This document shows, piece by piece, positions 1 through 64,000 of a stretch of 64,000 nucleotides of DNA (position 1 is its first letter; each line of letters starts with the position of its first letter). Both the position numbers and the translations under genes were made by a program. Origin of the DNA: Halarcobacter ebronensis (GTDB lineage: Bacteria > Campylobacterota > Campylobacteria > Campylobacterales > Arcobacteraceae); NCBI RefSeq assembly GCF_013201825.1, contig NZ_CP053836.1, forward strand, positions 1,302,001-1,366,000. Reading direction: 5' to 3'. Below the pieces are notes generated by a model. That model was given only the letters and a program-made list of their open reading frames with translations. It was not told where the DNA came from and searched no databases.

Positions 1-16
1 AATTAAGGAGATTAAA

Positions 17-308
17 ATGGCAAGAATAAGAAGAATCGTACTTCCAAATACTCCCCATCATGTAACACAAAGAGGTGTTCGCTTACAGAATATTTTTTTT
101 AAAAATGATGATTATCAATGCTATAAAGAACTCATATTTACTCAATGTAAGACTTACTGTCTTACATCTTATAGTTATACCAAAAAATAAAGAATTATTG
201 TATAAAGTATTAGGGAAAATTAGTGAACTCAATAATAAGGTTACATAAAATATCCCCTACACTGGAAATTTATAGCTTTCCCAGTTTGTGATGAAGTGGC
301 GATGGTAT
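17..308 (+). pseudogene. Decayed REP-associated (IS200-like, HUH) transposase
   Basis: An ATG behind an AAGGAG ribosome site opens a frame typical of RayT-type Y1 transposases (MARIRRIVLP, then HHVTQRG). It stops after 57 codons at 190. The expected block around the HUH motif (YCL-MPNHVH-LI) is broken: after TYCLT the family sequence resumes in another frame as LIVIPKNKELLYKVLGKIS (about 165-246). A further piece, WKFIAFPVCDE, lies near 263-295, where active members have a WQGRFxS-xDE stretch. The catalytic HxH pair is therefore deleted and the gene is shifted and truncated. It is a dead mobile-element remnant. The family match is from recognition of motifs, not from an alignment. Confidence 0.75.
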
Positions 309-329
309 TTTTTATTTTTTTAATCCCTT

Positions 330-1856
330 TTATTTAGGTGTAGCTAAAAATATCCCAACCCCTTGTATATTATTTGTTTCATCATCAAAGTTAAAGTTTC
401 CTGCACTTGTTTCCATTCCACTTCCAAAAAAAGAACCATGTAAGCTTCCATTTATAGGGTTATTTTCATGAGTTAATTTTGATGAATAACCTGAACTATT
501 TATTTTGCCATTATTAAACCCTATGTCATAGTTTTTTTCATCATTAATCACACCATATTTTAAGTTCATACTCCCTGTAAAAGAGTTTATCCCTGCACCA
601 AAATCAAATTTAAAGTTCAAAGATGAACCACCGCTATCAATGTCGTATAAAGTATTATTATCAACTATATATCCACCTATATATCCAGCAATATCGGTAT
701 CAAATGATTTAGTAGTTTTTGAAGTATTATTTATTAAACTACTTATATAACTTGTATCAGTTTTAACACCTGCAATCCAATATGTTTTGTTATAAGGATT
801 TTCTACTGAAAGCCATGTTCCATCTGCTAGGAATTTCTCATCTGTTGTTATATAAGAGTAAGTACTTATTTCCGTAAAAGCAGCATCAGTAATATTTTGG
901 TTATTTATAATTATCAGAGAGCCATTTTCATTTTTCCCCACTTCTCCAGTTTGAAGAGAATAAGAATTTCCATCATCCTTTGCTGTAATTACATACCCAA
1001 GTGTTGAAAAACCAGAAAAACTAGTATGTTCTGTAGGGATATCAGGCTGAATCTCAGGTTTTTCAGGATTAAGAGGAGGTGTATCTTCTAAAACTGTAGG
1101 AGGTGTAGTAATATTTTCTTTAGGAGGTGTAACCTTTTCTTTAGGCGTAGTTCCGTCATTTTCACTACTAGGTGTAAGGGTTCCATCTTCATCATCCTTA
1201 GCTCCTGCTTTTTCTTCTTCAGTAGAAGTAGTGCTCTCTTTAGTTTCTGTTGACTCTGTACTATCACTAGACTTAGCATTTAAACCTTTTTGAACACTAT
1301 CTAAGGTATCTTGTTCTAAAGACTCTGGAGGAGTTGGGGCTTTACCTTGTGGAAGTCTTGTAAACTCTTGCTTATCAACATTAACAGTAAAATTATTTGC
1401 AGTAACACTAATAGCACCATCAGTACAAATAATGATTTGTTGATTTCCTATAATAGTAGTTCCTCTAATACCAATAGTTGCACTTTTAGTTCTAAGCTTA
1501 AATCTCTCTTTATTGATTTTACCTATTGCTCCAGTAATAGATTTAAAAGAGCCTTTCATAAAGCCAAAGCTAGCCTTAGAGTCTTCTGGTTTATTTGCAT
1601 CATAAACATAATCAAAGATATTTAAAGTAGAATTTTGTCCTATAGTAATAATAGTATTATCATTCATGGTAATTTGTGCTTTAGAGCCTTTAGAAGAATT
1701 TATAACATCATCTTTTTCTAATTTCTCTCCAAGTTTAGCTAGGATAGTATTTGAATCCCTAGAGATTTTAATATCACCAACTAAAGCTGTTATTTGTCCT
1801 ATACTAGCAAATAAAAAGTTTGCAAGGATAAAAAGTAATAAGAGTATTTTTTTCAT
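330..1856 (-). CDS. FecR-domain protein with a TbpB-like C-terminal barrel domain
   Basis: 508 residues. A signal peptide (about 1-17, ending LFA) has no lipobox cysteine. A FecR domain follows (about 18-150), with the hallmark TKSATIGIRGTT. Residues about 165-275 are a low-complexity linker rich in E, S, T and P. The last 230 residues are beta-rich and end in a pattern like the transferrin-binding-protein B barrel (GSLHGSFFGSGMETSAGNF). FecR domains outside the iron-signalling context often occur in exported or surface proteins. The gene lies 9 bases downstream of a Slam-like gene on the same strand, so a surface or secreted cargo is likely. The substrate is unknown. The FecR call is firm; the TbpB-like call is tentative. 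Confidence 0.7.
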   Translation of the reverse strand: MKKILLLLFILANFLFASIGQITALVGDIKISRDSNTILAKLGEKLEKDDVINSSKGSKAQITMNDNTIITIGQNSTLNIFDYVYDANKPEDSKASFGFMKGSFKSITGAIGKINKERFKLRTKSATIGIRGTTIIGNQQIIICTDGAISVTANNFTVNVDKQEFTRLPQGKAPTPPESLEQDTLDSVQKGLNAKSSDSTESTETKESTTSTEEEKAGAKDDEDGTLTPSSENDGTTPKEKVTPPKENITTPPTVLEDTPPLNPEKPEIQPDIPTEHTSFSGFSTLGYVITAKDDGNSYSLQTGEVGKNENGSLIIINNQNITDAAFTEISTYSYITTDEKFLADGTWLSVENPYNKTYWIAGVKTDTSYISSLINNTSKTTKSFDTDIAGYIGGYIVDNNTLYDIDSGGSSLNFKFDFGAGINSFTGSMNLKYGVINDEKNYDIGFNNGKINSSGYSSKLTHENNPINGSLHGSFFGSGMETSAGNFNFDDETNNIQGVGIFLATPK

Positions 1857-1865
1857 GTTAAATCC

Positions 1866-3182
1866 TTAAAATGTATAAATCAATGAAGATTTAATAACTT
1901 GTTTTTTATAATCAAAGGGTGCTTGGTTTGACATATTGTTTGTAACTGTTCCTTTTAGGGCAAAGATTAAGTTTTCTTTTATTGGTCTACTTATTCCAAT
2001 AGAGACACTATTTATCTTATCAACTCTTCTCGATAAAAAGTTAACATCCCTATCCCTATAGATTACTTTTTTACTATTTATATTTGTGTTCAGATTAAAT
2101 TTATATGGTAAAGCTAAACTATTTTCTAAGCCTATTTCAAATGATTCTTTACTTATATCTGTTCTTTGTTCATATATTTCTAACTCTTTGCTATATGAAG
2201 TATCTAAAGTAAAAAGTCCAAAGTTTTCTGTTTTATATTTTAAACTATTTGTTAAATCAAATACATAGGCACTTTTTTGTTTATCTTCTTCTTGGTCATA
2301 GAGTTTTTTACTTAGTTTAAAAGTAATATCATTTAAAGTTGTTTGTGCAAAAATATGAGAGTTTGAAAATATTAAATTATAGTTTTTTAAATAGTCTTTA
2401 TCATTGTATCTAACATAATCTATTCCAAGTCCAATGCCATATTTATTTGCTCCTTTGTAAAAGGTAGGAGTAGAAGTAAATGAGATAACATCAATATTAC
2501 TATCTTTTTTAGTATCATAATCTTGGGTATAAGCTACAAGGCTATTATTTAAGGAGAAATTTTCATTATATTTATATACATGGTTTATAACAGCAATCAC
2601 ATCATAATAATAATCAGATTCTTCTTTAGCATCATTATTTAAAGTTAAATCAGTTCCTAATTGGGGTACAAAAACTAAGTATTCACCTGCTGTTGCTGAG
2701 TTATTTACATTTGAATCATAACTTAGATCAAATACTAAAGCTCCACTTATAAAATGTTTTTGCATAGTTTGTTTTATGTAAATAAGTCTTGATGCAATAC
2801 TCTTTTTTACATCAGCTGGAGTATTTGCATTTACTAAAACAAAATTAAAATCTTTTATTGCTTGAGTATAGTTTTTTAGCATCAAATTACTTTGGGCTAT
2901 TTCTATTCTTGCTCTTAGATTATTTGGTTGAGCAAAAAGTATTCTCTCATAATAACTTATTGCTATATCATATTCACCTTGCTCATATTTACATCTTCCA
3001 AGATAGAAGTTTAGATTTTGATTTTCCAAATCATTTTTTGATAAAGAAATAAATATTTCGTAAGCTTCTTTATAGTTTCTTTCATTAAACAGTTTTACTG
3101 CTTGATCATATGAGGTTAAACTCTCTTTTGAAAACAGTAGTGATGTTATAAAAAGTGTTAGAAATAATATTTTTTTTGTCAT
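1866..3182 (-). CDS. TPR plus outer-membrane barrel protein, Slam-like (DUF560 type)
   Basis: 438 residues with a signal peptide (about 1-18). Tetratricopeptide repeats occupy about 20-130 (YDQAVKLFNERNYKEAYEIF, then YLGRCKYEQGEYDIAISYYE). From about 145 onward the protein alternates polar and hydrophobic strands and ends in a terminal phenylalanine (SSLIYTF), as outer-membrane barrels do. An N-terminal TPR with a C-terminal 14-strand barrel is the architecture of Slam proteins, which move TbpB-like cargo across the outer membrane (type XI secretion). The first strand, LVFDLSYDSNVNN, resembles that family. It is the first gene of a two-gene operon with the FecR/TbpB-like gene. Alternative: a generic TPR outer-membrane porin. 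Confidence 0.6.
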   Translation of the reverse strand: MTKKILFLTLFITSLLFSKESLTSYDQAVKLFNERNYKEAYEIFISLSKNDLENQNLNFYLGRCKYEQGEYDIAISYYERILFAQPNNLRARIEIAQSNLMLKNYTQAIKDFNFVLVNANTPADVKKSIASRLIYIKQTMQKHFISGALVFDLSYDSNVNNSATAGEYLVFVPQLGTDLTLNNDAKEESDYYYDVIAVINHVYKYNENFSLNNSLVAYTQDYDTKKDSNIDVISFTSTPTFYKGANKYGIGLGIDYVRYNDKDYLKNYNLIFSNSHIFAQTTLNDITFKLSKKLYDQEEDKQKSAYVFDLTNSLKYKTENFGLFTLDTSYSKELEIYEQRTDISKESFEIGLENSLALPYKFNLNTNINSKKVIYRDRDVNFLSRRVDKINSVSIGISRPIKENLIFALKGTVTNNMSNQAPFDYKKQVIKSSLIYTF

Positions 3183-3328
3183 TTAGGAAACTTCTTTTTT
3201 GTGAAATAATTTTTAATAGTTAAATATTAGCAACTCAAAATCATTGCAAAATCATTAGAAAAGCAAAAGATTTGTAAATTTTAGAATCTATTTTTATTTT
3301 TATTTTTTTTAATGATATAATCTATTCT

Positions 3329-4003
3329 ATGAATAACTTAGATATATTAAAAGAATTAAATGTATTAAATGTAGATGATAATATTCAAGCTTGTGAAAAT
3401 ATCAAAAAGACTTTGGAATATTATTTTAAGAATGTATTTATAGCTCATAATGGAGAAGAAGCATTAGAGGTATATAATAAAAAAGAGTGTCATCTTTTAA
3501 TAGTAGATTATGATATGCCTATTATGAATGGTTATGAATTTTTGTCAAAAATAAGAGAAAAGGATGATGAAATATCTGCTATGATTATAAGTTCTTATGA
3601 TGATAAAGTTAAACTCAAAAATGCAATTGGCTTAAATCTTTTGGAATATCTTGTCAAACCTTATGGTTTGAATGAATTAAAAGGTGTTCTAAATAAATTT
3701 GTGAAAAGTTTAGAAAAAAAGGAGCTACTAAGGTACTATGTTACTGAGACTCTTTTTTACGATAGATTAAAAAAGACTTTCATTGATGACTCAAAAGAGT
3801 ATAAATTTACCTCTTATGAAATAAAACTTATCGAATATCTTTTTAGATATAAAAATCAAGTTATTAAATATGATGACCTTCTATATATTTTAGAATCAAC
3901 TAATCAAAAATCTTTGATAAATTCAGTTTATAATATAAATAAAAAACTAAATATCAAACTTATAGAAAATGTAAAAGATATGGGATATTGGTTGAAAAGA
4001 TAG
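3329..4003 (+). CDS. OmpR-type response regulator
   Basis: 224 residues. The receiver domain (about 8-125) has the acidic pair D16/D17, phospho-acceptor D60 in IVDYDMP and the conserved lysine K110 in LVKPYG. The C-terminal 80 residues form an OmpR/PhoB-like winged helix (FTSYEIKLIEYLF, then SLINSVYNINKKL, then VKDMGYWL). Phosphorylation should control DNA binding. The histidine kinase gene starts two bases after its stop, so the two are surely co-transcribed and form one two-component system. The target genes are not evident from the sequence. Confidence 0.85.
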   Translation: MNNLDILKELNVLNVDDNIQACENIKKTLEYYFKNVFIAHNGEEALEVYNKKECHLLIVDYDMPIMNGYEFLSKIREKDDEISAMIISSYDDKVKLKNAIGLNLLEYLVKPYGLNELKGVLNKFVKSLEKKELLRYYVTETLFYDRLKKTFIDDSKEYKFTSYEIKLIEYLFRYKNQVIKYDDLLYILESTNQKSLINSVYNINKKLNIKLIENVKDMGYWLKR

Positions 4004-4004
4004 C

Positions 4005-5834
4005 ATGAAGTTTTTTATTTTATTTTTTATTTTTATTACCTCAATTTTTGCCCATGATTTAGATGTTGTAGAAAAGTATTTTGTAGATACGAATAACTCT
4101 TTAAATATACAAGAGATAATGAAGCACAAAGATGATTTTATTCCTATAAAAGAGTACAATTTAGGGATAATAAAAAGTTCTGTTTGGATAAAAATCGATT
4201 TAAAAAATAACACAAAACAGAATTTAAAAAAAAGAATAAATAATAAAATGGCAGGAATAAATTTAATTGATGTTTTTTTAGTAAAAGATAATCAAATAAC
4301 AAAAACTTACAAACTAGGAAATCTAAGAGAACATAATAAAAGAGAGAATGATTTTAGGATTTCTTACTTTGATATTGAACTTCAACCTTTACAAAAAGTA
4401 GAGATATTTATAAAACAAAAAACTTATGGCACTATGGAAATAAGGTGGAATATAGTTAATATCAAAGATTTTGAAACGTATTATTTTCTTCAAGGATTGA
4501 TATACGCATTTTTTACCGGTATTTTACTTGTGATGATTGTTCTTGGTTTTACTCTTTATTTTATTTTTAAAAAGAAGCATTTTTTAATTTATTCTTTATT
4601 TACCTTATCTGTTGGAATTTTTCAACTTACCATAGCTGGATTTTTATATCAATTGGGTATTCCACTTGATTTAAATAAATTTTTCACCTTTTTTATTCCT
4701 GCTTTTGCAATGATTTTATTTGGTTTGTTTCCCTTATATTTTTTCAATATCCAAAAAAATGAATTTAAAATTACACAAATAATTATAAAAATATCTATTA
4801 TTTTACTTACTATTTTTGCTTTCACACAGTTCTTTTATCGTATTTATCCTGATGTATTTTATTTTAGTAAATTTTATGTTTTGATTATCTTTTTACTTAT
4901 GTTTACTATTTTGATATTTTCAATTCGAATGTTTCTTTTAAAAAAAGATGGTTCTATTTTTTATTTATTGGCAAATATTGTTTACTTCTTTTTTGGAGTC
5001 TTGTATATACTCGTCGCTTTTGGTATTTTAAAATATGAAGGTTTTTTATATTACTTCATTTCAATAGGAGCCATTGGGCAAGATATGGTTTTAGCTATTG
5101 GGTTGATTTATTCTGTATATGTAATGAGAGAAAGAAATGAGAAAAATATTGAACTTTTAGGTGAATATTCAAAACTTAGTTTTATAGGGCAAACCATGGT
5201 AAATATCTCCCATCAGTGGAAAGAACCTATAAATAATATTTATAGCAGTATCACTTATATAGAAGCTGCTCGTGAATTCAAAGATAAAAATATAGATACA
5301 ATTATTGATAATAATCTTAAAATTATAAAAGAGACAACTTCTTACTTAAAAGAGACAGCCCTTGGGCAGTTGCATTTTTATAAAGAAGAAAAAAATATTG
5401 AAGAAGTTGAGTTTTGTGAAGAGATAAACTATGTAATAAGACTTATGGAAAAGGAGTTTATAAAAAAAGATATTAAGATAAGTTTTGATTGTAATGATAA
5501 GCTAAAAATAAAAATAGAGAAAAACTATTTTCTAAATGTGTTAATGATTTTATTTGAAAACTCCCTAAAAGCTTTTGAACGACGAAAGATAAAAAATCCT
5601 AAAATAGGAATTTTTGTAAAAGAAATAGAAAATAAACTCGAAATTATTTTTGAAGATAATGCAGGTGGAGTAAGTAAAGATTTTATAGAAAAGATATTTG
5701 AAAAAGATTTTTCAGAGAGCTCTTCTACGGGAATAGGTTTGTATTTAGCAAAAGAGATAGTTTCTCAAAAGCTAAATGGTCAAATAACAGCAGAAAATAA
5801 AAATGAGGGCTTATCTTTTAAAATAGTTATTTAA
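4005..5834 (+). CDS. 7TMR-DISM sensor histidine kinase
   Basis: 609 residues: a signal peptide (about 1-16, ending IFA), a periplasmic 7TMR-DISMED2-type domain (about 20-160; SSVWIKIDLKN is typical), seven membrane helices (about 165-375) and a cytoplasmic kinase core. The phospho-acceptor is H403 in NISHQWKEP. The ATPase has an N-box (LFENSLKAF), G1 (DNAGGVS) and G2 (STGIGLYLAKEIV). DISMED2 domains are thought to bind carbohydrate-like or small ligands; the ligand here is unknown. It lies directly after its response regulator. Confidence 0.85.
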   Translation: MKFFILFFIFITSIFAHDLDVVEKYFVDTNNSLNIQEIMKHKDDFIPIKEYNLGIIKSSVWIKIDLKNNTKQNLKKRINNKMAGINLIDVFLVKDNQITKTYKLGNLREHNKRENDFRISYFDIELQPLQKVEIFIKQKTYGTMEIRWNIVNIKDFETYYFLQGLIYAFFTGILLVMIVLGFTLYFIFKKKHFLIYSLFTLSVGIFQLTIAGFLYQLGIPLDLNKFFTFFIPAFAMILFGLFPLYFFNIQKNEFKITQIIIKISIILLTIFAFTQFFYRIYPDVFYFSKFYVLIIFLLMFTILIFSIRMFLLKKDGSIFYLLANIVYFFFGVLYILVAFGILKYEGFLYYFISIGAIGQDMVLAIGLIYSVYVMRERNEKNIELLGEYSKLSFIGQTMVNISHQWKEPINNIYSSITYIEAAREFKDKNIDTIIDNNLKIIKETTSYLKETALGQLHFYKEEKNIEEVEFCEEINYVIRLMEKEFIKKDIKISFDCNDKLKIKIEKNYFLNVLMILFENSLKAFERRKIKNPKIGIFVKEIENKLEIIFEDNAGGVSKDFIEKIFEKDFSESSSTGIGLYLAKEIVSQKLNGQITAENKNEGLSFKIVI

Positions 5835-5944
5835 AAAATTGAAAGCCTCTTTTTGAAATAGGGGACAGAAGATGATAATGATTTGGCATTAAACAATAAA
5901 CAAATATTTTAATTTTATATTTATTCTTTGCATCTAAACTAATT

Positions 5945-6508
5945 TTAAAGTTTGAAAAAGTATTTATATAAGCACTCTATACATTTGATATATTCTTTAT
6001 TTGATTTTGAAAGTTTAGATAAAAGTAGTCCACCTTGAATAGTAGATATGATAAATAAAGATGATGAGTAAACATCTATATCATTTTTTATCTCTTTATT
6101 TTTTATAGCATCTTTTATACAATTTTCAAAAATACTTTGCCATGAGTTTATACACTCTTGTAAGGCTTTTGATATATCTTCATCTATATTTGATAACTCT
6201 AAGATAAGGTTTCCTAAAGGACACCCTTTATCAAAATTATTTTTTCTTAATTCTAGTATTTTTAGAAGTTCTTTTAGTTTGTCTTTTTTTAGTGTTTCTA
6301 AGCTTTCATATTTTTTTATTGTTTGAGGATAAATTCTTTCATTTATTATTGCTATTATTAACTCTTTTTTAGAACTAAAATGGTGATAAAATCCACCTTT
6401 TGCAACATTTGATTTTGTTAGTATTGTACTAAGACCTGTTGCATTATAACCATTTGTATATATCTCTTCATATGCAATATCTAATATTTTATCTCTTAAC
6501 GAACTCAT
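5945..6508 (-). CDS. TetR-family transcriptional repressor
   Basis: 187 residues. The N-terminal helix-turn-helix (about 5-50) reads IYTNGYNATGLSTIL and then GGFYHHFSSKKELI, typical of TetR regulators. The C-terminal half is an all-helical ligand-binding domain with a family-like GCPLGNL motif near 95-101. The gene is the third in line after a tautomerase and a cupin gene on the same strand. Palindromes sharing ACAGAC/GTCTGT lie just upstream of this gene and upstream of the tautomerase gene, so autorepression and repression of the operon are likely. The inducer is unknown. Confidence 0.85.
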   Translation of the reverse strand: MSSLRDKILDIAYEEIYTNGYNATGLSTILTKSNVAKGGFYHHFSSKKELIIAIINERIYPQTIKKYESLETLKKDKLKELLKILELRKNNFDKGCPLGNLILELSNIDEDISKALQECINSWQSIFENCIKDAIKNKEIKNDIDVYSSSLFIISTIQGGLLLSKLSKSNKEYIKCIECLYKYFFKL

Positions 6509-6534
6509 TTTTTAATATCTTTATATTAAATTTT

Positions 6535-6556
6535 CTACAGACTATTTAGTCTGTAG
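6535..6556. promoter_or_regulatory. Palindromic TetR operator upstream of tetR
   Basis: CTACAGACTA and TAGTCTGTAG are perfect 10-base inverted arms around a 2-base centre. The site lies 27 bases before the tetR start and between it and the cupin gene. The ACAGAC/GTCTGT core is shared with the site at 7391-7404. Assignment to the adjacent TetR protein is inference. Confidence 0.65.
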
Positions 6557-6579
6557 AAAGGAGTATATATTTATTTGAT

Positions 6580-6981
6580 TTAATTGTCAACATAATCCTC
6601 GACGATAAATCTATCAATTGAGGTATGTGTATGACTACATCCAGCAATACAAATAAGATTCTCATCACTTGTATTTATTAGTTGATGTACTTGTTTTGCT
6701 TTTACATTTATACATTCTCCTTGTTTTATATATCTTGGTTGTTGCCAATTTATTTTACCGTTTTGTTCTTCTCCTAAGATCATTATTCCTTCACCTTTTA
6801 GTATTTGGTAAGTTTCATTTCCCTTTTGATGATAGTGTGCACCAATTTTATTTTTTGATTTGATTTGTAAAGCATATAAATTAAAAGTTTCACCCTCAAT
6901 CAAAGATGAGATTTTTATACCAACTTTTTCATCATAAACTGCATTTTTTAGTGCATGTTCTATATTTATAATGTCTTGCAT
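6580..6981 (-). CDS. Cupin-domain protein
   Basis: 133 residues with one cupin fold. Motif 1 is around 60-80 (GAHYHQKGNETYQILKGEG) and motif 2 around 105-125 (VHQLINTSDENLICIAG). Histidines in GAHYH, glutamate in NETY and the histidine of QVHQL are positioned to bind a metal. Small cupins can be isomerases, dioxygenases or sensors, and the reaction cannot be told here. It follows the tautomerase gene by three bases in a TetR-controlled operon, which suggests a small metabolic or detoxification function for an aromatic or enol-type compound (inference). Confidence 0.75.
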   Translation of the reverse strand: MQDIINIEHALKNAVYDEKVGIKISSLIEGETFNLYALQIKSKNKIGAHYHQKGNETYQILKGEGIMILGEEQNGKINWQQPRYIKQGECINVKAKQVHQLINTSDENLICIAGCSHTHTSIDRFIVEDYVDN

Positions 6982-6984
6982 CTT

Positions 6985-7365
6985 TTATATCTCCAACATT
7001 TGAGCAAGTCCATCTCCAAAACTCCAGTTTTCTATAGATGTTTCACTTATTGATATAAAAACACTACTTTTTGAATAACTAGTACTTTTTTCTATAGCTT
7101 CTGAACAAGCTTTGTATAGATTTTTCTTTTGTTCTATTGTTCTTCCCTCTTTACATAAAATATTTATATAGATTATCTCTTTATATTTTACATTTAAATA
7201 CTCATCTGGGAATACTAAGTTTTCTTTATTTACTTGTGTAAATACATGAAATTTATCTTTCAATGGAATATGAAAGTGTTTCATTAGTGAAGAATGAATC
7301 GAATCAGATATATTCATTTTTTCTTCTTTTGATTTTGTATTTGTATATATTCTTACGAATGGCAT
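6985..7365 (-). CDS. Tautomerase-superfamily protein
   Basis: 126 residues. It starts MPFVRIYT, so a catalytic N-terminal proline would be exposed after methionine removal. The length and the middle EGRTIEQKKNLYKACSEAIE segment fit the two-module tautomerase_2/MSAD-like group rather than the 62-residue 4-oxalocrotonate tautomerases. Conserved residues near the end (VFISISETSIENWSFGDG) match that group. It is the first gene of the operon with the cupin and tetR, with an ACAGAC palindrome 25 bases upstream. Substrate unknown. Confidence 0.8.
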   Translation of the reverse strand: MPFVRIYTNTKSKEEKMNISDSIHSSLMKHFHIPLKDKFHVFTQVNKENLVFPDEYLNVKYKEIIYINILCKEGRTIEQKKNLYKACSEAIEKSTSYSKSSVFISISETSIENWSFGDGLAQMLEI

Positions 7366-7390
7366 ATTATAAATCCTTTTAAATTAAAAT

Positions 7391-7404
7391 ACAGACCGGT
7401 CTGT
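7391..7404. promoter_or_regulatory. Palindromic TetR operator upstream of the tautomerase gene
   Basis: ACAGACCGGTCTGT is a perfect 14-base palindrome, followed by a second GTCTGTAG-like half-site. It sits 26 bases before the tautomerase start. It shares the ACAGAC/GTCTGT arms with the site at 6535-6556. Confidence 0.7.
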
Positions 7405-7615
7405 CTGTAGAAATTGTACGCTTTTAGTTTTCTTTTGTCAATACTAAATTAAAAATATTTTAAAACATAAATAATCTCAAAGTAAAATACTTATCTTAAT
7501 TAATATAAAAATAGAACAAATAGCCTTTTTAATTTATATCATATATTATTCATTAACCTTTTATTTATCGCTGATTTATTATTGGCTGTTAATATTTGAT
7601 TTTTAAAGGAGTTAA

Positions 7616-9220
7616 ATGTTAACAATCAGCCGAACAAAATTAATACTTTTGGTTTCACTTTATCTTACATTATTTTATAATTTTACTTTTTTCAGAAGTT
7701 TGCTTGATGCTTATCCTTTGGAAGGTATGAATTATATAAATATATTTTCAGTTGTAGTTATTGTTTTTTTATTAAACAATTTTCTGTTTGCACTATTTGG
7801 TTTTAAATATTTGATAAAACCTCTATTACTAATAGTTGTTATTGTTTCATCTTTTGTTGCCTATTTTATGGATAGTTATAGCATAGTTGTTGATACGGAG
7901 ATGATAAGAAATACTCTACAAACAAACTTAAATGAATCAATGGATCTATTTAATTTCAAATTGCTTATTTACTTTTTCTTTTTGGGGCTTTTACCTGCAT
8001 TTCTTATTTACAAAACTAAAATTTATTATACTTCAAGAAAAAAAGAGCTTATCTCAAAGATGAATTCTATAATCCTAAGTCTGCTATTAATAGCAATAAT
8101 AATCTTTAGTTTTAGCAAGTTTTATTCATCATTTTTTAGGGAGCATAAACCTCTTAGATATAATGTTAACCCAACATACTGGATATATAGTGTTGGTAAA
8201 TATGTTAGTAGTTTAAGTAAAGGGGCAAAAGAGGAGTTTAAAACTATTGGAGAGGATGCAAAAGTTGTAGAAGAAGAGAGTGAAGATAAAGAGCTAATTA
8301 TACTTGTTGTGGGAGAGACTGCAAGAGCAGATAGATTTTCATTAAATGGTTATACAAAAGAGACAAATCCACTTTTAAAAAAAGAAGAGATTATAAACTT
8401 CTCAAATATGTACTCATGCGGAACATCTACAGCCGTTTCAGTTCCTTGTATGTTTTCAATTTATGATAAGAGTGATTATGATTATGAAAAAGGTGTTTCG
8501 ACTGAAAATATTTTAGATGTATTAAATGATACAAAAGATATTAAGATTCTTTGGCGTGACAACAACTCAGATTCAAAAGGTGTAGCTTTAAGAGTTGATT
8601 ATGAAGATTATAAAACACCAAAAAACAATACAATTTGTGATAAAGAGTGTAGAGATGAAGGTATGCTTGTAGGACTTGATAAATATATTGAAAAGAACAA
8701 AGGAAAAGATATATTGATTGTTCTTCATCAAATGGGGAATCATGGACCAGCTTACTATAAAAGATATCCAAAAGAGTTTGAAAAGTTTACCCCTGTGTGC
8801 AAAACAAATGAACTTCAAAATTGTACAAATGAAGAGATAAACAATGCCTATGACAACGCAATTTTATATACTGATTATTTCCTATCAAAGGTTATAAACT
8901 TTTTAAAACCATACTCAAAAAAATATGAAACAGCAATGATATATTTAAGTGACCATGGAGAGAGTTTGGGAGAAAATGGTATCTATCTTCATGGAATGCC
9001 TTATATGATAGCTCCTGAAGTTCAAAAACATATTCCAGCGGTTTTATGGCTAGGCGAGGGGGAAATGAGAGAAGATTATGATCTTGAAAAAGTTAGGAGT
9101 TATTCAAATAGAGAATTTACCCAAGACAATCTTTTTCATACATTGTTAGGATTATTTGAAGTTGAAACAAAAAGTTATAAAAAAGAGATGGATATATTAA
9201 ATGAATCAAGAGTTGATTAA
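7616..9220 (+). CDS. eptA: Phosphoethanolamine transferase (EptA/MCR-like)
   Basis: 534 residues. The N-terminal 210 residues carry five membrane helices. The C-terminal sulfatase-fold domain is periplasmic. Metal and nucleophile motifs of the EptA/MCR family are present: VGETARADRFSLNGY (metal glutamate), SCGTSTAVSVPCMFS with the nucleophile threonine at about T272, WRDNNSDSKG, and the metal-binding SDHGESLGE and HGMPY. The enzyme should move phosphoethanolamine from phosphatidylethanolamine to lipid A (or another surface glycan), raising resistance to cationic peptides. The start has a good AAGGAG site. It overlaps the next gene, a PAP2 phosphatase, by 20 bases. Confidence 0.88.
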   Translation: MLTISRTKLILLVSLYLTLFYNFTFFRSLLDAYPLEGMNYINIFSVVVIVFLLNNFLFALFGFKYLIKPLLLIVVIVSSFVAYFMDSYSIVVDTEMIRNTLQTNLNESMDLFNFKLLIYFFFLGLLPAFLIYKTKIYYTSRKKELISKMNSIILSLLLIAIIIFSFSKFYSSFFREHKPLRYNVNPTYWIYSVGKYVSSLSKGAKEEFKTIGEDAKVVEEESEDKELIILVVGETARADRFSLNGYTKETNPLLKKEEIINFSNMYSCGTSTAVSVPCMFSIYDKSDYDYEKGVSTENILDVLNDTKDIKILWRDNNSDSKGVALRVDYEDYKTPKNNTICDKECRDEGMLVGLDKYIEKNKGKDILIVLHQMGNHGPAYYKRYPKEFEKFTPVCKTNELQNCTNEEINNAYDNAILYTDYFLSKVINFLKPYSKKYETAMIYLSDHGESLGENGIYLHGMPYMIAPEVQKHIPAVLWLGEGEMREDYDLEKVRSYSNREFTQDNLFHTLLGLFEVETKSYKKEMDILNESRVD

Positions 9221-9887
9221 TAAACAGATAGTTGTCACAGCTATTTTACTGATTTTTGTATTAGCACTTTTTCAATTTACCAATTTGGATATAGCATTTC
9301 AAAGCTTTTTTTATGACTTTAAAACAGCAACTTGGATTTGGGATGCAACAGAACCAATATCCAAGTTCATCCTTTATACTGGACTTAAAAAAGCACTTAT
9401 TATTTTTGCTGTTATAGTTCTGTTTATTTTAATACTTTTTTGGAAAAGAGATTTTATAAAAGAGTATAGATTTGGAATGATAGTTATAGTTCTTTCAGCT
9501 ATTATAGTTCCAATGACAGTAATCTCTTTAAAAAATAGTACAAATACTCCTTGTCCAAAAAATATTGAATATTTTGGAGGAAATTACCCTGATATAAAAG
9601 TTTTTGACTCTTATCCCAAAGATTTTGTTCAAGAGGGGAAAATACGATGCTGGCCTGCAGGACATGCAAGTGGAGGTTTTGCTTTGATGTCACTTTTTTT
9701 CCTTTTTAAAAAAAGAGAAAATAGATTTATAGCTCTTGGCGTAGCAGTTTCAATCGGATGGATAATGGGAGTTTATAAGATGATAATTGGAGATCATTTT
9801 TTAAGTCATACAATAATAACAATGCTAATTGCATGGCTTGAGATTTTGATTATTGTCAAATCTCTTTCAAAGGTAAAACAACTCTAA
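9201..9887 (+). CDS. PAP2-family membrane phosphatase (LpxE-like candidate)
   Basis: 228 residues with six predicted membrane helices. The PAP2 signature is present in variant form: LKNSTNTPCP (motif 1), CWPAGHASGGFA (motif 2) and GDHFLSHTIITMLIAW (motif 3, with its catalytic histidine). The start overlaps the end of eptA, so the two are translationally coupled. In Helicobacter and relatives, a lipid A phosphatase (LpxE) precedes EptA action, so removal of a lipid A phosphate is a sensible role. An undecaprenyl-diphosphate or phosphatidyl-glycerophosphate phosphatase cannot be excluded. Confidence 0.75.
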   Translation: MNQELINKQIVVTAILLIFVLALFQFTNLDIAFQSFFYDFKTATWIWDATEPISKFILYTGLKKALIIFAVIVLFILILFWKRDFIKEYRFGMIVIVLSAIIVPMTVISLKNSTNTPCPKNIEYFGGNYPDIKVFDSYPKDFVQEGKIRCWPAGHASGGFALMSLFFLFKKRENRFIALGVAVSIGWIMGVYKMIIGDHFLSHTIITMLIAWLEILIIVKSLSKVKQL

Positions 9888-9920
9888 AAAGCGCTCCTTA
9901 ATAGGAGTTGCTTTTCTTTT
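9887..9920 (+). terminator. Rho-independent terminator after the eptA operon
   Basis: AAAAGCGCTCCT pairs with AGGAGTTGCTTTT (one G-T pair) across a 4-base loop and is followed by a T-rich tract. It starts on the stop codon of the PAP2 gene and separates it from the convergent fur gene. Confidence 0.8.
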
Positions 9921-9984
9921 ACTTTGTTGTAAGTGGTTTAGAAGGTTTTATATTAAAAAGGTTCTATTTTTATAATGATATTAT

Positions 9985-10434
9985 CTATTGACAGTTTTTA
10001 CACAAACCATAAATTGTCATAACATGATCTTTTAAAATAAAGCCATTTTTTTCTGCAATTTTTATTTGATTCAGTTCTATAAAATTGTCTGAAAACTCAA
10101 TGATTTCACTACATTGTGTACAAACCATATGGTCATGGTGTTGTTCAACTTTAAACTCAAATCTTTTAGTTCCATCACCAATATCAAGGGCTTCAACCAC
10201 ATTCATCTCTTCAAAAAAATTAAGACTTCTATATACAGTTGCAATACCTATATCTAAGTCAAATTCATCTTGAACTTTTTTTGTAATCTCTTCTGCACTT
10301 AAATGCTCATTACTAAAATATAGTATTTTAAGTACTGCATCTTTTTGAACAGTGTTTTTAAATCCTTTTTTTGAAATAAGTGATTTAAATTCACTTAAAA
10401 AAGCTTCAAATTTTTTTTCTTCAGCAATTGTCAT
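9985..10434 (-). CDS. fur: Ferric uptake regulator Fur
   Basis: 149 residues. An N-terminal winged helix (about 15-85; LSAEEITKKVQDEF, then GIATVYRSLNFFEEM) precedes the metal-binding and dimerisation domain. Metal ligands are visible in HHDHMVCTQCSEI and in the last residues, GLCKNCQ (two CxxC pairs for structural zinc). Length and motifs fit Fur rather than PerR or Zur, but these paralogues are hard to separate by eye. A 19-base inverted repeat upstream suggests autoregulation. Confidence 0.85.
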   Translation of the reverse strand: MTIAEEKKFEAFLSEFKSLISKKGFKNTVQKDAVLKILYFSNEHLSAEEITKKVQDEFDLDIGIATVYRSLNFFEEMNVVEALDIGDGTKRFEFKVEQHHDHMVCTQCSEIIEFSDNFIELNQIKIAEKNGFILKDHVMTIYGLCKNCQ

Positions 10435-10562
10435 TGTTAAGTTTTCCTGTACTTATTATCTATAATTGAACCATTAAATATAAGAAAAACAGATAACTTA
10501 ATATCAAAAAATTTCTTTATTTTTACTCAGGTTCATAAAATTATACAAGCAAAAACTTAACA

Positions 10563-10581
10563 ATAATTGAATGATAATTAT
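10563..10581. promoter_or_regulatory. Possible Fur box upstream of fur
   Basis: ATAATT and AATTAT flank a 7-base spacer, giving a 19-base site with the spacing and composition of a Fur box. It lies about 130 bases upstream of the fur start, between fur and the TauE/SafE gene. The background is very AT-rich, so chance is a real alternative. Confidence 0.35.
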
Positions 10582-10626
10582 TAAATTTATTTACTATAAA
10601 AAGATAAATAATGCACTATTTCTGGA

Positions 10627-11391
10627 CTAAAAGATCATCTTTAGAATGTTTGCAAAAAGCATTGAAACAAGTACTAAAACTAAAATTTTTTTTATAAAAC
10701 CCTCTCCACCTTTTATTGCATAGTGGCTACCAACATAAGAACCTATTATATTTGCTAAAGCCATTGGAAGTGCAACTGTCCATAAAATTTTTCCTGCAAA
10801 GAAGAAAGCTACAACTGAACCAAAGTTTGTTGCAAAATTAAGAGGTTTAGTTGAAGCTGTTGAAACTAAAAAATCCAAATGCAGAAACTTTTTCATTGAT
10901 ATTGTAAGATAAGTACCTGTTCCAGGTCCCAATAAACCATCATAAAAACCAATAGGAGCTGTAGCTAAAACAATATTTTTATTAGTTAATTCTGTATTCT
11001 CTTCTTTTAAATGTTTACTCTTTTTAAATAGTGCAATCATCCCTATAGCAATTGAGATTAAAATTGCCCATTGGATTATATATTCAGGAATATACATTAC
11101 AAGACTACTTCCTAAATATGAAGCCAAAAGACAAGGAATAATTGCAATTGAAACAACTCTCCAATTTACTTTTTTACTAGAAGAGTATTTTATTGTTGCC
11201 ATTAATGCACCAAACATTCCTGCCATTTTATTTGTTGCTAAAACAAAAATAGGAGGTATTCCACTATAAAGTAGAACAGGAACTTGTATCATTCCACCAC
11301 CACCAGCAATTGAGTCTATATAACCTGCTATAAAGCCAACAAAAATAAAAATTAAAATCCATGATATTGATATATCAGTCACCATTTCCAT
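10627..11391 (-). CDS. TauE/SafE-family membrane permease
   Basis: 254 residues with about eight membrane helices. The family's repeated motif appears as GFIAGYIDSIAGGGGMIQVP near the N-terminus and GFYDGLLGPGTGTYLTI in the second half. Members export sulfite, sulfoacetate or related small organic anions; the substrate is unknown here. It stands as a single gene, with no close partner on the same strand. Confidence 0.85.
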   Translation of the reverse strand: MEMVTDISISWILIFIFVGFIAGYIDSIAGGGGMIQVPVLLYSGIPPIFVLATNKMAGMFGALMATIKYSSSKKVNWRVVSIAIIPCLLASYLGSSLVMYIPEYIIQWAILISIAIGMIALFKKSKHLKEENTELTNKNIVLATAPIGFYDGLLGPGTGTYLTISMKKFLHLDFLVSTASTKPLNFATNFGSVVAFFFAGKILWTVALPMALANIIGSYVGSHYAIKGGEGFIKKILVLVLVSMLFANILKMIF

Positions 11392-11547
11392 ATCTATTCC
11401 TTAAAAAAACGTTATTATATCCAATTAGAAATAAATTACTGCTACTTTTTGTATATAATCTATAGATATAAAAAAAATAAATAGTGCTTATACATATTTA
11501 CTACACATAAGTTTGCTAAAATCTACCAAATTTTAATCGGAGTAGAT

Positions 11548-12189
11548 ATGCAAAATAGAAAATTAGTTATTTTTTCAGTCCTGATTCTTTTAGGATTGTT
11601 CTTTATTGGTGGTTATTTATACAAAAACTCAAAACAAACTTCAGTAACAAAAATTTCAGATGAGCAGGCTTGGCTTCTTCAAAAACCTTACTCTTATGTA
11701 ATTGGAAATAAAAAAGCAAAAGTTCAAATAGTAGAATTCTTTGACCCAGCTTGTGGTGCTTGTGCATATTTTTATGAAAAAGTTGAAGAGTTGATGAAAG
11801 AGAAAGAGGGTAAAATGCAATTAGTTTTAAGATATGCCCCTTTTCATAAAAACTCAAATTATGCAGTTAAAATGTTGGAAGGTGCTAGAGAACAAGGTTT
11901 ATTTATCGAGACTTTAGAGTATATGTTTAAAACTCAATCACAATGGATTGAAAATCATGTGGTAAATCCCCAAAAACTATGGGCACTTCTTCCAAATATA
12001 AAAGGTCTTGATATGGATAAATTAGCCTTTTTTATGAATGAAGATAAAGCAGATGAGATCATAAGACAAGATTTAGAAGATGTCGAAAAATTAAAAATTG
12101 ATAAAACACCATCATATTTTGTAAATGGTGAAGAGCTAAAAGTTTTTGGTTGGGACAATTTAGTAAAACTTATTGATTCACATCTATAA
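11548..12189 (+). CDS. DsbA/DsbG-like periplasmic thioredoxin-fold protein
   Basis: 213 residues. One N-terminal hydrophobic helix (about 7-25) anchors or exports it. The thioredoxin fold carries the redox motif FDPACGACAYF (CGAC) and a cis-proline loop, KIDKTPSYFVNG. The alpha-helical insert between them fits the DsbA/DsbG/ScsC group. It likely forms or isomerises disulfides in the periplasm. It is monocistronic, with a strong terminator after it. Confidence 0.82.
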   Translation: MQNRKLVIFSVLILLGLFFIGGYLYKNSKQTSVTKISDEQAWLLQKPYSYVIGNKKAKVQIVEFFDPACGACAYFYEKVEELMKEKEGKMQLVLRYAPFHKNSNYAVKMLEGAREQGLFIETLEYMFKTQSQWIENHVVNPQKLWALLPNIKGLDMDKLAFFMNEDKADEIIRQDLEDVEKLKIDKTPSYFVNGEELKVFGWDNLVKLIDSHL

Positions 12190-12197
12190 CTTTAAAA

Positions 12198-12234
12198 TTT
12201 CAAAACCTTTTTTAGGTTTTGAAAACTTTTTTTT
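12198..12234 (+). terminator. Rho-independent terminator
   Basis: TTTCAAAACCT and AGGTTTTGAAA form a perfect 11-base-pair stem with a 5-base loop, followed by eight T. It ends the DsbA-like transcript. Confidence 0.88.
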
Positions 12235-12359
12235 AATATTTAAAACCTCCTTTTACTAAAACTTTAATATAGCTATAAACTTTAATATAAAGCCCAATTT
12301 CAGTACATTTTCAATAAAAATAAGATAGTATCAAGTAAATTATAATAGACGGAATTTTA

Positions 12360-13400
12360 ATGATTGTAAATATTACCTTACCAGATAATACTTCATATGA
12401 TATAACAATAGATAGCCTGAAAAAAATGGCGTTTGATAGAAAAGTTGTTGTGGTTACAAACCCAACAATTAGTGGTTTTCATTTAGACTATTTGATAGAT
12501 AAATTAGATGCAAAAGAGTTAAGTGTTGTAACTATTCCTGATGGGGAAAAGTACAAAAATATGAGTACAATTGAGAGTATTTTAGCTCACTGTTTTGAAC
12601 ATAAATTAAATAGAAGTTCTCTTCTTATTGCTTTTGGTGGTGGAGTTATTGGTGATATGACAGGTTTTGCCGCTTCAATTTACCAAAGGGGAATCGATTT
12701 TATTCAAATACCTACAACTTTGTTGTCACAAGTTGATGCAAGTGTTGGGGGTAAAACAGGTATAAATAATAAATATGGAAAAAATTTAGTTGGTGCTTTT
12801 CATCAACCAATTGCAGTCTATATTGATCCTTATTTCCTTTCAACTCTGCCAAAAAGAGAGTTTGGTGCAGGAGTTGCAGAGATAGTAAAAATGGCAGTAA
12901 CTTTTAACAAAGAGTTTTTTAACTGGCTTGAAGAAAATGATTTAAATAGTGAAGAGAATATTAAAATTGCCATTAAAAAATCAGTTGAGACAAAAGCTTG
13001 GGTTGTATCGCAAGATGAAAAAGAGAAAGGTTTAAGAGCAGCTTTAAACTATGGTCATACTTTTGGACATGTTATAGAAAATGAGACAAACTATAATACC
13101 TATTTACATGGTGAAGCCGTTGGAATTGGTATGGTTATGGCAAATGAACTTGCTGTTAAAGTAGGACTTATGAGTGAAGATGAAGCTTTTAGAGTAAAAA
13201 AAGTTTTAGAAAAATATGATATTCCCACAAAATATAAAATCAAAGATGTAGAGGATTTTTATGAGCATTTCTTTTTAGATAAAAAGTCATTGGATAATAG
13301 AATTAAATTTATTGTTCCAAAGGGGATTGGGGATTGTGAAATCACAGATAAGATTTCAAAAGATATAGTAATAGAAGTTTTAAAAGGTTTTTTAAAGTGA
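12360..13400 (+). CDS. aroB: 3-dehydroquinate synthase
   Basis: 346 residues, the usual length. It converts DAHP to 3-dehydroquinate in the shikimate pathway using NAD and a metal. Visible signatures: PDGEKYKNMSTIE, AFGGGVIGDMTGFAASIYQRGI, PTTLLSQVDASVGGKTGIN and the metal-binding ALNYGHTFGHVIE and YLHGEAVGIGM. First gene of a long operon; the next gene overlaps its stop by four bases. A start at 12360 follows an AGACGGAAT stretch that is a modest ribosome site. Confidence 0.95.
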   Translation: MIVNITLPDNTSYDITIDSLKKMAFDRKVVVVTNPTISGFHLDYLIDKLDAKELSVVTIPDGEKYKNMSTIESILAHCFEHKLNRSSLLIAFGGGVIGDMTGFAASIYQRGIDFIQIPTTLLSQVDASVGGKTGINNKYGKNLVGAFHQPIAVYIDPYFLSTLPKREFGAGVAEIVKMAVTFNKEFFNWLEENDLNSEENIKIAIKKSVETKAWVVSQDEKEKGLRAALNYGHTFGHVIENETNYNTYLHGEAVGIGMVMANELAVKVGLMSEDEAFRVKKVLEKYDIPTKYKIKDVEDFYEHFFLDKKSLDNRIKFIVPKGIGDCEITDKISKDIVIEVLKGFLK

Positions 13401-15094
13401 AAAATATTTTAGTTGTGCTTTTTATAGCAATATTTTGTTTTGGTTCTTTAAATGCCCAAGAAAAGAACTCAAATATTGTTTCAAATAAACTTCAAGATTT
13501 GGTTCAAATTGAAAAAGAGAAAAAAGCTGAACAGCAAGCAAAACTTGAAGAGGAAGAGAAGAAGAAAATTGAAGATGAAAAAAGAGCTTTATTAGAAGCA
13601 CAAATTACAGAACTAAAAAGTAAAATCTCCTCTATAGATGAAAAAGTCAAAGATAGTATTCTTTTAAAAAGATATAGCAACTATAATGCTTATATAAAAA
13701 TAACTGAAGAGTTAGCGGAGTTAAAAGAGAGTTTAAAAAATACAAAAAATAAAAATGAAGAGCAACTTCACAATTTAACAAATAAAATAAGAATCAAAGA
13801 GAATGAGCTTGAACTTATTTCAGAATACAAAGGTTCCCCAATTGGTTCCCTTATAAATCCCCCTGAGATAGAGAATTATGAGTCTATTAAAAATCCATTT
13901 GGAATTATAAATGCTTTTTCATATATAAAAAAACTAGAAACAAATAAAAAAGAGTTTGTTTCTGTTGAAAAAAGAATTAGAGAATTAACAAATCTTTTGG
14001 AAGAGAAACTTTATGCATATTTGGAGTTATATAATCTTGATCCAAAAACTGAATATAAAGATGAGATAAATTTTTTAGATAAAGAGAAAAAAGATTTCAC
14101 AATGGTTTTGGAGATTGTTTCAACAACAGAAGAGGTTTATACAAGAAAGATTGAACAAGTGATTTTAGAAACAAAATCTCAAATCTCTATTCAAGTTGAA
14201 AAGATTTTTAATATAGCTTTGATAATCGTAGTATTTTTTATTTTAACTTTTTTAATAAAACTTGGTCTTAAAAAGTATTATTCACAAAATGAAAACTACT
14301 ATATGACAAATAAAGTTATCAACTTTACTTTGGTTTTTTTTGTTTTAATTGTTGTACTTTTTTCATACATTGATAATGTTTCATATCTAGTTACAATCTT
14401 AGGATTCGCATCAGCTGGGATTGCTATTGCTTTAAAAGATTGGTTTATGTCTATTTTTGGATGGCTTGTAATAGTAACTTCTGGATCAATTCATGTGGGA
14501 GATAGAATAAAAGTTACAAGGGATGGTCAACAAGTTGTGGGAGATGTTTTGGATATCTCTTTATTTAAAATTACAATTAGAGAAGATATTACATTAACTT
14601 CTTATATGGTAAATAGAAGAACAGGAAGAATCTTTTTTATTCCAAACAACTATATTTTTTCAGAAATGATTGCAAACTATACACACTCTGGACTTAGAAC
14701 TGTTTGGGATGGTATTGATATTACAATTACCTTTGATTCAAACTATAAAAAAGCACAACATATAGCAAAAGAGATATTAAAACACTACTCAAAAGGTTAT
14801 ACTGATATTACAAGAAAACAGCTCTCTAAAATGAGAAATAAGTATCAGTTAAGAGCTACTGGAGTTGAGCCAAGAGTATATACTTTTGTTGAACCTTATG
14901 GGATTGTAATTTCATCTTGGTATCTTACAAATTCATATGCAGCTTTAGTTTTAAGAAGTACAATGTCTCCTGAGATTTTAGAAGCCTTTATGAAAGAGGA
15001 TGATATAACAATTGCATACCCAACACAAACTATCAATGTTGGAGACGGGGCGCAAAACTTTAGAACTCCTCCAGCAGATCTACCAGAGGTATAA
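13397..15094 (+). CDS. MscS-family mechanosensitive channel with coiled-coil N-terminus
   Basis: 565 residues. A signal peptide (about 1-20) is followed by a periplasmic coiled coil (about 30-260) rich in E, K and L. Three or four membrane helices come next (about 270-390), with the pore helix GFASAGIAIALKDWFMS, and then the MscS beta domain (VGDRIKVTRDGQQVVGDV) and an alpha/beta C-terminus. It is an osmotic safety valve or ion channel in the inner membrane. It overlaps aroB by four bases, and mtaB follows after six bases. Confidence 0.88.
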   Translation: MKNILVVLFIAIFCFGSLNAQEKNSNIVSNKLQDLVQIEKEKKAEQQAKLEEEEKKKIEDEKRALLEAQITELKSKISSIDEKVKDSILLKRYSNYNAYIKITEELAELKESLKNTKNKNEEQLHNLTNKIRIKENELELISEYKGSPIGSLINPPEIENYESIKNPFGIINAFSYIKKLETNKKEFVSVEKRIRELTNLLEEKLYAYLELYNLDPKTEYKDEINFLDKEKKDFTMVLEIVSTTEEVYTRKIEQVILETKSQISIQVEKIFNIALIIVVFFILTFLIKLGLKKYYSQNENYYMTNKVINFTLVFFVLIVVLFSYIDNVSYLVTILGFASAGIAIALKDWFMSIFGWLVIVTSGSIHVGDRIKVTRDGQQVVGDVLDISLFKITIREDITLTSYMVNRRTGRIFFIPNNYIFSEMIANYTHSGLRTVWDGIDITITFDSNYKKAQHIAKEILKHYSKGYTDITRKQLSKMRNKYQLRATGVEPRVYTFVEPYGIVISSWYLTNSYAALVLRSTMSPEILEAFMKEDDITIAYPTQTINVGDGAQNFRTPPADLPEV

Positions 15095-15100
15095 GAGTTT

Positions 15101-16369
15101 ATGCAATTTTCAACAACTAAACAAAAAGTTTTTTTTAAAACCTTTGGATGTAGAACAAATCTTTTTGATACTCAAGTTATGATGAGCAATCTAAAAGATT
15201 TTGAGGTTACCCAAAATGAAAAAGAGGCAGATATTGTAGTTATCAACTCTTGTACTGTTACAAATAGTGCAGATAGTACAGCAAGGGGTTATATAAACTC
15301 ACTAAATAGATTTGAAAAACCTCCAAGGGTTATCTTTACAGGGTGTGGAGTTTGGACAAAAGGGGAGAACCTTTTTAAAGAGAATAAAATAGATTCACTA
15401 TTTGGGCATAGCCAAAAAGAGCATATAAATGAGCTTCTTCAACAAAATGAGAGATTTTTTGATGCAGGTGATTTAACCCATATTGATGAAACTATAGTTG
15501 AAGAGTTTGTAGGTAAAAGTAGGGCATTTATTAAAATACAAGAGGGGTGTGATTTTAGATGTTCATACTGTATTATCCCTTATGTAAGAGGTGATGCAAG
15601 AAGTTATAAAGAGAGTAATATCTTAGAACAAATTGAAACTTTAGCTAGTAATGGTTTTGGAGAGTTTATTCTAACTGGAACAAATGTTGGAAGTTATGGT
15701 AAAAAACAACATACCTCTTTAGCAAAATTGCTTAAAAAAATATCTCAAATAAAAGGTGTTAGAAGAGTTAGATTAGGTTCCATTGAACCAATCCAAATTG
15801 ATGATGAGTTTAAAGAGATAATAGATGAACCTTTTATGGCAAAACATCTTCACATTGCTTTACAACACACTTCTAAAAAGATGTTAGAGATTATGAATAG
15901 AAGAAACAAGGTTTTATCTGATTTAGAACTATTTGAGTTTTTAAAAGAGAAAGGTTATGCCCTTGGAACTGATTTTATAGTTGGACATCCAGGTGAAACA
16001 GATGAGCTTTGGAGAGAAGCAATGGAAAATCTACAAAGATTTCCTTTGACACATATTCATGCTTTTACCTATTCAAAAAGGGATGGAACACCAAGTGCAA
16101 CCATGAAAGATATTGTAAAAGGTGATGTGGCAAAACTTAGATACAATGAACTCGTTGGAATAATAGATGAAAAAAATTATAACTTTAGAAAAAACAATAA
16201 AGAGAGTTTGAATATATTAATTGAGTCATATAAAGATGGTGTTTATGTTGGGCTTGATCAACACTTTAATCATATTGAAGTTAAAAGTAGTGCTGATTTA
16301 GTTGGGGATTGGATAACTATAGAGAAGTATGAAGCAAAGAGAGATAAAAATGTCGCAGAATTCAAATAA
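15101..16369 (+). CDS. mtaB: tRNA t6A37 methylthiotransferase
   Basis: 422 residues, a radical-SAM methylthiotransferase. The N-terminal UPF0004 domain has three cluster cysteines (FGCRTN, NSCTVT, TGCGVW). The radical SAM motif is EGCDFRCSYCIIPYVRG. FIVGHPGETDE lies later, and the C-terminus holds a short TRAM-like domain. The FGCRTN form (rather than YGCQMN) points to MtaB, which makes ms2t6A, over MiaB. It sits in the aroB operon. Confidence 0.9.
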   Translation: MQFSTTKQKVFFKTFGCRTNLFDTQVMMSNLKDFEVTQNEKEADIVVINSCTVTNSADSTARGYINSLNRFEKPPRVIFTGCGVWTKGENLFKENKIDSLFGHSQKEHINELLQQNERFFDAGDLTHIDETIVEEFVGKSRAFIKIQEGCDFRCSYCIIPYVRGDARSYKESNILEQIETLASNGFGEFILTGTNVGSYGKKQHTSLAKLLKKISQIKGVRRVRLGSIEPIQIDDEFKEIIDEPFMAKHLHIALQHTSKKMLEIMNRRNKVLSDLELFEFLKEKGYALGTDFIVGHPGETDELWREAMENLQRFPLTHIHAFTYSKRDGTPSATMKDIVKGDVAKLRYNELVGIIDEKNYNFRKNNKESLNILIESYKDGVYVGLDQHFNHIEVKSSADLVGDWITIEKYEAKRDKNVAEFK

Positions 16370-17807
16370 TAAACTAGATAAAAATATGAAGTTAATGGCT
16401 CTATCAGCTATTATTTTATTGGTGCTTTTTTTATATACTTTATATAAAAGTAGTGAACATATAAAAACAAACTCTTATTATTTTGGAATTGTTTTTCTTC
16501 TTTTCTTGCTTGCTTTTGCTATCTTTGCAAAAATAAAACAAAAAAAACTTCAAACATTTATCAAAAAAAATAGTAATGATAAAAGTTTCTCTCAAGAATT
16601 AGATCAAGCGCAAGAATCAAAAGAGCAGATTAGCTCAAATATTAGTGCTGTTAACTCTACAACAACATTTAAAGATGTTGCTGGAATTAGCGAAGTAAAA
16701 GCTGAACTTGAAGAGATTGTTGATTTTTTAAATAAACCAAAAAAATATTTTGAGTTTGGAGTTAAACTTCCAAAAGGTGTACTTTTAGTTGGACCTCCTG
16801 GTGTTGGTAAAACCCTTATTGCAAGAGCCGTTGCAGGGGAAGCAGAGGTTCCGTTTTTTTATCAAAGTGGTGCAAGTTTTGTTCAAATTTATGTTGGGAT
16901 GGGTGCAAAAAAAGTACGAGAACTTTTTATGAAAGCAAAACAGAGTGCTCCTGCTATTGTATTTATTGATGAAATTGATGCAATTGGTAAAAAAAGAGGT
17001 GGAAAAACAAATGATGAGAGAGAATCAACTTTAAATGAACTTTTAACACAAATGGATGGGTTTGAAGGTGATTCTGGAGTTATTGTAATAGCTGCAACAA
17101 ATAAAATCGAGGTTTTAGATGAGGCTTTACTTAGAGCTGGAAGATTTGATAGAAGGGTGTTTTTAAATCTACCAAATATAGAGGATAGAAAAAAGATTTT
17201 AGAACTTTATCTAAAAGGAAAACATTTTGAATTTGATTTGGATAAGTTAGCATCTTTAACTTCTGGATTCTCTTCTGCTGCCCTTGCAACATTGGTAAAT
17301 GAAGCTCTTTTAAATATGATAAAAAGGGATGCAAAAGTTCTTAATCAATCAGATATAGAAGTTGCAAAAAATAAATTGGAATTTGGAAAAAAAGAGACAC
17401 TTCTTTTAGATGAAGAGCAAAAAGAGATTTTGGCTATTTATCAAGCAAGTAAAGCTTTTATAACAAAAAGTAAAGTTGCTTTATTGGATCAAAAAGTTTC
17501 AACTTTAGATTTAGTCTATCCTTCATATAATCAACTTTTAGAGAATATAAAAAGATATCTAGCTGGTTCAATAGGAGTAGAAGTAATAAAAAAACAAAAA
17601 TATGCAATTAACTCTTATGATATAGAACAAGCCTACTCTTTAGCTAATAAGATTGTTGATGAATACAAAATGGCAAAAGATATTGAAGTTTTAATTGAAG
17701 AGGTAAGAAACAATCTACGAACAGAGTTATCTCAAAATGTTACAACAATAGATAGATTAAAAGAACTTATGTTAAAAAATGAAGTGATTGATACAAATGA
17801 GCTTTAG
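16350..17807 (+). CDS. FtsH-like membrane AAA ATPase lacking the protease site
   Basis: About 485 residues. Two N-terminal membrane helices (about 15-65) precede an AAA domain with Walker A GPPGVGKT, Walker B VFIDEIDAIGKKRGG, and sensor/second-region motifs ATNKIEVLDEALLRAGRFDRR. The following helical domain resembles FtsH, but where FtsH has the zinc HEAGH motif this protein reads IYQASKAFITKS. It is therefore a proteolytically dead FtsH homologue, perhaps an unfoldase or chaperone. An in-frame ATG at 16329 exists; 16350 is preferred because AGAGAG precedes it. It overlaps mtaB by 20 bases. Confidence 0.82.
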   Translation: MSQNSNNKLDKNMKLMALSAIILLVLFLYTLYKSSEHIKTNSYYFGIVFLLFLLAFAIFAKIKQKKLQTFIKKNSNDKSFSQELDQAQESKEQISSNISAVNSTTTFKDVAGISEVKAELEEIVDFLNKPKKYFEFGVKLPKGVLLVGPPGVGKTLIARAVAGEAEVPFFYQSGASFVQIYVGMGAKKVRELFMKAKQSAPAIVFIDEIDAIGKKRGGKTNDERESTLNELLTQMDGFEGDSGVIVIAATNKIEVLDEALLRAGRFDRRVFLNLPNIEDRKKILELYLKGKHFEFDLDKLASLTSGFSSAALATLVNEALLNMIKRDAKVLNQSDIEVAKNKLEFGKKETLLLDEEQKEILAIYQASKAFITKSKVALLDQKVSTLDLVYPSYNQLLENIKRYLAGSIGVEVIKKQKYAINSYDIEQAYSLANKIVDEYKMAKDIEVLIEEVRNNLRTELSQNVTTIDRLKELMLKNEVIDTNEL

Positions 17808-18309
17808 ATATTTTTCAGGCTTTTGTTTAGAAAACGAAAGTGAACTTTTTAGTGAATATCTAATTAGAAATGATTTTACAATTACAGGGTTCTCTTATGG
17901 AGCAATAAAAGCATTTGAATATGCTTTAAAGAGTACAAAAAGAGTAGATACTTTACAACTCTTTTCTCCAGCTTTTTTCCATAATTTTGATAAAAAAGAG
18001 AAGAGGTTGCAACTAATGTTTTTTAAAAAAAATAGTAGTGATTATATGGAAACTTTTTTAAAAAATATTGCCTATCCTTCTAATATGAAGATGTATAACT
18101 ATCTAAAAGCAGGAACTTATGAAGAGCTTGATGAACTTTTAAATTATACATGGGATAAAGAGAAATTAGAAATGCTTCTACAAAGAGGCATTAAAATAGA
18201 AGTTTATCTTGGAGCAAAAGATAAAATTATTGATGCAAATAGTGCAAAAGAGTTCTTTAAAGAGTTTGCAACTGTATATTATATAAAAGATAAAGGACAT
18301 ATTTTATGA
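17797..18309 (+). CDS. bioV: Pimeloyl-ACP methyl ester esterase, BioV type
   Basis: About 170 residues, a small alpha/beta hydrolase. It opens MSFRYFSGFCL, like Helicobacter BioV. The nucleophile elbow is GFSYGA (S33), an acidic residue is in LGAKDKIID and the catalytic histidine is in KGHIL at the very end. BioV releases methanol from pimeloyl-ACP methyl ester in biotin synthesis. A TTG at 17788 is possible, but the ATG at 17797 is more likely. It overlaps the upstream ATPase gene by 11 bases and mogA by 4, so it is translationally coupled. Confidence 0.78.
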   Translation: MSFRYFSGFCLENESELFSEYLIRNDFTITGFSYGAIKAFEYALKSTKRVDTLQLFSPAFFHNFDKKEKRLQLMFFKKNSSDYMETFLKNIAYPSNMKMYNYLKAGTYEELDELLNYTWDKEKLEMLLQRGIKIEVYLGAKDKIIDANSAKEFFKEFATVYYIKDKGHIL

Positions 18310-18845
18310 ATAAAAAAATAGCAAAAATTGGAATAATAACCGCTTCAGATAGAGCTAGTAAAGGGATCTATGAAGATATCTCAGGGAAAGCTATTGAAGA
18401 TACTATGAATGAATATTTAACTTCTCCTTGGGAGAGTGTTTATAGATGTATTGAAGATGATCAAAAAACTATTGAAGAGACCCTCAAAGATTTAGTTGAT
18501 AATGAAGAGTGTTGTTTAGTTGTAACAACAGGTGGTACAGGACCAGCTAAAAGAGATGTAACACCAGAAGCAACAGAAGCTGTTTGTGATAGAATGATGC
18601 CAGGATTTGGTGAACTTATGAGAGCCGAATCATTAAAATTTGTACCAACTGCAATTTTATCTAGACAAACAGCAGGTCTTAGAGGAAGTTCTCTAATAGT
18701 AAATCTTCCAGGAAAACCAAAATCGATAAGGGAGTGTCTAGATGCTGTTTTCCCAGCTATTCCATATTGTATAGATCTGATGAAAGGTCCATATTTAGAG
18801 TGTAATGAAGAGGTTATTAAACCTTTTAGACCAAAACAAAAATAA
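18306..18845 (+). CDS. mogA: Molybdopterin adenylyltransferase
   Basis: 179 residues. It activates molybdopterin as the adenylylated form before metal insertion. The MogA/MoeA fold signature TTGGTGPAKRDVTPEAT and the substrate loop GSSLIVNLPGKPKSI are intact. It starts inside the bioV stop and ends the aroB operon. Its product is needed by the molybdenum or tungsten enzymes of this window, the formate dehydrogenases, although the genes are not adjacent. Confidence 0.92.
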   Translation: MNKKIAKIGIITASDRASKGIYEDISGKAIEDTMNEYLTSPWESVYRCIEDDQKTIEETLKDLVDNEECCLVVTTGGTGPAKRDVTPEATEAVCDRMMPGFGELMRAESLKFVPTAILSRQTAGLRGSSLIVNLPGKPKSIRECLDAVFPAIPYCIDLMKGPYLECNEEVIKPFRPKQK

Positions 18846-18849
18846 AAAT

Positions 18850-18873
18850 ACTTAAGAGAATTATCTCTTAAGT
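18850..18873. terminator. Bidirectional terminator between mogA and the MCP gene
   Basis: ACTTAAGAG and CTCTTAAGT form a 9-base-pair stem with a 6-base loop, and there are A-rich and T-rich flanks on either side. It overlaps the stop codon of the convergent chemotaxis gene. Confidence 0.7.
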
Positions 18874-20121
18874 GTTAATCTCTTTTTTCCCTTGGAATTT
18901 TGCTTTATTTACTAATTCAGCATTTTGATCTGCAATTTTGCTTATCTCCATTGATATCTCTTTTACATCTTGGGCAGTTATTGCATTTTTTTGAGTGAGT
19001 GTATCAATTTGGGTAATTGAGTTATTAATCATAATAATACTATTTTCTTGTTCCTGTGAAGCTGTTAATACCTCTTCTATTAAAACTGTTGTTTTCCCAA
19101 TATTACTATTAATCTCCTCATAACCTTTTATCATCTCATCGGCAATATGTTTACCTTCATCTGCTTTTTTTGTTGCTGTTTCCACAAGAAGTTTTATCTC
19201 TTTTGCTGCTTCAGCACTTCTTGTAGCAAGATTTCTAACCTCTTGGGCAACAACAGCAAAACCTTTTCCAGCTTCACCAGCAGTTGCTGCTTCAACAGCG
19301 GCATTAAGTGAGAGAATATTTGTTTGAAAGGCAATTTGATCAATAATATTTGTTGCATTATTTACTAAATTTGTTGATTCATTTATCTCATTCATTGATG
19401 TTACAGTTCTTTTTGCAAGATTTAATCCTCTATCAACAGAACCCTTTACAATTTTTCCTTGTTGTGACATCATTTGTGCTGTTTTAGTATTGTTTGAAGT
19501 TGTAGCTGTTATCTCTTCAATTGCAGCTGATGTTTCTTCAAGGGCAACAGCTTGAGAGGAGGTTGCATCAAATAAAGAAGATGAATCTTTTTGTAATAAT
19601 TTTGCTTCTTTTTTTAAAATCATACAAGTGTCATAGGAGTTTTTTAGATTTTTTGTAATTTCACTTCTTAGATAGTTTATCCCCAATGTTAATTCTTTTA
19701 ATTTTCCACCTTTAAATAACTTTTCATCAATAGAATCCATATAGTTTTGGTGACTATATTCTTTTAAAACACTACATATCTCACTTATACTTTTATCAAT
19801 TTTTTCGGTCATTATATTGATTGATTTTGCAATATAATTTAGTTTTTCATTACTCGTTATTATACTAATCTTATCATCAGTATATCCATCTGATAATTTT
19901 TCAGTGGCAAGCATTACTTCACCATAAAGTGTTAGATCTTCTGTTTGTTTTGATTCAATTACTTTGGCTAATTCTTGAATAGTATCCATAATCTTTTTTC
20001 TATCTTTATCAAGAGTTGAATCTACTATTTCAATAGAGTTTATCTCATTTTTTATATACTCATCTATTAATTTTAGGGCACCAAAAATATGCTTATTTTT
20101 TGATTTATCTAATAAAAACAT
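18868..20121 (-). CDS. Methyl-accepting chemotaxis protein without membrane helices (CetA/Aer-like)
   Basis: 417 residues. The C-terminal half is a standard signalling domain with the conserved tip [20 protein letters not shown] (the two MCP genes of the window share it). The N-terminal 170 residues are helical and I see no membrane segment, so it is probably cytoplasmic or attached to partners. It lies 10 bases after a PAS gene on the same strand. The pair resembles a split Aer receptor, comparable to CetB/CetA of Campylobacter, where the PAS protein senses redox state and the MCP relays to CheA. Confidence 0.85.
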
Positions 20122-20131
20122 TGCTAATCCT

Positions 20132-20512
20132 TTAATCTAGGGTTTTGTAGAGTTTTTCTGCTTTTTCAATCTCTTCTTTGGTTGGCATAATTCTTATTGA
20201 GATGTATCGTTTATTTCCATTTGGGCTAGTAGAAGGATAAGCAGTTGCATTTACCCAATAATAGTCACCATTTTTTGTTTTATTTTTAACTATACCTTTC
20301 CAGATATCGCCCCTTTGTATTGTTTCCCATAAATCTTTAAAGGCAGCTTTTGGCATATCTGGATGCCTTACCACATTGTGAGGTTTGCCAATAAGCTCCT
20401 CTTTTGTATAACCAGATATTTTACAGAAATCTTCATTGGCATAGAGAATTGTTCCCTTTGCGTCGGTTTCTGAAACAATCATTATTTTTCTGTCGAGTTT
20501 AACTTCATGCAT
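20132..20512 (-). CDS. PAS-domain redox sensor (CetB/Aer-PAS-like)
   Basis: 126 residues, a single PAS domain. It shows the Aer-type core: [38 protein letters not shown] and [12 protein letters not shown]. Such domains bind FAD and sense electron-transport state. No output domain is present; the adjacent MCP gene 10 bases downstream supplies it. Likely role: energy taxis. Confidence 0.85.
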
Positions 20513-20780
20513 TTCAAAGTCCTTGAAGAATAATATTACTTAGAATATTATTTCTTAGCTTTAATGACAATTAAGTGTAAATTATAATATTATTTCATAT
20601 TTAATTTATTTAGTTGTTTAAAAGTTATAATATGTAAATAAAATGCACTAATTATATATAAGTTAATTTTTTTATTAAGTTTTTACACTATTTTAAAAAT
20701 AGTTTTCTATTTTTATCAAATTTGGCTTTACTTTTAAGTTTTTTTACTTAATATAAATAAAAAACAAAATGAGGCAATAT

Positions 20781-22115
20781 ATGAATAAAATTTTATTTAC
20801 TGCAATTCTTACCTTTGCTAGTTATTTTTTGGCAACTATTGCATTTAATACACAACATTCAATACTATTGGCATTGATTGTTATGCTAGTGGTTCTTTGG
20901 ACAAATGAAGCTTTGCCTATAGGGGTTGTATCTTTGCTACCCATTGTCCTTTTCCCTAGTTTTGGTATATTAGGTACTGAAGCAACCTCTTTAAATTACT
21001 CAAAATCAATTATCTTTTTGTTTTTAGGTGGTTTTATAATTGCAATTGCTACCCAAAAGACCCATCTTCATGTGTATATTTCAAATAAATTGTTAACACT
21101 TTTTCCTAATACACCAAGAGGAATTTTATTTTCCCTTTCAATTACAGCTGCTTTTTTAAGTTCTCTTATTTCTAATACTACAACAGCTCTTTTGTTGATA
21201 CCAATTGCTATGTATTTAACAGATAATATAAAACTAAAAATGAGATTAGTTTTATCTATTGCCTATGGAGCAAGTATAGGTGGAATTGTAACTCCTATTG
21301 GAACTCCACCAAATCTAATCCTTCTTGGATTTATGGATCAACATGCCTTAGAGGCAATACCATTTATTAAATGGATATTTTTAACAGCTCCTTTAGCTTT
21401 TTTTATGTTATTGATAATCCCTTTCTTTCTTTCAATAGGAGTAAATGATATTAGATTTGATGCAGAGTTATCACATAAAGAGAAACTTACAAAAGATCAA
21501 AAAAGACTTCTATATATTTTAGGTTCTTTAGTTCTTCTTCTTTTGGTAAATTCAAAAATTGAACCATATTATTCAGGTTTGGGATTAAATGAAAAAGGTA
21601 TTTTATTAAGTTACGGACTTTTGATGTTAGTCCCAAAAGTTGGATTTTTAGAGTGGGAAGATATGAAAAAAATCCCTTATGAGATAATTTTCCTTTTTGG
21701 TGCTGGTTTCTCTATAGCTGCAGCTTTCTCTTCAACAGGTTTAGCTTTAGAGATTGCAAAATATCTTTTAGAGTTAACAAATTTACCAGTTATACTTTTA
21801 ATAATGCTTGTAGCTGCACTAATTACTTTTACAACAGAGATCACTTCAAATACAGCATTAATCTCAATTGCACTTCCGATAATCTACTCATTAAGCCAAG
21901 TTACAAATATTGATACAACACTTATTCTTCTTGTTGCAACAATTTGTGCCTCTTATGCCTTTATGCTTCCAATAGCAACCCCACCAAATGCAATTGCAAT
22001 GAGTAGTGGTGCTGTAAAAGTAAAAGATATGGCAAAATTTGGAATGATATTTAATATTTTAGGAATTTTAAGTATTACAGCTATTGCACTTCTTTATTGG
22101 CAATATGCTTTATAG
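20781..22115 (+). CDS. SLC13/DASS-family anion:sodium symporter
   Basis: About 444 residues with 11-12 membrane helices. The two SNT substrate motifs of the family are present (SLISNTTTALLLIP, and TEITSNTALISIALP), together with TPIGTPPNLILLG and MLPIATPPNAIAMSSG. Members import dicarboxylates, citrate or sulfate; the substrate is not certain. The ATG at 20781 has a GAGG site ten bases upstream and is preferred to one at 20769. It is alone on its strand after a 250-base AT-rich gap. Confidence 0.87.
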   Translation: MNKILFTAILTFASYFLATIAFNTQHSILLALIVMLVVLWTNEALPIGVVSLLPIVLFPSFGILGTEATSLNYSKSIIFLFLGGFIIAIATQKTHLHVYISNKLLTLFPNTPRGILFSLSITAAFLSSLISNTTTALLLIPIAMYLTDNIKLKMRLVLSIAYGASIGGIVTPIGTPPNLILLGFMDQHALEAIPFIKWIFLTAPLAFFMLLIIPFFLSIGVNDIRFDAELSHKEKLTKDQKRLLYILGSLVLLLLVNSKIEPYYSGLGLNEKGILLSYGLLMLVPKVGFLEWEDMKKIPYEIIFLFGAGFSIAAAFSSTGLALEIAKYLLELTNLPVILLIMLVAALITFTTEITSNTALISIALPIIYSLSQVTNIDTTLILLVATICASYAFMLPIATPPNAIAMSSGAVKVKDMAKFGMIFNILGILSITAIALLYWQYAL

Positions 22116-22122
22116 AAGATAG

Positions 22123-22152
22123 AAAGAGTATTTTATTTTATAAATACTCTTT
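22123..22152. terminator. Bidirectional terminator between the SLC13 gene and selB
   Basis: AAAGAGTATTT and AAATACTCTTT form an 11-base-pair stem with an 8-base loop and T-rich flank. It overlaps the selB stop codon. Confidence 0.75.
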
Positions 22153-23965
22153 TATCCTCCTCTTTTTTAATCTCAGAAAAATTATCAAGATAGTCTAAAT
22201 ATGTAATTAGATATTTTCTACTTATTGGATATTTGTCTTTTAAATTTTGAAGATCAATATATCCATCTTGTTTTATAATTTTTTTCATCTCATTTACGAG
22301 ATTTGTTAAGCTTTGAGCATGGATAAATATATTATGTTGCAGTCTTAATACCACTTTTTTGTTACATAAAGATTTTAAAATATCATCACCAACTTTTCTA
22401 TCTAAATCCATCTCATCATAGATATTATATGGTGCAGTTGGAGTAATACTCTCATTTTCCAATCTCTTTAATATTTGTGTTTCCAAAGAAGTTTTAAAGT
22501 CAATTGTTATATTTGGATTTTTATATAAAGCTTGATCCATTACTAAAAAGTTCTCTTTAACTAACTCATTTAGAGCAATTTGAATAAAGTTTTGACTTGC
22601 CCACTTAAGTCTTAAAGCAATTGATTGGTTAGATAAAAATGCAAACTGATTTTTCATATATATCTCTTTAATAAAATCCTTTATTAACTCTTTTGTCTCA
22701 ATAGGATAAATAATTAAAGCTTGTTCATCTATAAATACATCTTCCAACTCTTTTGCATACTCTAAAGCTTTTTCATGATTAAGGGCAAATCTTTGAGCAG
22801 ATGAGATAAGTCCCAAACCTTTCTTATGTGCATCAAGAAGTATTTTATATGCTTGGTTAATATTCTCTTCTTCTAAAACTTGTAATAACTGAAGTTTTTG
22901 ACTCTTTTTTAATGGATCAGAGATAGGAGATAAAATTTTTGCCCCTGCTATTGTATGATTTCCTTGTCTAATTATAAGTTTCTCTTTATAGATACTAAAA
23001 ATCTCTTCTTCAAGCTTAAGGGTTGCAAAACCACTTTCAAGTGAATCTAAATTATTGAAAAGTAAAACTTTTCCTTCAACTCTTTTTGAGCCAATAAATA
23101 TTGAGTAGTTTGTATTGTGTTTTAAACTTTTGTTTTTTAAAGTATTAAAAGAGATATCAATAATAGAAAAACCTCTTAAATATCCTTTTTTAGAGATTAC
23201 AAATCCTTTTTGAATCTCCTCTTTTTTTATTCCTGCCAAATTTATAGCTGTTCTATTTGAAATATTTGACTCTTCAACCTCTTTACCGTGAACTTGAAGT
23301 TTCTTTATTTTTGCCTCTTTTTTAGTATCACAAATAAAAACTTTCTCTTCTAACTTAATAGGTTTTCCCAAAACAGTTCCTGTTACAACAGTTCCTGCTC
23401 CTTGTATTGAAAATATTCTGTCAACATAATATCTAAAAAAGTTCTCTTCAATTTTTGTACTTGCATCTAATGCAAAAAGTCTATCTTTTAAATCATTAAT
23501 AGATTTTTCATCATAAATTGAAACAGCAGATGTAAAAAGAAGATTAAAATCAAACTCTTTAATAAACTCCTCAATTTCACTGATTGCAAATTCAAGTTCA
23601 GACTCTTCTATTAAGTCTTTTTTTGTAATAGTTAAAACTGCATTTTTAACACCCAATAGATTTAGAATTTCAAGGTGCTCAACTGTTTGTGGTTTGATTC
23701 TCTCATTTGCACTAACAACAATCATAACGCAATCAAAACTAAAAGCACCAGCAATCATATTTTTAACAAGTTTTTCATGTCCTGGTACATCAATAAAAGC
23801 TATATTTTTATCATCTCTTTTCATATTTGAGAAGCTTAAATCAATAGTGATTCCTCTTTGTTTCTCTTCATTTGTGCTATCTCCTTCAAAACCATTTAAA
23901 GCTTTGATAAGTGAAGTTTTCCCATGGTCAATATGACCACAAGTACCTATTATATAATTAGCCAT
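22133..23965 (-). CDS. selB: Selenocysteine-specific elongation factor
   Basis: 610 residues. The N-terminal GTPase has G1 GTCGHIDHGKTSLIKAL, switch II DVPGHEKLVKNM and G4 TKKD. The C-terminal winged-helix repeats (from about 380) bind the SECIS hairpin of the mRNA. SelB brings selenocysteyl-tRNA to UGA codons; three such codons lie in this window (selD and two fdhA genes). It overlaps the selA stop region by eight bases, so selA and selB are coupled. Confidence 0.95.
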   Translation of the reverse strand: MANYIIGTCGHIDHGKTSLIKALNGFEGDSTNEEKQRGITIDLSFSNMKRDDKNIAFIDVPGHEKLVKNMIAGAFSFDCVMIVVSANERIKPQTVEHLEILNLLGVKNAVLTITKKDLIEESELEFAISEIEEFIKEFDFNLLFTSAVSIYDEKSINDLKDRLFALDASTKIEENFFRYYVDRIFSIQGAGTVVTGTVLGKPIKLEEKVFICDTKKEAKIKKLQVHGKEVEESNISNRTAINLAGIKKEEIQKGFVISKKGYLRGFSIIDISFNTLKNKSLKHNTNYSIFIGSKRVEGKVLLFNNLDSLESGFATLKLEEEIFSIYKEKLIIRQGNHTIAGAKILSPISDPLKKSQKLQLLQVLEEENINQAYKILLDAHKKGLGLISSAQRFALNHEKALEYAKELEDVFIDEQALIIYPIETKELIKDFIKEIYMKNQFAFLSNQSIALRLKWASQNFIQIALNELVKENFLVMDQALYKNPNITIDFKTSLETQILKRLENESITPTAPYNIYDEMDLDRKVGDDILKSLCNKKVVLRLQHNIFIHAQSLTNLVNEMKKIIKQDGYIDLQNLKDKYPISRKYLITYLDYLDNFSEIKKEEDKRVFIK

Positions 23966-25307
23966 TTATTATCTCTTTAATTTTTTCTACAATTATTTTT
24001 ATCTCATCATCTTGAATAGTTTTAAAATCTAGTAAAAACTTATCATTTTCAATTCGTCCAATAATTTTATTTTCTCTAAATAGTTGTTCTATTTTATTAG
24101 GTTTATAATTTTTTATTTGAATACTAAGTGCAACAGAAGGGATTCTTTGATTTGGCGTTGTTCCTCCACCTATTAGTGTTGATGTATTTACAAGAGAGCA
24201 TTTACATAAAGAGTCAATCTCATTTTTTAATTTAGTAGCATTTTCTTTTAATTCATCAGTAGTTTTAAATAACATCTTAAGTGTTGGAATCTCTTCATAT
24301 TTTTCTAAAAGTAGGGCTTTCATATTCTCTTCTAAAAGCGCTAAAGTTAGTTTGTCAACCCTTAACATTCTAAGAAGTTGATTCTTTTTTAGTTTTTCAA
24401 TATATTTTTTCTTTCCAACTATTATTCCCGCTTGAACAGAACCTAAAAGTTTATCTCCAGAAAAACTAAGAAGAGAGGGGTTGAATTTCATATAATCAAG
24501 TACAGAAGGCTCTTTGTTTTGTAAACCATAAGGAAGGTCTACAATATGTCCGCTTCCCATATCATAATAGTCAATTAGGCTATTTTCATTTGCCATATCA
24601 ATTATTTTTTCAAAACCAACCTCTTGGCTAAAACCTTCAATAGAGTAGTTTGACTTATGTACTTTCATTAACATAGCGGTATTTTCATTTATACTATTTA
24701 GATAATCTTTTGTATGGGTTTTATTTGTTGTTCCAATCTCTTTTAGTATTGCTCCACTGCTATTCATTACATCTGGAATTCTAAAACTTCCACCAATCTC
24801 TACAAGTTCACCTCTACTTACAATTACCTCTTTGTTTTTTGCAAAAGTATTTAGTACTAAAAAAACTGCGCTGGCATTATTGTTTACTATTAAAACATCT
24901 TCACAACCTAATAATTTACATATAATTTTTGATATATGAGCGTATCTCTCTCCTCTTTTCCCCTCTTCAAGGTTATACTCTAAGTTGTTATATGAAGTAG
25001 CAATCTCTTTTACTCTATCAAAAACATTTTTATCTATTAAACTTCTTCCTAAATTTGTATGAATAATTACACCTGTAGCATTTATAACTTTTTTTAGTGA
25101 AGAAGAGGTGATTTGATTATATTTATCTAAAGTTTTAGATACTAATTCTTCTTCATTGATTGAGTCAATTCTTTGTGAAAGTATCTCTTCTCTTAGGTTC
25201 TCAAAAAGCTCTTTTACAATGGAAATAATCAATTGTTTTGAGCAATTTTTAAAGGCTGGATTTGAGACAAATTTGTCCACTTTAGGAATTGATTTAAGTA
25301 AAATCAT
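23958..25307 (-). CDS. selA: L-seryl-tRNA(Sec) selenium transferase
   Basis: 449 residues from the ATG at 25307, which has a GAAAGGG site just upstream. An open frame continues further but would run back across the tRNA-Sec gene. SelA is a PLP enzyme that turns Ser-tRNA(Sec) into Sec-tRNA(Sec) with selenophosphate. Motifs: TGVIIHTNLGRSLI, NNNASAVFLVLN, and the PLP lysine in FSGDKLLGSVQAG. First gene of the selA-selB unit, pointing away from tRNA-Sec. Confidence 0.95.
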   Translation of the reverse strand: MILLKSIPKVDKFVSNPAFKNCSKQLIISIVKELFENLREEILSQRIDSINEEELVSKTLDKYNQITSSSLKKVINATGVIIHTNLGRSLIDKNVFDRVKEIATSYNNLEYNLEEGKRGERYAHISKIICKLLGCEDVLIVNNNASAVFLVLNTFAKNKEVIVSRGELVEIGGSFRIPDVMNSSGAILKEIGTTNKTHTKDYLNSINENTAMLMKVHKSNYSIEGFSQEVGFEKIIDMANENSLIDYYDMGSGHIVDLPYGLQNKEPSVLDYMKFNPSLLSFSGDKLLGSVQAGIIVGKKKYIEKLKKNQLLRMLRVDKLTLALLEENMKALLLEKYEEIPTLKMLFKTTDELKENATKLKNEIDSLCKCSLVNTSTLIGGGTTPNQRIPSVALSIQIKNYKPNKIEQLFRENKIIGRIENDKFLLDFKTIQDDEIKIIVEKIKEIING

Positions 25308-25364
25308 TTTTACCCTTTCAGAGTTTTTTAATATTAATATTGTAAAATTACAGTCTTTAAAGTT

Positions 25365-25464
25365 TGGAGGGCATGTGTTCCTGGTGGATACCACAGGCTT
25401 CAACCCTGATTGGAGGTTTTTGTGTAAACGCCTCGGTAGGTTCGATTCCTACGCCTTCTCGCCA
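25365..25464 (+). tRNA. selC: tRNA-Sec (anticodon TCA)
   Basis: About 100 bases, ending in encoded CCA. The anticodon loop CTTCAAC carries TCA. A long variable arm follows (GAGG paired with CCTC around a long loop), then a perfect T arm (GTAGG-TTCGATT-CCTAC). The extended acceptor can be paired as GGAGGGC with GCCTTCT, using two G-U pairs, but the first pair next to the discriminator G would be T-C, which is odd. It lies between the selA start and the selD end, on the opposite strand. Confidence 0.9.
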
Positions 25465-25468
25465 AACT

Positions 25469-26506
25469 CTAATAGATTATAATAGGAGTAGCTCCTCTTG
25501 GAATAACCTCTCCAATAATCTTTGCATAACCATGGGTTAACACTTCAATTTGTTTTATATACTCTTTTGCATCATTTGCATCCATAGCTATTAACAGTCC
25601 ACCAGATGTTTGGGCGTCACAATATAGTTGATAACACTTTGAAGTATCACACATGATAGTTGTTTTATCTTCCATATATTTCATATTTCTTTTTGTTCCA
25701 CCTGGAACTACATCTTGTTCTGCAAAATCTTGCGCATCTTGAATAATAGGAACTTCTCCACAATGTATGGCAAAAGATGTAAGTTCATTTGTTGCTTCTA
25801 AAGCATGTCCTAAAAGACCAAAGCCTGTTACATCTGTACAAGAGCTAACATCATATTGTCTCAAAACTTTTGAAGGCAAATAGTTTAAAGATTCCATTAC
25901 TTTTATTGCCTCTTTTTTGGTTGATTCATTTATTAAATCTCTTTTAATTGCTGTTGTTAAAATCCCAATACCAAGAGGTTTTGTAAGAACTAAAACATGT
26001 CCAATTTTTGCAGTGTTATTTTTATATATTTTATTTGGATGAACTACACCTGTTACAGACAATCCATAGAACATTTCAGGAGCTTCAATGGTATGTCCAC
26101 CCATTAATAATCCTCCACACTCTAGGATTTTTTCATTTCCACCTTTTAAAATCTCTTTTAATGCATTTTTGTCATTATTTTTTCTATCAAAGCCCACAAT
26201 ATTTAGGGCAGTCTTTACTTCTCCACCCATAGCAAATACGTCAGATAGAGAGTTGGCTGCTGCAATTTTCCCATAAATATATGGGTCATCAACGACTGGT
26301 GTAATAAAATCTAAAGTTTGAACAATCGCAATATCATCAGTGAGTTTATAAACAGAAGCATCATCACTGTTTTCAAACCCTACAAGAATATTGCTATCTT
26401 TTGGTACTAGACTACAAATTGTTTGTTTCAGGTCACCCGGACCCATCTTTGCAGCTCAACCAGCAGCTTGAACAAACTTGGTTAATCGATATTCATCGTT
26501 ATTCAT
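25469..26506 (-). CDS. selD: Selenide, water dikinase (selenoprotein, in-frame TGA)
   Basis: 345 residues from the ATG at 26506 (AGGAAAA upstream), reading a TGA at 26458-26456 as selenocysteine 17. The context KFVQAAG-U-AAKMGPGDL aligns with the catalytic Cys/Sec site of SelD, and the frame continues without a break. SelD makes selenophosphate from selenide and ATP. Other signatures: TLDFITPVVDDPYIYGKIAA, GGHTIEAPEMFYGLSVTG, SCTDVTGFGLLGHA and TSGGLLIA. A hairpin GGTC-CGGGT-GACC lies 14 bases after the TGA and can serve as SECIS. Confidence 0.93.
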
Positions 26507-27029
26507 GTTTTTTCCTAATTAAATATATGATAATGGTGTAAATAAGAAGTTTAATTAAGAACTAAAAATTTATGTACACCTACTACATAGGTCTAATGTT
26601 TTATTAATTTTACATTCAATATTTTTAAAGTTACATTATAGCTAAACTAAAGTAAAATAAAATTTACTTTTGCTTAAAAAATTGTTTAATATAAGTATAC
26701 TAAAAAAATTTTTATTTTTTATTCTTTTAATCAATTTTTTTTACATTATTTATAAATAATTTACTAAAAATGTTAAATTTATCATTAATTAATTACATAT
26801 TTTTATTTTTTAATTTTATGCATTTACAATATATTTTGATTTGTATTGACTTAATCAAGGAGCATATAGATTCTTTATAATAGGAAAAAATATTTTACCA
26901 TTTAAGATTAGTTTTATTTAACATCTAATATAGTTTAGAGAAATAAAAGCATAACCTAAGGTTTAGGTTAGATATAAATTAATAACATTTATGCCTACAT
27001 ATGCTTCAAAAATTAATTTGGAGAAAATT
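26507..27029. other. Long AT-rich divergent promoter region
   Basis: 523 bases without a gene, between selD (leftward) and a Tat-exported transglutaminase gene (rightward). It holds an 8-base inverted repeat at 26952-26970 and a near match to the FDH palindrome at 26883-26898 (GGAAAAAATATTTTAC). I see no coding capacity or RNA gene. Confidence 0.6.
26952..26970. promoter_or_regulatory. Inverted repeat, candidate operator
   Basis: TAACCTAA-GGT-TTAGGTTA is a perfect 8-base inverted repeat 60 bases before the transglutaminase-like gene. Its core CTAAGGTTTAG recurs, inverted, in the promoter region of the double-cubane reductase operon (59370-59380). Confidence 0.5.
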
Positions 27030-28124
27030 ATGAAAAGAAGAACATTTCTAAAGAGTTCAGCTCTACTATCAACAACAGCAATGGTTAGTCCAAGTTTTGT
27101 TTTTGCCCAAACCCAAACAAATCCTTTTGGAATAAAAGATGGTTTTAGAAAATTCACTATTACTAATACCTATAAAATTGAACCTAGTAAAGAGAAAACT
27201 CAACTATGGATCCCTGTTCCTTTAACTTCTAACTATCAAGAGTTAGTAGATATAAAATATGATGGAAATTATGAAAAAGCTGAGCTTGTTAATAATTCAT
27301 ATGACTCAAAAGTTTTATATGTTTTATGGTCAGATGGAAACAAACAGAAAGAGTTAACTGTTACTTTTGAAGTAATTACAAATCAAAAAACAGTTGACTT
27401 ATCAAAAGCAAAAAGTGATCAAAACTACACAGCAGAGGTTAAAACTTATTTAGAGCCTACAGCACATATTCCTGTAAATGATAAAATAAAAACTTTGGCA
27501 AATAGCATTACAAAAAATGCTAAAACTCCCCTTGATAAAGCACAAGCTATTTATGATTGGACAGTTACAACTATGTATAGAGATAATAGTGTAGTTGGAT
27601 GTGGACTTGGAGATGCTGGAAAAGCACTTGAAGAGAAACTGTTTGGTGGAAAATGTACAGATATAAGTTCTGTATTTGTTTGTCTACTTAGAAACTCAAA
27701 TATTCCTGCAAGGGAAGTTTTTGGTATTAGAGCTGGAAAATCAAAAATTTCTGGTGCTTGTGGAAAAGCAGACGAAAAAGGATTTGCTAATATTACAGGT
27801 GGACAACACTGTAGAGCAGAGTTTTATATAAGTGGTTTAGGTTGGGTTAAAGCAGATCCAGCTGATGTAACAAAAGTAAGACTTGCAGAAAATCTAAAAA
27901 ATGAAGATAAAAAAATCCAAGATACAAAAAAATATATGTTTGGTTCTTGGGAGATGAACTGGGTGGCATTTAACCATGCAAGAGATTTTGTATTAAATCC
28001 AAAACCAGAACAATATCCACTTAATATGTTAGGATATCCATATGCTGAAGAGGGAGAAGATGCATTAAATTATTATGATCCAAAATCTTTTTCATATAGT
28101 TATACCTCTCAAGAGAGAGTATGA
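27030..28124 (+). CDS. Tat-exported transglutaminase-like protein
   Basis: 364 residues from the ATG at 27030, which has a GGAG site and starts a twin-arginine signal (MKRRTFLKSSALLS). The transglutaminase core is in the C-terminal half: catalytic cysteine in GGKCTDISSVFVCLLRN and histidine in GGQHCRAEFYISGLGWV, followed by an aspartate in KADPADV. Such proteins are often cysteine proteases or peptide-modifying enzymes in the periplasm. The Tat signal hints at a folded or metal-loaded protein. It overlaps the next gene, MerT-like, by four bases. Confidence 0.85.
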   Translation: MKRRTFLKSSALLSTTAMVSPSFVFAQTQTNPFGIKDGFRKFTITNTYKIEPSKEKTQLWIPVPLTSNYQELVDIKYDGNYEKAELVNNSYDSKVLYVLWSDGNKQKELTVTFEVITNQKTVDLSKAKSDQNYTAEVKTYLEPTAHIPVNDKIKTLANSITKNAKTPLDKAQAIYDWTVTTMYRDNSVVGCGLGDAGKALEEKLFGGKCTDISSVFVCLLRNSNIPAREVFGIRAGKSKISGACGKADEKGFANITGGQHCRAEFYISGLGWVKADPADVTKVRLAENLKNEDKKIQDTKKYMFGSWEMNWVAFNHARDFVLNPKPEQYPLNMLGYPYAEEGEDALNYYDPKSFSYSYTSQERV

Positions 28125-28447
28125 AAAAAATAAATTTACCGATAATTGGTGCAGTAATAACTGCACTTTTATCTACACTTTGCTGTTTACCAGCATTTTT
28201 ATTTATTTTTTTTGGAATATCAAGTGGATTATTAAGTTATTTCACAACTTTTACTTATGCAAGAATTCCCCTTGCAATTTTAACTATAATTCTTTTTATT
28301 TATGGGATAAAAAAATATATGAGAAATAACTCTTGTGAGTGTACTAAAAAAGAAAAAATAAAAAAATCTTTTTTTATATCTTTTTTATTACTCTTTTTTC
28401 TTTTTGTTCTTTTGTATCCAGAGTTAATCCCCCTATTCATGGAGTAG
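28121..28447 (+). CDS. MerT-like small membrane protein
   Basis: 108 residues with three predicted membrane helices. A vicinal cysteine pair sits in the first helix (STLCCLPAFLF), as in MerT, and a second pair (SCEC) lies in the loop before the last helix. MerT proteins move mercuric ions inward. A different soft metal is possible here because no MerA or MerR is seen. It sits between a Tat-exported transglutaminase and a MerP-like gene in a tight operon. Confidence 0.7.
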   Translation: MKKINLPIIGAVITALLSTLCCLPAFLFIFFGISSGLLSYFTTFTYARIPLAILTIILFIYGIKKYMRNNSCECTKKEKIKKSFFISFLLLFFLFVLLYPELIPLFME

Positions 28448-28449
28448 AT

Positions 28450-28728
28450 ATGAAAAATTTATTTTTTATTTCAATTATAGCAAGTGCTCTTTTTGGCTCA
28501 AATATATCAGTTTTTAAAGTTGAAGGAATGCATTGTCCTTTATGTACAATGGCTGTAAAAAAAGCAGTAAAAAATCTTGATGGTATTGAAAAAGTTAGTG
28601 CTAAACTCAATACAAAAGAGGTAACTGTTATATATGATGATAGCGTTAAAATTGAAAATATTTTAGAAGCTATAAAAACAACATCATATGAAGGTGTTGA
28701 ACTTTCCACTAAAAAATATGAAAAGTAA
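28450..28728 (+). CDS. MerP-like periplasmic metal-binding protein (HMA domain)
   Basis: 92 residues: a signal peptide (about 1-17) and one heavy-metal-associated domain with the GMHCPLC metal motif and VSAKLNTKEVTVIYDD core. It would pick up a thiophilic metal in the periplasm and hand it to the MerT-like protein two bases upstream. The metal cannot be told from the sequence; mercury and copper are the main options. Confidence 0.8.
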   Translation: MKNLFFISIIASALFGSNISVFKVEGMHCPLCTMAVKKAVKNLDGIEKVSAKLNTKEVTVIYDDSVKIENILEAIKTTSYEGVELSTKKYEK

Positions 28729-28780
28729 TTTCTGTTACTTTTTTTAAAATATCTGCAATTTTATAATTTAGTAAAAAAAA

Positions 28781-28801
28781 TTTAACTTTTTTTAAGTTAA
28801 A
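28781..28801 (+). terminator. Weak AT-rich hairpin after the MerP-like gene
   Basis: TTTAACTT and AAGTTAAA pair across five T in the gap before the next chemotaxis gene. A run of A follows instead of T, so termination strength on the + strand is doubtful. Confidence 0.35.
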
Positions 28802-28875
28802 AAAAATAATTTTTATTTTAGAATTTTACTAATTTTAATTTTTAAATTAATCTTAGTAAATATTAGGAGTATGCT

Positions 28876-30948
28876 GTGTATGAAATTTGGAGAAAATTTT
28901 TTGGACATTTAAAAGTGTTTAAAAAAATGTTAATTATTGCTATTGTCACGTTAATATCAATGATATTATTAAGTTCAATATTAATTCTTGAACAAAAAAA
29001 AGAGTTATTAAAAGACAAGAAAGATAAACTTGTAAGTATTATAGAGTTATCCTATAGTATTGTTGAAAATGAATATAATAATTTTAAAAACGGTTTGATA
29101 GATGAAGAGGAGGCTAAAAATAGAGCAAAAAATGCAATAGGAGTTTTGCGATATAATGGAGACAATTACGTTTGGATAAATAATACTGAGTTACCATATC
29201 CTAAAATGGTAATGCATCCAATGGATTCATCAAAGAATGGTCAAGTTATGGATTCTTCAAGTAATAATAATGCAATTAGTGAACAATATAATGATGGTAG
29301 AGTAATTAGCGTTGACCACAAAAATATGTTTCAATCTTTTGTTGCTTTGGCACAAGATGGTGGTTCAGGATTTGTTGTTTATTTAAGAGGGAAGTTGATA
29401 GATGGACAAAATACAGAAGAAAAATTTGAAAAATTATCATATGTAAAAAAATTTGAACCTTGGAACTGGGTTTTAGGAAGTGGAATTTTTATTGATGATA
29501 TTCAAACTCAATTTATGAACTCTTTAATAAAAGCAGTTGCAATAATTGCTTCAATTTTAATTGTTCTCTCTTTTATCTTTTTTATGATTACAAAAGAGAT
29601 TGTTACAAAAGTAAATTTTATAAATGATGGATTAGAAAACTTTTTTGCTTATTTAAATAGAGAGAGTACTGATGTTGAAATTAAACAAATCAGTTGCAGA
29701 GATGAGTTTGGTCATATGTCTGATTTAATCAATACAAATATTTTAAAAGCTCAAAAAGGTATTAAAGAGGATAGGGCTTTAATTGATGAAACAATCAATG
29801 TTTTAGGTGAATTTGAGCAAGGTGATTTGTGCCAAAGATTACATTTAAATGTCTCTAATCCTGCAATGATGCAATTAAAATCAGTTTTAAATAAAATGGC
29901 AGAAAACTTAGAAAACAATATTGACTCAATTTTAGAGATATTGGAAAAATATTCAAGATTTAACTATTTGGATAGAGTAAATACCGATGGAGTAAAAAAA
30001 GATCTATTAAAACTTGCAAATGGAGTTAATGGATTGGGAGAATCAATTACATCAATGCTAATTGAAGGAAAAACAAACGGTATTACATTACATAATGCCT
30101 CAAGTACACTATTACAAAATGTTAGAATTTTGAATGAGAGTGCTTCTGAAGCAGCTTCATCTTTAGAAGAAACTGCAGCAGCTCTAGAACAAATGACAGG
30201 AAATATAAGAAACAATACTGGAAATATTGCAAAAATGGCGGAACTTTCTAACAATGTTACAACTTCATCAAAACAAGGACAAATGTTAGCAACAAATACA
30301 GTTAAATCTATGGAAGATATAGATTCACAAGTTTCAGCTATTAATGAAGCAATTAGTGTAATTGATCAAATTGCATTCCAAACAAATATTTTATCTTTAA
30401 ATGCAGCGGTAGAAGCTGCAACAGCAGGTGAAGCAGGAAAAGGGTTTGCTGTTGTTGCTCAAGAGGTTAGAAATCTTGCTACAAGAAGTGCTGAAGCAGC
30501 AAAAGAGATAAAAGGAATGGTTGAGTCTGCTACAAAAAAAGCAGATGAAGGGAAAGAGATAGCAACTGATATGATAAACGGATATCAAGTTCTAAATGAT
30601 AATATTGAAAAAACTATTGCACTTATTTCTGATGTTGATATGTCAAGTAAAGAACAACTTTTGGGAATTGAACAGATAAATGATGCTATTGCAGAACTTG
30701 ATCAACAAACACAAAAAAATGCAGAAGTTGCAATGCATACAAATGATATTGCATTACAAACAGATTCAATTGCTAAACTTATTGTAAAAAATGCAGATGA
30801 AAAAGAGTTTAGAGGGAAAAATGATATTAAAGAAAAAGGGGAACAAAAATCTTTAAAAAAAGGCGAGAGTAAAGTAGCTAATAATAAAAAAGATAATAGA
30901 GTTATAAAAGCAGAAGATAAAGATACAGAAGAGTGGGAGAGTTTTTAA
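28876..30948 (+). CDS. Methyl-accepting chemotaxis protein with Cache sensor
   Basis: 690 residues. A membrane helix (about 17-40), a periplasmic single-Cache domain (about 45-205; [20 protein letters not shown], then [17 protein letters not shown]), a second helix (about 215-240), a HAMP-like linker and a long signalling domain with the [20 protein letters not shown] tip. The tail ends EDTEEWESF, which resembles a CheR/CheB docking pentapeptide (WESF). The start is GTG at 28876, with AGGAG seven bases upstream. Cache domains of this form often bind short organic acids. It overlaps the convergent next gene by four bases. Confidence 0.88.
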
Positions 30949-31439
30949 AAAATAATCTCTCCAAGAGGTGCTCTTCTCACCTCTTCAATTTGAAAAGTTG
31001 AATTAGCAACATTTCTTACACTATCCTCTTTATATTTTTTAACAATCTCTTTAATTGTTTTAAGTTCCTCTTTTGTGAAAAGAGTCTCATCAAACTCCTC
31101 TTCCATTTTTAGAAACTTTAGTTCAATAAATTTTTCTTTTGTTAATATTTCAATATCAAGATATTCCAATAACTCTTCAATCATATAAAGTCTTTCATCA
31201 TCTTCATCAAGATCTTCACCATTTGCAATAATCTCAAAAATTTCACCTAATATAACTGGTTCTGGGTTCCTTTTATCTTTTATATACTCTTCATTGAATA
31301 TTTTTTGTCCGAATTCTTTAAAATGTTCAAAATCTATTAAAAAGAGTAAAATTGACAACTTTTTGTCATTTAGATGTTTTATACTCTCATCTAGCATATA
31401 AAGTATTACATTAGCAATTTTAGTTATATCTATTTTCAA
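30945..31439 (-). CDS. Panacea-domain (SocA-like, DUF4065) protein
   Basis: 164 residues from a TTG at 31439 with AGGAAA upstream; an open frame runs to 31580, but that N-terminus looks like non-coding AT-rich sequence. The segment [15 protein letters not shown], then [18 protein letters not shown], and [15 protein letters not shown] matches the Panacea fold (first helix and YFADFxHYxxYG-like core). Such domains act as antitoxins or as adaptors for proteolysis or phage defence. No toxin gene is evident next to it. Confidence 0.6.
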
Positions 31440-31900
31440 TTTTTTCCTTTTTCTTTGTTGGTGGAATGATATCACTTTATATTTTAAAACAAGAAATTTT
31501 ATAAATGTAGAAAGATATGTAATAAATATGTAAAAAAATTTTACTTTTTGCTCTATTTTAATTTTAATTTCATTTATCAATATTAGAATTTACTATAATT
31601 AATAAAAAAAAAGTATAAAAAAAATTAAATATAAAAATGAATATTCATTCATTTTTATAATAAAAAGTTAAATTATTTTATTAATATCTACAATTTATTT
31701 TTTCTTTACATATCCTTTTTTATGGATATTGTTGTAATTACTATAAAAAATTATAATTTTATATTTGTTAAAATTAACACTTAAATCAAAAATAAAATAA
31801 ATTTATAAAATAATTTAAAAAAATAAGGTATATATAAGTTTAGTATAAGTTTTATAGGTATACAATTAGGGTAAAGTATTTTTTACCGAAAGGTTTTGCC
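31440..31900. other. AT-rich regulatory region before FDH cluster 1
   Basis: 461 bases of extreme AT content with no credible gene. It contains a 14-base palindrome AATGAATATTCATT (31636-31649), probably near the Panacea gene promoter, and the FDH palindrome at 31871-31886. Confidence 0.6.
31871..31886. promoter_or_regulatory. FDH-cluster palindrome, copy 1
   Basis: GTAAAGTATTTTTTAC, ending 14 bases before the GTG start of the first cluster gene. The same GTAAA-N6-TTTAC form is found upstream of clusters 2 and 3, which suggests a shared regulator. Confidence 0.6.
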
Positions 31901-33577
31901 GTGAGCGAATATATATATTATAGTAAAGAGAGAGTAGAATTCCCACTTTCTGAGTCAATTACAGTAACTAACAAATTAGTTGGAAATAGTGAAATTAGAT
32001 ATATTGTTTCAAATAGTGAAGCAATAAACTCTGAAGTAGTAGCAAAAGAGATTGATTTTTATATCAAAAACACAAAAGACTCAATATCATCAAAAATTAA
32101 AAATATTGAAAAATTGTATGAGATAAATGCAATAAAATTTGATTATGCACAAGATATTGCTTATACACAAATTGTAGGCAATAAAGTCTTACTTATTTGT
32201 AGTGAGACTCAAAAAAATGATTTTATAAATAGAGTTGTTAATAATGAGTTTGATTTATATCATGTAAGTTCTGAAAAAATAAAAAATATTGCAGGTCATA
32301 TTGGAAATTTAGAGGTAACAATAGAAGAAGAGGAAAAGGAATATACTCTTAATATTCATCAAATTGTTTGGTTTGACAAAGGAAAACTTGCAAAAAAATT
32401 TAGTGGTTGTTTTGATCCTTTAAAAAGTTCAATTGATGATGTTATTGGAAATCTCAGATTAAATATAACAAATTATGAGTATAAAAAAACTACAACTTAT
32501 GATAGTTCTTTTTGTCAATACAAAGGAAGAAGAGAAGAGATTTGTACCAAATGTGTTGATGTTTGTACAACTGACTCAATTGTAAAAAATAGTCAAAAAA
32601 AAGAGCTAGAGTTCTCATATATAAATTGTGCTAATTGTGGATCTTGTGTTAGTGTTTGTCCTTCAGGAGCTATAGATTATGCACCTTTGGGAGAAAAATC
32701 AATTTCAAGTTTAGCAAAACTTTATAATAATCATATCCCTTTGATTATCCCTAAAAAAGTAGATATTGAAAATTTAAATATTGAATTAAAAGAGTCTGTT
32801 TTACCTCTTATTATAGAAGCAAAAAATTTTTTTAGTGAAGCAACTTTATTAACACTTTTACAAGAGTCTGGTTCTCAACTTATATTATATTCAAAATCTT
32901 TTACTAAACCAGCACAAGACTCAATTGATTTAATAAATGAGATTTATCAAAGAAAATATAAAAAAGATGCAATTTTAACACCTTCATCTAAAGAGGATTT
33001 AGAACTAGCTATAAAAAATGCTCAATTTATTGAAAATTCTAAATATATTTTGAATAGTTTGGAATCAAATAAAAAAGAGTCATTTGCTATTAGATTATCT
33101 CATTTAGTGGGTGAAGAGAATTTTGGAGAGATAAAGTTAGATGAAACTGCATCTTATGGTATTGTAAATATTGATGAAAACAAATGTACTTTGTGTGCCT
33201 CTTGCGTTGGTGCATGTAAAATGAATGCCTTAACTGCTAATACAAAAGATAATACTTTAAGATTTAATCCCTCTTTATGTACAGCTTGTGGTTATTGTGA
33301 AGTTTCATGTTCTGAAAAAGATTGTTTAAGTTTACAAAGAGGTGTTATAAAACTTGAACCTATGTGGTTCAAAGAGAATATTTTGGCAAAAGATGAACTT
33401 TTTGCCTGTGTTGAATGTGGTAAAGAGTTTGCTACAAAAAAGGCAATTGAAAAAATTGCTTCAATTATGTTGAACTTCTTTGATAATCCAACCAAACAAA
33501 GAACCCTTTACTGTTGTGAAGAGTGTAAACCAAAAGTTATGTTCAAAGATGAAGTTACAAGGAGACAATTAGTATGA
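31901..33577 (+). CDS. FDH-associated multi-[4Fe-4S] protein with C-terminal zinc ribbon
   Basis: 558 residues, GTG start after GAAAGG. The N-terminal 190 residues resemble no family I know. Two ferredoxin-like pairs follow: CTKCVDVC plus CANCGSCVSVCPSGAI (about 213-255), then CTLCASCVGACKMNAL plus CTACGYCEVSCSEKDC (about 425-475). The end has a likely zinc site (CVECGKEF and YCCEECK). No signal peptide, so cytoplasmic. A paralogue opens cluster 2 in the same position before a TorD gene. A role in maturing FdhA or as an electron carrier is inferred from the context only. Overlaps the chaperone gene by four bases. Confidence 0.78.
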   Translation: MSEYIYYSKERVEFPLSESITVTNKLVGNSEIRYIVSNSEAINSEVVAKEIDFYIKNTKDSISSKIKNIEKLYEINAIKFDYAQDIAYTQIVGNKVLLICSETQKNDFINRVVNNEFDLYHVSSEKIKNIAGHIGNLEVTIEEEEKEYTLNIHQIVWFDKGKLAKKFSGCFDPLKSSIDDVIGNLRLNITNYEYKKTTTYDSSFCQYKGRREEICTKCVDVCTTDSIVKNSQKKELEFSYINCANCGSCVSVCPSGAIDYAPLGEKSISSLAKLYNNHIPLIIPKKVDIENLNIELKESVLPLIIEAKNFFSEATLLTLLQESGSQLILYSKSFTKPAQDSIDLINEIYQRKYKKDAILTPSSKEDLELAIKNAQFIENSKYILNSLESNKKESFAIRLSHLVGEENFGEIKLDETASYGIVNIDENKCTLCASCVGACKMNALTANTKDNTLRFNPSLCTACGYCEVSCSEKDCLSLQRGVIKLEPMWFKENILAKDELFACVECGKEFATKKAIEKIASIMLNFFDNPTKQRTLYCCEECKPKVMFKDEVTRRQLV

Positions 33578-34263
33578 AAAATAGAGAGTTAGATAGTGCA
33601 AGAGCGCTTTATTATGGTTTTTTCTCTTTGGCTTTTTCATTTATTGAGAATAGAGAAAATTTTCAAAAACTTGTAGAGATGATAACATATTTAAGTAAGT
33701 CTCCAATTGAAGAGAATAGTAAAAGTGCATTTGAAAACATTGAAAATTTTTTAAAAAAAGAGAATGCACAAGAACTACTTCTTGATGAGAATAACAATAT
33801 TTTCTTTAGTCCTAGTACTACTTTTATTCCAATGACTGCCTCGTTTTATATAGAAGATAGAGATGATGGAAAAAAAAGAGTAGAGATGACAAATATAGTT
33901 TTGAAATCAAAATTTAGAAGAGATTCTCAAAATTTCAAAGAAGCAGAAGATCATATCTGTTTTATTTTTTCATTTTTACAAAAGTTATTAAATGATGAAA
34001 ATGAAGATGAGATTATCTTAGAGGTATTCTCAAATATCTTAAATGGGATGATTGATGAGTTTATTGAAAGTTTACATTCCCATGAATGTAGTGAATTTTA
34101 TAAAGATATTGCAGTTTTATTAAAAGTTTTTATTGAGCTAGAAAGAGCTTTATTAAATGTAAAAAGTGTTGAAAAAAAAGAGAAAAGAGTTCAACAAAAT
34201 ATATTTCAAAGAGAAAAAAAAGAGTTTAAAAAAAGAGCTAAAAGGGATTTTGAAGAAGTTTGA
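33574..34263 (+). CDS. TorD/DmsD-family chaperone, cluster 1
   Basis: 229 residues, all-helical. The TorD-family pattern is visible as FSPSTTFIPMTASFYIEDR and KFRRDSQNFKEAEDHICFIFSFL. The C-terminus is unusually rich in lysine (from about 190). Such proteins hold molybdoenzymes until the cofactor is inserted and shield their Tat signal. It is coupled to the FeS-protein gene and precedes the Tat protein and fdhA of cluster 1, the probable client. Confidence 0.82.
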   Translation: MKNRELDSARALYYGFFSLAFSFIENRENFQKLVEMITYLSKSPIEENSKSAFENIENFLKKENAQELLLDENNNIFFSPSTTFIPMTASFYIEDRDDGKKRVEMTNIVLKSKFRRDSQNFKEAEDHICFIFSFLQKLLNDENEDEIILEVFSNILNGMIDEFIESLHSHECSEFYKDIAVLLKVFIELERALLNVKSVEKKEKRVQQNIFQREKKEFKKRAKRDFEEV

Positions 34264-34290
34264 AGTTTATAAAACTTGTTTTTCTCAATA

Positions 34291-34335
34291 TTAAGAGATG
34301 ACTAAGAAAATCAGGTTTTTTTAGTCATCTCTTAA
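34291..34335 (+). promoter_or_regulatory. Long hairpin between chaperone gene and Tat/fdhA genes, cluster 1
   Basis: TTAAGAGATGACTAA (34291-34305) and TTAGTCATCTCTTAA (34321-34335) are a perfect 15-base inverted repeat with a 15-base loop containing six T. GTTTTTCTC and GAGAAAAAAC lie just outside and can extend it. It may be a partial terminator, attenuator or RNA-stability element that sets the ratio of accessory to structural genes. No long T tract follows on the + strand. Confidence 0.65.
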
Positions 34336-34361
34336 AGAGAAAAAACTTTTTGGAGAAGAAA

Positions 34362-34562
34362 ATGAAAAATCAAAGAAGGAGCTTTATTAAAGCTCTAGGA
34401 ACAAGCGCTGCAGTTGCAGCAGTTGGTGTTACAGCTTCATTGGCAAGTAACGAAAACAAAACTAAGTCTACTAATGGTGTTGTTGTAGGAAAATCTCCTA
34501 AAAAAGAGATTTTATACAAAGAAACAGCCCAATGGGATGCTTTTTACAAAGCTAGTTATTAA
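34362..34562 (+). CDS. Small Tat-signal protein of the formate dehydrogenase region, cluster 1
   Basis: 66 residues. A twin-arginine signal (NQRRSFIKALGTSAAVAAVG) is followed by about 35 residues ending in KKEILYKETAQWDAFYKASY. It matches the short formate dehydrogenase-region Tat target family in form. Proteins of this kind always precede fdhA in Campylobacterota; they may be an extra subunit of the complex. The ATG at 34362 has GGAG upstream. fdhA starts 11 bases later. Confidence 0.85.
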   Translation: MKNQRRSFIKALGTSAAVAAVGVTASLASNENKTKSTNGVVVGKSPKKEILYKETAQWDAFYKASY

Positions 34563-34573
34563 GGAGAAGAATC

Positions 34574-37414
34574 ATGGGTAAAAATTTACTCAATGACTTA
34601 TCTTTGAAAATGGGTAGAAGAAATTTCTTAAAACTTGCATCAATTGGTGCAGGAGTTGGGGCTACTTCGCTATTTGCTTCGAATGACAGTGTAAGAGAAG
34701 CTACTGATGAAGAGGTTAAAAATCCTTTTCCTGGTTCAAAGAGAGTTAAAACAATATGTAGTATTTGTTCTGCTGGTTGTGGAATTATTGCAGAAGTACA
34801 AAATGGTGTTTGGATTAGACAAGACGTTGCACAAGACCACCCTATTAGTGAGGGTAGTCACTGTTGTAAAGGTATTGATCAAATCGATTTAGTTAAAAGT
34901 AAACAAAGGGTAAAACATCCACTTAAAAAAGTAAATGGTAAGTGGCAAAGAATCTCTTGGGAAACAGCAATTAGCGAAATATCTGAAAAGATGTTAAAAC
35001 TAAGAGAAGAGAATGGTCCTGATTCAGCAATGTTTCTTGGATCTGCAAAATTTAACTTACAACAGGCTTTTTATTTTAGAAAGTTTGCTGCTTTATGGGG
35101 TACTAATAATATAGACCACGTAGCTAGAATCTGACATAGTGCAACAGTTGCCGGTGTGGCAAATACATGGGGTTATGGCGCTATGACAAATCACTTTGGT
35201 GATGTTGTTGGACACTCAAAAGCTATATTTATGATTGGTGCAAACTCAGCAGTTGCAAATCCAATTGGATTTAAACATTTCTTACAAGCAAAAGATAGAA
35301 ATGGAGCAAAACTGATTGTTGTTGATCCAGTTTATACAAAATCAGCAGCTAAAGCTGACCACTACTTAAGAATTAGAACAGGTACAGACGTAGCATTTAT
35401 TTATGGACTATTGCATGTTATCTTTAAAAATGGCTGGGAAGATAAAGAGTTTATAGATAGTAGAGTATATGGGATGGATGAAGTAAGAGAAGAAGCTAAA
35501 AAATGGACTCCTGAAGAGACTTCTGATGTAACAGGTATTCCTGCTTCACAAATTGTACAAATTGCAACACTGTTAGCAAAAACAAAACCTGCAACAGTAG
35601 TTTGGGCACTTGGTATTACTCAACACAGTACTGGTACATCAAATACAAGAATTCTTCCAATATTACAATTAGTATTAGGAAATATGGGTAAAAAAGGTGG
35701 AGGATGTAATATCATTAGAGGACATGATAATGTTCAAGGTTCTACTGATATGTGTTGTCTTGCCGATAGTTTATCTGGATATTATGGATTAGGTGATGCA
35801 TCATGGAAATACTATGCAAAAGCATGGGGAATTGACTATGAATGGCTTAAAGGTAGATTTGCAGCACCAAAATGGATGAATGAAAAAGGTTTCTCACTTG
35901 CTAAATGGTGGCAAGGTGTATTACAAGAAGAGAAAACATACTCTTCAAGTCCAATTAGAGCTTTATGGGTTCAAGGTACAGGTATTACATCAATGGCACA
36001 AACTGCAAAAGTTAAAGAAGCCCTTGATAAATTGGATCTATTAGTTGTTGCTGAACCATTTGTAAATGAAGCAGCAGTAGTTACTGAAAAAACAGATAAT
36101 ATCTATATTCTACCTGTGTGTACACAGTTTGAAACAGAAGGTAGTGTAACTGCAACAAATAGAACATCTCAATGGAGAAGTAAAGTTGTTGATCCACTTT
36201 ACGAATCAAAAACTGACCACGATTTAATGTTTGAATTTGCTAAAAAATTTGGTTTTTATGATGAATATACAAAAGCTATGAAAATGGATGTTGTAGATGG
36301 TGAGTATAAAGTTGTAAAAGATAATTTTGTTTGGCCAGATGATGCAGCAAATGAAGTTGCAAGAACAGTTAAAACAATTGGTCTTGGTGGATGGACTGCA
36401 CAAAGATTAAGAGAACATCAAGAAAATTGGCACCTATTTGATCCTATATCATTAGAGGGTAGAGGAAAAATGAAAGGTCAATATTATGGTTTACCTTGGC
36501 CTTGTTGGGATACAAAACACCCTGGAAGTCCAATTTTATATGATGTTGAAACACCTATGAGTAAAGGTGGTATGGGATTTAGAAATAGATTTGGTCTTGA
36601 ACATGATGGAGTTTCTCAATTACCAGATGAAAGAGTTAGTGTAAAAGGTTCAAAAGTAAAAGGTGGATATCCAGAGATTACTAAAGAGAATATTGAAAAA
36701 GTTCTTGGAATCAAACTAACTGATGAAGAGAGAAACAAAATGGGTGCAAACTGGAAAGTTGACCTTAGTGGAATTATTCAAGAAAAATGTAATGAAGCAG
36801 AAGTATGTGTATATGGAAATGCAAAAGCTAGAGCTAAAGTGTGGATTTTCCCTGATCCTATTCCATTACATAGAGAACCAATTCACTCGCCAAGAAATGA
36901 TTTAGTTAATAAATATCCAACCTATAATGACCAAACAAATAATTTTAGGGTTGATGTTAGATTTAAATCAGAGCAAACAGCACAAGATTGGTCAAAAGAT
37001 TTCCCAACAATGCTGGTTACAATGAGACTTGTAAACTTAAGTGGTGCTGGTATGTTAGAGAGAACAAGTAAATATCTTTCTCATATTACACCAGAGATGT
37101 TTGCAAACATAAATCCTGAGCTAGCTTCAGATTATGGATTAAGAGATGGGGATATGATGTGGTTACACTCTCCTCAAGGGACAAAAATTAAAGTAAAAGC
37201 AAGATACAGTAATAGAGTTACTCCTGATAGAATTGCCTTACCATACAACTTTGCAGGAATTATGCAAGGGGTTGATATGAGTGCAAATTATCCAGAAGGA
37301 ACAAAACCATATGCTATTGGTGAGAGCTCAAATACAATTACAAACTATGGATTTGACATTATCACTCAAATACCTGAGTTTAATGCTGGTTTATGCAAAA
37401 TAGAAAAAGCGTAA
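34574..37414 (+). CDS. fdhA: Formate dehydrogenase alpha subunit, selenoprotein, cluster 1
   Basis: 946 residues when the TGA at 35132-35134 is read as selenocysteine 187 (VARI-U-HSATVAGVANTWG). A Tat signal (GRRNFLK at 14-20) precedes the [4Fe-4S] site (C62, C65, C69, C97 or C98) and the bis-molybdopterin domains. The Sec residue binds molybdenum or tungsten at the formate site. A hairpin TTGCC-GGTGT-GGCAA (35148-35162) starts 13 bases after the TGA and fits a bacterial SECIS. The enzyme oxidises formate in the periplasm and passes electrons to FdhB. It is clearly more divergent from the cluster 2 and 3 copies than they are from each other. Confidence 0.95.
35148..35162 (+). promoter_or_regulatory. 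SECIS hairpin of fdhA, cluster 1
   Basis: TTGCC and GGCAA pair around GGTGT, a loop with the GGU that SelB recognises in the E. coli element. It begins 13 bases after the in-frame TGA. Confidence 0.75.
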
Positions 37415-37424
37415 GGAGTAGAAG

Positions 37425-38009
37425 ATGAGTGAAATGGCAAGAATGAAATTTTATTGTGATGAAGATAGATGTATTGAGTGTTTTGCTTGTAGTGTTGGTT
37501 GTGCTGAAGCTCATGAATTACCAACAGGAATTGCAAGAAGAAAAGTAATAACAATTGATGAAGGTAAAGAGGGATTAGAGTACTCTTTATCTATTGCTTG
37601 TATGCATTGTACTGACGCACCTTGTGAAAAAGTTTGTCCAGTAGATTGTTTTTATATAAGAGAAGATGGAATTGTTCTTCATGACAAAGAGAAGTGTATT
37701 GGTTGTGCGTATTGTCTTTATGCTTGTCCTTTTGGCGCTCCACAGTTCCCAAGAGATGGGGCTTTTGGAACAAAAGGTGTAATGGATAAATGTACAATGT
37801 GTGCTGGTGGTCCACTTGAGACTAACTCACATGAGGAGAGAGAACTGTATGGACAAAATAGAATTGCTGAAGGAAAAGTTCCTTTATGTGCTTCTGTTTG
37901 TGCAACAAATGCTCTTTTAGTGGGTGATTCTGAAAAAGTATCAGAGATATTTAGAACTAGAGTTTTATCAAGAGGTCATGACCATAATTCTAGAACTATG
38001 AAAATGTAA
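37425..38009 (+). CDS. fdhB: Formate dehydrogenase iron-sulfur subunit, cluster 1
   Basis: 194 residues. Four [4Fe-4S] motifs are visible: CIECFACSVGC, CMHCTDAPCEKVCPVDC, CIGCAYCLYACPFGAP and CTMCAGG with later CASVC. It carries electrons from FdhA to the membrane cytochrome. It has no signal peptide and probably rides through Tat with FdhA. The AAGGAG site is good, and the gene starts ten bases after fdhA. Confidence 0.92.
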   Translation: MSEMARMKFYCDEDRCIECFACSVGCAEAHELPTGIARRKVITIDEGKEGLEYSLSIACMHCTDAPCEKVCPVDCFYIREDGIVLHDKEKCIGCAYCLYACPFGAPQFPRDGAFGTKGVMDKCTMCAGGPLETNSHEERELYGQNRIAEGKVPLCASVCATNALLVGDSEKVSEIFRTRVLSRGHDHNSRTMKM

Positions 38010-38023
38010 AAAAAGAGTAAGAT

Positions 38024-38917
38024 ATGAAACTTAAATATCTACTAATTATATTTTTAGCACTAACTTCACTAGCTTTTGCTAGTGAAAGTGCTATTTGGGG
38101 AAAGGATTTAGTAGCTAATATTTTAGCCTACGATAAAGAGGGCAGTTTGCAGTTAGGAAAGTGGTTTACTCTACTTCAAGATAAATACTTTACTATTGCC
38201 TTTTTAGTTGTAATGTTAGCTATTCCTTTTGTTTTTATGGTTCACTATTTAATTATTGGACCAATGATCTTTTCACATGATAGAAAAAAGATAAAAGTAT
38301 TTAATATTTTTCATAGAACTATTCACACAATAGCTGGAGTATCTTTTATTGTTCTTGTACCAACAGGATTTGTAATGATATTTGGAAGTTATCTTGGTGG
38401 AGGTTTTTTTGTTAAGACTTGTAAAGAATTACACGCGATTGCTACTCCTTTCTTTTGTGTGGCCGTGATTCCTATGCTAGTAATGTGGTTTAAAGAGATG
38501 CTTCCAACAAGTGATGATATCAAATGGATGATGATTCTTGGAGGTTATCTAAATAAAAGAAAAGACCCAATTCCTGCAGGAAAATTTAATGCAGGGCAAA
38601 AAATGTGGTTTTGGTTATGTACATTTGGTGGAATAGTTATGATTTTAACTGGTGCAGCAATGTATTTCCAAGATTTTGAATTAGAAATTATTAAATCATT
38701 TGGATTATCACAAATTGATTTTTTAAGATTAAGTGTAATTGTTCACAATATACTTGGTATGGCAGTTTCAGCACTGTTCTTTACCCATGTTTATATGTCA
38801 GTTTTTGCAATTAAAGGTGCAATCCATAGTATGGTAACTGGATATAAAGAGGAAGAAGAGGTTGAAATTTTACATAGTACATACTATAAAAAGTTAAAAA
38901 AAGAACAAAAAGTATAA
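38024..38917 (+). CDS. fdhC: Formate dehydrogenase cytochrome b subunit, cluster 1
   Basis: 297 residues: a cleavable signal (about 1-18, ending AFA), then four membrane helices. Haem-ligand histidines are visible in FHRTIHTIAG, KELHAIATPFF and VHNILGMAVSALFFTHVYM. It takes electrons from FdhB to the menaquinone pool. It differs from the cluster 2/3 FdhC, which has a longer periplasmic N-terminal part. Last gene of cluster 1. Confidence 0.9.
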   Translation: MKLKYLLIIFLALTSLAFASESAIWGKDLVANILAYDKEGSLQLGKWFTLLQDKYFTIAFLVVMLAIPFVFMVHYLIIGPMIFSHDRKKIKVFNIFHRTIHTIAGVSFIVLVPTGFVMIFGSYLGGGFFVKTCKELHAIATPFFCVAVIPMLVMWFKEMLPTSDDIKWMMILGGYLNKRKDPIPAGKFNAGQKMWFWLCTFGGIVMILTGAAMYFQDFELEIIKSFGLSQIDFLRLSVIVHNILGMAVSALFFTHVYMSVFAIKGAIHSMVTGYKEEEEVEILHSTYYKKLKKEQKV

Positions 38918-38920
38918 AAG

Positions 38921-38942
38921 GTCTCCTCTTTGGAGACTTTTT
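38921..38942 (+). terminator. Rho-independent terminator of FDH cluster 1
   Basis: GTCTCC-TCTTT-GGAGAC followed by five T, just after fdhC and before the convergent response regulator gene. Confidence 0.88.
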
Positions 38943-38944
38943 AT

Positions 38945-39610
38945 TTAGATATTATCCAAAGCATTTTCATCAAATTTATAAGTTTTGTGAGCTGTTTTTA
39001 CAAGAATATTTTTTTCTGAAAGCTCTTTAAAAAGTTTGATTAACGTAGGTTTTGAAATAGATATTTCACTCATAATTTCACTATATGAAGTATTAATCAA
39101 ATTATCATTATTTAAATTGTTTATTAGATATTTTATAACATCAACTTGTTTGCTATCTGTTACAGCACCAATCATTTTAATAATATTGATATTTTTTTGT
39201 ATCTCTTTTTGTTGAGTAAATGGCAACAATACATCATGTAATGAGTTTAATAACTCTTTTATATTTATTGGTTTTACAATATAGTTTTCAACTTTTAATT
39301 TAATGGCATCTAAAAGATATTTTGTATCTGTGTGAGCCGTTGTAAGAATTGTAGGAATCTGAATATCTTTCTCTTTTTTTAAGTAGTTTAGAAAATCTAT
39401 TCCATTATCATCTTGCAATAAAATATCTGAGATAATAACATCAATTTTTTTATTTGAGAGAATATTAAGTGCCTCTTTTGTTGTTTCAACTGCAAAAATA
39501 TTATTTACAAAATCTTCTAAAACATCTTTTGTATGCGTTAAAAGTTGAACATCATCTTCTATGTAAAGTACATTGAAATTTTTTAATATATTTAAATCTT
39601 TTACTATCAT
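38945..39610 (-). CDS. Response regulator with winged-helix output, between FDH clusters
   Basis: 221 residues. The receiver (about 8-125) has the acidic pair in YIEDD, a phospho-acceptor aspartate in IISDILLQD and a lysine in YIVKPINI. The C-terminal 70 residues look like a small winged helix (TSYSEIMSEISISKPTLIKLFKELSEKNIL). Third gene of a substrate-binding-protein, kinase, regulator cassette; 50 bases separate it from the kinase gene. Its place between two FDH clusters makes it a candidate regulator of them (inference). Confidence 0.82.
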   Translation of the reverse strand: MIVKDLNILKNFNVLYIEDDVQLLTHTKDVLEDFVNNIFAVETTKEALNILSNKKIDVIISDILLQDDNGIDFLNYLKKEKDIQIPTILTTAHTDTKYLLDAIKLKVENYIVKPINIKELLNSLHDVLLPFTQQKEIQKNINIIKMIGAVTDSKQVDVIKYLINNLNNDNLINTSYSEIMSEISISKPTLIKLFKELSEKNILVKTAHKTYKFDENALDNI

Positions 39611-39659
39611 AACACAACCTTAATTTTATAATTGTAACAAAAATTATTTTAAAATAATA

Positions 39660-41207
39660 TCATTGAAAAGGTATTTCAAGAATAAAGAGAGTTGATTTAC
39701 AGTTATCACAATTGGGTCGTGGATTTTTGATATTTTTACATTTAATAGAACCATTCATATGTTTTTCAATAATCTGTTTAGACATATATAGTCCAATACC
39801 TGTTCCTGCACTTTTATATTTTGTTGTATAGTATGGCTCAAATATTTTAGGAAGAATTTTATCACTGATGCCTCCCCCATTATCCATAAAGTGTAAAATA
39901 ACTTTTTTTCTAGCTTGTATTACAACTATTCTTATCTCCTTAACGAGACAACAATCTTTATCCATTAAGGCATCTTTTGAGTTATTAATCAAATTTAATA
40001 ATACATGTGAAAGACCATTATAAAAACCATCTATAACTATATCCTTTTTCATTTCAATTGTATGATGAATATTGTATTTTTCTAAGACATATTTAGAGAG
40101 CTCAAAAGAGTGTTCTATGCAATTTTTTAGACTGAATTTACTTTTTATATTATCAGGAGTAAAGAAGTTTTTAAAATCATCTAAAGTTGTTGACATATTA
40201 TCTGCTAAAAGTAGGGCATCTTTTACTTTTGTATCTACAAATTCAGGGGTTAGTTTGCCAAACTCCATTTTTGTCTGAAAGCTTTGTATAATCATAGATA
40301 TTGAACCAAGTGGTTGTCTCCATTGATGGGCTATATTATTTAGCATCTCTCCCATTGAGGCAAGTTTTGCCTGTTGAAACATAATTAAATCTTTTTTTCT
40401 ACTATTTTTAACTTCAATTTCAATTCTTTTTTCCAAATTATCATTAAGCTCCATTAATTCTTTAGTTTTTCTTTCAACTTTTAATTCCAAGAGTTTATGA
40501 AGTTTTTTGAAGTTGTTGATGATAATTATAGATAATAGAATAGAAAAGATAAAGACAAATACAATTGATAAAATAGAAAAAAGAAAAATATAATTAAAGA
40601 GTCTATTTGTATCTCTTTTTTCATCAATAGTTACTTTTAAATCATAGTTAATTAAACTTGTAATATAGATTTTTATACTATTAGTTTCATATTTTACTTC
40701 ATTATACGAATTTAGATCAAAGTAGTTTATATAGTTATTAATATGTTCCATTTTTTTATCAATATTTGTCATCAAACTCTCTAAAAGCACTTCATTTTTG
40801 TATTCATAGTTTTTTTCTATAAATAATTTTTTTATAATTTGAAGGAAAAAATTATTTTCAAACTCACTATTTCTGTTTTGTTTGTACTGATTCCAGTAAT
40901 TATTTGAAAGATTTTTAGCTAACTCTAAAACCTCTTTTCCATTTTCAAAACTGATATTGTTATTCTTTATATCATAAATTGTATCTAAAACATTTATCTC
41001 ATAAACATCTTTTAAACTCTCAAGAAGAATAAGAGGTTTTGTTCTTTTTTCAAAGAGTCTTTCATAGTCATTTTTTATAGCATAAGTTGAGATTTGAGAT
41101 AAGATAATAATTGATAACATACCTCCTGTTATAATAAATATTAGAATATAGGTTTTATATTTAAAAGTAATATTATCAATAAAGTCAATTATATTAGTTG
41201 ATTTCAT
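39660..41207 (-). CDS. Sensor histidine kinase, partner of the substrate-binding protein
   Basis: About 515 residues from the ATG at 41207. Two membrane helices flank a 150-residue periplasmic helical domain (about 45-200). The kinase core has the phospho-acceptor histidine in NNIAHQWRQPLGS (near residue 294), N-box NLINNSKDAL, G1 DNGGGISD and G2 GTGIGLYMSKQII. It overlaps the upstream binding-protein gene by 14 bases, so the two are coupled. It probably reads the ligand state of that protein. Confidence 0.85.
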   Translation of the reverse strand: MKSTNIIDFIDNITFKYKTYILIFIITGGMLSIIILSQISTYAIKNDYERLFEKRTKPLILLESLKDVYEINVLDTIYDIKNNNISFENGKEVLELAKNLSNNYWNQYKQNRNSEFENNFFLQIIKKLFIEKNYEYKNEVLLESLMTNIDKKMEHINNYINYFDLNSYNEVKYETNSIKIYITSLINYDLKVTIDEKRDTNRLFNYIFLFSILSIVFVFIFSILLSIIIINNFKKLHKLLELKVERKTKELMELNDNLEKRIEIEVKNSRKKDLIMFQQAKLASMGEMLNNIAHQWRQPLGSISMIIQSFQTKMEFGKLTPEFVDTKVKDALLLADNMSTTLDDFKNFFTPDNIKSKFSLKNCIEHSFELSKYVLEKYNIHHTIEMKKDIVIDGFYNGLSHVLLNLINNSKDALMDKDCCLVKEIRIVVIQARKKVILHFMDNGGGISDKILPKIFEPYYTTKYKSAGTGIGLYMSKQIIEKHMNGSIKCKNIKNPRPNCDNCKSTLFILEIPFQ

Positions 41208-42339
41208 ATTTAATCTCTTTAAAATTTGAATTTTTATACTCGAAAAGATATGTATCATTTAAAAGTTGATTATTTTTAAAATTGATATTTAGTCCATCCA
41301 TCTCTTCGGGAGTTAATGATTTTAGTGCCTTTATAAAAGTCTCATTTGTAATATGATTTTGAGTTCTTTTTATTGCTTTTACAACAGCTTTTGCAGCAAG
41401 AAAAGATTCAAAAGAGATAAAACTATAACAAGAATCAGGATAATAAGTTTTTAAAAGTTTTCTATATTCTTTTGCTATTTTAATATCTGAGTTATAGTCA
41501 GGAACTACCTGAGAAAATATTATTCTTTCGCCTTTATGGTTTAGTTCTTTTAACATTGCATTTGCATCACCAAAAGATAGTGTTGCAAAAAGTGTCTCTT
41601 TTAGATTAGGAATTTCTCTAGCCTTTTCAATAAAAAGTGCACTTGCTTTATATGCACCAATCATTATAATAGCTCCAATCTCTTTATCTTTCATCTCATG
41701 TATTGCATGGGTTATTGATAGAGTATTCCTTTTATAACTTCCTTCACTAACTAAAGTTAATTTATTCTTTTTCAAAGTCTGTACAAGAGCAGTATACGCC
41801 TCTTCTCCATAATCATCATTTTGATAAAATACTGCAAATTTTTTTATATTTCTAACTTTATTTAGATAAGAGATTATTTTTTCTATCTCTTTTGTATAAC
41901 TACTTCTTAGATTTATAATATTTGAAATATTTGTGTTCCTTAAAAAACTAGCTCCCGTAAAAGGAGCAAAAAATGGTATTCTTGTATCAGCTAATATGGG
42001 TAAAATATTTTTTACTGTAGGAGTACCAACAAAACCAAAAAGTGAAAATACTTTATCTTTATAGATTAAATTATTACTATTTTTGAAAGTTAAATTTGGT
42101 TCATATTTATCATCGTAACTTTTTAATACAAATTTTTTTTCATTTATTAGATTGGATTCATTTGCATATTTAAAGTAACTGTTTGCTCCTAAAAGTACTC
42201 CTCTTCCCCAAGCCTTCATAATCCCCTCTTTAGGTAAAGATGTACCTAAAACAATCTCTTTTGAGCTATATACATTGCTCCTAAAAAAGCTTAATGCAAA
42301 TATACATAAAAAAATAAAAATAATAAATCTATATAACAT
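41194..42339 (-). CDS. Periplasmic ABC-type substrate-binding protein used for signalling
   Basis: 381 residues with a signal peptide (about 1-24). It has the type I periplasmic-binding fold of branched-chain amino acid and amide receptors (GTSLPKEGIMKAWGRGVLLG, then LFGFVGTPTVKNILPILAD and YQNDDYGEEAYTALVQ). No permease or ATPase gene is near; instead a histidine kinase gene overlaps its end. It is therefore probably a sensor subunit. Ligand unknown. Confidence 0.85.
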   Translation of the reverse strand: MLYRFIIFIFLCIFALSFFRSNVYSSKEIVLGTSLPKEGIMKAWGRGVLLGANSYFKYANESNLINEKKFVLKSYDDKYEPNLTFKNSNNLIYKDKVFSLFGFVGTPTVKNILPILADTRIPFFAPFTGASFLRNTNISNIINLRSSYTKEIEKIISYLNKVRNIKKFAVFYQNDDYGEEAYTALVQTLKKNKLTLVSEGSYKRNTLSITHAIHEMKDKEIGAIIMIGAYKASALFIEKAREIPNLKETLFATLSFGDANAMLKELNHKGERIIFSQVVPDYNSDIKIAKEYRKLLKTYYPDSCYSFISFESFLAAKAVVKAIKRTQNHITNETFIKALKSLTPEEMDGLNINFKNNQLLNDTYLFEYKNSNFKEIKYEIN

Positions 42340-42521
42340 TGGACTCCTTAATAAAACTGATTATATCTAAAGGTGTGTAAATATTTATGGAAGAGTAAAG
42401 AAAATGTAAAATTAATTTTTCTGTTTAAATTTATTGAAGTGTAGATGGGTAACACTTTTACTGCTGGGGAATGAAGAAAAGACAAACTAAGGTTCGTTTA
42501 AGATTAGACTATATAGAATTG

Positions 42522-42537
42522 GTAAAATATATTTTAC
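42522..42537. promoter_or_regulatory. FDH-cluster palindrome, copy 2
   Basis: GTAAAATATATTTTAC is a perfect 16-base palindrome ending 15 bases before the first gene of cluster 2, almost the same spacing as copy 1. Confidence 0.65.
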
Positions 42538-42552
42538 TTAAAGGCATAGGTT

Positions 42553-44226
42553 ATGCAAGAATATATCTATTATTCGCAAACAAAATTAGAGTTTCCTTTA
42601 CATGAATCAATTTATGTAACTTCAAAGTTAGAGGAACTTACTGGAAAGAATTTTTTGATTTCAAACTCAAATGAAGTTTCAAGTGAACTTCTAGCAGATG
42701 AGATTGAATTTTATGAAAAAAATACGGAAGATAGCTTACAAAACAAAATCTCAAATATTAAAAAACTATACGAAATTGCTGAACAAAAACTTGATTGTGC
42801 AACTGATTTCCCAAAATCAAAAGAGATAGGAAATAGACTTTTAATTATCTCTAGTAGCAGTGAAGATACTAAAGCTATTATGAAAAGTTTAGACAAAGAT
42901 GAGTTTGATACTTTTCATATAGAAGAGTCTATTTTAAAATCAATTAGTGGTTCTATTGGCTCTTTAAAAGTTATTGTTGAAGATGAAAATAGTGAGAGTG
43001 AGCTTAATGTTGACCAAATAGTATGGTTTGATATGAAAGATGAAGGTTCAAAACAAAGTGGTGTTTTTGATCCAAATCAGACAAGCATAAGTGATGTAAT
43101 AAACACTCTTAGAGAAAACTGTCAAAATTATGAGTATAGAAACTATATTAGTTATGATTCAACTATTTGTCAATATCACGAAAGAAGAGATGAAGTTTGT
43201 GCAAAATGTGTTGAAGTTTGCCCAACTGTAGCTATTACAAAAATAGATGATAAAAAGCATTTAGAATTCTCTGATATCGACTGTTTAGGATGTGGTGGTT
43301 GCGTTTCTGTTTGTCCAAGTGGTGCAATTGATTACAATCCAATAAATAAAGATGCAATTTTTGAATTAAGCCTTAATTATAAAGATACCCATCCTCTTAT
43401 TATCTCTGAAAATATGAATTTAAAAGAGACAAATGTTAGTTTAAAAGAGGGAATATTACCTCTTAAAATAGAGGGTGGTAAATTTTTAGATGAGTTATCT
43501 TTATTGACTTTTTCTCAAGTCTCTTCTTCTCAGGTGATTTTTTATAATGATGAGTTATCAAAAGGGACTCTTGAGGCAATTAGAATTTTAAATGAAATTT
43601 ATCAAAAAAAATACTCTAAAGATGCAGTTCTTGTTGCAACAAACGAGAGTGAACTTCAAGAAGCAATTAATAAAGTAACTTTCGTAGAAAACAGCTTTTT
43701 TAGTTTTAATCAACAAACAATGAGAAAAAGAGAAGCTTTCTCTTATAGAGTATCTCATATAGTTGGAGATGAAGATTTAGGTGTTGTAGAAACTGGACCA
43801 AATATCCATTATGGATTAATCAAAGTAAATGAAGACAAATGTACTTTATGTCTTTCATGTGTGGGAGCCTGTAATGTTGATGCATTAATTGCAGATGCAA
43901 AAACTTTTGAACTTAGAGTAAATCCATCTTTATGTACTGCCTGTGGTTACTGTGTAGCAAGTTGTGCAGAAGAGGATTGTTTAAGTATAAAACAAGATGT
44001 TATTAACTTAAATCCAATGTTTTTTAAAGAGAATGTTTTAGCAAAAGATAAACTTTTTGCCTGTATTGAGTGTGGAAAAGAGTTTGCTACAACAAAAGCA
44101 ATAGAAAAAGTTGCTACGGTTATGAAGCCATTTTTTGCTTCAAATCCTACAAAACTTAAAACACTTTACTGCTGTGAAGATTGTAAAGCAAAATTAATGA
44201 TTAAAGAGGGATTATTAGATGCATAA
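42553..44226 (+). CDS. FDH-associated multi-[4Fe-4S] protein, cluster 2
   Basis: 557 residues, ATG start. It is a full-length paralogue of the first gene of cluster 1, opening with the same EYIYYS and FPLxES pattern. Cluster cysteines: CAKCVEVCPTVAI and CLGCGGCVSVCPSGAI, then CTLCLSCVGACNVDAL and CTACGYCVASCAEEDC, and the final zinc-like CIECGKEF with YCCEDCK. Here the first motif has the canonical CP, which the cluster 1 copy lacks. No counterpart exists in cluster 3. Overlaps the TorD gene by eight bases. Confidence 0.8.
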   Translation: MQEYIYYSQTKLEFPLHESIYVTSKLEELTGKNFLISNSNEVSSELLADEIEFYEKNTEDSLQNKISNIKKLYEIAEQKLDCATDFPKSKEIGNRLLIISSSSEDTKAIMKSLDKDEFDTFHIEESILKSISGSIGSLKVIVEDENSESELNVDQIVWFDMKDEGSKQSGVFDPNQTSISDVINTLRENCQNYEYRNYISYDSTICQYHERRDEVCAKCVEVCPTVAITKIDDKKHLEFSDIDCLGCGGCVSVCPSGAIDYNPINKDAIFELSLNYKDTHPLIISENMNLKETNVSLKEGILPLKIEGGKFLDELSLLTFSQVSSSQVIFYNDELSKGTLEAIRILNEIYQKKYSKDAVLVATNESELQEAINKVTFVENSFFSFNQQTMRKREAFSYRVSHIVGDEDLGVVETGPNIHYGLIKVNEDKCTLCLSCVGACNVDALIADAKTFELRVNPSLCTACGYCVASCAEEDCLSIKQDVINLNPMFFKENVLAKDKLFACIECGKEFATTKAIEKVATVMKPFFASNPTKLKTLYCCEDCKAKLMIKEGLLDA

Positions 44227-44827
44227 TAAAGATATTGATAAAGCTAGATTGTTTATTTATAATGTTCTTTCACTTTTTTTTGTTGAAGAACATGTAAAGA
44301 ATCATTTGAATGAGTTGATTGAAAATTTAGATATTTTAGCTTTAAACTCTTTTGATGAAGATTTTTCAAAAATTATTGTTGAAATAGAGGAATTACTAAA
44401 AAATTACGAGAAGAATGAACTCTATGTTCAGTATCAAGAGCTATTTTTAGTTCCTTTTGGAAACTCTGTATCTCTTAGTGCTTCTTGGCATCATGAAGAG
44501 AGAGAAGCTGGTTTGATGTTAATAAAAGTAAGAGATATTTTAGCTCAAACAAAAATAAGAAGAGATGAGAGTAAGTTTACTGCACAAGAGGATAACTTTG
44601 GATTTATTTTTACCCTTTGTTCATATTTGATTGAACAACAAATAAATGGTGAGTTAAAAACAAATTTACAAAAAGAGCTTTTTAAAGAGGTGATAAATCC
44701 TTTTATTGACAAGTTATCTTTTCAACTTGTTGCAAGTGGTTCAGAAGTTTATACAAGAGTTGGAACTCTTTTAAGTATATTCTTTAATTTTGAGAGAGTA
44801 TATTTAGAGGTTCAAAGGGTTAAATAA
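44219..44827 (+). CDS. TorD/DmsD-family chaperone, cluster 2
   Basis: 202 residues, helical, with the TorD pattern YVQYQELFLVPFGNSVSLSA, HEEREAG and KIRRDESKFTAQEDNFGFIF. It lacks the lysine-rich tail of the cluster 1 copy. Likely client: FdhA of cluster 2, and by similarity that of cluster 3, which has no chaperone gene of its own. Confidence 0.85.
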   Translation: MHNKDIDKARLFIYNVLSLFFVEEHVKNHLNELIENLDILALNSFDEDFSKIIVEIEELLKNYEKNELYVQYQELFLVPFGNSVSLSASWHHEEREAGLMLIKVRDILAQTKIRRDESKFTAQEDNFGFIFTLCSYLIEQQINGELKTNLQKELFKEVINPFIDKLSFQLVASGSEVYTRVGTLLSIFFNFERVYLEVQRVK

Positions 44828-44877
44828 AAGGGTTTTTAAAAAACCCTTTAAGAGTTTAAAGGAACTTTTAAAGGGTT
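44827..44877 (+). promoter_or_regulatory. Attenuator-like competing hairpins, cluster 2
   Basis: Three segments follow the chaperone stop: AAAGGGTTTTT (44827-44837), AACCCTTTAA (44842-44851, inside AAAAACCCTTT) and TTAAAGGGTT (44868-44877). The middle one can pair perfectly with either neighbour, so two alternative folds exclude each other. It precedes the small Tat gene and fdhA. Confidence 0.6.
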
Positions 44878-44908
44878 ATTTTGCCCACAATAAGAAAAGG
44901 AGTTTAAT

Positions 44909-45133
44909 ATGGCTAATGAGTTAACTCAAAGAAGAGCCTTTATTAAAAGAGCAGGGATAGCAGCTACAGTGTTAGCTGGGTCAGTTGTGGCGACTGCAGC
45001 GACTTCTGAGAAGAAGGAGAGAGGTACTGGAAGCAACGTAGGGAATGGTGTTGTAACAGGAACTTCAACAAAAAAAGAGATACTTTATAAAAAAAGTGCC
45101 CATTGGGATACCTTTTATAAAGCTGCTAAATAG
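44909..45133 (+). CDS. Small Tat-signal protein of the formate dehydrogenase region, cluster 2
   Basis: 74 residues, with a twin-arginine signal (QRRAFIKRAGIAATVLAGSV) and the conserved end KKEILYKKSAHWDTFYKAAK. The cluster 3 protein is identical and differs only by synonymous bases. AAAGGAG lies upstream of the ATG. fdhA starts 19 bases later. Confidence 0.88.
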   Translation: MANELTQRRAFIKRAGIAATVLAGSVVATAATSEKKERGTGSNVGNGVVTGTSTKKEILYKKSAHWDTFYKAAK

Positions 45134-45152
45134 TTTGAAGGGAAGTAATTAG

Positions 45153-47951
45153 ATGAATATGTTAAAAAGCTTTGGAAGAAGAAGTTTTCTTAAGATGGCT
45201 TCACTTGCAACAGCTGTAACAGCTACATCTGCCTTTGCTAGCAACAATGTTTTACGGGATGCGACAGAAGAGGAAGTTAAAAATCCTTTTCCAGGGTCAA
45301 AACTTATTAAAACAATTTGTTCGCATTGTTCAGTTGGATGTGGAGTTATTGCTGAAGTGCAAAATGGTGTATGGGTAAGACAAGAGGTGGCACAAGACCA
45401 TCCAATAAGTCATGGTGGACACTGCTGTAAAGGTGCAGATATGATTGATAAAGTTAGATCTGCAAATAGATTACAGTATCCAATAGAGAAAGTTGACGGA
45501 AAATGGAATAGAGTTACTTGGGATGATGCAATGACTAAAGTAACAGCAAAACTTGTTGAATTAAGAGAAAAGTTTGGTCCAGATTCAGTTCAATTTTTAG
45601 GTTCAGCAAAAGTAAGTAATGAGCAAGCTTTCTATATTAGAAAATTTGCAGCAATGTTTGGAACTAATAATATAGATCACCAAGCAAGAATCTGACATAG
45701 CCCAACAGTTGCCGGTGTGGCAAATACATGGGGATATGGTGCTATGACAAACCATATAGGTGATATGCAAAATTCAAAGGCAATCATCATTTTCGGAGCG
45801 AACCCAGCTTCTAACCACCCAGTTTCAATGCAACATATATTAAAAGCAAAAGAACAAAATGGTGCGAAAATAATTGTAGTAGATCCAAGATATACAAAAA
45901 CAGCAGCGAAGTCAGATATCTATTGTAGAATCAGACCAGGTACTGATATAGCATTTATGTATGGAATGATAAGATTAATTAAAGAGAATAATTGGTTTGA
46001 TAAATCATTTATAAATGATAGAGTATATGGAATGGATGAAATCTTTAAAGAGTGTGAAGAGTATACACCAGAAGTAGTTGAGGATATTACAGGGTGTCCA
46101 AAAGATACCTTTATTCAAGCAACAACTCTATTTGCAAACTCTGATCCAGGTTCATTAATTTGGAATCAAGGTTGGACACAACATACAATAGGTTCATCAA
46201 ATACAAGATTAGGTTCAATTTTACAACTCTCTCTTGGTAACTTAGGTAAACCAGGTGGTGGATGTAATATTTTAAGGGGACATGATAATGTTCAAGGTTC
46301 TACTGACTTAGGATGTCTTGCAGATACCCTTCCAGGATATTATGGATTAGCAGAGGGTTCATGGAAATATTTTGCAAAGCAGTGGAATGTTGATTATGAG
46401 TGGTTAAAAGGTAGATTCAAATCTAAAGAGATGATGGAATCAAAAGGGTTTAGTTTAGGTCTTTGGTTACATGGTGTTTTAGATGAAGAGAATATAGCAA
46501 ACAATGCAGGAACAAAACTTAAAGCTTTAGTTTGTATAGGTAATGGTATCTCAACAATTACCCAAACACATAAAGTAAAAGAGGCATTGGATAAGCTAGA
46601 TATGGTTGTATTTATAGACCCATATGTTAATGATGCAGCGGTTATTACTACAAGGGATAACAACTTATTCCTATTGCCAGCAGCTTCACAAGTTGAAACT
46701 GAAGGTACAGTTGTAAATACTGCAAGAAGTGCACAATGGAGATTTAAAGTAGTTGATCCTTTATATGAAGCAAGAACTGACCATGAGATTTTATTTGATT
46801 TTGCAAAGAGAATGGGATTTTATAATGAGTATATTGCAGGAATGGGTAAAGGTGATAAATTTATTTGGCCAGATGATGCAACAAATGAGATAGCAAGAAG
46901 TTTAAAAACTATTGGTATGCAAGGAAGAACTGCTGAAAGAATTAAAAAGCATACAACAAATTGGCACCTTTTTGAATCAACTTCACTAAAAGGAAGAGGT
47001 GTAACAGAACATGAGTATTATGGATTACCATGGCCTTGTTGGACAGAAACACACCCAGGAAGTCCAGTTTTATATAATATAAATCTGCCAGTAGCACAAG
47101 GTGGTATGGGATTTAGAAATAGATTTGGAACTGAAAGAGATGGAGTATCTTTATTATCAGCAGCAGGATCAGCACCAGTTGGAAGTAGAATAAAAGGTGG
47201 ATATGCAGAGATAACTTCTAAAAATATAGAAGAGCTTGCAGGAATTAAATTAACAGAAGAAGAGAAAAAAGCAGTAGAGAGTAAAAACTGGAAAACAGAT
47301 GATAGTGGAATATTAGTTAAATATGCACTAAAAGCTGGACTTGCTCCTTATGGAAATGCAAGAGCTAGAACTATTGTTTGGGATTTCATTGATAATATTC
47401 CAAAACATAGAGAGCCTTTACACTCATTTAGACCAGATTTAGTTAAAAAGTATCCAGCGGTTAAAGATAATCCTAAACACTTTAGAACTCATGTTAGATA
47501 TGAGAGTGAGCAAAATGCACAAGAGTGGACAAAAGATTATCCTGTAAATATTGTTTCTGGAAGAGTTGTTTACCATATGGGAACAGGTACAGAGACAAGA
47601 GCATCAAAATATTTAGCTGAGTTAAGCCCTGAAATGTATGGTGAATTACATCCAAATTTTGCAGGTAAACTTGGATTAAATGATGGTGATATGATGTGGG
47701 TTTATGGAACTGGTGGTGGAAAAATTAAAATTAAATGTAAATTCAGTTTTAGAGTTGCAGAAGATTATGTATTTTTACCTCAAAACTTCTCTGGAATATG
47801 GAGTGGTGAACATTTAGGTAAAAGATATCCAAGTTCAACTGCACCTTATGCATTTGGTGAGAGTTCTAACCAAGTTACAAGTTACGGTTTCGACCAACAA
47901 ACATCTTGTCCTGAGACAAAATGTTCGTTAGTGCGAATAGAGAAAGCATAG
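45153..47951 (+). CDS. fdhA: Formate dehydrogenase alpha subunit, selenoprotein, cluster 2
   Basis: 932 residues with the TGA at 45693-45695 read as selenocysteine 181 (QARI-U-HSPTVAGVANTWG). Tat signal (GRRSFLK, 8-14), [4Fe-4S] cysteines C56, C59, C63 and a later CC pair, then the molybdopterin domains. The SECIS hairpin TTGCC-GGTGT-GGCAA is at 45709-45723, identical to that of cluster 1. The gene is largely identical to fdhA of cluster 3 but differs in blocks around the metal site, near 335-375, 495-535, 765-830 and the C-terminus. Confidence 0.95.
45709..45723 (+). promoter_or_regulatory. SECIS hairpin of fdhA, cluster 2
   Basis: TTGCC-GGTGT-GGCAA, 13 bases after the in-frame TGA, the same stem and loop as in cluster 1. 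Confidence 0.75.
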
Positions 47952-47966
47952 GGGAAGGGGTAAAAG

Positions 47967-48560
47967 ATGAGTAAAGAGCCACAATTTGCAAGAATGAAGT
48001 TTTATTGCGATGAGAACCTGTGTATCGACTGTAACGGATGTGTAGTAGCGTGTAAAGAAGCACATGAAGTGCCAGTTGGAGTAAATAGAAGAAAAGTAGT
48101 AGCAATAAATGAAGGGATAGTAGGTAAAGAGATATCAATATCAATGGCATGTATGCATTGCGCAGATGCACCATGCCAACAAGTGTGCCCAGTAGATTGC
48201 TTCTATATAAGAACAGATGGGATAGTACTGCATGATAAAGATAAATGTATAGGATGTGGATATTGTCTGTTTGCCTGCCCATTTGGAGCACCACAATTTC
48301 CAAAAGATGGAGCATTTGGAACAAAAGGGAAAATGGATAAATGTACAATGTGTGCAGGTGGACCAGAAGAGACGAACTCACATGAAGAGTTTGAGAAATA
48401 TGGACAAAATAGAATATCAGAAGGGAAAGTTCCAATGTGCGCATCAATGTGTTCAACAAAAGCTTTATTAGTAGGTGATGCTGATGAAGTAGCCTTGATA
48501 AAAACATATAGAGCGACACATAAAGGTATAGGTATTGCAACAGAATCGTATGGATGGTAA
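47967..48560 (+). CDS. fdhB: Formate dehydrogenase iron-sulfur subunit, cluster 2
   Basis: 197 residues with four [4Fe-4S] motifs (CIDCNGCVVACKEAHE, CMHCADAPCQQVCPVDC, CIGCGYCLFACPFGAP, CTMCAGG with CASMC). The protein is identical to fdhB of cluster 3, and the DNA is nearly so (one GCG/GCA change seen near 48049). It differs clearly from cluster 1 FdhB. AAGGGG lies upstream. Confidence 0.93.
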   Translation: MSKEPQFARMKFYCDENLCIDCNGCVVACKEAHEVPVGVNRRKVVAINEGIVGKEISISMACMHCADAPCQQVCPVDCFYIRTDGIVLHDKDKCIGCGYCLFACPFGAPQFPKDGAFGTKGKMDKCTMCAGGPEETNSHEEFEKYGQNRISEGKVPMCASMCSTKALLVGDADEVALIKTYRATHKGIGIATESYGW

Positions 48561-48565
48561 AAGAG

Positions 48566-49522
48566 ATGAAAAATAGCTCATTTTATCAAAGAAATAAAGC
48601 ATATATACTAACGGCATTAGGACTGTCAATAGTAGGATTTGTGTTTTTGAAGTTCTTAATGATAGTAGATTGGGAATACTTTATAAAATATAAACTTCAT
48701 ATACTGTTTACAGGGAATTTGGATGGAGTGTTAACTCCACCAACTTCAACCTATGAAGCGATGGTAAATAAAGCCTTTGGACCAGCATATGAAGCCTTTG
48801 CCCCAGAGATAATAAGAGCAAGTAATGAGAGACAACTCTATATCTGGTGGGTGTTCGTGGCAGAGATGTTTATATTCTGTATGATGTACCTGTTTCAAGG
48901 AAGAAAAGAAGCAGTAATAACAAGACCAGAAGATACAGTAAAAGTGTTTGGCTTTTTCCATAGAGTAATAATATGGCTGAATGTAGTAATCATGATAACT
49001 CTAATAATAACAGGGTTTAATATCACATGGGGATTGAGAAGTGAAGGTGGATTGATACCGTTTTTATTAAGAGGTACCCATGAGATAACAGGATTGCTGT
49101 GGTTTCCTGTGTGGATGATAATGAGTATAATAGCATTTAAAGACTCAAAAATCATTTTTAATAATAGCTTGACAAAAAAAGTGCTTTTACCAGGGAAATA
49201 TAAGCCAATGAAGAGGATAATATACTACTTCTTTGTAATTATGGGAGCAGGATTGTTAATAAGTGGATTTGTAATATGGTATTTGCACCCAAGTTCGCTT
49301 ACAAATGCACATTTTATACAATTTAAAAGATTGATGTTATATGTACATTTCGGATCAAGTGTATTGATAATGTTTTTTATAATGGACTTTGTATATTCAA
49401 CATTAGTTGCAGTAAAAGGTAACTTAAAAGGGTTGATAACAGGAAGATATCCAAAAGAGCATTTGGAACAACTAGCACCGGATGTATTAGAAGATATAGA
49501 GAGAAGAGGGGAAAAAGGATGA
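48566..49522 (+). CDS. fdhC: Formate dehydrogenase cytochrome b subunit, cluster 2
   Basis: 318 residues from ATG 48566 (an in-frame ATG at 48554 overlaps fdhB and is possible). One N-terminal helix, a periplasmic stretch of about 70 residues, then four helices with haem-ligand histidines in FFHRVIIWLN, GTHEITGLLWF and YVHFGSSVLIM. It passes electrons to quinone. The protein is identical to the cluster 3 copy. It overlaps fdhD by four bases. Confidence 0.9.
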   Translation: MKNSSFYQRNKAYILTALGLSIVGFVFLKFLMIVDWEYFIKYKLHILFTGNLDGVLTPPTSTYEAMVNKAFGPAYEAFAPEIIRASNERQLYIWWVFVAEMFIFCMMYLFQGRKEAVITRPEDTVKVFGFFHRVIIWLNVVIMITLIITGFNITWGLRSEGGLIPFLLRGTHEITGLLWFPVWMIMSIIAFKDSKIIFNNSLTKKVLLPGKYKPMKRIIYYFFVIMGAGLLISGFVIWYLHPSSLTNAHFIQFKRLMLYVHFGSSVLIMFFIMDFVYSTLVAVKGNLKGLITGRYPKEHLEQLAPDVLEDIERRGEKG

Positions 49523-50349
49523 GTAAACCTAAAAGAAGTGAAAACTTCTTCCCCCTTTTGGAAGATATTAGTGGTCACTATAAAGAGGTGATTATGGAAA
49601 AAGTATCTGAAGAGAGGATGGAAACACTAGAAGATTATGTAATTAAAGAAGAGAAGATTGAATTCTATTTAAATAAAGATAAATTTCTTTCGGTTATGTC
49701 AATAGCTAAACATCAAAAAGCACATATAATTGGATTTTTGTTAAGTGAAGCAGTGATAAAAAGTGTTGACGATGTAGAAGAGATAAATTTAAGTGAAGAT
49801 GGTTTAAAAGTAGAAGTAATTGCAGAAGTGAGTCAAGAAGGATATGAAAATCTTTTTAAAGAAAAAACCTTGACTTCTGGATGTTGCGTTGGTGTAACAG
49901 GAAATGCAGACAAAGCATTTGAATGTGCTTTTGTAAGTACTGATTATAAAGTTGAGGCAAAAAAAATATTAAACTATATGGTTGAGTTTAATACTCCTAC
50001 AGAACTTTTTTATAAAACTGGGTGTGTTCACACAGCAGAGTTAGTTTTAGAAGATGGAAGTATCTATAAGAGTGAAGATATTGGAAGACATAATGCAATT
50101 GATAAAGTAGTAGGTCAAGCTGCTATGGATAAAAAAGATATTAAAAGATCTGTATTATATTCAAGTGGTAGATTATCACAAGAGATGGTAGTTAAATGTG
50201 TAATGCATAAAATACCAATAGTAGTATCAAAAGCGGCAGTAACCTTTCAAGGAATAAAATCAGCAAATGAGCATGGTATAACAATAATAGGTTTTGCTAG
50301 AAATAGTAAAATGAATGTTTATACACATTCTGGTAGGGTTTATGTCTAA
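49519..50349 (+). CDS. fdhD: Formate dehydrogenase sulfurtransferase FdhD
   Basis: 276 residues. FdhD carries sulfur from a cysteine desulfurase to the molybdenum cofactor of FdhA. Family motifs: FYKTGCVHTAEL, SEDIGRHNAIDKVVG, YSSGRLSQEMVVKC and VVSKAAVTFQG. The cysteine site reads TSGCCVGVTGN, adjacent cysteines rather than the CxxC of E. coli FdhD. It is coupled to fdhC (ATGA overlap). The 5' 41 bases are duplicated after cluster 3 as a fossil. Confidence 0.92.
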   Translation: MSKPKRSENFFPLLEDISGHYKEVIMEKVSEERMETLEDYVIKEEKIEFYLNKDKFLSVMSIAKHQKAHIIGFLLSEAVIKSVDDVEEINLSEDGLKVEVIAEVSQEGYENLFKEKTLTSGCCVGVTGNADKAFECAFVSTDYKVEAKKILNYMVEFNTPTELFYKTGCVHTAELVLEDGSIYKSEDIGRHNAIDKVVGQAAMDKKDIKRSVLYSSGRLSQEMVVKCVMHKIPIVVSKAAVTFQGIKSANEHGITIIGFARNSKMNVYTHSGRVYV

Positions 50350-50680
50350 AACCTCAGAGAGTGCCAGGCGGAATTTAACTCTAGATAATATTCAAAAAGA
50401 GTATATTTTAACCAACTTAGAAGAAGAGAAAAGAATATCCTGTTATAGATTAGCCATAATTGCAAAGAAGATCAATAAAAGTTTTAGTGAAATAGTACAG
50501 GTTATAAACCACATGGAGATTGAAGTTATTAATTGTCAAGATATAGTTTTTAAAAATATAGATTTTAATAATAGACATAATAACAGATTAAAACCAAACT
50601 ACAAGGAAGAACATTTAAGTAGTGATTGTGCACTCCTTTGGGACGAGTTTGTTAAGATAAAAGAAGAGGATAAGTTTTGA
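50342..50680 (+). CDS. Unknown small protein between fdhD and the NifS-like gene
   Basis: 112 residues from the ATG at 50342, inside the fdhD stop region. I do not recognise the family. The N-terminal half (LDNIQKEYILTNLEEEKRISCYRLAIIAKKI) is helical and could form a helix-turn-helix; the C-terminal part is polar, with one cysteine in SSDCALLWDEF. It overlaps both neighbours by a few bases, so it is co-translated with fdhD and the NifS-like gene and probably works with them. Confidence 0.7.
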   Translation: MSKTSESARRNLTLDNIQKEYILTNLEEEKRISCYRLAIIAKKINKSFSEIVQVINHMEIEVINCQDIVFKNIDFNNRHNNRLKPNYKEEHLSSDCALLWDEFVKIKEEDKF

Positions 50681-51654
50681 TAAAATTGAATAGTTTACAA
50701 TATCAAGTATTAGAAGATAGTTTTAAATTGAATGATTTTTCTTTAGATGCTTTAGTTGGTAATGATAATGTTGATGCTCTTTATACAGAGTATAAAAAAA
50801 TGTTTGGCTTTAAAAAGTTAAAAACTTTTGCTTTTTCAAAAGAGGGCTTTTTAGGATTATTTCTTGAACTAAAAGGAAAAATTGCAATTAGTTTAGGAGA
50901 GAGTTTAGCTTTGATTGAAGCGGGTAAACTCTATGAGAGTTTAGGTTTTGAAGTTTTATGGCTTGATTTAAAAAAAGATGGAAAAGTAAATTTATCTACA
51001 TTAGAGAAGAATAATATAGATTTTCTTTTTTTATCTTCTTATGTTATGGATACTTTTGTAAAAACTGATTTAGAAGAAGCAAAAGGTATAACAAGTGCAA
51101 AAATTATCTCAAATGCAAGTGCAAACTTTGATAGTAAAAGTGACATAATCTATTTTGACCTTTATAAACTTGCAGGTTTTTCTCTCTCATCAGTATTGCT
51201 TTTCAATAATGAAGAGTTTGAATTATTACCCTTAGGCTCTTTAGATACTATTGCAGTTAAATTATGTATAGATTCTTTAAAAAGTCAAGAGTTTAACCAC
51301 CAAATGAAAGGGATTTTCCTTGAAAAATTAAAAGAGGTTTTTAAAGAAGATATTTACTTTTTTGTTAAACCAGAAGATACTTTTGATTTCTCTCTTCATT
51401 TTGCTTTAAAAGGTATAAAAGCACGAGAGTTTATAAGAACTTTAGCTCTAAATAAAATCTTTCTTACAAATGGTGAAGGTTGTTCTTTAGGGCTTTCAAA
51501 ACCTTCAAGAATTATACAAGCAATGGGCTATGATGAGACTACAAGTAGAAATGCCATAAATCTCTCTTTTACAGAGGAAATAGAGTTATCAGAAATAGAC
51601 AAGTTAGTAAATCTTATGTATCTTAAATATAAACAAATAAGAATGCTATCTTAG
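50677..51654 (+). CDS. NifS-like (class V aminotransferase fold) protein, degenerate PLP site
   Basis: 325 residues, shorter than the usual 380-400. The C-terminal half matches cysteine desulfurases: GEGCSLGLSKPSRIIQAMGYDETTSRNAIN aligns in two parts with the catalytic-cysteine loop and the following LEPSxVLxAMG region. YKLAGFSL stands where HKxxGPKG has the PLP lysine. The N-terminal DNAATT motif, the PLP-stacking histidine (SLGESLALIE here) and the aspartate of HVDAxQ (ISNASANF here) appear to be missing. Next to fdhD, it may feed or relay sulfur or selenium for FdhA, perhaps not by classical PLP chemistry. Confidence 0.6.
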   Translation: MIKLNSLQYQVLEDSFKLNDFSLDALVGNDNVDALYTEYKKMFGFKKLKTFAFSKEGFLGLFLELKGKIAISLGESLALIEAGKLYESLGFEVLWLDLKKDGKVNLSTLEKNNIDFLFLSSYVMDTFVKTDLEEAKGITSAKIISNASANFDSKSDIIYFDLYKLAGFSLSSVLLFNNEEFELLPLGSLDTIAVKLCIDSLKSQEFNHQMKGIFLEKLKEVFKEDIYFFVKPEDTFDFSLHFALKGIKAREFIRTLALNKIFLTNGEGCSLGLSKPSRIIQAMGYDETTSRNAINLSFTEEIELSEIDKLVNLMYLKYKQIRMLS

Positions 51655-51700
51655 AAAAACACTTCTCATATTTTTTTAAAAATCAAATCAAATATTATTT

Positions 51701-51730
51701 ACAAAACTACAATTTAAAGTGTAGTTTTGT
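51701..51730 (+). terminator. Hairpin after the NifS-like gene
   Basis: ACAAAACTACA and TGTAGTTTTGT form a perfect 11-base-pair stem with an 8-base loop. No long T tract follows, so it may act as a weak terminator or processing site for the cluster 2 transcript. Confidence 0.55.
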
Positions 51731-51803
51731 AACATAAAAATCTTTAAGCCAAAAATAAATTATAATAATTAAGTTTAAATTAACCTTTCCATCTATAAAA
51801 TAG

Positions 51804-51819
51804 GTAAAAAATATTTTAC
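51804..51819. promoter_or_regulatory. FDH-cluster palindrome, copy 3
   Basis: GTAAAAAATATTTTAC, 195 bases before the first gene of cluster 3. Same form as the copies before clusters 1 and 2, but outside the duplicated segment, so it was not brought along by that duplication. Confidence 0.6.
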
Positions 51820-51946
51820 TTAAATGAGCGCAATATAATTAGTATACCGGGTGTATAAGTGGAAAAATTGGCTTTATCTCACAAATATCTATATTAAAAT
51901 CATTTTACACATTAATTTTTTTGGTAAATAAAAGTTATCTATGAAA

Positions 51947-51982
51947 AACCCTTTAAGAGTTTAAAGGAACTTTTAAAGGGTT
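51947..51982 (+). promoter_or_regulatory. Leader hairpin of FDH cluster 3
   Basis: AACCCTTTAA and TTAAAGGGTT pair as in cluster 2. The upstream competing segment AAAGGGTTTTT is absent because the duplication begins just after it, so only one fold remains. Confidence 0.6.
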
Positions 51983-52013
51983 ATTTTGCCCACAATAAGA
52001 AAAGGAGTTTAAT

Positions 52014-52238
52014 ATGGCTAATGAGTTAACTCAAAGAAGAGCCTTTATTAAAAGAGCAGGGATAGCAGCTACAGTGTTAGCTGGGTCAGTAGTGGCGACT
52101 GCAGCGACTTCTGAGAAGAAAGAGAGAGGTACTGGAAGCAACGTAGGGAATGGTGTTGTAACAGGAACTTCAACAAAAAAAGAGATACTTTATAAAAAAA
52201 GTGCCCATTGGGATACCTTTTATAAAGCTGCTAAATAG
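52014..52238 (+). CDS. Small Tat-signal protein of the formate dehydrogenase region, cluster 3
   Basis: 74 residues, identical in protein to the cluster 2 copy; only silent base changes are seen (for example GTT to GTA near 52089). Twin-arginine signal QRRAFIKRAG. First gene of cluster 3, which has no FeS-protein or TorD gene of its own. Confidence 0.88.
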   Translation: MANELTQRRAFIKRAGIAATVLAGSVVATAATSEKKERGTGSNVGNGVVTGTSTKKEILYKKSAHWDTFYKAAK

Positions 52239-52265
52239 TTTATATAGAGGAAGGAGAAGTTTTAA

Positions 52266-55064
52266 ATGAATATGTTAAAAAGCTTTGGAAGAAGAAATTT
52301 TCTTAAGATGGCTTCACTTGCAACAGCTGTAACAGCTACATCTGCCTTTGCTAGCAACAATGTTTTACGGGATGCGACAGAAGAGGAAGTTAAAAATCCT
52401 TTTCCAGGGTCGAAACTTGTTAAAACTGTATGTTCTTACTGTTCTGTAGGCTGCGGAATAGTAGCAGAAGTGCAAAATGGTGTATGGGTAAGACAAGAGG
52501 TGGCACAAGACCATCCAATAAGTCATGGTGGACACTGCTGTAAAGGTGCAGATATGATTGATAAAGTTAGATCTGCAAATAGATTACAGTATCCAATAGA
52601 GAAAGTTGACGGAAAATGGAATAGAGTTACTTGGGATGATGCAATGACTAAAGTAACAGCAAAACTTGTTGAATTAAGAGAAAAGTTTGGTCCAGATTCA
52701 GTTCAATTTATTGGATCTTCTAAAGTAAGTAATGAGCAAGCTTTCTATATTAGAAAATTTGCAGCAATGTTTGGAACTAATAATATAGATCAACAAGCAA
52801 GAATTTGTCATAGCCCAACTGTTGCCGGTGTAGCAAATACATGGGGATATGGTGCTATGACAAACCATATAGGTGATATGCAAAATTCAAAGGCAATCAT
52901 CATTTTCGGAGCGAACCCAGCTTCTAACCACCCAGTTTCAATGCAACATATATTAAAAGCAAAAGAACAAAATGGTGCGAAAATAATTGTAGTAGATCCA
53001 AGATATACAAAAACAGCAGCGAAGTCAGATATCTATTGTAGAATCAGACCAGGTACTGATATAGCATTTATGTATGGGATGATAAGACTAATTAAAGAGA
53101 ATAATTGGTTTGATAAATCATTTATAAATGATAGAGTATATGGGATGGATGAGATTTTTAAAGAGTGTGAAGAGTATACACCAGAAGTAGTTGAGGATAT
53201 TACAGGGTGTCCAAAAGATACCTTTATTCAAGCAACAACTCTATTTGCAAACTCTGATCCAGGTTCATTAATTTGGAATCAAGGATTAACTCAGCACACA
53301 ATAGGTTCATCAAATACAAGATTAGCTTCAATTGTTCAACTTGTATTAGGAAATATGGGTAAACCAGGTGGTGGATGTAATATTTTAAGGGGACATGATA
53401 ATGTTCAAGGGGCAACTGACTTAGGATGTCTTGCAGATACTCTTCCAGGATATTATGGATTAGCAGAGGGTTCATGGAAATATTTTGCAAAGCAGTGGAA
53501 TGTTGATTATGAGTGGTTAAAAGGTAGATTCAAATCTAAAGAGATGATGGAATCAAAAGGGTTTAGTTTAAGTCTTTGGTTACATGGTGTTTTAGATGAA
53601 GAGAATATAGCAAACAATGCAGGAACAAAACTTAAAGCACTTGTTGTAATTGGTAATGGTATCTCAACAATTACCCAAACACATAAAGTAAAAGAGGCAT
53701 TGGATAAGCTAGATATGGTTGTATTTATAGACCCATATGTTAATGATGCAGCGGTTATTACTACAAGAAAAGATAATCTATTTTTACTTCCTGTTGCAAC
53801 TCAAATGGAGACAAGTGGAAGTATTGTAAATACCTCAAGAACAATTCAATGGAGATATCAGGTTGTAGATCCATTATATGAAGCAAAACCTGACCATGAG
53901 ATTTTATTTGATTTTGCAAAGAGAATGGGATTTTATAATGAGTATATTGCAGGAATGGGTAAAGGTGATAAATTTATTTGGCCAGATGATGCAACAAATG
54001 AGATAGCAAGAAGTTTAAAAACTATTGGTATGCAAGGAAGAACTGCTGAGAGAATTAAAAAGCATACAACAAATTGGCACCTATTTGATTCTGTATCTTT
54101 AAAAGGTAAAGGTGTAACAGAACATGAGTATTATGGATTACCATGGCCTTGTTGGACAGAGACACACCCAGGAAGTCCAGTTTTATATAATATAAATCTG
54201 CCAGTAGCACAAGGTGGTATGGGATTTAGAAATAGATTTGGAACTGAAAGAGATGGAGTATCTTTATTATCAGCAGCAGGATCAGCACCAGTTGGAAGTA
54301 GAATAAAAGGTGGATATGCAGAGATAACTTCTAAAAATATAGAAGAGCTTGCAGGAATTAAATTAACAGAAGAAGAGAAAAAAGCAGTAGAGAGTAAAAA
54401 CTGGAAAACAGATGATAGTGGAATATTAGTTAAATATGCACTAAAAGCTGGACTTGCTCCTTATGGAAATGCAAGAGCTAGAACTATTGTTTGGAACTTT
54501 ACAGACCAAATCCCTAAACATAGAGAGCCTTTACACTCTCCAAGACCAGATTTAGTTAAAAAGTATCCAGCGGTTAAAGATAAAAAGAATTTCTTTAGAA
54601 CAGAAGTTAGATATGAGAGCGAACAAAATATACAAGAGTGGGTAAAAAATTATCCAACAAGTATTGTATCAGGGAGAATTGTAATGCACTTTGGTTCTGG
54701 TACAGAGACAAGAGCATCAAAATATTTAGCTGAGTTAAGCCCTGAAATGTATGGTGAGTTACATCCAAACTTTGCAGGTAAACTTGGATTAAATGATGGT
54801 GACATGATGTGGGTTTATGGAACAGCAGAAGGTAAAATAAAAGTTAGATGTAAATATAGTCATAGAGTTGCTGAAAATTCTGTATTTTTACCTCAAAACT
54901 TCTCTGGAATATGGAGTGGTGAAAAGTTAGATTATAGATATCCAGAAAAAACAGCTCCTTATGCTTACGGTGAATCTTCAAACCAAATTACAAGTTATGG
55001 TTTTGATCAAGAGACTGCTTGCCCTGAGACAAAATGTTCACTTGTTAGAATTGAAAAAGCATAA
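52266..55064 (+). CDS. fdhA: Formate dehydrogenase alpha subunit, cysteine form, cluster 3
   Basis: 932 residues. TGT at 52806-52808 gives cysteine 181 where the cluster 1 and 2 genes have TGA (selenocysteine). Tat signal GRRNFLK, [4Fe-4S] cysteines C56, C59, C63 (CSYCSVGC) and intact molybdopterin domains. Long blocks are identical to the cluster 2 gene; others are diverged, with changes around the metal-binding region and the C-terminus. The hairpin after codon 181 has lost one base pair. It should give a selenium-independent enzyme, slower per molecule by what is known of Cys variants. Confidence 0.95.
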   Translation: MNMLKSFGRRNFLKMASLATAVTATSAFASNNVLRDATEEEVKNPFPGSKLVKTVCSYCSVGCGIVAEVQNGVWVRQEVAQDHPISHGGHCCKGADMIDKVRSANRLQYPIEKVDGKWNRVTWDDAMTKVTAKLVELREKFGPDSVQFIGSSKVSNEQAFYIRKFAAMFGTNNIDQQARICHSPTVAGVANTWGYGAMTNHIGDMQNSKAIIIFGANPASNHPVSMQHILKAKEQNGAKIIVVDPRYTKTAAKSDIYCRIRPGTDIAFMYGMIRLIKENNWFDKSFINDRVYGMDEIFKECEEYTPEVVEDITGCPKDTFIQATTLFANSDPGSLIWNQGLTQHTIGSSNTRLASIVQLVLGNMGKPGGGCNILRGHDNVQGATDLGCLADTLPGYYGLAEGSWKYFAKQWNVDYEWLKGRFKSKEMMESKGFSLSLWLHGVLDEENIANNAGTKLKALVVIGNGISTITQTHKVKEALDKLDMVVFIDPYVNDAAVITTRKDNLFLLPVATQMETSGSIVNTSRTIQWRYQVVDPLYEAKPDHEILFDFAKRMGFYNEYIAGMGKGDKFIWPDDATNEIARSLKTIGMQGRTAERIKKHTTNWHLFDSVSLKGKGVTEHEYYGLPWPCWTETHPGSPVLYNINLPVAQGGMGFRNRFGTERDGVSLLSAAGSAPVGSRIKGGYAEITSKNIEELAGIKLTEEEKKAVESKNWKTDDSGILVKYALKAGLAPYGNARARTIVWNFTDQIPKHREPLHSPRPDLVKKYPAVKDKKNFFRTEVRYESEQNIQEWVKNYPTSIVSGRIVMHFGSGTETRASKYLAELSPEMYGELHPNFAGKLGLNDGDMMWVYGTAEGKIKVRCKYSHRVAENSVFLPQNFSGIWSGEKLDYRYPEKTAPYAYGESSNQITSYGFDQETACPETKCSLVRIEKA

Positions 55065-55161
55065 GGTTGTGATAATGAAGAAAATATATATTAACAATTT
55101 AACTGTAAAAACAAAATGTTCGTTAGTGCGAATAGAGAAAGCATAGGGGAAGGGGTAAAAG
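55065..55161 (+). other. Recombination scar between fdhA and fdhB of cluster 3
   Basis: After the fdhA stop there are 46 bases with no match in cluster 2, including an ATG at 55075 that would begin MKKIYINNLTVK. Then 55111-55146 repeats the last 36 bases of cluster 2 fdhA, stop codon included, followed by the same fdhB leader. The result is a short chimeric open frame ending SLVRIEKA. It looks like the seam of a crossover that joined a foreign fdhA to a cluster 2 fdhB. Confidence 0.8.
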
Positions 55162-55755
55162 ATGAGTAAAGAGCCACAATTTGCAAGAATGAAGTTTTAT
55201 TGCGATGAGAACCTGTGTATCGACTGTAACGGATGTGTAGTAGCATGTAAAGAAGCACATGAAGTGCCAGTTGGAGTAAATAGAAGAAAAGTAGTAGCAA
55301 TAAATGAAGGGATAGTAGGTAAAGAGATATCAATATCAATGGCATGTATGCATTGCGCAGATGCACCATGCCAACAAGTGTGCCCAGTAGATTGCTTCTA
55401 TATAAGAACAGATGGGATAGTACTGCATGATAAAGATAAATGTATAGGATGTGGATATTGTCTGTTTGCCTGCCCATTTGGAGCACCACAATTTCCAAAA
55501 GATGGAGCATTTGGAACAAAAGGGAAAATGGATAAATGTACAATGTGTGCAGGTGGACCAGAAGAGACGAACTCACATGAAGAGTTTGAGAAATATGGAC
55601 AAAATAGAATATCAGAAGGGAAAGTTCCAATGTGCGCATCAATGTGTTCAACAAAAGCTTTATTAGTAGGTGATGCTGATGAAGTAGCCTTGATAAAAAC
55701 ATATAGAGCGACACATAAAGGTATAGGTATTGCAACAGAATCGTATGGATGGTAA
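55162..55755 (+). CDS. fdhB: Formate dehydrogenase iron-sulfur subunit, cluster 3
   Basis: 197 residues, identical in protein to fdhB of cluster 2, with the same four [4Fe-4S] motifs. The near absence of silent changes points to recent duplication or continuing gene conversion. Confidence 0.93.
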   Translation: MSKEPQFARMKFYCDENLCIDCNGCVVACKEAHEVPVGVNRRKVVAINEGIVGKEISISMACMHCADAPCQQVCPVDCFYIRTDGIVLHDKDKCIGCGYCLFACPFGAPQFPKDGAFGTKGKMDKCTMCAGGPEETNSHEEFEKYGQNRISEGKVPMCASMCSTKALLVGDADEVALIKTYRATHKGIGIATESYGW

Positions 55756-55760
55756 AAGAG

Positions 55761-56717
55761 ATGAAAAATAGCTCATTTTATCAAAGAAATAAAGCATATA
55801 TACTAACGGCATTAGGACTGTCAATAGTAGGATTTGTGTTTTTGAAGTTCTTAATGATAGTAGATTGGGAATACTTTATAAAATATAAACTTCATATACT
55901 GTTTACAGGGAATTTGGATGGAGTGTTAACTCCACCAACTTCAACCTATGAAGCGATGGTAAATAAAGCCTTTGGACCAGCATATGAAGCCTTTGCCCCA
56001 GAGATAATAAGAGCAAGTAATGAGAGACAACTCTATATCTGGTGGGTGTTCGTGGCAGAGATGTTTATATTCTGTATGATGTACCTGTTTCAAGGAAGAA
56101 AAGAAGCAGTAATAACAAGACCAGAAGATACAGTAAAAGTGTTTGGCTTTTTCCATAGAGTAATAATATGGCTGAATGTAGTAATCATGATAACTCTAAT
56201 AATAACAGGGTTTAATATCACATGGGGATTGAGAAGTGAAGGTGGATTGATACCGTTTTTATTAAGAGGTACCCATGAGATAACAGGATTGCTGTGGTTT
56301 CCTGTGTGGATGATAATGAGTATAATAGCATTTAAAGACTCAAAAATCATTTTTAATAATAGCTTGACAAAAAAAGTGCTTTTACCAGGGAAATATAAGC
56401 CAATGAAGAGGATAATATACTACTTCTTTGTAATTATGGGAGCAGGATTGTTAATAAGTGGATTTGTAATATGGTATTTGCACCCAAGTTCGCTTACAAA
56501 TGCACATTTTATACAATTTAAAAGATTGATGTTATATGTACATTTCGGATCAAGTGTATTGATAATGTTTTTTATAATGGACTTTGTATATTCAACTTTA
56601 GTTGCAGTAAAAGGTAACTTAAAAGGGTTGATAACAGGAAGATATCCAAAAGAGCATTTGGAACAACTAGCACCGGATGTATTAGAAGATATAGAGAGAA
56701 GAGGGGAAAAAGGATGA
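55761..56717 (+). CDS. fdhC: Formate dehydrogenase cytochrome b subunit, cluster 3
   Basis: 318 residues from ATG 55761 (alternative 55749), identical in protein to the cluster 2 FdhC; one silent change was seen (ACA to ACT near 56598). Four haem-binding membrane helices. Its stop overlaps the start of a truncated fdhD fossil. Confidence 0.9.
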   Translation: MKNSSFYQRNKAYILTALGLSIVGFVFLKFLMIVDWEYFIKYKLHILFTGNLDGVLTPPTSTYEAMVNKAFGPAYEAFAPEIIRASNERQLYIWWVFVAEMFIFCMMYLFQGRKEAVITRPEDTVKVFGFFHRVIIWLNVVIMITLIITGFNITWGLRSEGGLIPFLLRGTHEITGLLWFPVWMIMSIIAFKDSKIIFNNSLTKKVLLPGKYKPMKRIIYYFFVIMGAGLLISGFVIWYLHPSSLTNAHFIQFKRLMLYVHFGSSVLIMFFIMDFVYSTLVAVKGNLKGLITGRYPKEHLEQLAPDVLEDIERRGEKG

Positions 56718-56779
56718 GTAAACCTAAAAGAAGTGAAAACTTCTTCCCCCTTTTTTTAGATATAAATATTATATTTTAA
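56714..56779 (+). pseudogene. Truncated fdhD fossil at the duplication edge
   Basis: The first 13 codons of fdhD (MSKPKRSENFFPL) are kept, then the frame runs into unrelated sequence and stops at 56779. It marks the right end of the duplicated segment. Confidence 0.88.
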
Positions 56780-56812
56780 AAGATAAAAAGAGCTTTTCCT
56801 CTTTTTATCTTT
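56779..56812 (+). terminator. Terminator of FDH cluster 3
   Basis: AAAGATAAAAAGAG and CTCTTTTTATCTTT form a perfect 14-base-pair stem with a 6-base loop, between the fdhD fossil and the YedF-like gene. Confidence 0.78.
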
Positions 56813-56831
56813 ATTATAAGAAAGGTAATTT

Positions 56832-57179
56832 ATGCAAAAAGATACAAAAGGCAAGTCAGTTTTTATTAAGTCAGATAAAATTGGTGAAGGTGAACTTGGT
56901 TCAATTCTAATAAAAGGTTTTTTAGGTGCAATGCTAGAGCAAGAGACTCTACCTACAAAAATTGTATGTGTAAATAGTGCAGTTCTTCTTACAACAGTAG
57001 AAGAAAATAACCCTGTTTTACCAATACTAAAAGAGTTAGAACAAAGAGGTATTACAATTTTATCTTGTGGAACTTGTTTAGATTATTATGATAAAAGAGA
57101 AGATTTAAAAGTTGGAAAACCAGGAAATGCTATAGAGACTATAGCAATGCTTCTTAATGAAGATGTTGTAAGTCTTTAA
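56832..57179 (+). CDS. Selenium-metabolism protein, YedF C-terminal (DsrE-like) domain only
   Basis: 115 residues. It matches the C-terminal half of the selenium-associated YedF family: FIKSDKIGEGELGSILIKGFL, then ILSCGTCLDYYDKREDLKVG. The usual N-terminal TusA-like half (CPxP motif) is absent here and in the sequence upstream. YedF proteins occur with selD and are thought to handle reactive sulfur or selenium. Its place right after FDH cluster 3 supports a link with selenium supply to FdhA. Confidence 0.85.
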   Translation: MQKDTKGKSVFIKSDKIGEGELGSILIKGFLGAMLEQETLPTKIVCVNSAVLLTTVEENNPVLPILKELEQRGITILSCGTCLDYYDKREDLKVGKPGNAIETIAMLLNEDVVSL

Positions 57180-57209
57180 ATAAGTAAAGAAATTCTCTTT
57201 ACTTATTTA
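57177..57209. terminator. Bidirectional terminator
   Basis: TAAATAAGTAAAG and CTTTACTTATTTA pair across a 7-base loop between the convergent YedF-like and activase genes. Confidence 0.78.
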
Positions 57210-57959
57210 ATCTATTTCACAGGCAATAAGTGCAGCTCCAAGTGCTCCACTTATTTGAGGTTGAGTTGAAGCTGTAACTTTTTTATTAAGTTTTTTTGAT
57301 ACTAAGTGTATTAAAAATGGATTTAAAGCTCCTCCACCTGTAAAAATAATATTTTCACTTGTAGTTGCAAACTTATTTGCCATAGAGGCAATTCTAGATG
57401 CAATTGCATCATGTACAGCATAACAAATATTTGCTGCACTCTCTTTTTTTGAAATTAATGAGACTACTTCAGATTCGGCAAAGACTGCACACATACTTGA
57501 GATACTTAGCTCTTTATCTGCTTTAAAACCGATTGTTGAAAACTCTTCATAATTAAGACCAATTCTATTTGCAGTAATTTCCAAAAACTTCCCAGTTCCT
57601 GCTGCACATTTGTCATTCATCTTAAAATCAATAAATCCACCATTTGAATCAAGTTTTATAACTTTGCAATCTTGCCCACCCAAGTCTATTACCATATCTG
57701 CACTATTTTGAAAATGATAAGCAGCTCTTGAGTGAGCTTTAATCTCGCTAATTGTAGGAAAATCAAGGGCATCTTTTATCATATCTCTACCATAACCTGT
57801 TGAGATAAGCATTTTAACCTCTTTATTACTTAGATATTTTTTTACTATCTCATCTTGGTCTATTATTGTAGGAATTACCTCTTTATCAATAATATTGAGG
57901 TTTTTATCAATTCCACAGATTTTTGTATATGTTGAGCCTATATCAATTCCCCAATACAT
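57207..57959 (-). CDS. ATP-dependent activator of a 2-hydroxyacyl-CoA dehydratase-type reductase
   Basis: 250 residues of the HgdC/BadG fold. MYWGIDIGSTYTKICGID is the ASKHA phosphate loop. Two cysteines that hold the [4Fe-4S] cluster between subunits are visible in NDKCAAGTGKFLE and SSMCAVFAESEV. The protein uses ATP hydrolysis to push electrons at very low potential onto its partner, the product of the upstream gene on the same strand, 14 bases away. Confidence 0.9.
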   Translation of the reverse strand: MYWGIDIGSTYTKICGIDKNLNIIDKEVIPTIIDQDEIVKKYLSNKEVKMLISTGYGRDMIKDALDFPTISEIKAHSRAAYHFQNSADMVIDLGGQDCKVIKLDSNGGFIDFKMNDKCAAGTGKFLEITANRIGLNYEEFSTIGFKADKELSISSMCAVFAESEVVSLISKKESAANICYAVHDAIASRIASMANKFATTSENIIFTGGGALNPFLIHLVSKKLNKKVTASTQPQISGALGAALIACEID

Positions 57960-57973
57960 CTAGATAATATCCT

Positions 57974-59284
57974 TTAGTTTTTTTTCATTTTTTTAAAGTT
58001 TATGCTCTCTAAAAAGGCTTCAACTCTTGTTTTGATTTGTCCAGCATCTTCAGGAGAGTAATCTGATTCAATTACAAGAGCAGGAATTCCTTCTTTTTCA
58101 AGTGCATCAGTTACAAGTTTTGCTTCAACATTGTAAGTGTGACAAAATGAGAGACTATAATAGATAACTCCATCTAATTTTCTATCTTTATACATTTGAA
58201 GAATTTTATCAATTCTTGGAGTATTTGGAGTAAAACAGGCACAATCTACAGAGCTATATTTTTGAAGAAGTTTTTCCATTAATGAATCTTCATCTTTAAT
58301 CTCATCTATATCTACATTATCTTTATAATATCTATGTCCAATACATGATTCTTCATTTACAATTGCACCACCACTTGTCTCAACTGCTGTGTGTAGTTTC
58401 CAGTTTGGTAAAGCAAAGGGAGTTCCTAAAACCATAAGTCTTGGAGTCTCTTTTTTATAAACGCTATTGTTCTCTTTTACTCTTTGTTCAAGTTCATCAC
58501 ACAAATCATTTAATTTTTGTGTAAATCTAATAGGATCATCTAAAAATGATATTTGGGTAATAAATAGAGCATCTTTTGCACTAATAGGAATAACATCACT
58601 TCCATTCATACTTCTTAATCTATCAAGTCTTTGAAGAGCAAATCTTTTTTCATTTACTATTTTAACTCCATTTTTCATCTCTTCAAATGTGAGTGGTTTT
58701 TTAGTAATCTCTTCCATATGCTCTTTAAATTCACTCAATTCCTCTTTCCACATTTTTAAATCTTTTTCCCTTTTCATATGTGGAATATTCATAACTTTTA
58801 CAGGGTGATGTTTATTTAAAAGTTCCCAAGTTTTCTTTTTTGCTTCACAGGTTGTTTCCCCATAAATAAAATCAGCTGATTGGGTATAAGCACAAGTTTT
58901 TTGTAGTTTGAAACCATATGCAGATTTTATTAGCGGACAGATATTTCTAGGTAGTTCTGTTTCTGCATCCGCAATTGTTGCAGGACTTCCTCCACAAAGA
59001 CCAAAACAGGCTCCACCTGCACCAACAATTATCTCTTCTGGAACAAAAATACAAAATGCACCAATTGCTGGTTTTTTGTTTTTTCTTAGTTCATTGATTT
59101 CTGCAATTCTTTGACCTTGTACTTCGCTCATAAACCAGTCGAAATACTCCATTGCTTTTGGTCTATTTGTTTGAGACATAAATTGATTTTTATACCCCTC
59201 GTATCCCATCTCCATCATTTTTGCATGTCTTTCTACATCAACACCAAGCTCTTCTAATAATTTTTTATGTTCGTGAACACTCAT
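57974..59284 (-). CDS. Double-cubane-type reductase (2-hydroxyacyl-CoA dehydratase family, YjiM-like)
   Basis: 436 residues. Family signatures: VPEEIIVGAGGACFGLCGG, ELPRNICPLIKSAYGF, KTCAYTQSADFIYGETTCEAKK, and later DGVIYYSLSFCHTYN. The single-subunit form with many cysteines fits the double-cubane-cluster proteins of the YjiM group rather than a two-subunit hydroxyacyl-CoA dehydratase. Its physiological substrate is unknown. An inverted repeat shared with the transglutaminase/MerTP promoter lies 84 bases upstream. Confidence 0.85.
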   Translation of the reverse strand: MSVHEHKKLLEELGVDVERHAKMMEMGYEGYKNQFMSQTNRPKAMEYFDWFMSEVQGQRIAEINELRKNKKPAIGAFCIFVPEEIIVGAGGACFGLCGGSPATIADAETELPRNICPLIKSAYGFKLQKTCAYTQSADFIYGETTCEAKKKTWELLNKHHPVKVMNIPHMKREKDLKMWKEELSEFKEHMEEITKKPLTFEEMKNGVKIVNEKRFALQRLDRLRSMNGSDVIPISAKDALFITQISFLDDPIRFTQKLNDLCDELEQRVKENNSVYKKETPRLMVLGTPFALPNWKLHTAVETSGGAIVNEESCIGHRYYKDNVDIDEIKDEDSLMEKLLQKYSSVDCACFTPNTPRIDKILQMYKDRKLDGVIYYSLSFCHTYNVEAKLVTDALEKEGIPALVIESDYSPEDAGQIKTRVEAFLESINFKKMKKN

Positions 59285-59367
59285 AATATAATACCTTTTG
59301 AATTAAATTTGTAGCAAGAGGGTACATGAAAATCTTTTTTGTAGATAAATGAAAATTTTACATGTAA

Positions 59368-59382
59368 GTCTAAACCTTAGAC
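59368..59382. promoter_or_regulatory. Inverted repeat, candidate operator of the reductase operon
   Basis: GTCTAA-ACC-TTAGAC. The core CTAAACCTTAG is the reverse complement of the core of the repeat at 26952-26970. Confidence 0.45.
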
Positions 59383-59516
59383 ATTATTAAGTAGCTGGCT
59401 AAAATTATATTGAATTAGGAATAAAGATTCATTTAAAAAATAAATATTTCTTTAAATTTTATAACTAATAATTTAAAATTAGTTTTTTGATAGGTTTTTA
59501 AAAAAAAGAGTATAGC

Positions 59517-60491
59517 TTAACTATACTCTTCTGTTAGTTTGTTATAAAATTTAACGTATTGAGTGTCACCTTCATCTCTTGCTTTCATTGCAGGTCTTGG
59601 GTGCTCATTTAGTTTTCCTGTAATCATATATGGAACTGAATATCCCCAATCAAGCTCTTTTTCAAGTGGAACAATAAACTCTTCTATAAATTTTAATACA
59701 GGAGTTAACTTATATTTTGGATTCTTTAAAAATCCAACTAGAAGTTCCATAGGACAGTTTCCAGCACCTCTTCCAAGTCCAGAAACAGTAACATCAAGAA
59801 AGCTTGTTCCATAAATCATAGCTTCTAAAGTATTTGCATAAGCTAATTGTAGGTTATTGTGAGCATGGATACCAACTTGTTTTCCTGATACTTTTGCCAC
59901 ATCAAGATATTTCCCTGTTAGTTTATTGATTTGTTCAGGATAAAATGATCCAAAACTATCAGCAATATAAATAACATCAACAGATGATTTTCCAACTTGT
60001 GCTAAAACTTCATCTAATTCATCATCAAACGATTTTGATATTGCCATTATATTACAAGTGGTTTCATAACCTTTTGCATGAAAGTCTTCTATTAAGTCAA
60101 TTGCTTCAGGTAGTTGATGAATATATGTTGCAACTCTAATCATATCAACAACACTCTCATCTTTTGGTGGAATCTCCTCTTTTAAAGTTCTTCCCACATC
60201 TGCCATAACTGCTATTTTAAGAGCTGTATTATTATCTCCAATAACTCTTCTAATATCTTTCTCTTTACAAAAGTTCCAACAACCGTATTCCTCTTCACTC
60301 ATTACAGTTGGAGATACATTTTTACCAATCTCCATATAATCAATTCCAGCTGCAACACACATCTCATAGTGAGCTTTTACAAACTCGTCTGTAAAGTGGT
60401 AGTTATTAACTAACCCACCATCTCTAATAGTACAGTCAAAAACTTTTAAATCTTCTCTTACAGAAAAAATGGAACCTTTCTTTTCTAACAT
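59517..60491 (-). CDS. DRE-TIM metallolyase-type aldolase
   Basis: 324 residues from the ATG at 60491 (AGGAAAA upstream); an open frame extends to 60533. A TIM barrel with the catalytic DCTIRDGG motif near the N-terminus, the metal-binding HAHNN in VGIHAHNNLQLAYAN, and VSGLGRGAGNCPMELL. The family includes HMG-CoA lyase, 4-hydroxy-2-oxovalerate aldolase and isopropylmalate synthase, and no acetaldehyde dehydrogenase partner is near. The exact reaction is not clear. Confidence 0.8.
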   Translation of the reverse strand: MLEKKGSIFSVREDLKVFDCTIRDGGLVNNYHFTDEFVKAHYEMCVAAGIDYMEIGKNVSPTVMSEEEYGCWNFCKEKDIRRVIGDNNTALKIAVMADVGRTLKEEIPPKDESVVDMIRVATYIHQLPEAIDLIEDFHAKGYETTCNIMAISKSFDDELDEVLAQVGKSSVDVIYIADSFGSFYPEQINKLTGKYLDVAKVSGKQVGIHAHNNLQLAYANTLEAMIYGTSFLDVTVSGLGRGAGNCPMELLVGFLKNPKYKLTPVLKFIEEFIVPLEKELDWGYSVPYMITGKLNEHPRPAMKARDEGDTQYVKFYNKLTEEYS

Positions 60492-60603
60492 AATTTTTCC
60501 TAGTCTCTTTTTTAAGGGATATATTTTATCCAAAAAGCTTGGAAATAAAGTTTAAATGGTATTTTGAAAATGGATTTAATTAATTGTAAGCTATAATTCC
60601 CAA

Positions 60604-62796
60604 ATGCAAGAGATATTTAAAAAATTAGATTTAACAGAATATATAGACTCTTTTTCTAAACTATTAGCCAGAGAGAAATCGATTATTTTAGAAGGTGATA
60701 TAAACCTTCATTATAGACTTATCAATGAGCTATCAAAGTTTAATATTAAAGAGCCACCAAAACTTTCAAACCTAGATAATGCACTATTGCATATACAAAA
60801 GCAAGGTGTATTAAAGATATATGAGATATATGAGTTTGTAAAAATAGTTGAGTATTTTAACTACTTAAAAAAGTTTAACTTTGAGGGAAAACTTCAAGAG
60901 TGGATAGATAAAATTGTTATACCAACAGATATACTAAATGTAACCAACTATTTTGATGAAAAATCAAATCTTAGATCTGGAATAAATGAAGATTATGATG
61001 CAATAGGTGAAGCAATAAGTAGAAATAAACAAGAGATTAAACAAAGTTTATATAAGACAATAAATTCATCTAATGTTAGAGCTTATTTGGTTGATTCACA
61101 AGTTCATTATATAAATCAAGAGGAGACAATTTTAGTTAGAGGTGGTTTTAACCATGTTCTAAAAGCAACAGTTTTAGATAGATCAAACTCTGGATTTTTT
61201 TATGTAATACCACATAGTGTAAGTGCTTTAAAACAAAAACAAAGTGACCTTATAAATAAACAAGAGGAGATACTACTTAAAATATGTAGAGATATAAGTT
61301 CACTGTTTGAAAAAAACTTGATGTTTTTAAAGTATATAAACAAAGAGTTTGACAGGTTTGATCACTATCAAGCAAGACTTTTCTTTGCTAAAATTGATGA
61401 TAAGAACTTTATTCTGCCAAATAAAGATAAGAAAAATAAGTTAGTTGATTTTAGACATCCAGCTTTACATGAAGCTAAACCTATAACAATTGATTTTACA
61501 AAAGCTGTTGTTATGATAACAGGGGTAAATGCAGGTGGTAAAACAATGATGTTAAAATCTATTTTATCAGCTGTGCTACTTTCAAAATATCTTCTTCCTT
61601 ATAGAACCCATGCTTCAACACAAGTGGGAAGTTTCAAAGAGATAAATGCAGTTTTAGACGATCCCCAAAGTGTAAAAAATGATATCTCTACTTTTGCAGG
61701 AAGAATGGTTGAGTTTTCAAAACTCTTCTCTTCAAAAAGTGCGATTGTTGGAGTTGATGAAATTGAACTAGGAACAGACTCAGATGAAGCAGCATCTTTA
61801 TTTAAAGTGATAATTGAAGAGCTAATACAAAAAGATATAAAAATCATAATAACAACACACCATAAAAGATTGGCTTCACTTATGGCAGCAAATGAAAATG
61901 TTGAGTTAATAGCAGCTTTATATGATGAAGAGAATAGAAGACCAACCTATGAGTTTTTACAAGGTACAATTGGAAAATCATATGCCTTTGAAACTGCAAG
62001 TAGATATGGGATACCACATAATGTAATTAAAAAAGCAAAAGTGGTATATGGAGAAGATAAAGACAAACTCAATGAACTAATTGAAAGAAGTAGTGCTTTA
62101 GAGATTGAGTATAAAAGAAAACTAGAAAAACTTCAAAATGAGATAGAAGAGTTTGAGAGATTAAGCAAAAATCTAAAAGAGCAAAAAGAGAACTTAGATG
62201 AGTTTATTTTTGAAGAGAAATCAAAACTTCATAGGGAATATAAAGATGCAAGAGATGAGGCTAAAAAAGCAATTAAAGCAAAAATTGCCGAAGGACACCA
62301 ACATCTAAATGTGGCACACGCAAAAGCAAGAGCCATAAAAACTGAACAGGTGCATGATATTGAAGATTTCAAAGTTGGCGATAAAGTAAAATATAGAAGT
62401 TCAAAGGGTGAGATTGTATCAATAAAAGGTAAAAAGGCTTTTATTGAAAATGATGCAGGTATGAAGATGCAAGTATCATTAAGTGATTTAAAACCTAGTG
62501 GAAATATACCAAAAGTTAAAAAGAAATCAACTGTTACAGTTCAAAAACCTAGCACTGGTCATGTACAGTTAGACTTGCATGGACAAAGAGCAGATGAAGC
62601 AATAGAGAATCTTGATAAGTTTTTATCAGATGCTTTAATTGCTGGTTTTGATGAAGTCCTTGTATATCATGGTATAGGAACAGGAAAACTTTCCTTTGCA
62701 GTTAAACAGTTTTTGGACAAACATCCAAGAATCAAAGGTTACTCTGATGCCCATCCAAGCCAAGGTGGTTTTGGGGCAAAAGTGATTAAATTATAG
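60604..62796 (+). CDS. mutS2: MutS2 ATPase/nuclease
   Basis: 730 residues. Walker A is TGVNAGGKTMMLKSI and Walker B lies near IVGVDEIELGTDSDE. A coiled coil of about 90 residues follows (around 495-590), then a KOW-like segment, and the C-terminal Smr domain has LDLHGQRADEA and VYHGIGTGKL. MutS2 suppresses recombination and, in some bacteria, rescues collided ribosomes. The mscS gene follows after 10 bases. Confidence 0.92.
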   Translation: MQEIFKKLDLTEYIDSFSKLLAREKSIILEGDINLHYRLINELSKFNIKEPPKLSNLDNALLHIQKQGVLKIYEIYEFVKIVEYFNYLKKFNFEGKLQEWIDKIVIPTDILNVTNYFDEKSNLRSGINEDYDAIGEAISRNKQEIKQSLYKTINSSNVRAYLVDSQVHYINQEETILVRGGFNHVLKATVLDRSNSGFFYVIPHSVSALKQKQSDLINKQEEILLKICRDISSLFEKNLMFLKYINKEFDRFDHYQARLFFAKIDDKNFILPNKDKKNKLVDFRHPALHEAKPITIDFTKAVVMITGVNAGGKTMMLKSILSAVLLSKYLLPYRTHASTQVGSFKEINAVLDDPQSVKNDISTFAGRMVEFSKLFSSKSAIVGVDEIELGTDSDEAASLFKVIIEELIQKDIKIIITTHHKRLASLMAANENVELIAALYDEENRRPTYEFLQGTIGKSYAFETASRYGIPHNVIKKAKVVYGEDKDKLNELIERSSALEIEYKRKLEKLQNEIEEFERLSKNLKEQKENLDEFIFEEKSKLHREYKDARDEAKKAIKAKIAEGHQHLNVAHAKARAIKTEQVHDIEDFKVGDKVKYRSSKGEIVSIKGKKAFIENDAGMKMQVSLSDLKPSGNIPKVKKKSTVTVQKPSTGHVQLDLHGQRADEAIENLDKFLSDALIAGFDEVLVYHGIGTGKLSFAVKQFLDKHPRIKGYSDAHPSQGGFGAKVIKL

Positions 62797-62806
62797 GAAA
62801 AAAAAG

Positions 62807-63628
62807 ATGGAACAAGAGCTACAAACCATTCAAAAATTTTATAACATCATTATAGAGTTTTTTGTCAACTACAGTTTTCAATTAATAGGTGCAATTATAA
62901 TTTTTGTAATTGGATGGTTTTTAGCAAATAAAATCTCAAATGCTGTAAGAAAATTGTGTGAGAAAAATGAGTTAGATGTTACTTTGACAAAGTTTGTAGT
63001 AAATATTGTTAAATTTGGACTTATTATTGGTATTACTATTATTGCTTTAGGCAAAATTGGTATTACACTTACTCCTTTTATTGCTGGTATTGGTGCCGCT
63101 TCACTTGGGGCTGGTTTGGCTTTACAAGGAACTTTGTCTAACTATGGAGCTGGTTTGTCTATTATTATAGGAAGACCTTTTATTGTTGGAAATACAATTA
63201 CTGTTGAAGGTATTAGTGGTGTAGTTGAAGAGATAAGACTTGCAAATACAATTCTTTCAACTGAAGATGGAGAGATAATTACAATTCCAAACAAACATAT
63301 AATAGGTGAAGTGATTGTAAACTCTTTTGAGTATAAAGTTGTGGAGAGTGTAGTTGGAATTGATTATAAGTGTGATCCTAAAAAAGCAATAGAGGCAATA
63401 AGAGCTGTTTTAAATAGTTTTGAAAATGAAGTTTCAAAAGAGTTAAAAGCACAAATAGGAATAAAAGAGTTTGGTGATTTTTCTATAAATATAGAGCTTA
63501 GATATTGGAGTTTAACAAAATCATATTTTGAGACACAATATAGGGTGAATTTGGCTATTTATGAAGCCTTTAAACAAAATAATATAAATATCCCATTCCC
63601 AACATATAATCTAATAAAAAAAGACTAA
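62807..63628 (+). CDS. Small-conductance mechanosensitive channel (MscS)
   Basis: 273 residues, close to the E. coli MscS length. Three membrane helices, the pore helix GIGAASLGAGLALQGTLSNY, and the beta domain IGRPFIVGNTITVEGISGVV with TIPNKHIIGEVI. It opens under membrane tension to release solutes. It is the second MscS-family protein of the window and lacks the coiled-coil N-terminus of the first. Confidence 0.92.
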   Translation: MEQELQTIQKFYNIIIEFFVNYSFQLIGAIIIFVIGWFLANKISNAVRKLCEKNELDVTLTKFVVNIVKFGLIIGITIIALGKIGITLTPFIAGIGAASLGAGLALQGTLSNYGAGLSIIIGRPFIVGNTITVEGISGVVEEIRLANTILSTEDGEIITIPNKHIIGEVIVNSFEYKVVESVVGIDYKCDPKKAIEAIRAVLNSFENEVSKELKAQIGIKEFGDFSINIELRYWSLTKSYFETQYRVNLAIYEAFKQNNINIPFPTYNLIKKD

Positions 63629-63655
63629 AAGTTATTACTTAATGTAATAACTTTT
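63627..63655. terminator. Bidirectional terminator
   Basis: AAAAGTTATTAC and GTAATAACTTTT pair across a 5-base loop between mscS and the convergent threonine aldolase gene. Confidence 0.78.
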
Positions 63656-64000
63656 AAATACTTCAATAACCTTTTTAATATCTTTTTTTGAAATATCCCT
63701 ATGAACTACTATTCTTAACTCTCCATATCCCGATATTAGAATCCCATTGTTTTTTAGATATTCTACTAACTCTTTTGAGTTTTCAACCTCAATAAATAGC
63801 ATATTTGTATCATTTGATATGATTTTTATTTTATCTATCTTTTTTAGTTTTTTTGTTAAATATTTTGCTAATTCATGGTCTTTTTTCAAATTTTTAATAT
63901 GGTTGTCTAAAGCATAAGTTGCAGCTGCAGCTAAAAGTCCAGATTGTCTAAGTCCACCACCAAGCATTTTTCTATAATGTCTAGCTTCTTTTATAAACTC
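63635..64000 (-). CDS. ltaE: Low-specificity L-threonine aldolase, C-terminal part (cut by window edge)
   Basis: 122 codons are in the window and the frame is open to the edge (EFIKEARHYRKMLGGGLRQSG). The RKMLGGGxRQxG motif and the C-terminal small domain (TNMLFIEVEN, then RIVVHRDIS) are typical of threonine aldolases, PLP enzymes that split threonine into glycine and acetaldehyde. The PLP lysine lies outside the window. Confidence 0.85.
   Translation of the reverse strand, partial: EFIKEARHYRKMLGGGLRQSGLLAAAATYALDNHIKNLKKDHELAKYLTKKLKKIDKIKIISNDTNMLFIEVENSKELVEYLKNNGILISGYGELRIVVHRDISKKDIKKVIEVFKSYYIK

Follow-up and report, generated by a model that had tools for sequence, protein, structure and literature searches.

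The available parts of four published accounts describe the closest known systems. Arcobacter butzleri RM4018 is already on record with one selenocysteine (Sec) and one cysteine (Cys) formate dehydrogenase (FDH) (PMC2147049). In Methanococcus maripaludis, Cys isoforms replaced the Sec enzymes at low selenium under the control of HrsM (PMC11097638). Most documented Sec-to-Cys changes in bacteria fell in FdhA, with seven replacements counted and SECIS remnants reported (PMC1794560). In mammalian GPX6, convergent changes followed the loss of Sec, and some of them were common to several lineages (PMC10958145).

The DNA analysed here (the window, 64,000 nt, G000:C1:1302001-1366000) came from a genome of one contig of 3.17 Mb (G000) and encoded three fdhA genes (Table 1). 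As in A. butzleri RM4018, Sec and Cys forms occurred together in one Arcobacteraceae genome; unlike in that strain, there were two Sec forms and one Cys form, and the available part of its account mentions neither gene conversion, SECIS decay, a shared palindrome nor SelB loss (PMC2147049). The M. maripaludis system differed in that it belonged to an archaeon, worked as a transcriptional switch and, in the part of the account available, included an FdhA without a Cys isoform (PMC11097638). The Sec-to-Cys direction and the SECIS remnants in Arcobacteraceae resembled the FdhA cases in the available part of PMC1794560. As in GPX6, further residues changed alongside Sec to Cys; unlike the GPX6 described in the available part of that account, both forms stayed in one Arcobacteraceae genome, with conversion between them (PMC10958145).

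Table 1. Features of the fdh and sel region (window positions; tatX is our own label)
Feature	Position	Strand	Remark
selB	22133..23965	-	over NCBIfam cut-off
selA	23958..25259	-	start codon uncertain; over NCBIfam cut-off
tRNA-Sec (selC)	25367..25458	+	Rfam and ARAGORN
selD	25469..26506	-	in-frame TGA; over NCBIfam cut-off
Candidate operator, cluster 1	31871..31886	.	palindrome upstream
4Fe-4S protein and TorD-like (PF02613) chaperone, cluster 1	31901..34263	+	domain match
fdhA1, Sec	34574..37414	+	U187 = TGA at 35132; 946 aa
fdhB1-fdhC1 (b561-type FdhC)	37425..38917	+	domain matches
Response regulator, histidine kinase, periplasmic binding protein	38945..42339	-	candidate fdh-regulon sensor
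Candidate operator, cluster 2	42522..42537	.	palindrome upstream
4Fe-4S protein and chaperone, cluster 2	42553..44827	+	named by likeness to cluster 1 genes
Small Tat-signal ORF (tatX), cluster 2	44909..45133	+	
fdhA2, Sec	45153..47951	+	U181 = TGA at 45693; 932 aa
UGA codon and SECIS region, fdhA2	45693..45740	+	apical stem 45709-45723; comparative
fdhB2-fdhC2	47967..49522	+	99.9% identical to cluster 3 copies; domain matches
fdhD, sulfurtransferase	49519..50349	+	over cut-off
121-aa ORF upstream of cluster 3	50315..50680	+	zero matches in family searches
Cysteine-desulfurase-like protein	50677..51654	+	below cut-offs
Candidate operator, cluster 3	51804..51819	.	palindrome upstream
Small Tat-signal ORF, cluster 3	52014..52238	+	
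fdhA3, Cys	52266..55064	+	C181 = TGT at 52806; 932 aa; mosaic near-copy of fdhA2
Decayed SECIS, fdhA3	52806..52853	+	closing C-G pair now C.A
fdhB3-fdhC3	55162..56717	+	99.9% identical to cluster 2 copies
YedF-like selenium-metabolism protein	56832..57179	+	match to C-terminal part of model only

The preliminary description had reported two fdhA genes with TGA and a third with TGT at the same codon, all with Tat signals, cluster cysteines and neighbours retained. The codons were borne out by three full-length Tat-signal FdhA frames, each with a twin-arginine start and N-terminal cluster cysteines (motifs read by eye), and the TGT of fdhA3 aligned with the single in-frame TGAs of fdhA1 and fdhA2. 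The neighbours were retained only in part, because cluster 3 comprised the small Tat-signal gene, fdhB and fdhC and lacked the 4Fe-4S gene and the TorD-like chaperone gene found upstream in clusters 1 and 2. Added here is an observation absent from the preliminary description: cluster 3 nearly duplicates cluster 2. A search of the whole genome with FdhA3 (E ≤ 1e-100) returned fdhA1, fdhA2, fdhA3 and nothing else. The small Tat-signal ORF of cluster 2 had zero matches in NCBIfam and Pfam.

Molybdopterin, 4Fe-4S and dinucleotide-binding domains (PF00384, PF04879 and PF01568) scored above cut-off in FdhA3, and the ferredoxin subunit, the b561 subunit and FdhD were all present. FdhA1, FdhA2 and FdhA3 scored below the NCBIfam equivalog cut-offs for FDH alpha subunits: TIGR01591 was the top match of all three (495-514 of 666 bits), and TIGR01553 gave 343-394 of 814 bits. 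The name FDH was therefore based on the domains, the neighbours and a full-length match to the solved FdhA 9vap_A (E 2.4e-287). Clusters 2 and 3 are the Sec/Cys pair of one predicted periplasmic, membrane-anchored formate dehydrogenase (FdhABC / FDH-N type). A Cys FdhF-like protein lacking a Tat signal was encoded elsewhere in the genome (G000:C1:2715352-2717397; TIGR01591 489-500 bits, below cut-off), so the genome may have a selenium-free formate oxidoreductase besides cluster 3.

Among 104 family genomes, with at most eight candidates per genome scored, FdhA of this kind was found in 73 and the Cys form in 13. Both forms were present in nine genomes (G000, G007, G088, G021, G032, G049, G027, G081 and G082), whereas very few or no FdhA Cys homologues in Sec-containing organisms are given in the available part of PMC1794560. 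The Cys form occurred alone in G087, G048, G103 and G001. SelB was found in 72 of the 104 genomes (of 21 genomes chosen for scoring, 14 passed the family cut-off), including all nine pair genomes and one of the four Cys-only genomes (G103, 86% complete). FdhA without SelB was seen in G001, G048 and G087 (99-100% complete, Cys only) and in G077 (61% complete, Sec gene). The family shows the stages together: Sec only, the pair, Cys only and SelB lost.

Seven Sec/Cys changes were required on the phylogenetic tree, which comprised 103 Sec and 18 Cys FdhA rows (121 in all); a previous 99-row tree required six. Rows L062 and L091 (internal non-TGA stop), rows with fewer than 880 residues covered, N-containing rows and identical or contained copies were left out of the larger tree. 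The number of Cys origins is approximate, because conversion distorts the fdhA tree, and row L168 was long-branched. The origin of the window Cys copy (A) was also represented in G007, G088 and G087 (Arcobacteraceae), and at least two species carried pairs in each of origins A, B and C. An fdhA of G011, from the genus of the window genome, was identical to that of L073. G087, G048 and G001 carried Cys genes of three different origins. In G087 and G048, the Cys gene occupied the canonical operon (4Fe-4S, chaperone, tatX, fdhABC, fdhD), a place taken by the Sec gene in their relatives G088 and G021; this arrangement would be best explained by overwriting through conversion, with an in-place change as the alternative.

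The fdh clusters had been described as lying near a complete selABCD set, and this was confirmed by NCBIfam scores for selA, selB and selD and by Rfam and ARAGORN for tRNA-Sec. For fdhA1 and fdhA2, the in-frame TGA and selA-selB-selC-selD were found together with a SECIS element, the support for which was comparative; fdhA3 had TGT and an apical stem of 4/5 pairs. Both forms and the full Sec machinery were present in one genome. Since selD also had an in-frame TGA, at least three likely selenoproteins were encoded in the window. SelD was a likely Sec protein with an AAG-U-AAK motif (window 26446-26506), and Cys was found at this site in the origin-B pair genomes examined (L166, L155, L044).

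With G-T scored as a pair, the apical SECIS stem had 5/5 pairs in 103/103 Sec rows versus 3/18 Cys rows (L044, L050 and L053). The two commonest Sec stem forms had T-A and C-G exchanged, and in fdhA3 one pair was broken. The Cys row L053 (G103) retained the exact Sec-type apical sequence, which we read as a relic of a recent Sec-to-Cys change. Single-sequence folding gave z values of -0.43, -0.51 and -0.53, with the expected apical hairpin in cluster 2 only; these energies were uninformative, so the SECIS assignment rests on the comparison of rows.

Upstream of clusters 1, 2 and 3, GTAAA-N6-TTTAC or a one-base variant of it was present. In the window, GTAAAAAATATTTTAC had 26 matches at ≤3 mismatches versus 9.7 in shuffled sequence, and 0/100 shuffles scored as high. 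At ≤1 mismatch, GGTAAAAAATATTTTAC matched four sites in the whole genome, all in the window; the site at 42000 was set aside because it lay within the binding-protein coding frame. At ≤2 mismatches, the palindrome had 21 sites in the whole genome, hardly more than the 18 of a reversed-pattern control, which counts against the case for shared control. The exact palindrome was found in 16/16 fdh loci, among them those of the SelB-less G087, G048 and G001, with 38 sites in 254 kb versus 1.3 expected from base composition. Under a looser rule applied earlier to 25 loci, one or more sites turned up in 22, the exceptions being L041, L042 and L082. Binding-protein, kinase and regulator genes accompanied 13 of the 16 loci and were not seen in L168 or in the short contigs L036 and L044.

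A role as a selenium-specific operator, considered when the palindrome was first seen at the Cys cluster, was rejected, because the palindrome also stood at Sec operons and in SelB-less genomes. We take it to be a candidate operator of a common fdh regulon, which the local response regulator may bind. At the promoter, the evidence favours control in common with the Sec clusters, and a switch, if there is any, is more likely to act at the UGA codon than at the promoter.

The preliminary description had proposed cluster 3 as a selenium-independent back-up. This proposal was supported in part: the open Cys frame, the kept Cys residues and the broken SECIS fitted such an isoenzyme, and three SelB-less relatives had the Cys form only. 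A back-up role is plausible, and cluster 3 looks like a built-in spare for selenium-free times. It is fairly probable that the back-up would be passive and depend on UGA decoding, with a Sec/Cys pair homogenised by conversion and under shared control. Clusters 2 and 3 would be transcribed under one local regulator, for which the binding-protein, kinase and response-regulator set between clusters 1 and 2 is the candidate. With selenium present, UGA would be read as Sec and the flux would pass through the Sec enzymes. In its absence, ribosomes on fdhA1, fdhA2 and the gene for the Sec-type SelD would halt at UGA, and only cluster 3 would give a complete FdhA, together with its own FdhB and FdhC. 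Since UGA decoding would decide which FdhA is finished, no selenium sensor would be needed.

A transcriptional selenium switch, in which cluster 3 would be kept off by its own repressor as long as selenium is available, is a somewhat unlikely alternative to this passive back-up; HrsM plays this part for Cys isogenes in the available part of the M. maripaludis account (PMC11097638). Cluster 3 had its own upstream region with a block, TATACYGGRTGTATAAG, whose exact match was shared, among the 104 genomes, only with the Cys cluster of G007; this block could be a cluster-3-specific control site. The 121-aa ORF upstream, without a family match, would leave room for an unrecognised regulator. However, the block was present in just 2/104 genomes, although 13 had the Cys form. 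A further argument against a switch is that the palindrome stood before operons of both types and was also present in genomes lacking SelB.

The unit tatX-fdhA-fdhB-fdhC was present twice, in clusters 2 and 3. The fdhB-fdhC DNA of the two clusters was 99.9% identical. The fdhA genes differed at 223/2796 nt and 70/932 residues and formed a mosaic of about 92% identity, with islands of difference between long identical tracts. The identity of fdhBC was 99.5-100% within a genome (four pair genomes measured) versus 74.4-86.1% between genomes for the same FDH type.

Such differences well beyond the Sec/Cys codon (70 aa) would allow the enzymes to differ in more than the ligand, as expected if the Cys form were a niche enzyme rather than a back-up, used where Sec is a liability (e.g. 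under oxygen) whatever the selenium supply; low oxygen correlated with Sec forms in several selenoprotein families in the available part of PMC1794560. We consider this explanation unlikely, as the loss of SelB in 3/4 Cys-only genomes fits substitution for Sec.

At 24 diagnostic sites, the Cys copies of G007, G088 and G087 agreed with each other and differed from all nine near Sec rows. In the window pair, the difference was kept at 18 of these sites, 4 were Cys-type in both copies, 2 were Sec-type in both and none was swapped; a smaller earlier panel had 26 sites, with 18 kept. Five of the 24 diagnostic codons lay inside identical tracts of ≥60 nt versus 14.0 on rotation (8/931 rotations as low). 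Because the kept residues were those typical of Cys or of Sec enzymes in other species, the Sec/Cys divergence is older than the identity, which argues for gene conversion and not for recent duplication. Clusters 2 and 3 thus appear to be duplicates homogenised by gene conversion after their divergence, with the Sec/Cys codon, the SECIS element and further residues staying different. A conversion-homogenised Sec/Cys pair that keeps its Sec/Cys differences looks new; in the open-licence literature, published work on gene conversion or concerted evolution combined with selenoproteins or FDH gave nothing relevant by title or abstract opening.

In five complete pair genomes covering three Cys origins (A, G000; B, G021 and G032; C, G081 and G082), most of fdhB-fdhC was covered by a run of 1160-1688 nt identical between the Sec and Cys clusters, and fdhA was a mosaic; for G032, the stretch compared ended within fdhC. 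Of the pair genomes, G007, G088 and G049 were drafts in which the contigs of the Sec and the Cys copy both broke off towards the end of fdhA or within fdhB, and a search for an fdhB match in the genomes of L039 and L044 found none. Broken contigs and absent fdhB fit identical repeats that could not be assembled, although this is suggestive only. In L049 (568-6323) and L050 (3352-9120), a Sec fdhA lay 168 and 187 bp, respectively, ahead of a Cys fdhA, forming tandem pairs of another Cys origin. An identity run in the L050 tandem was dropped as an artefact of overlapping stretches, and in the L049 pair a long identical run was not found.

Comparison of the islands over all eight pairs showed that 129/932 codons lay in islands in every pair versus 69.0 on rotation (14/5000 rotations as high). 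When codons 165-200 were left out, 34 to 874 of 4000 rotations were as high over nine settings of window and threshold. Judged from these alignments, co-location of islands over three origins seems clear with the SECIS region and depends on the settings without it. Between single pairs, the Spearman correlation of the islands was 0.18 to 0.79 within an origin and -0.03 to 0.28 between origins.

A strict Sec/Cys residue code was rejected, as no column had changed in more than 4/7 Cys origins; the count of changes at Sec-conserved sites was biased towards the Cys rows, in part by design, as these sites had been defined from Sec rows. A152 and H176 (FdhA3 numbering) were each present in 102/103 Sec rows; the two positions were S/Q in Cys origin A, S/N in origin F and S/T in the Sec row L077_4278. 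A152S with H176Q was rejected as a general Cys code, since it recurred only in origin F, as S with N, and the Sec row had S/T. Residues 152 and 176 may form a contact pair close to the active site, and positions 341 and 383 presumably lie near active-site loops.

What else an enzyme must change when sulfur replaces selenium is an open question, and here both versions are found in one cell at 92% identity. As conversion has cut their differences to short islands, a few chimeras could show what the replacement requires. The Arcobacteraceae pair may be a natural experiment in which conversion repeatedly tests swaps, the surviving islands are co-adapted to selenium or sulfur, and Cys genes overwriting the canonical Sec operon are the lineages' exit from selenium; this reading falls a little short of an even chance. 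The islands concerned would be codons 175-191 and 500-547 above all, and in the window also 152/176, 341 and 799. Selection against mixing would keep the islands, and a Cys type placed over the canonical operon would free the cell from selenium, after which SelB could be lost.

The islands could instead have a neutral cause, with conversion blocked where divergence is old; the setting-dependent co-location without the SECIS region and the weak correlation between single pairs of different origins leave room for it. A rival view joins this cause to the idea that cluster 3 is an evolutionary transient, a step to selenium independence of no present advantage, and would account for the higher island correlation within origins than between them. 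This view is distinctly improbable given the micro-islands of 12 and 40 nt, which carried diagnostic residues and were flanked by identical tracts of 243, 71 and 245 nt, and given the persistence of pairs in at least two species of each of the three origins. Recent tandem duplication with fast divergence of one copy would fit the almost identical fdhB-fdhC and is highly improbable, its plain form being contradicted by island residues that agree with the Cys or Sec enzymes of other species (18/24, none swapped), although a variant with Cys-type segments imported from another species into a recent duplicate would be expected to give the same picture.

Long hairpins were found upstream of the small Tat-signal ORF in cluster 2 (44842-44877) and cluster 3 (51947-51982), with a median gap of about 27 nt. 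Leaders were located for 111/121 FdhA rows, and a stem score of ≥12 was obtained in 98/111 leaders (Cys 9/13) versus 10/555 shuffles; their sequence varied. The leader hairpin is perhaps an attenuator or an mRNA stabiliser. Behind the YedF-like gene, a double-cubane-cluster reductase and its activase were encoded on the opposite strand (window 57207-59284). Beside selD (window 26991-28728), Tat-signal transglutaminase-like, MerT-like and HMA proteins were encoded; the latter two matched the NCBIfam MerT/CopZ selenoprotein family weakly (33 and 37 of 375 bits). The transglutaminase-like gene was present in 43/104 family genomes, 43/43 of them with SelB, and in 0/32 SelB-less genomes, shared ancestry not being corrected for. 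These genes beside selD form a candidate selenium-linked cassette.
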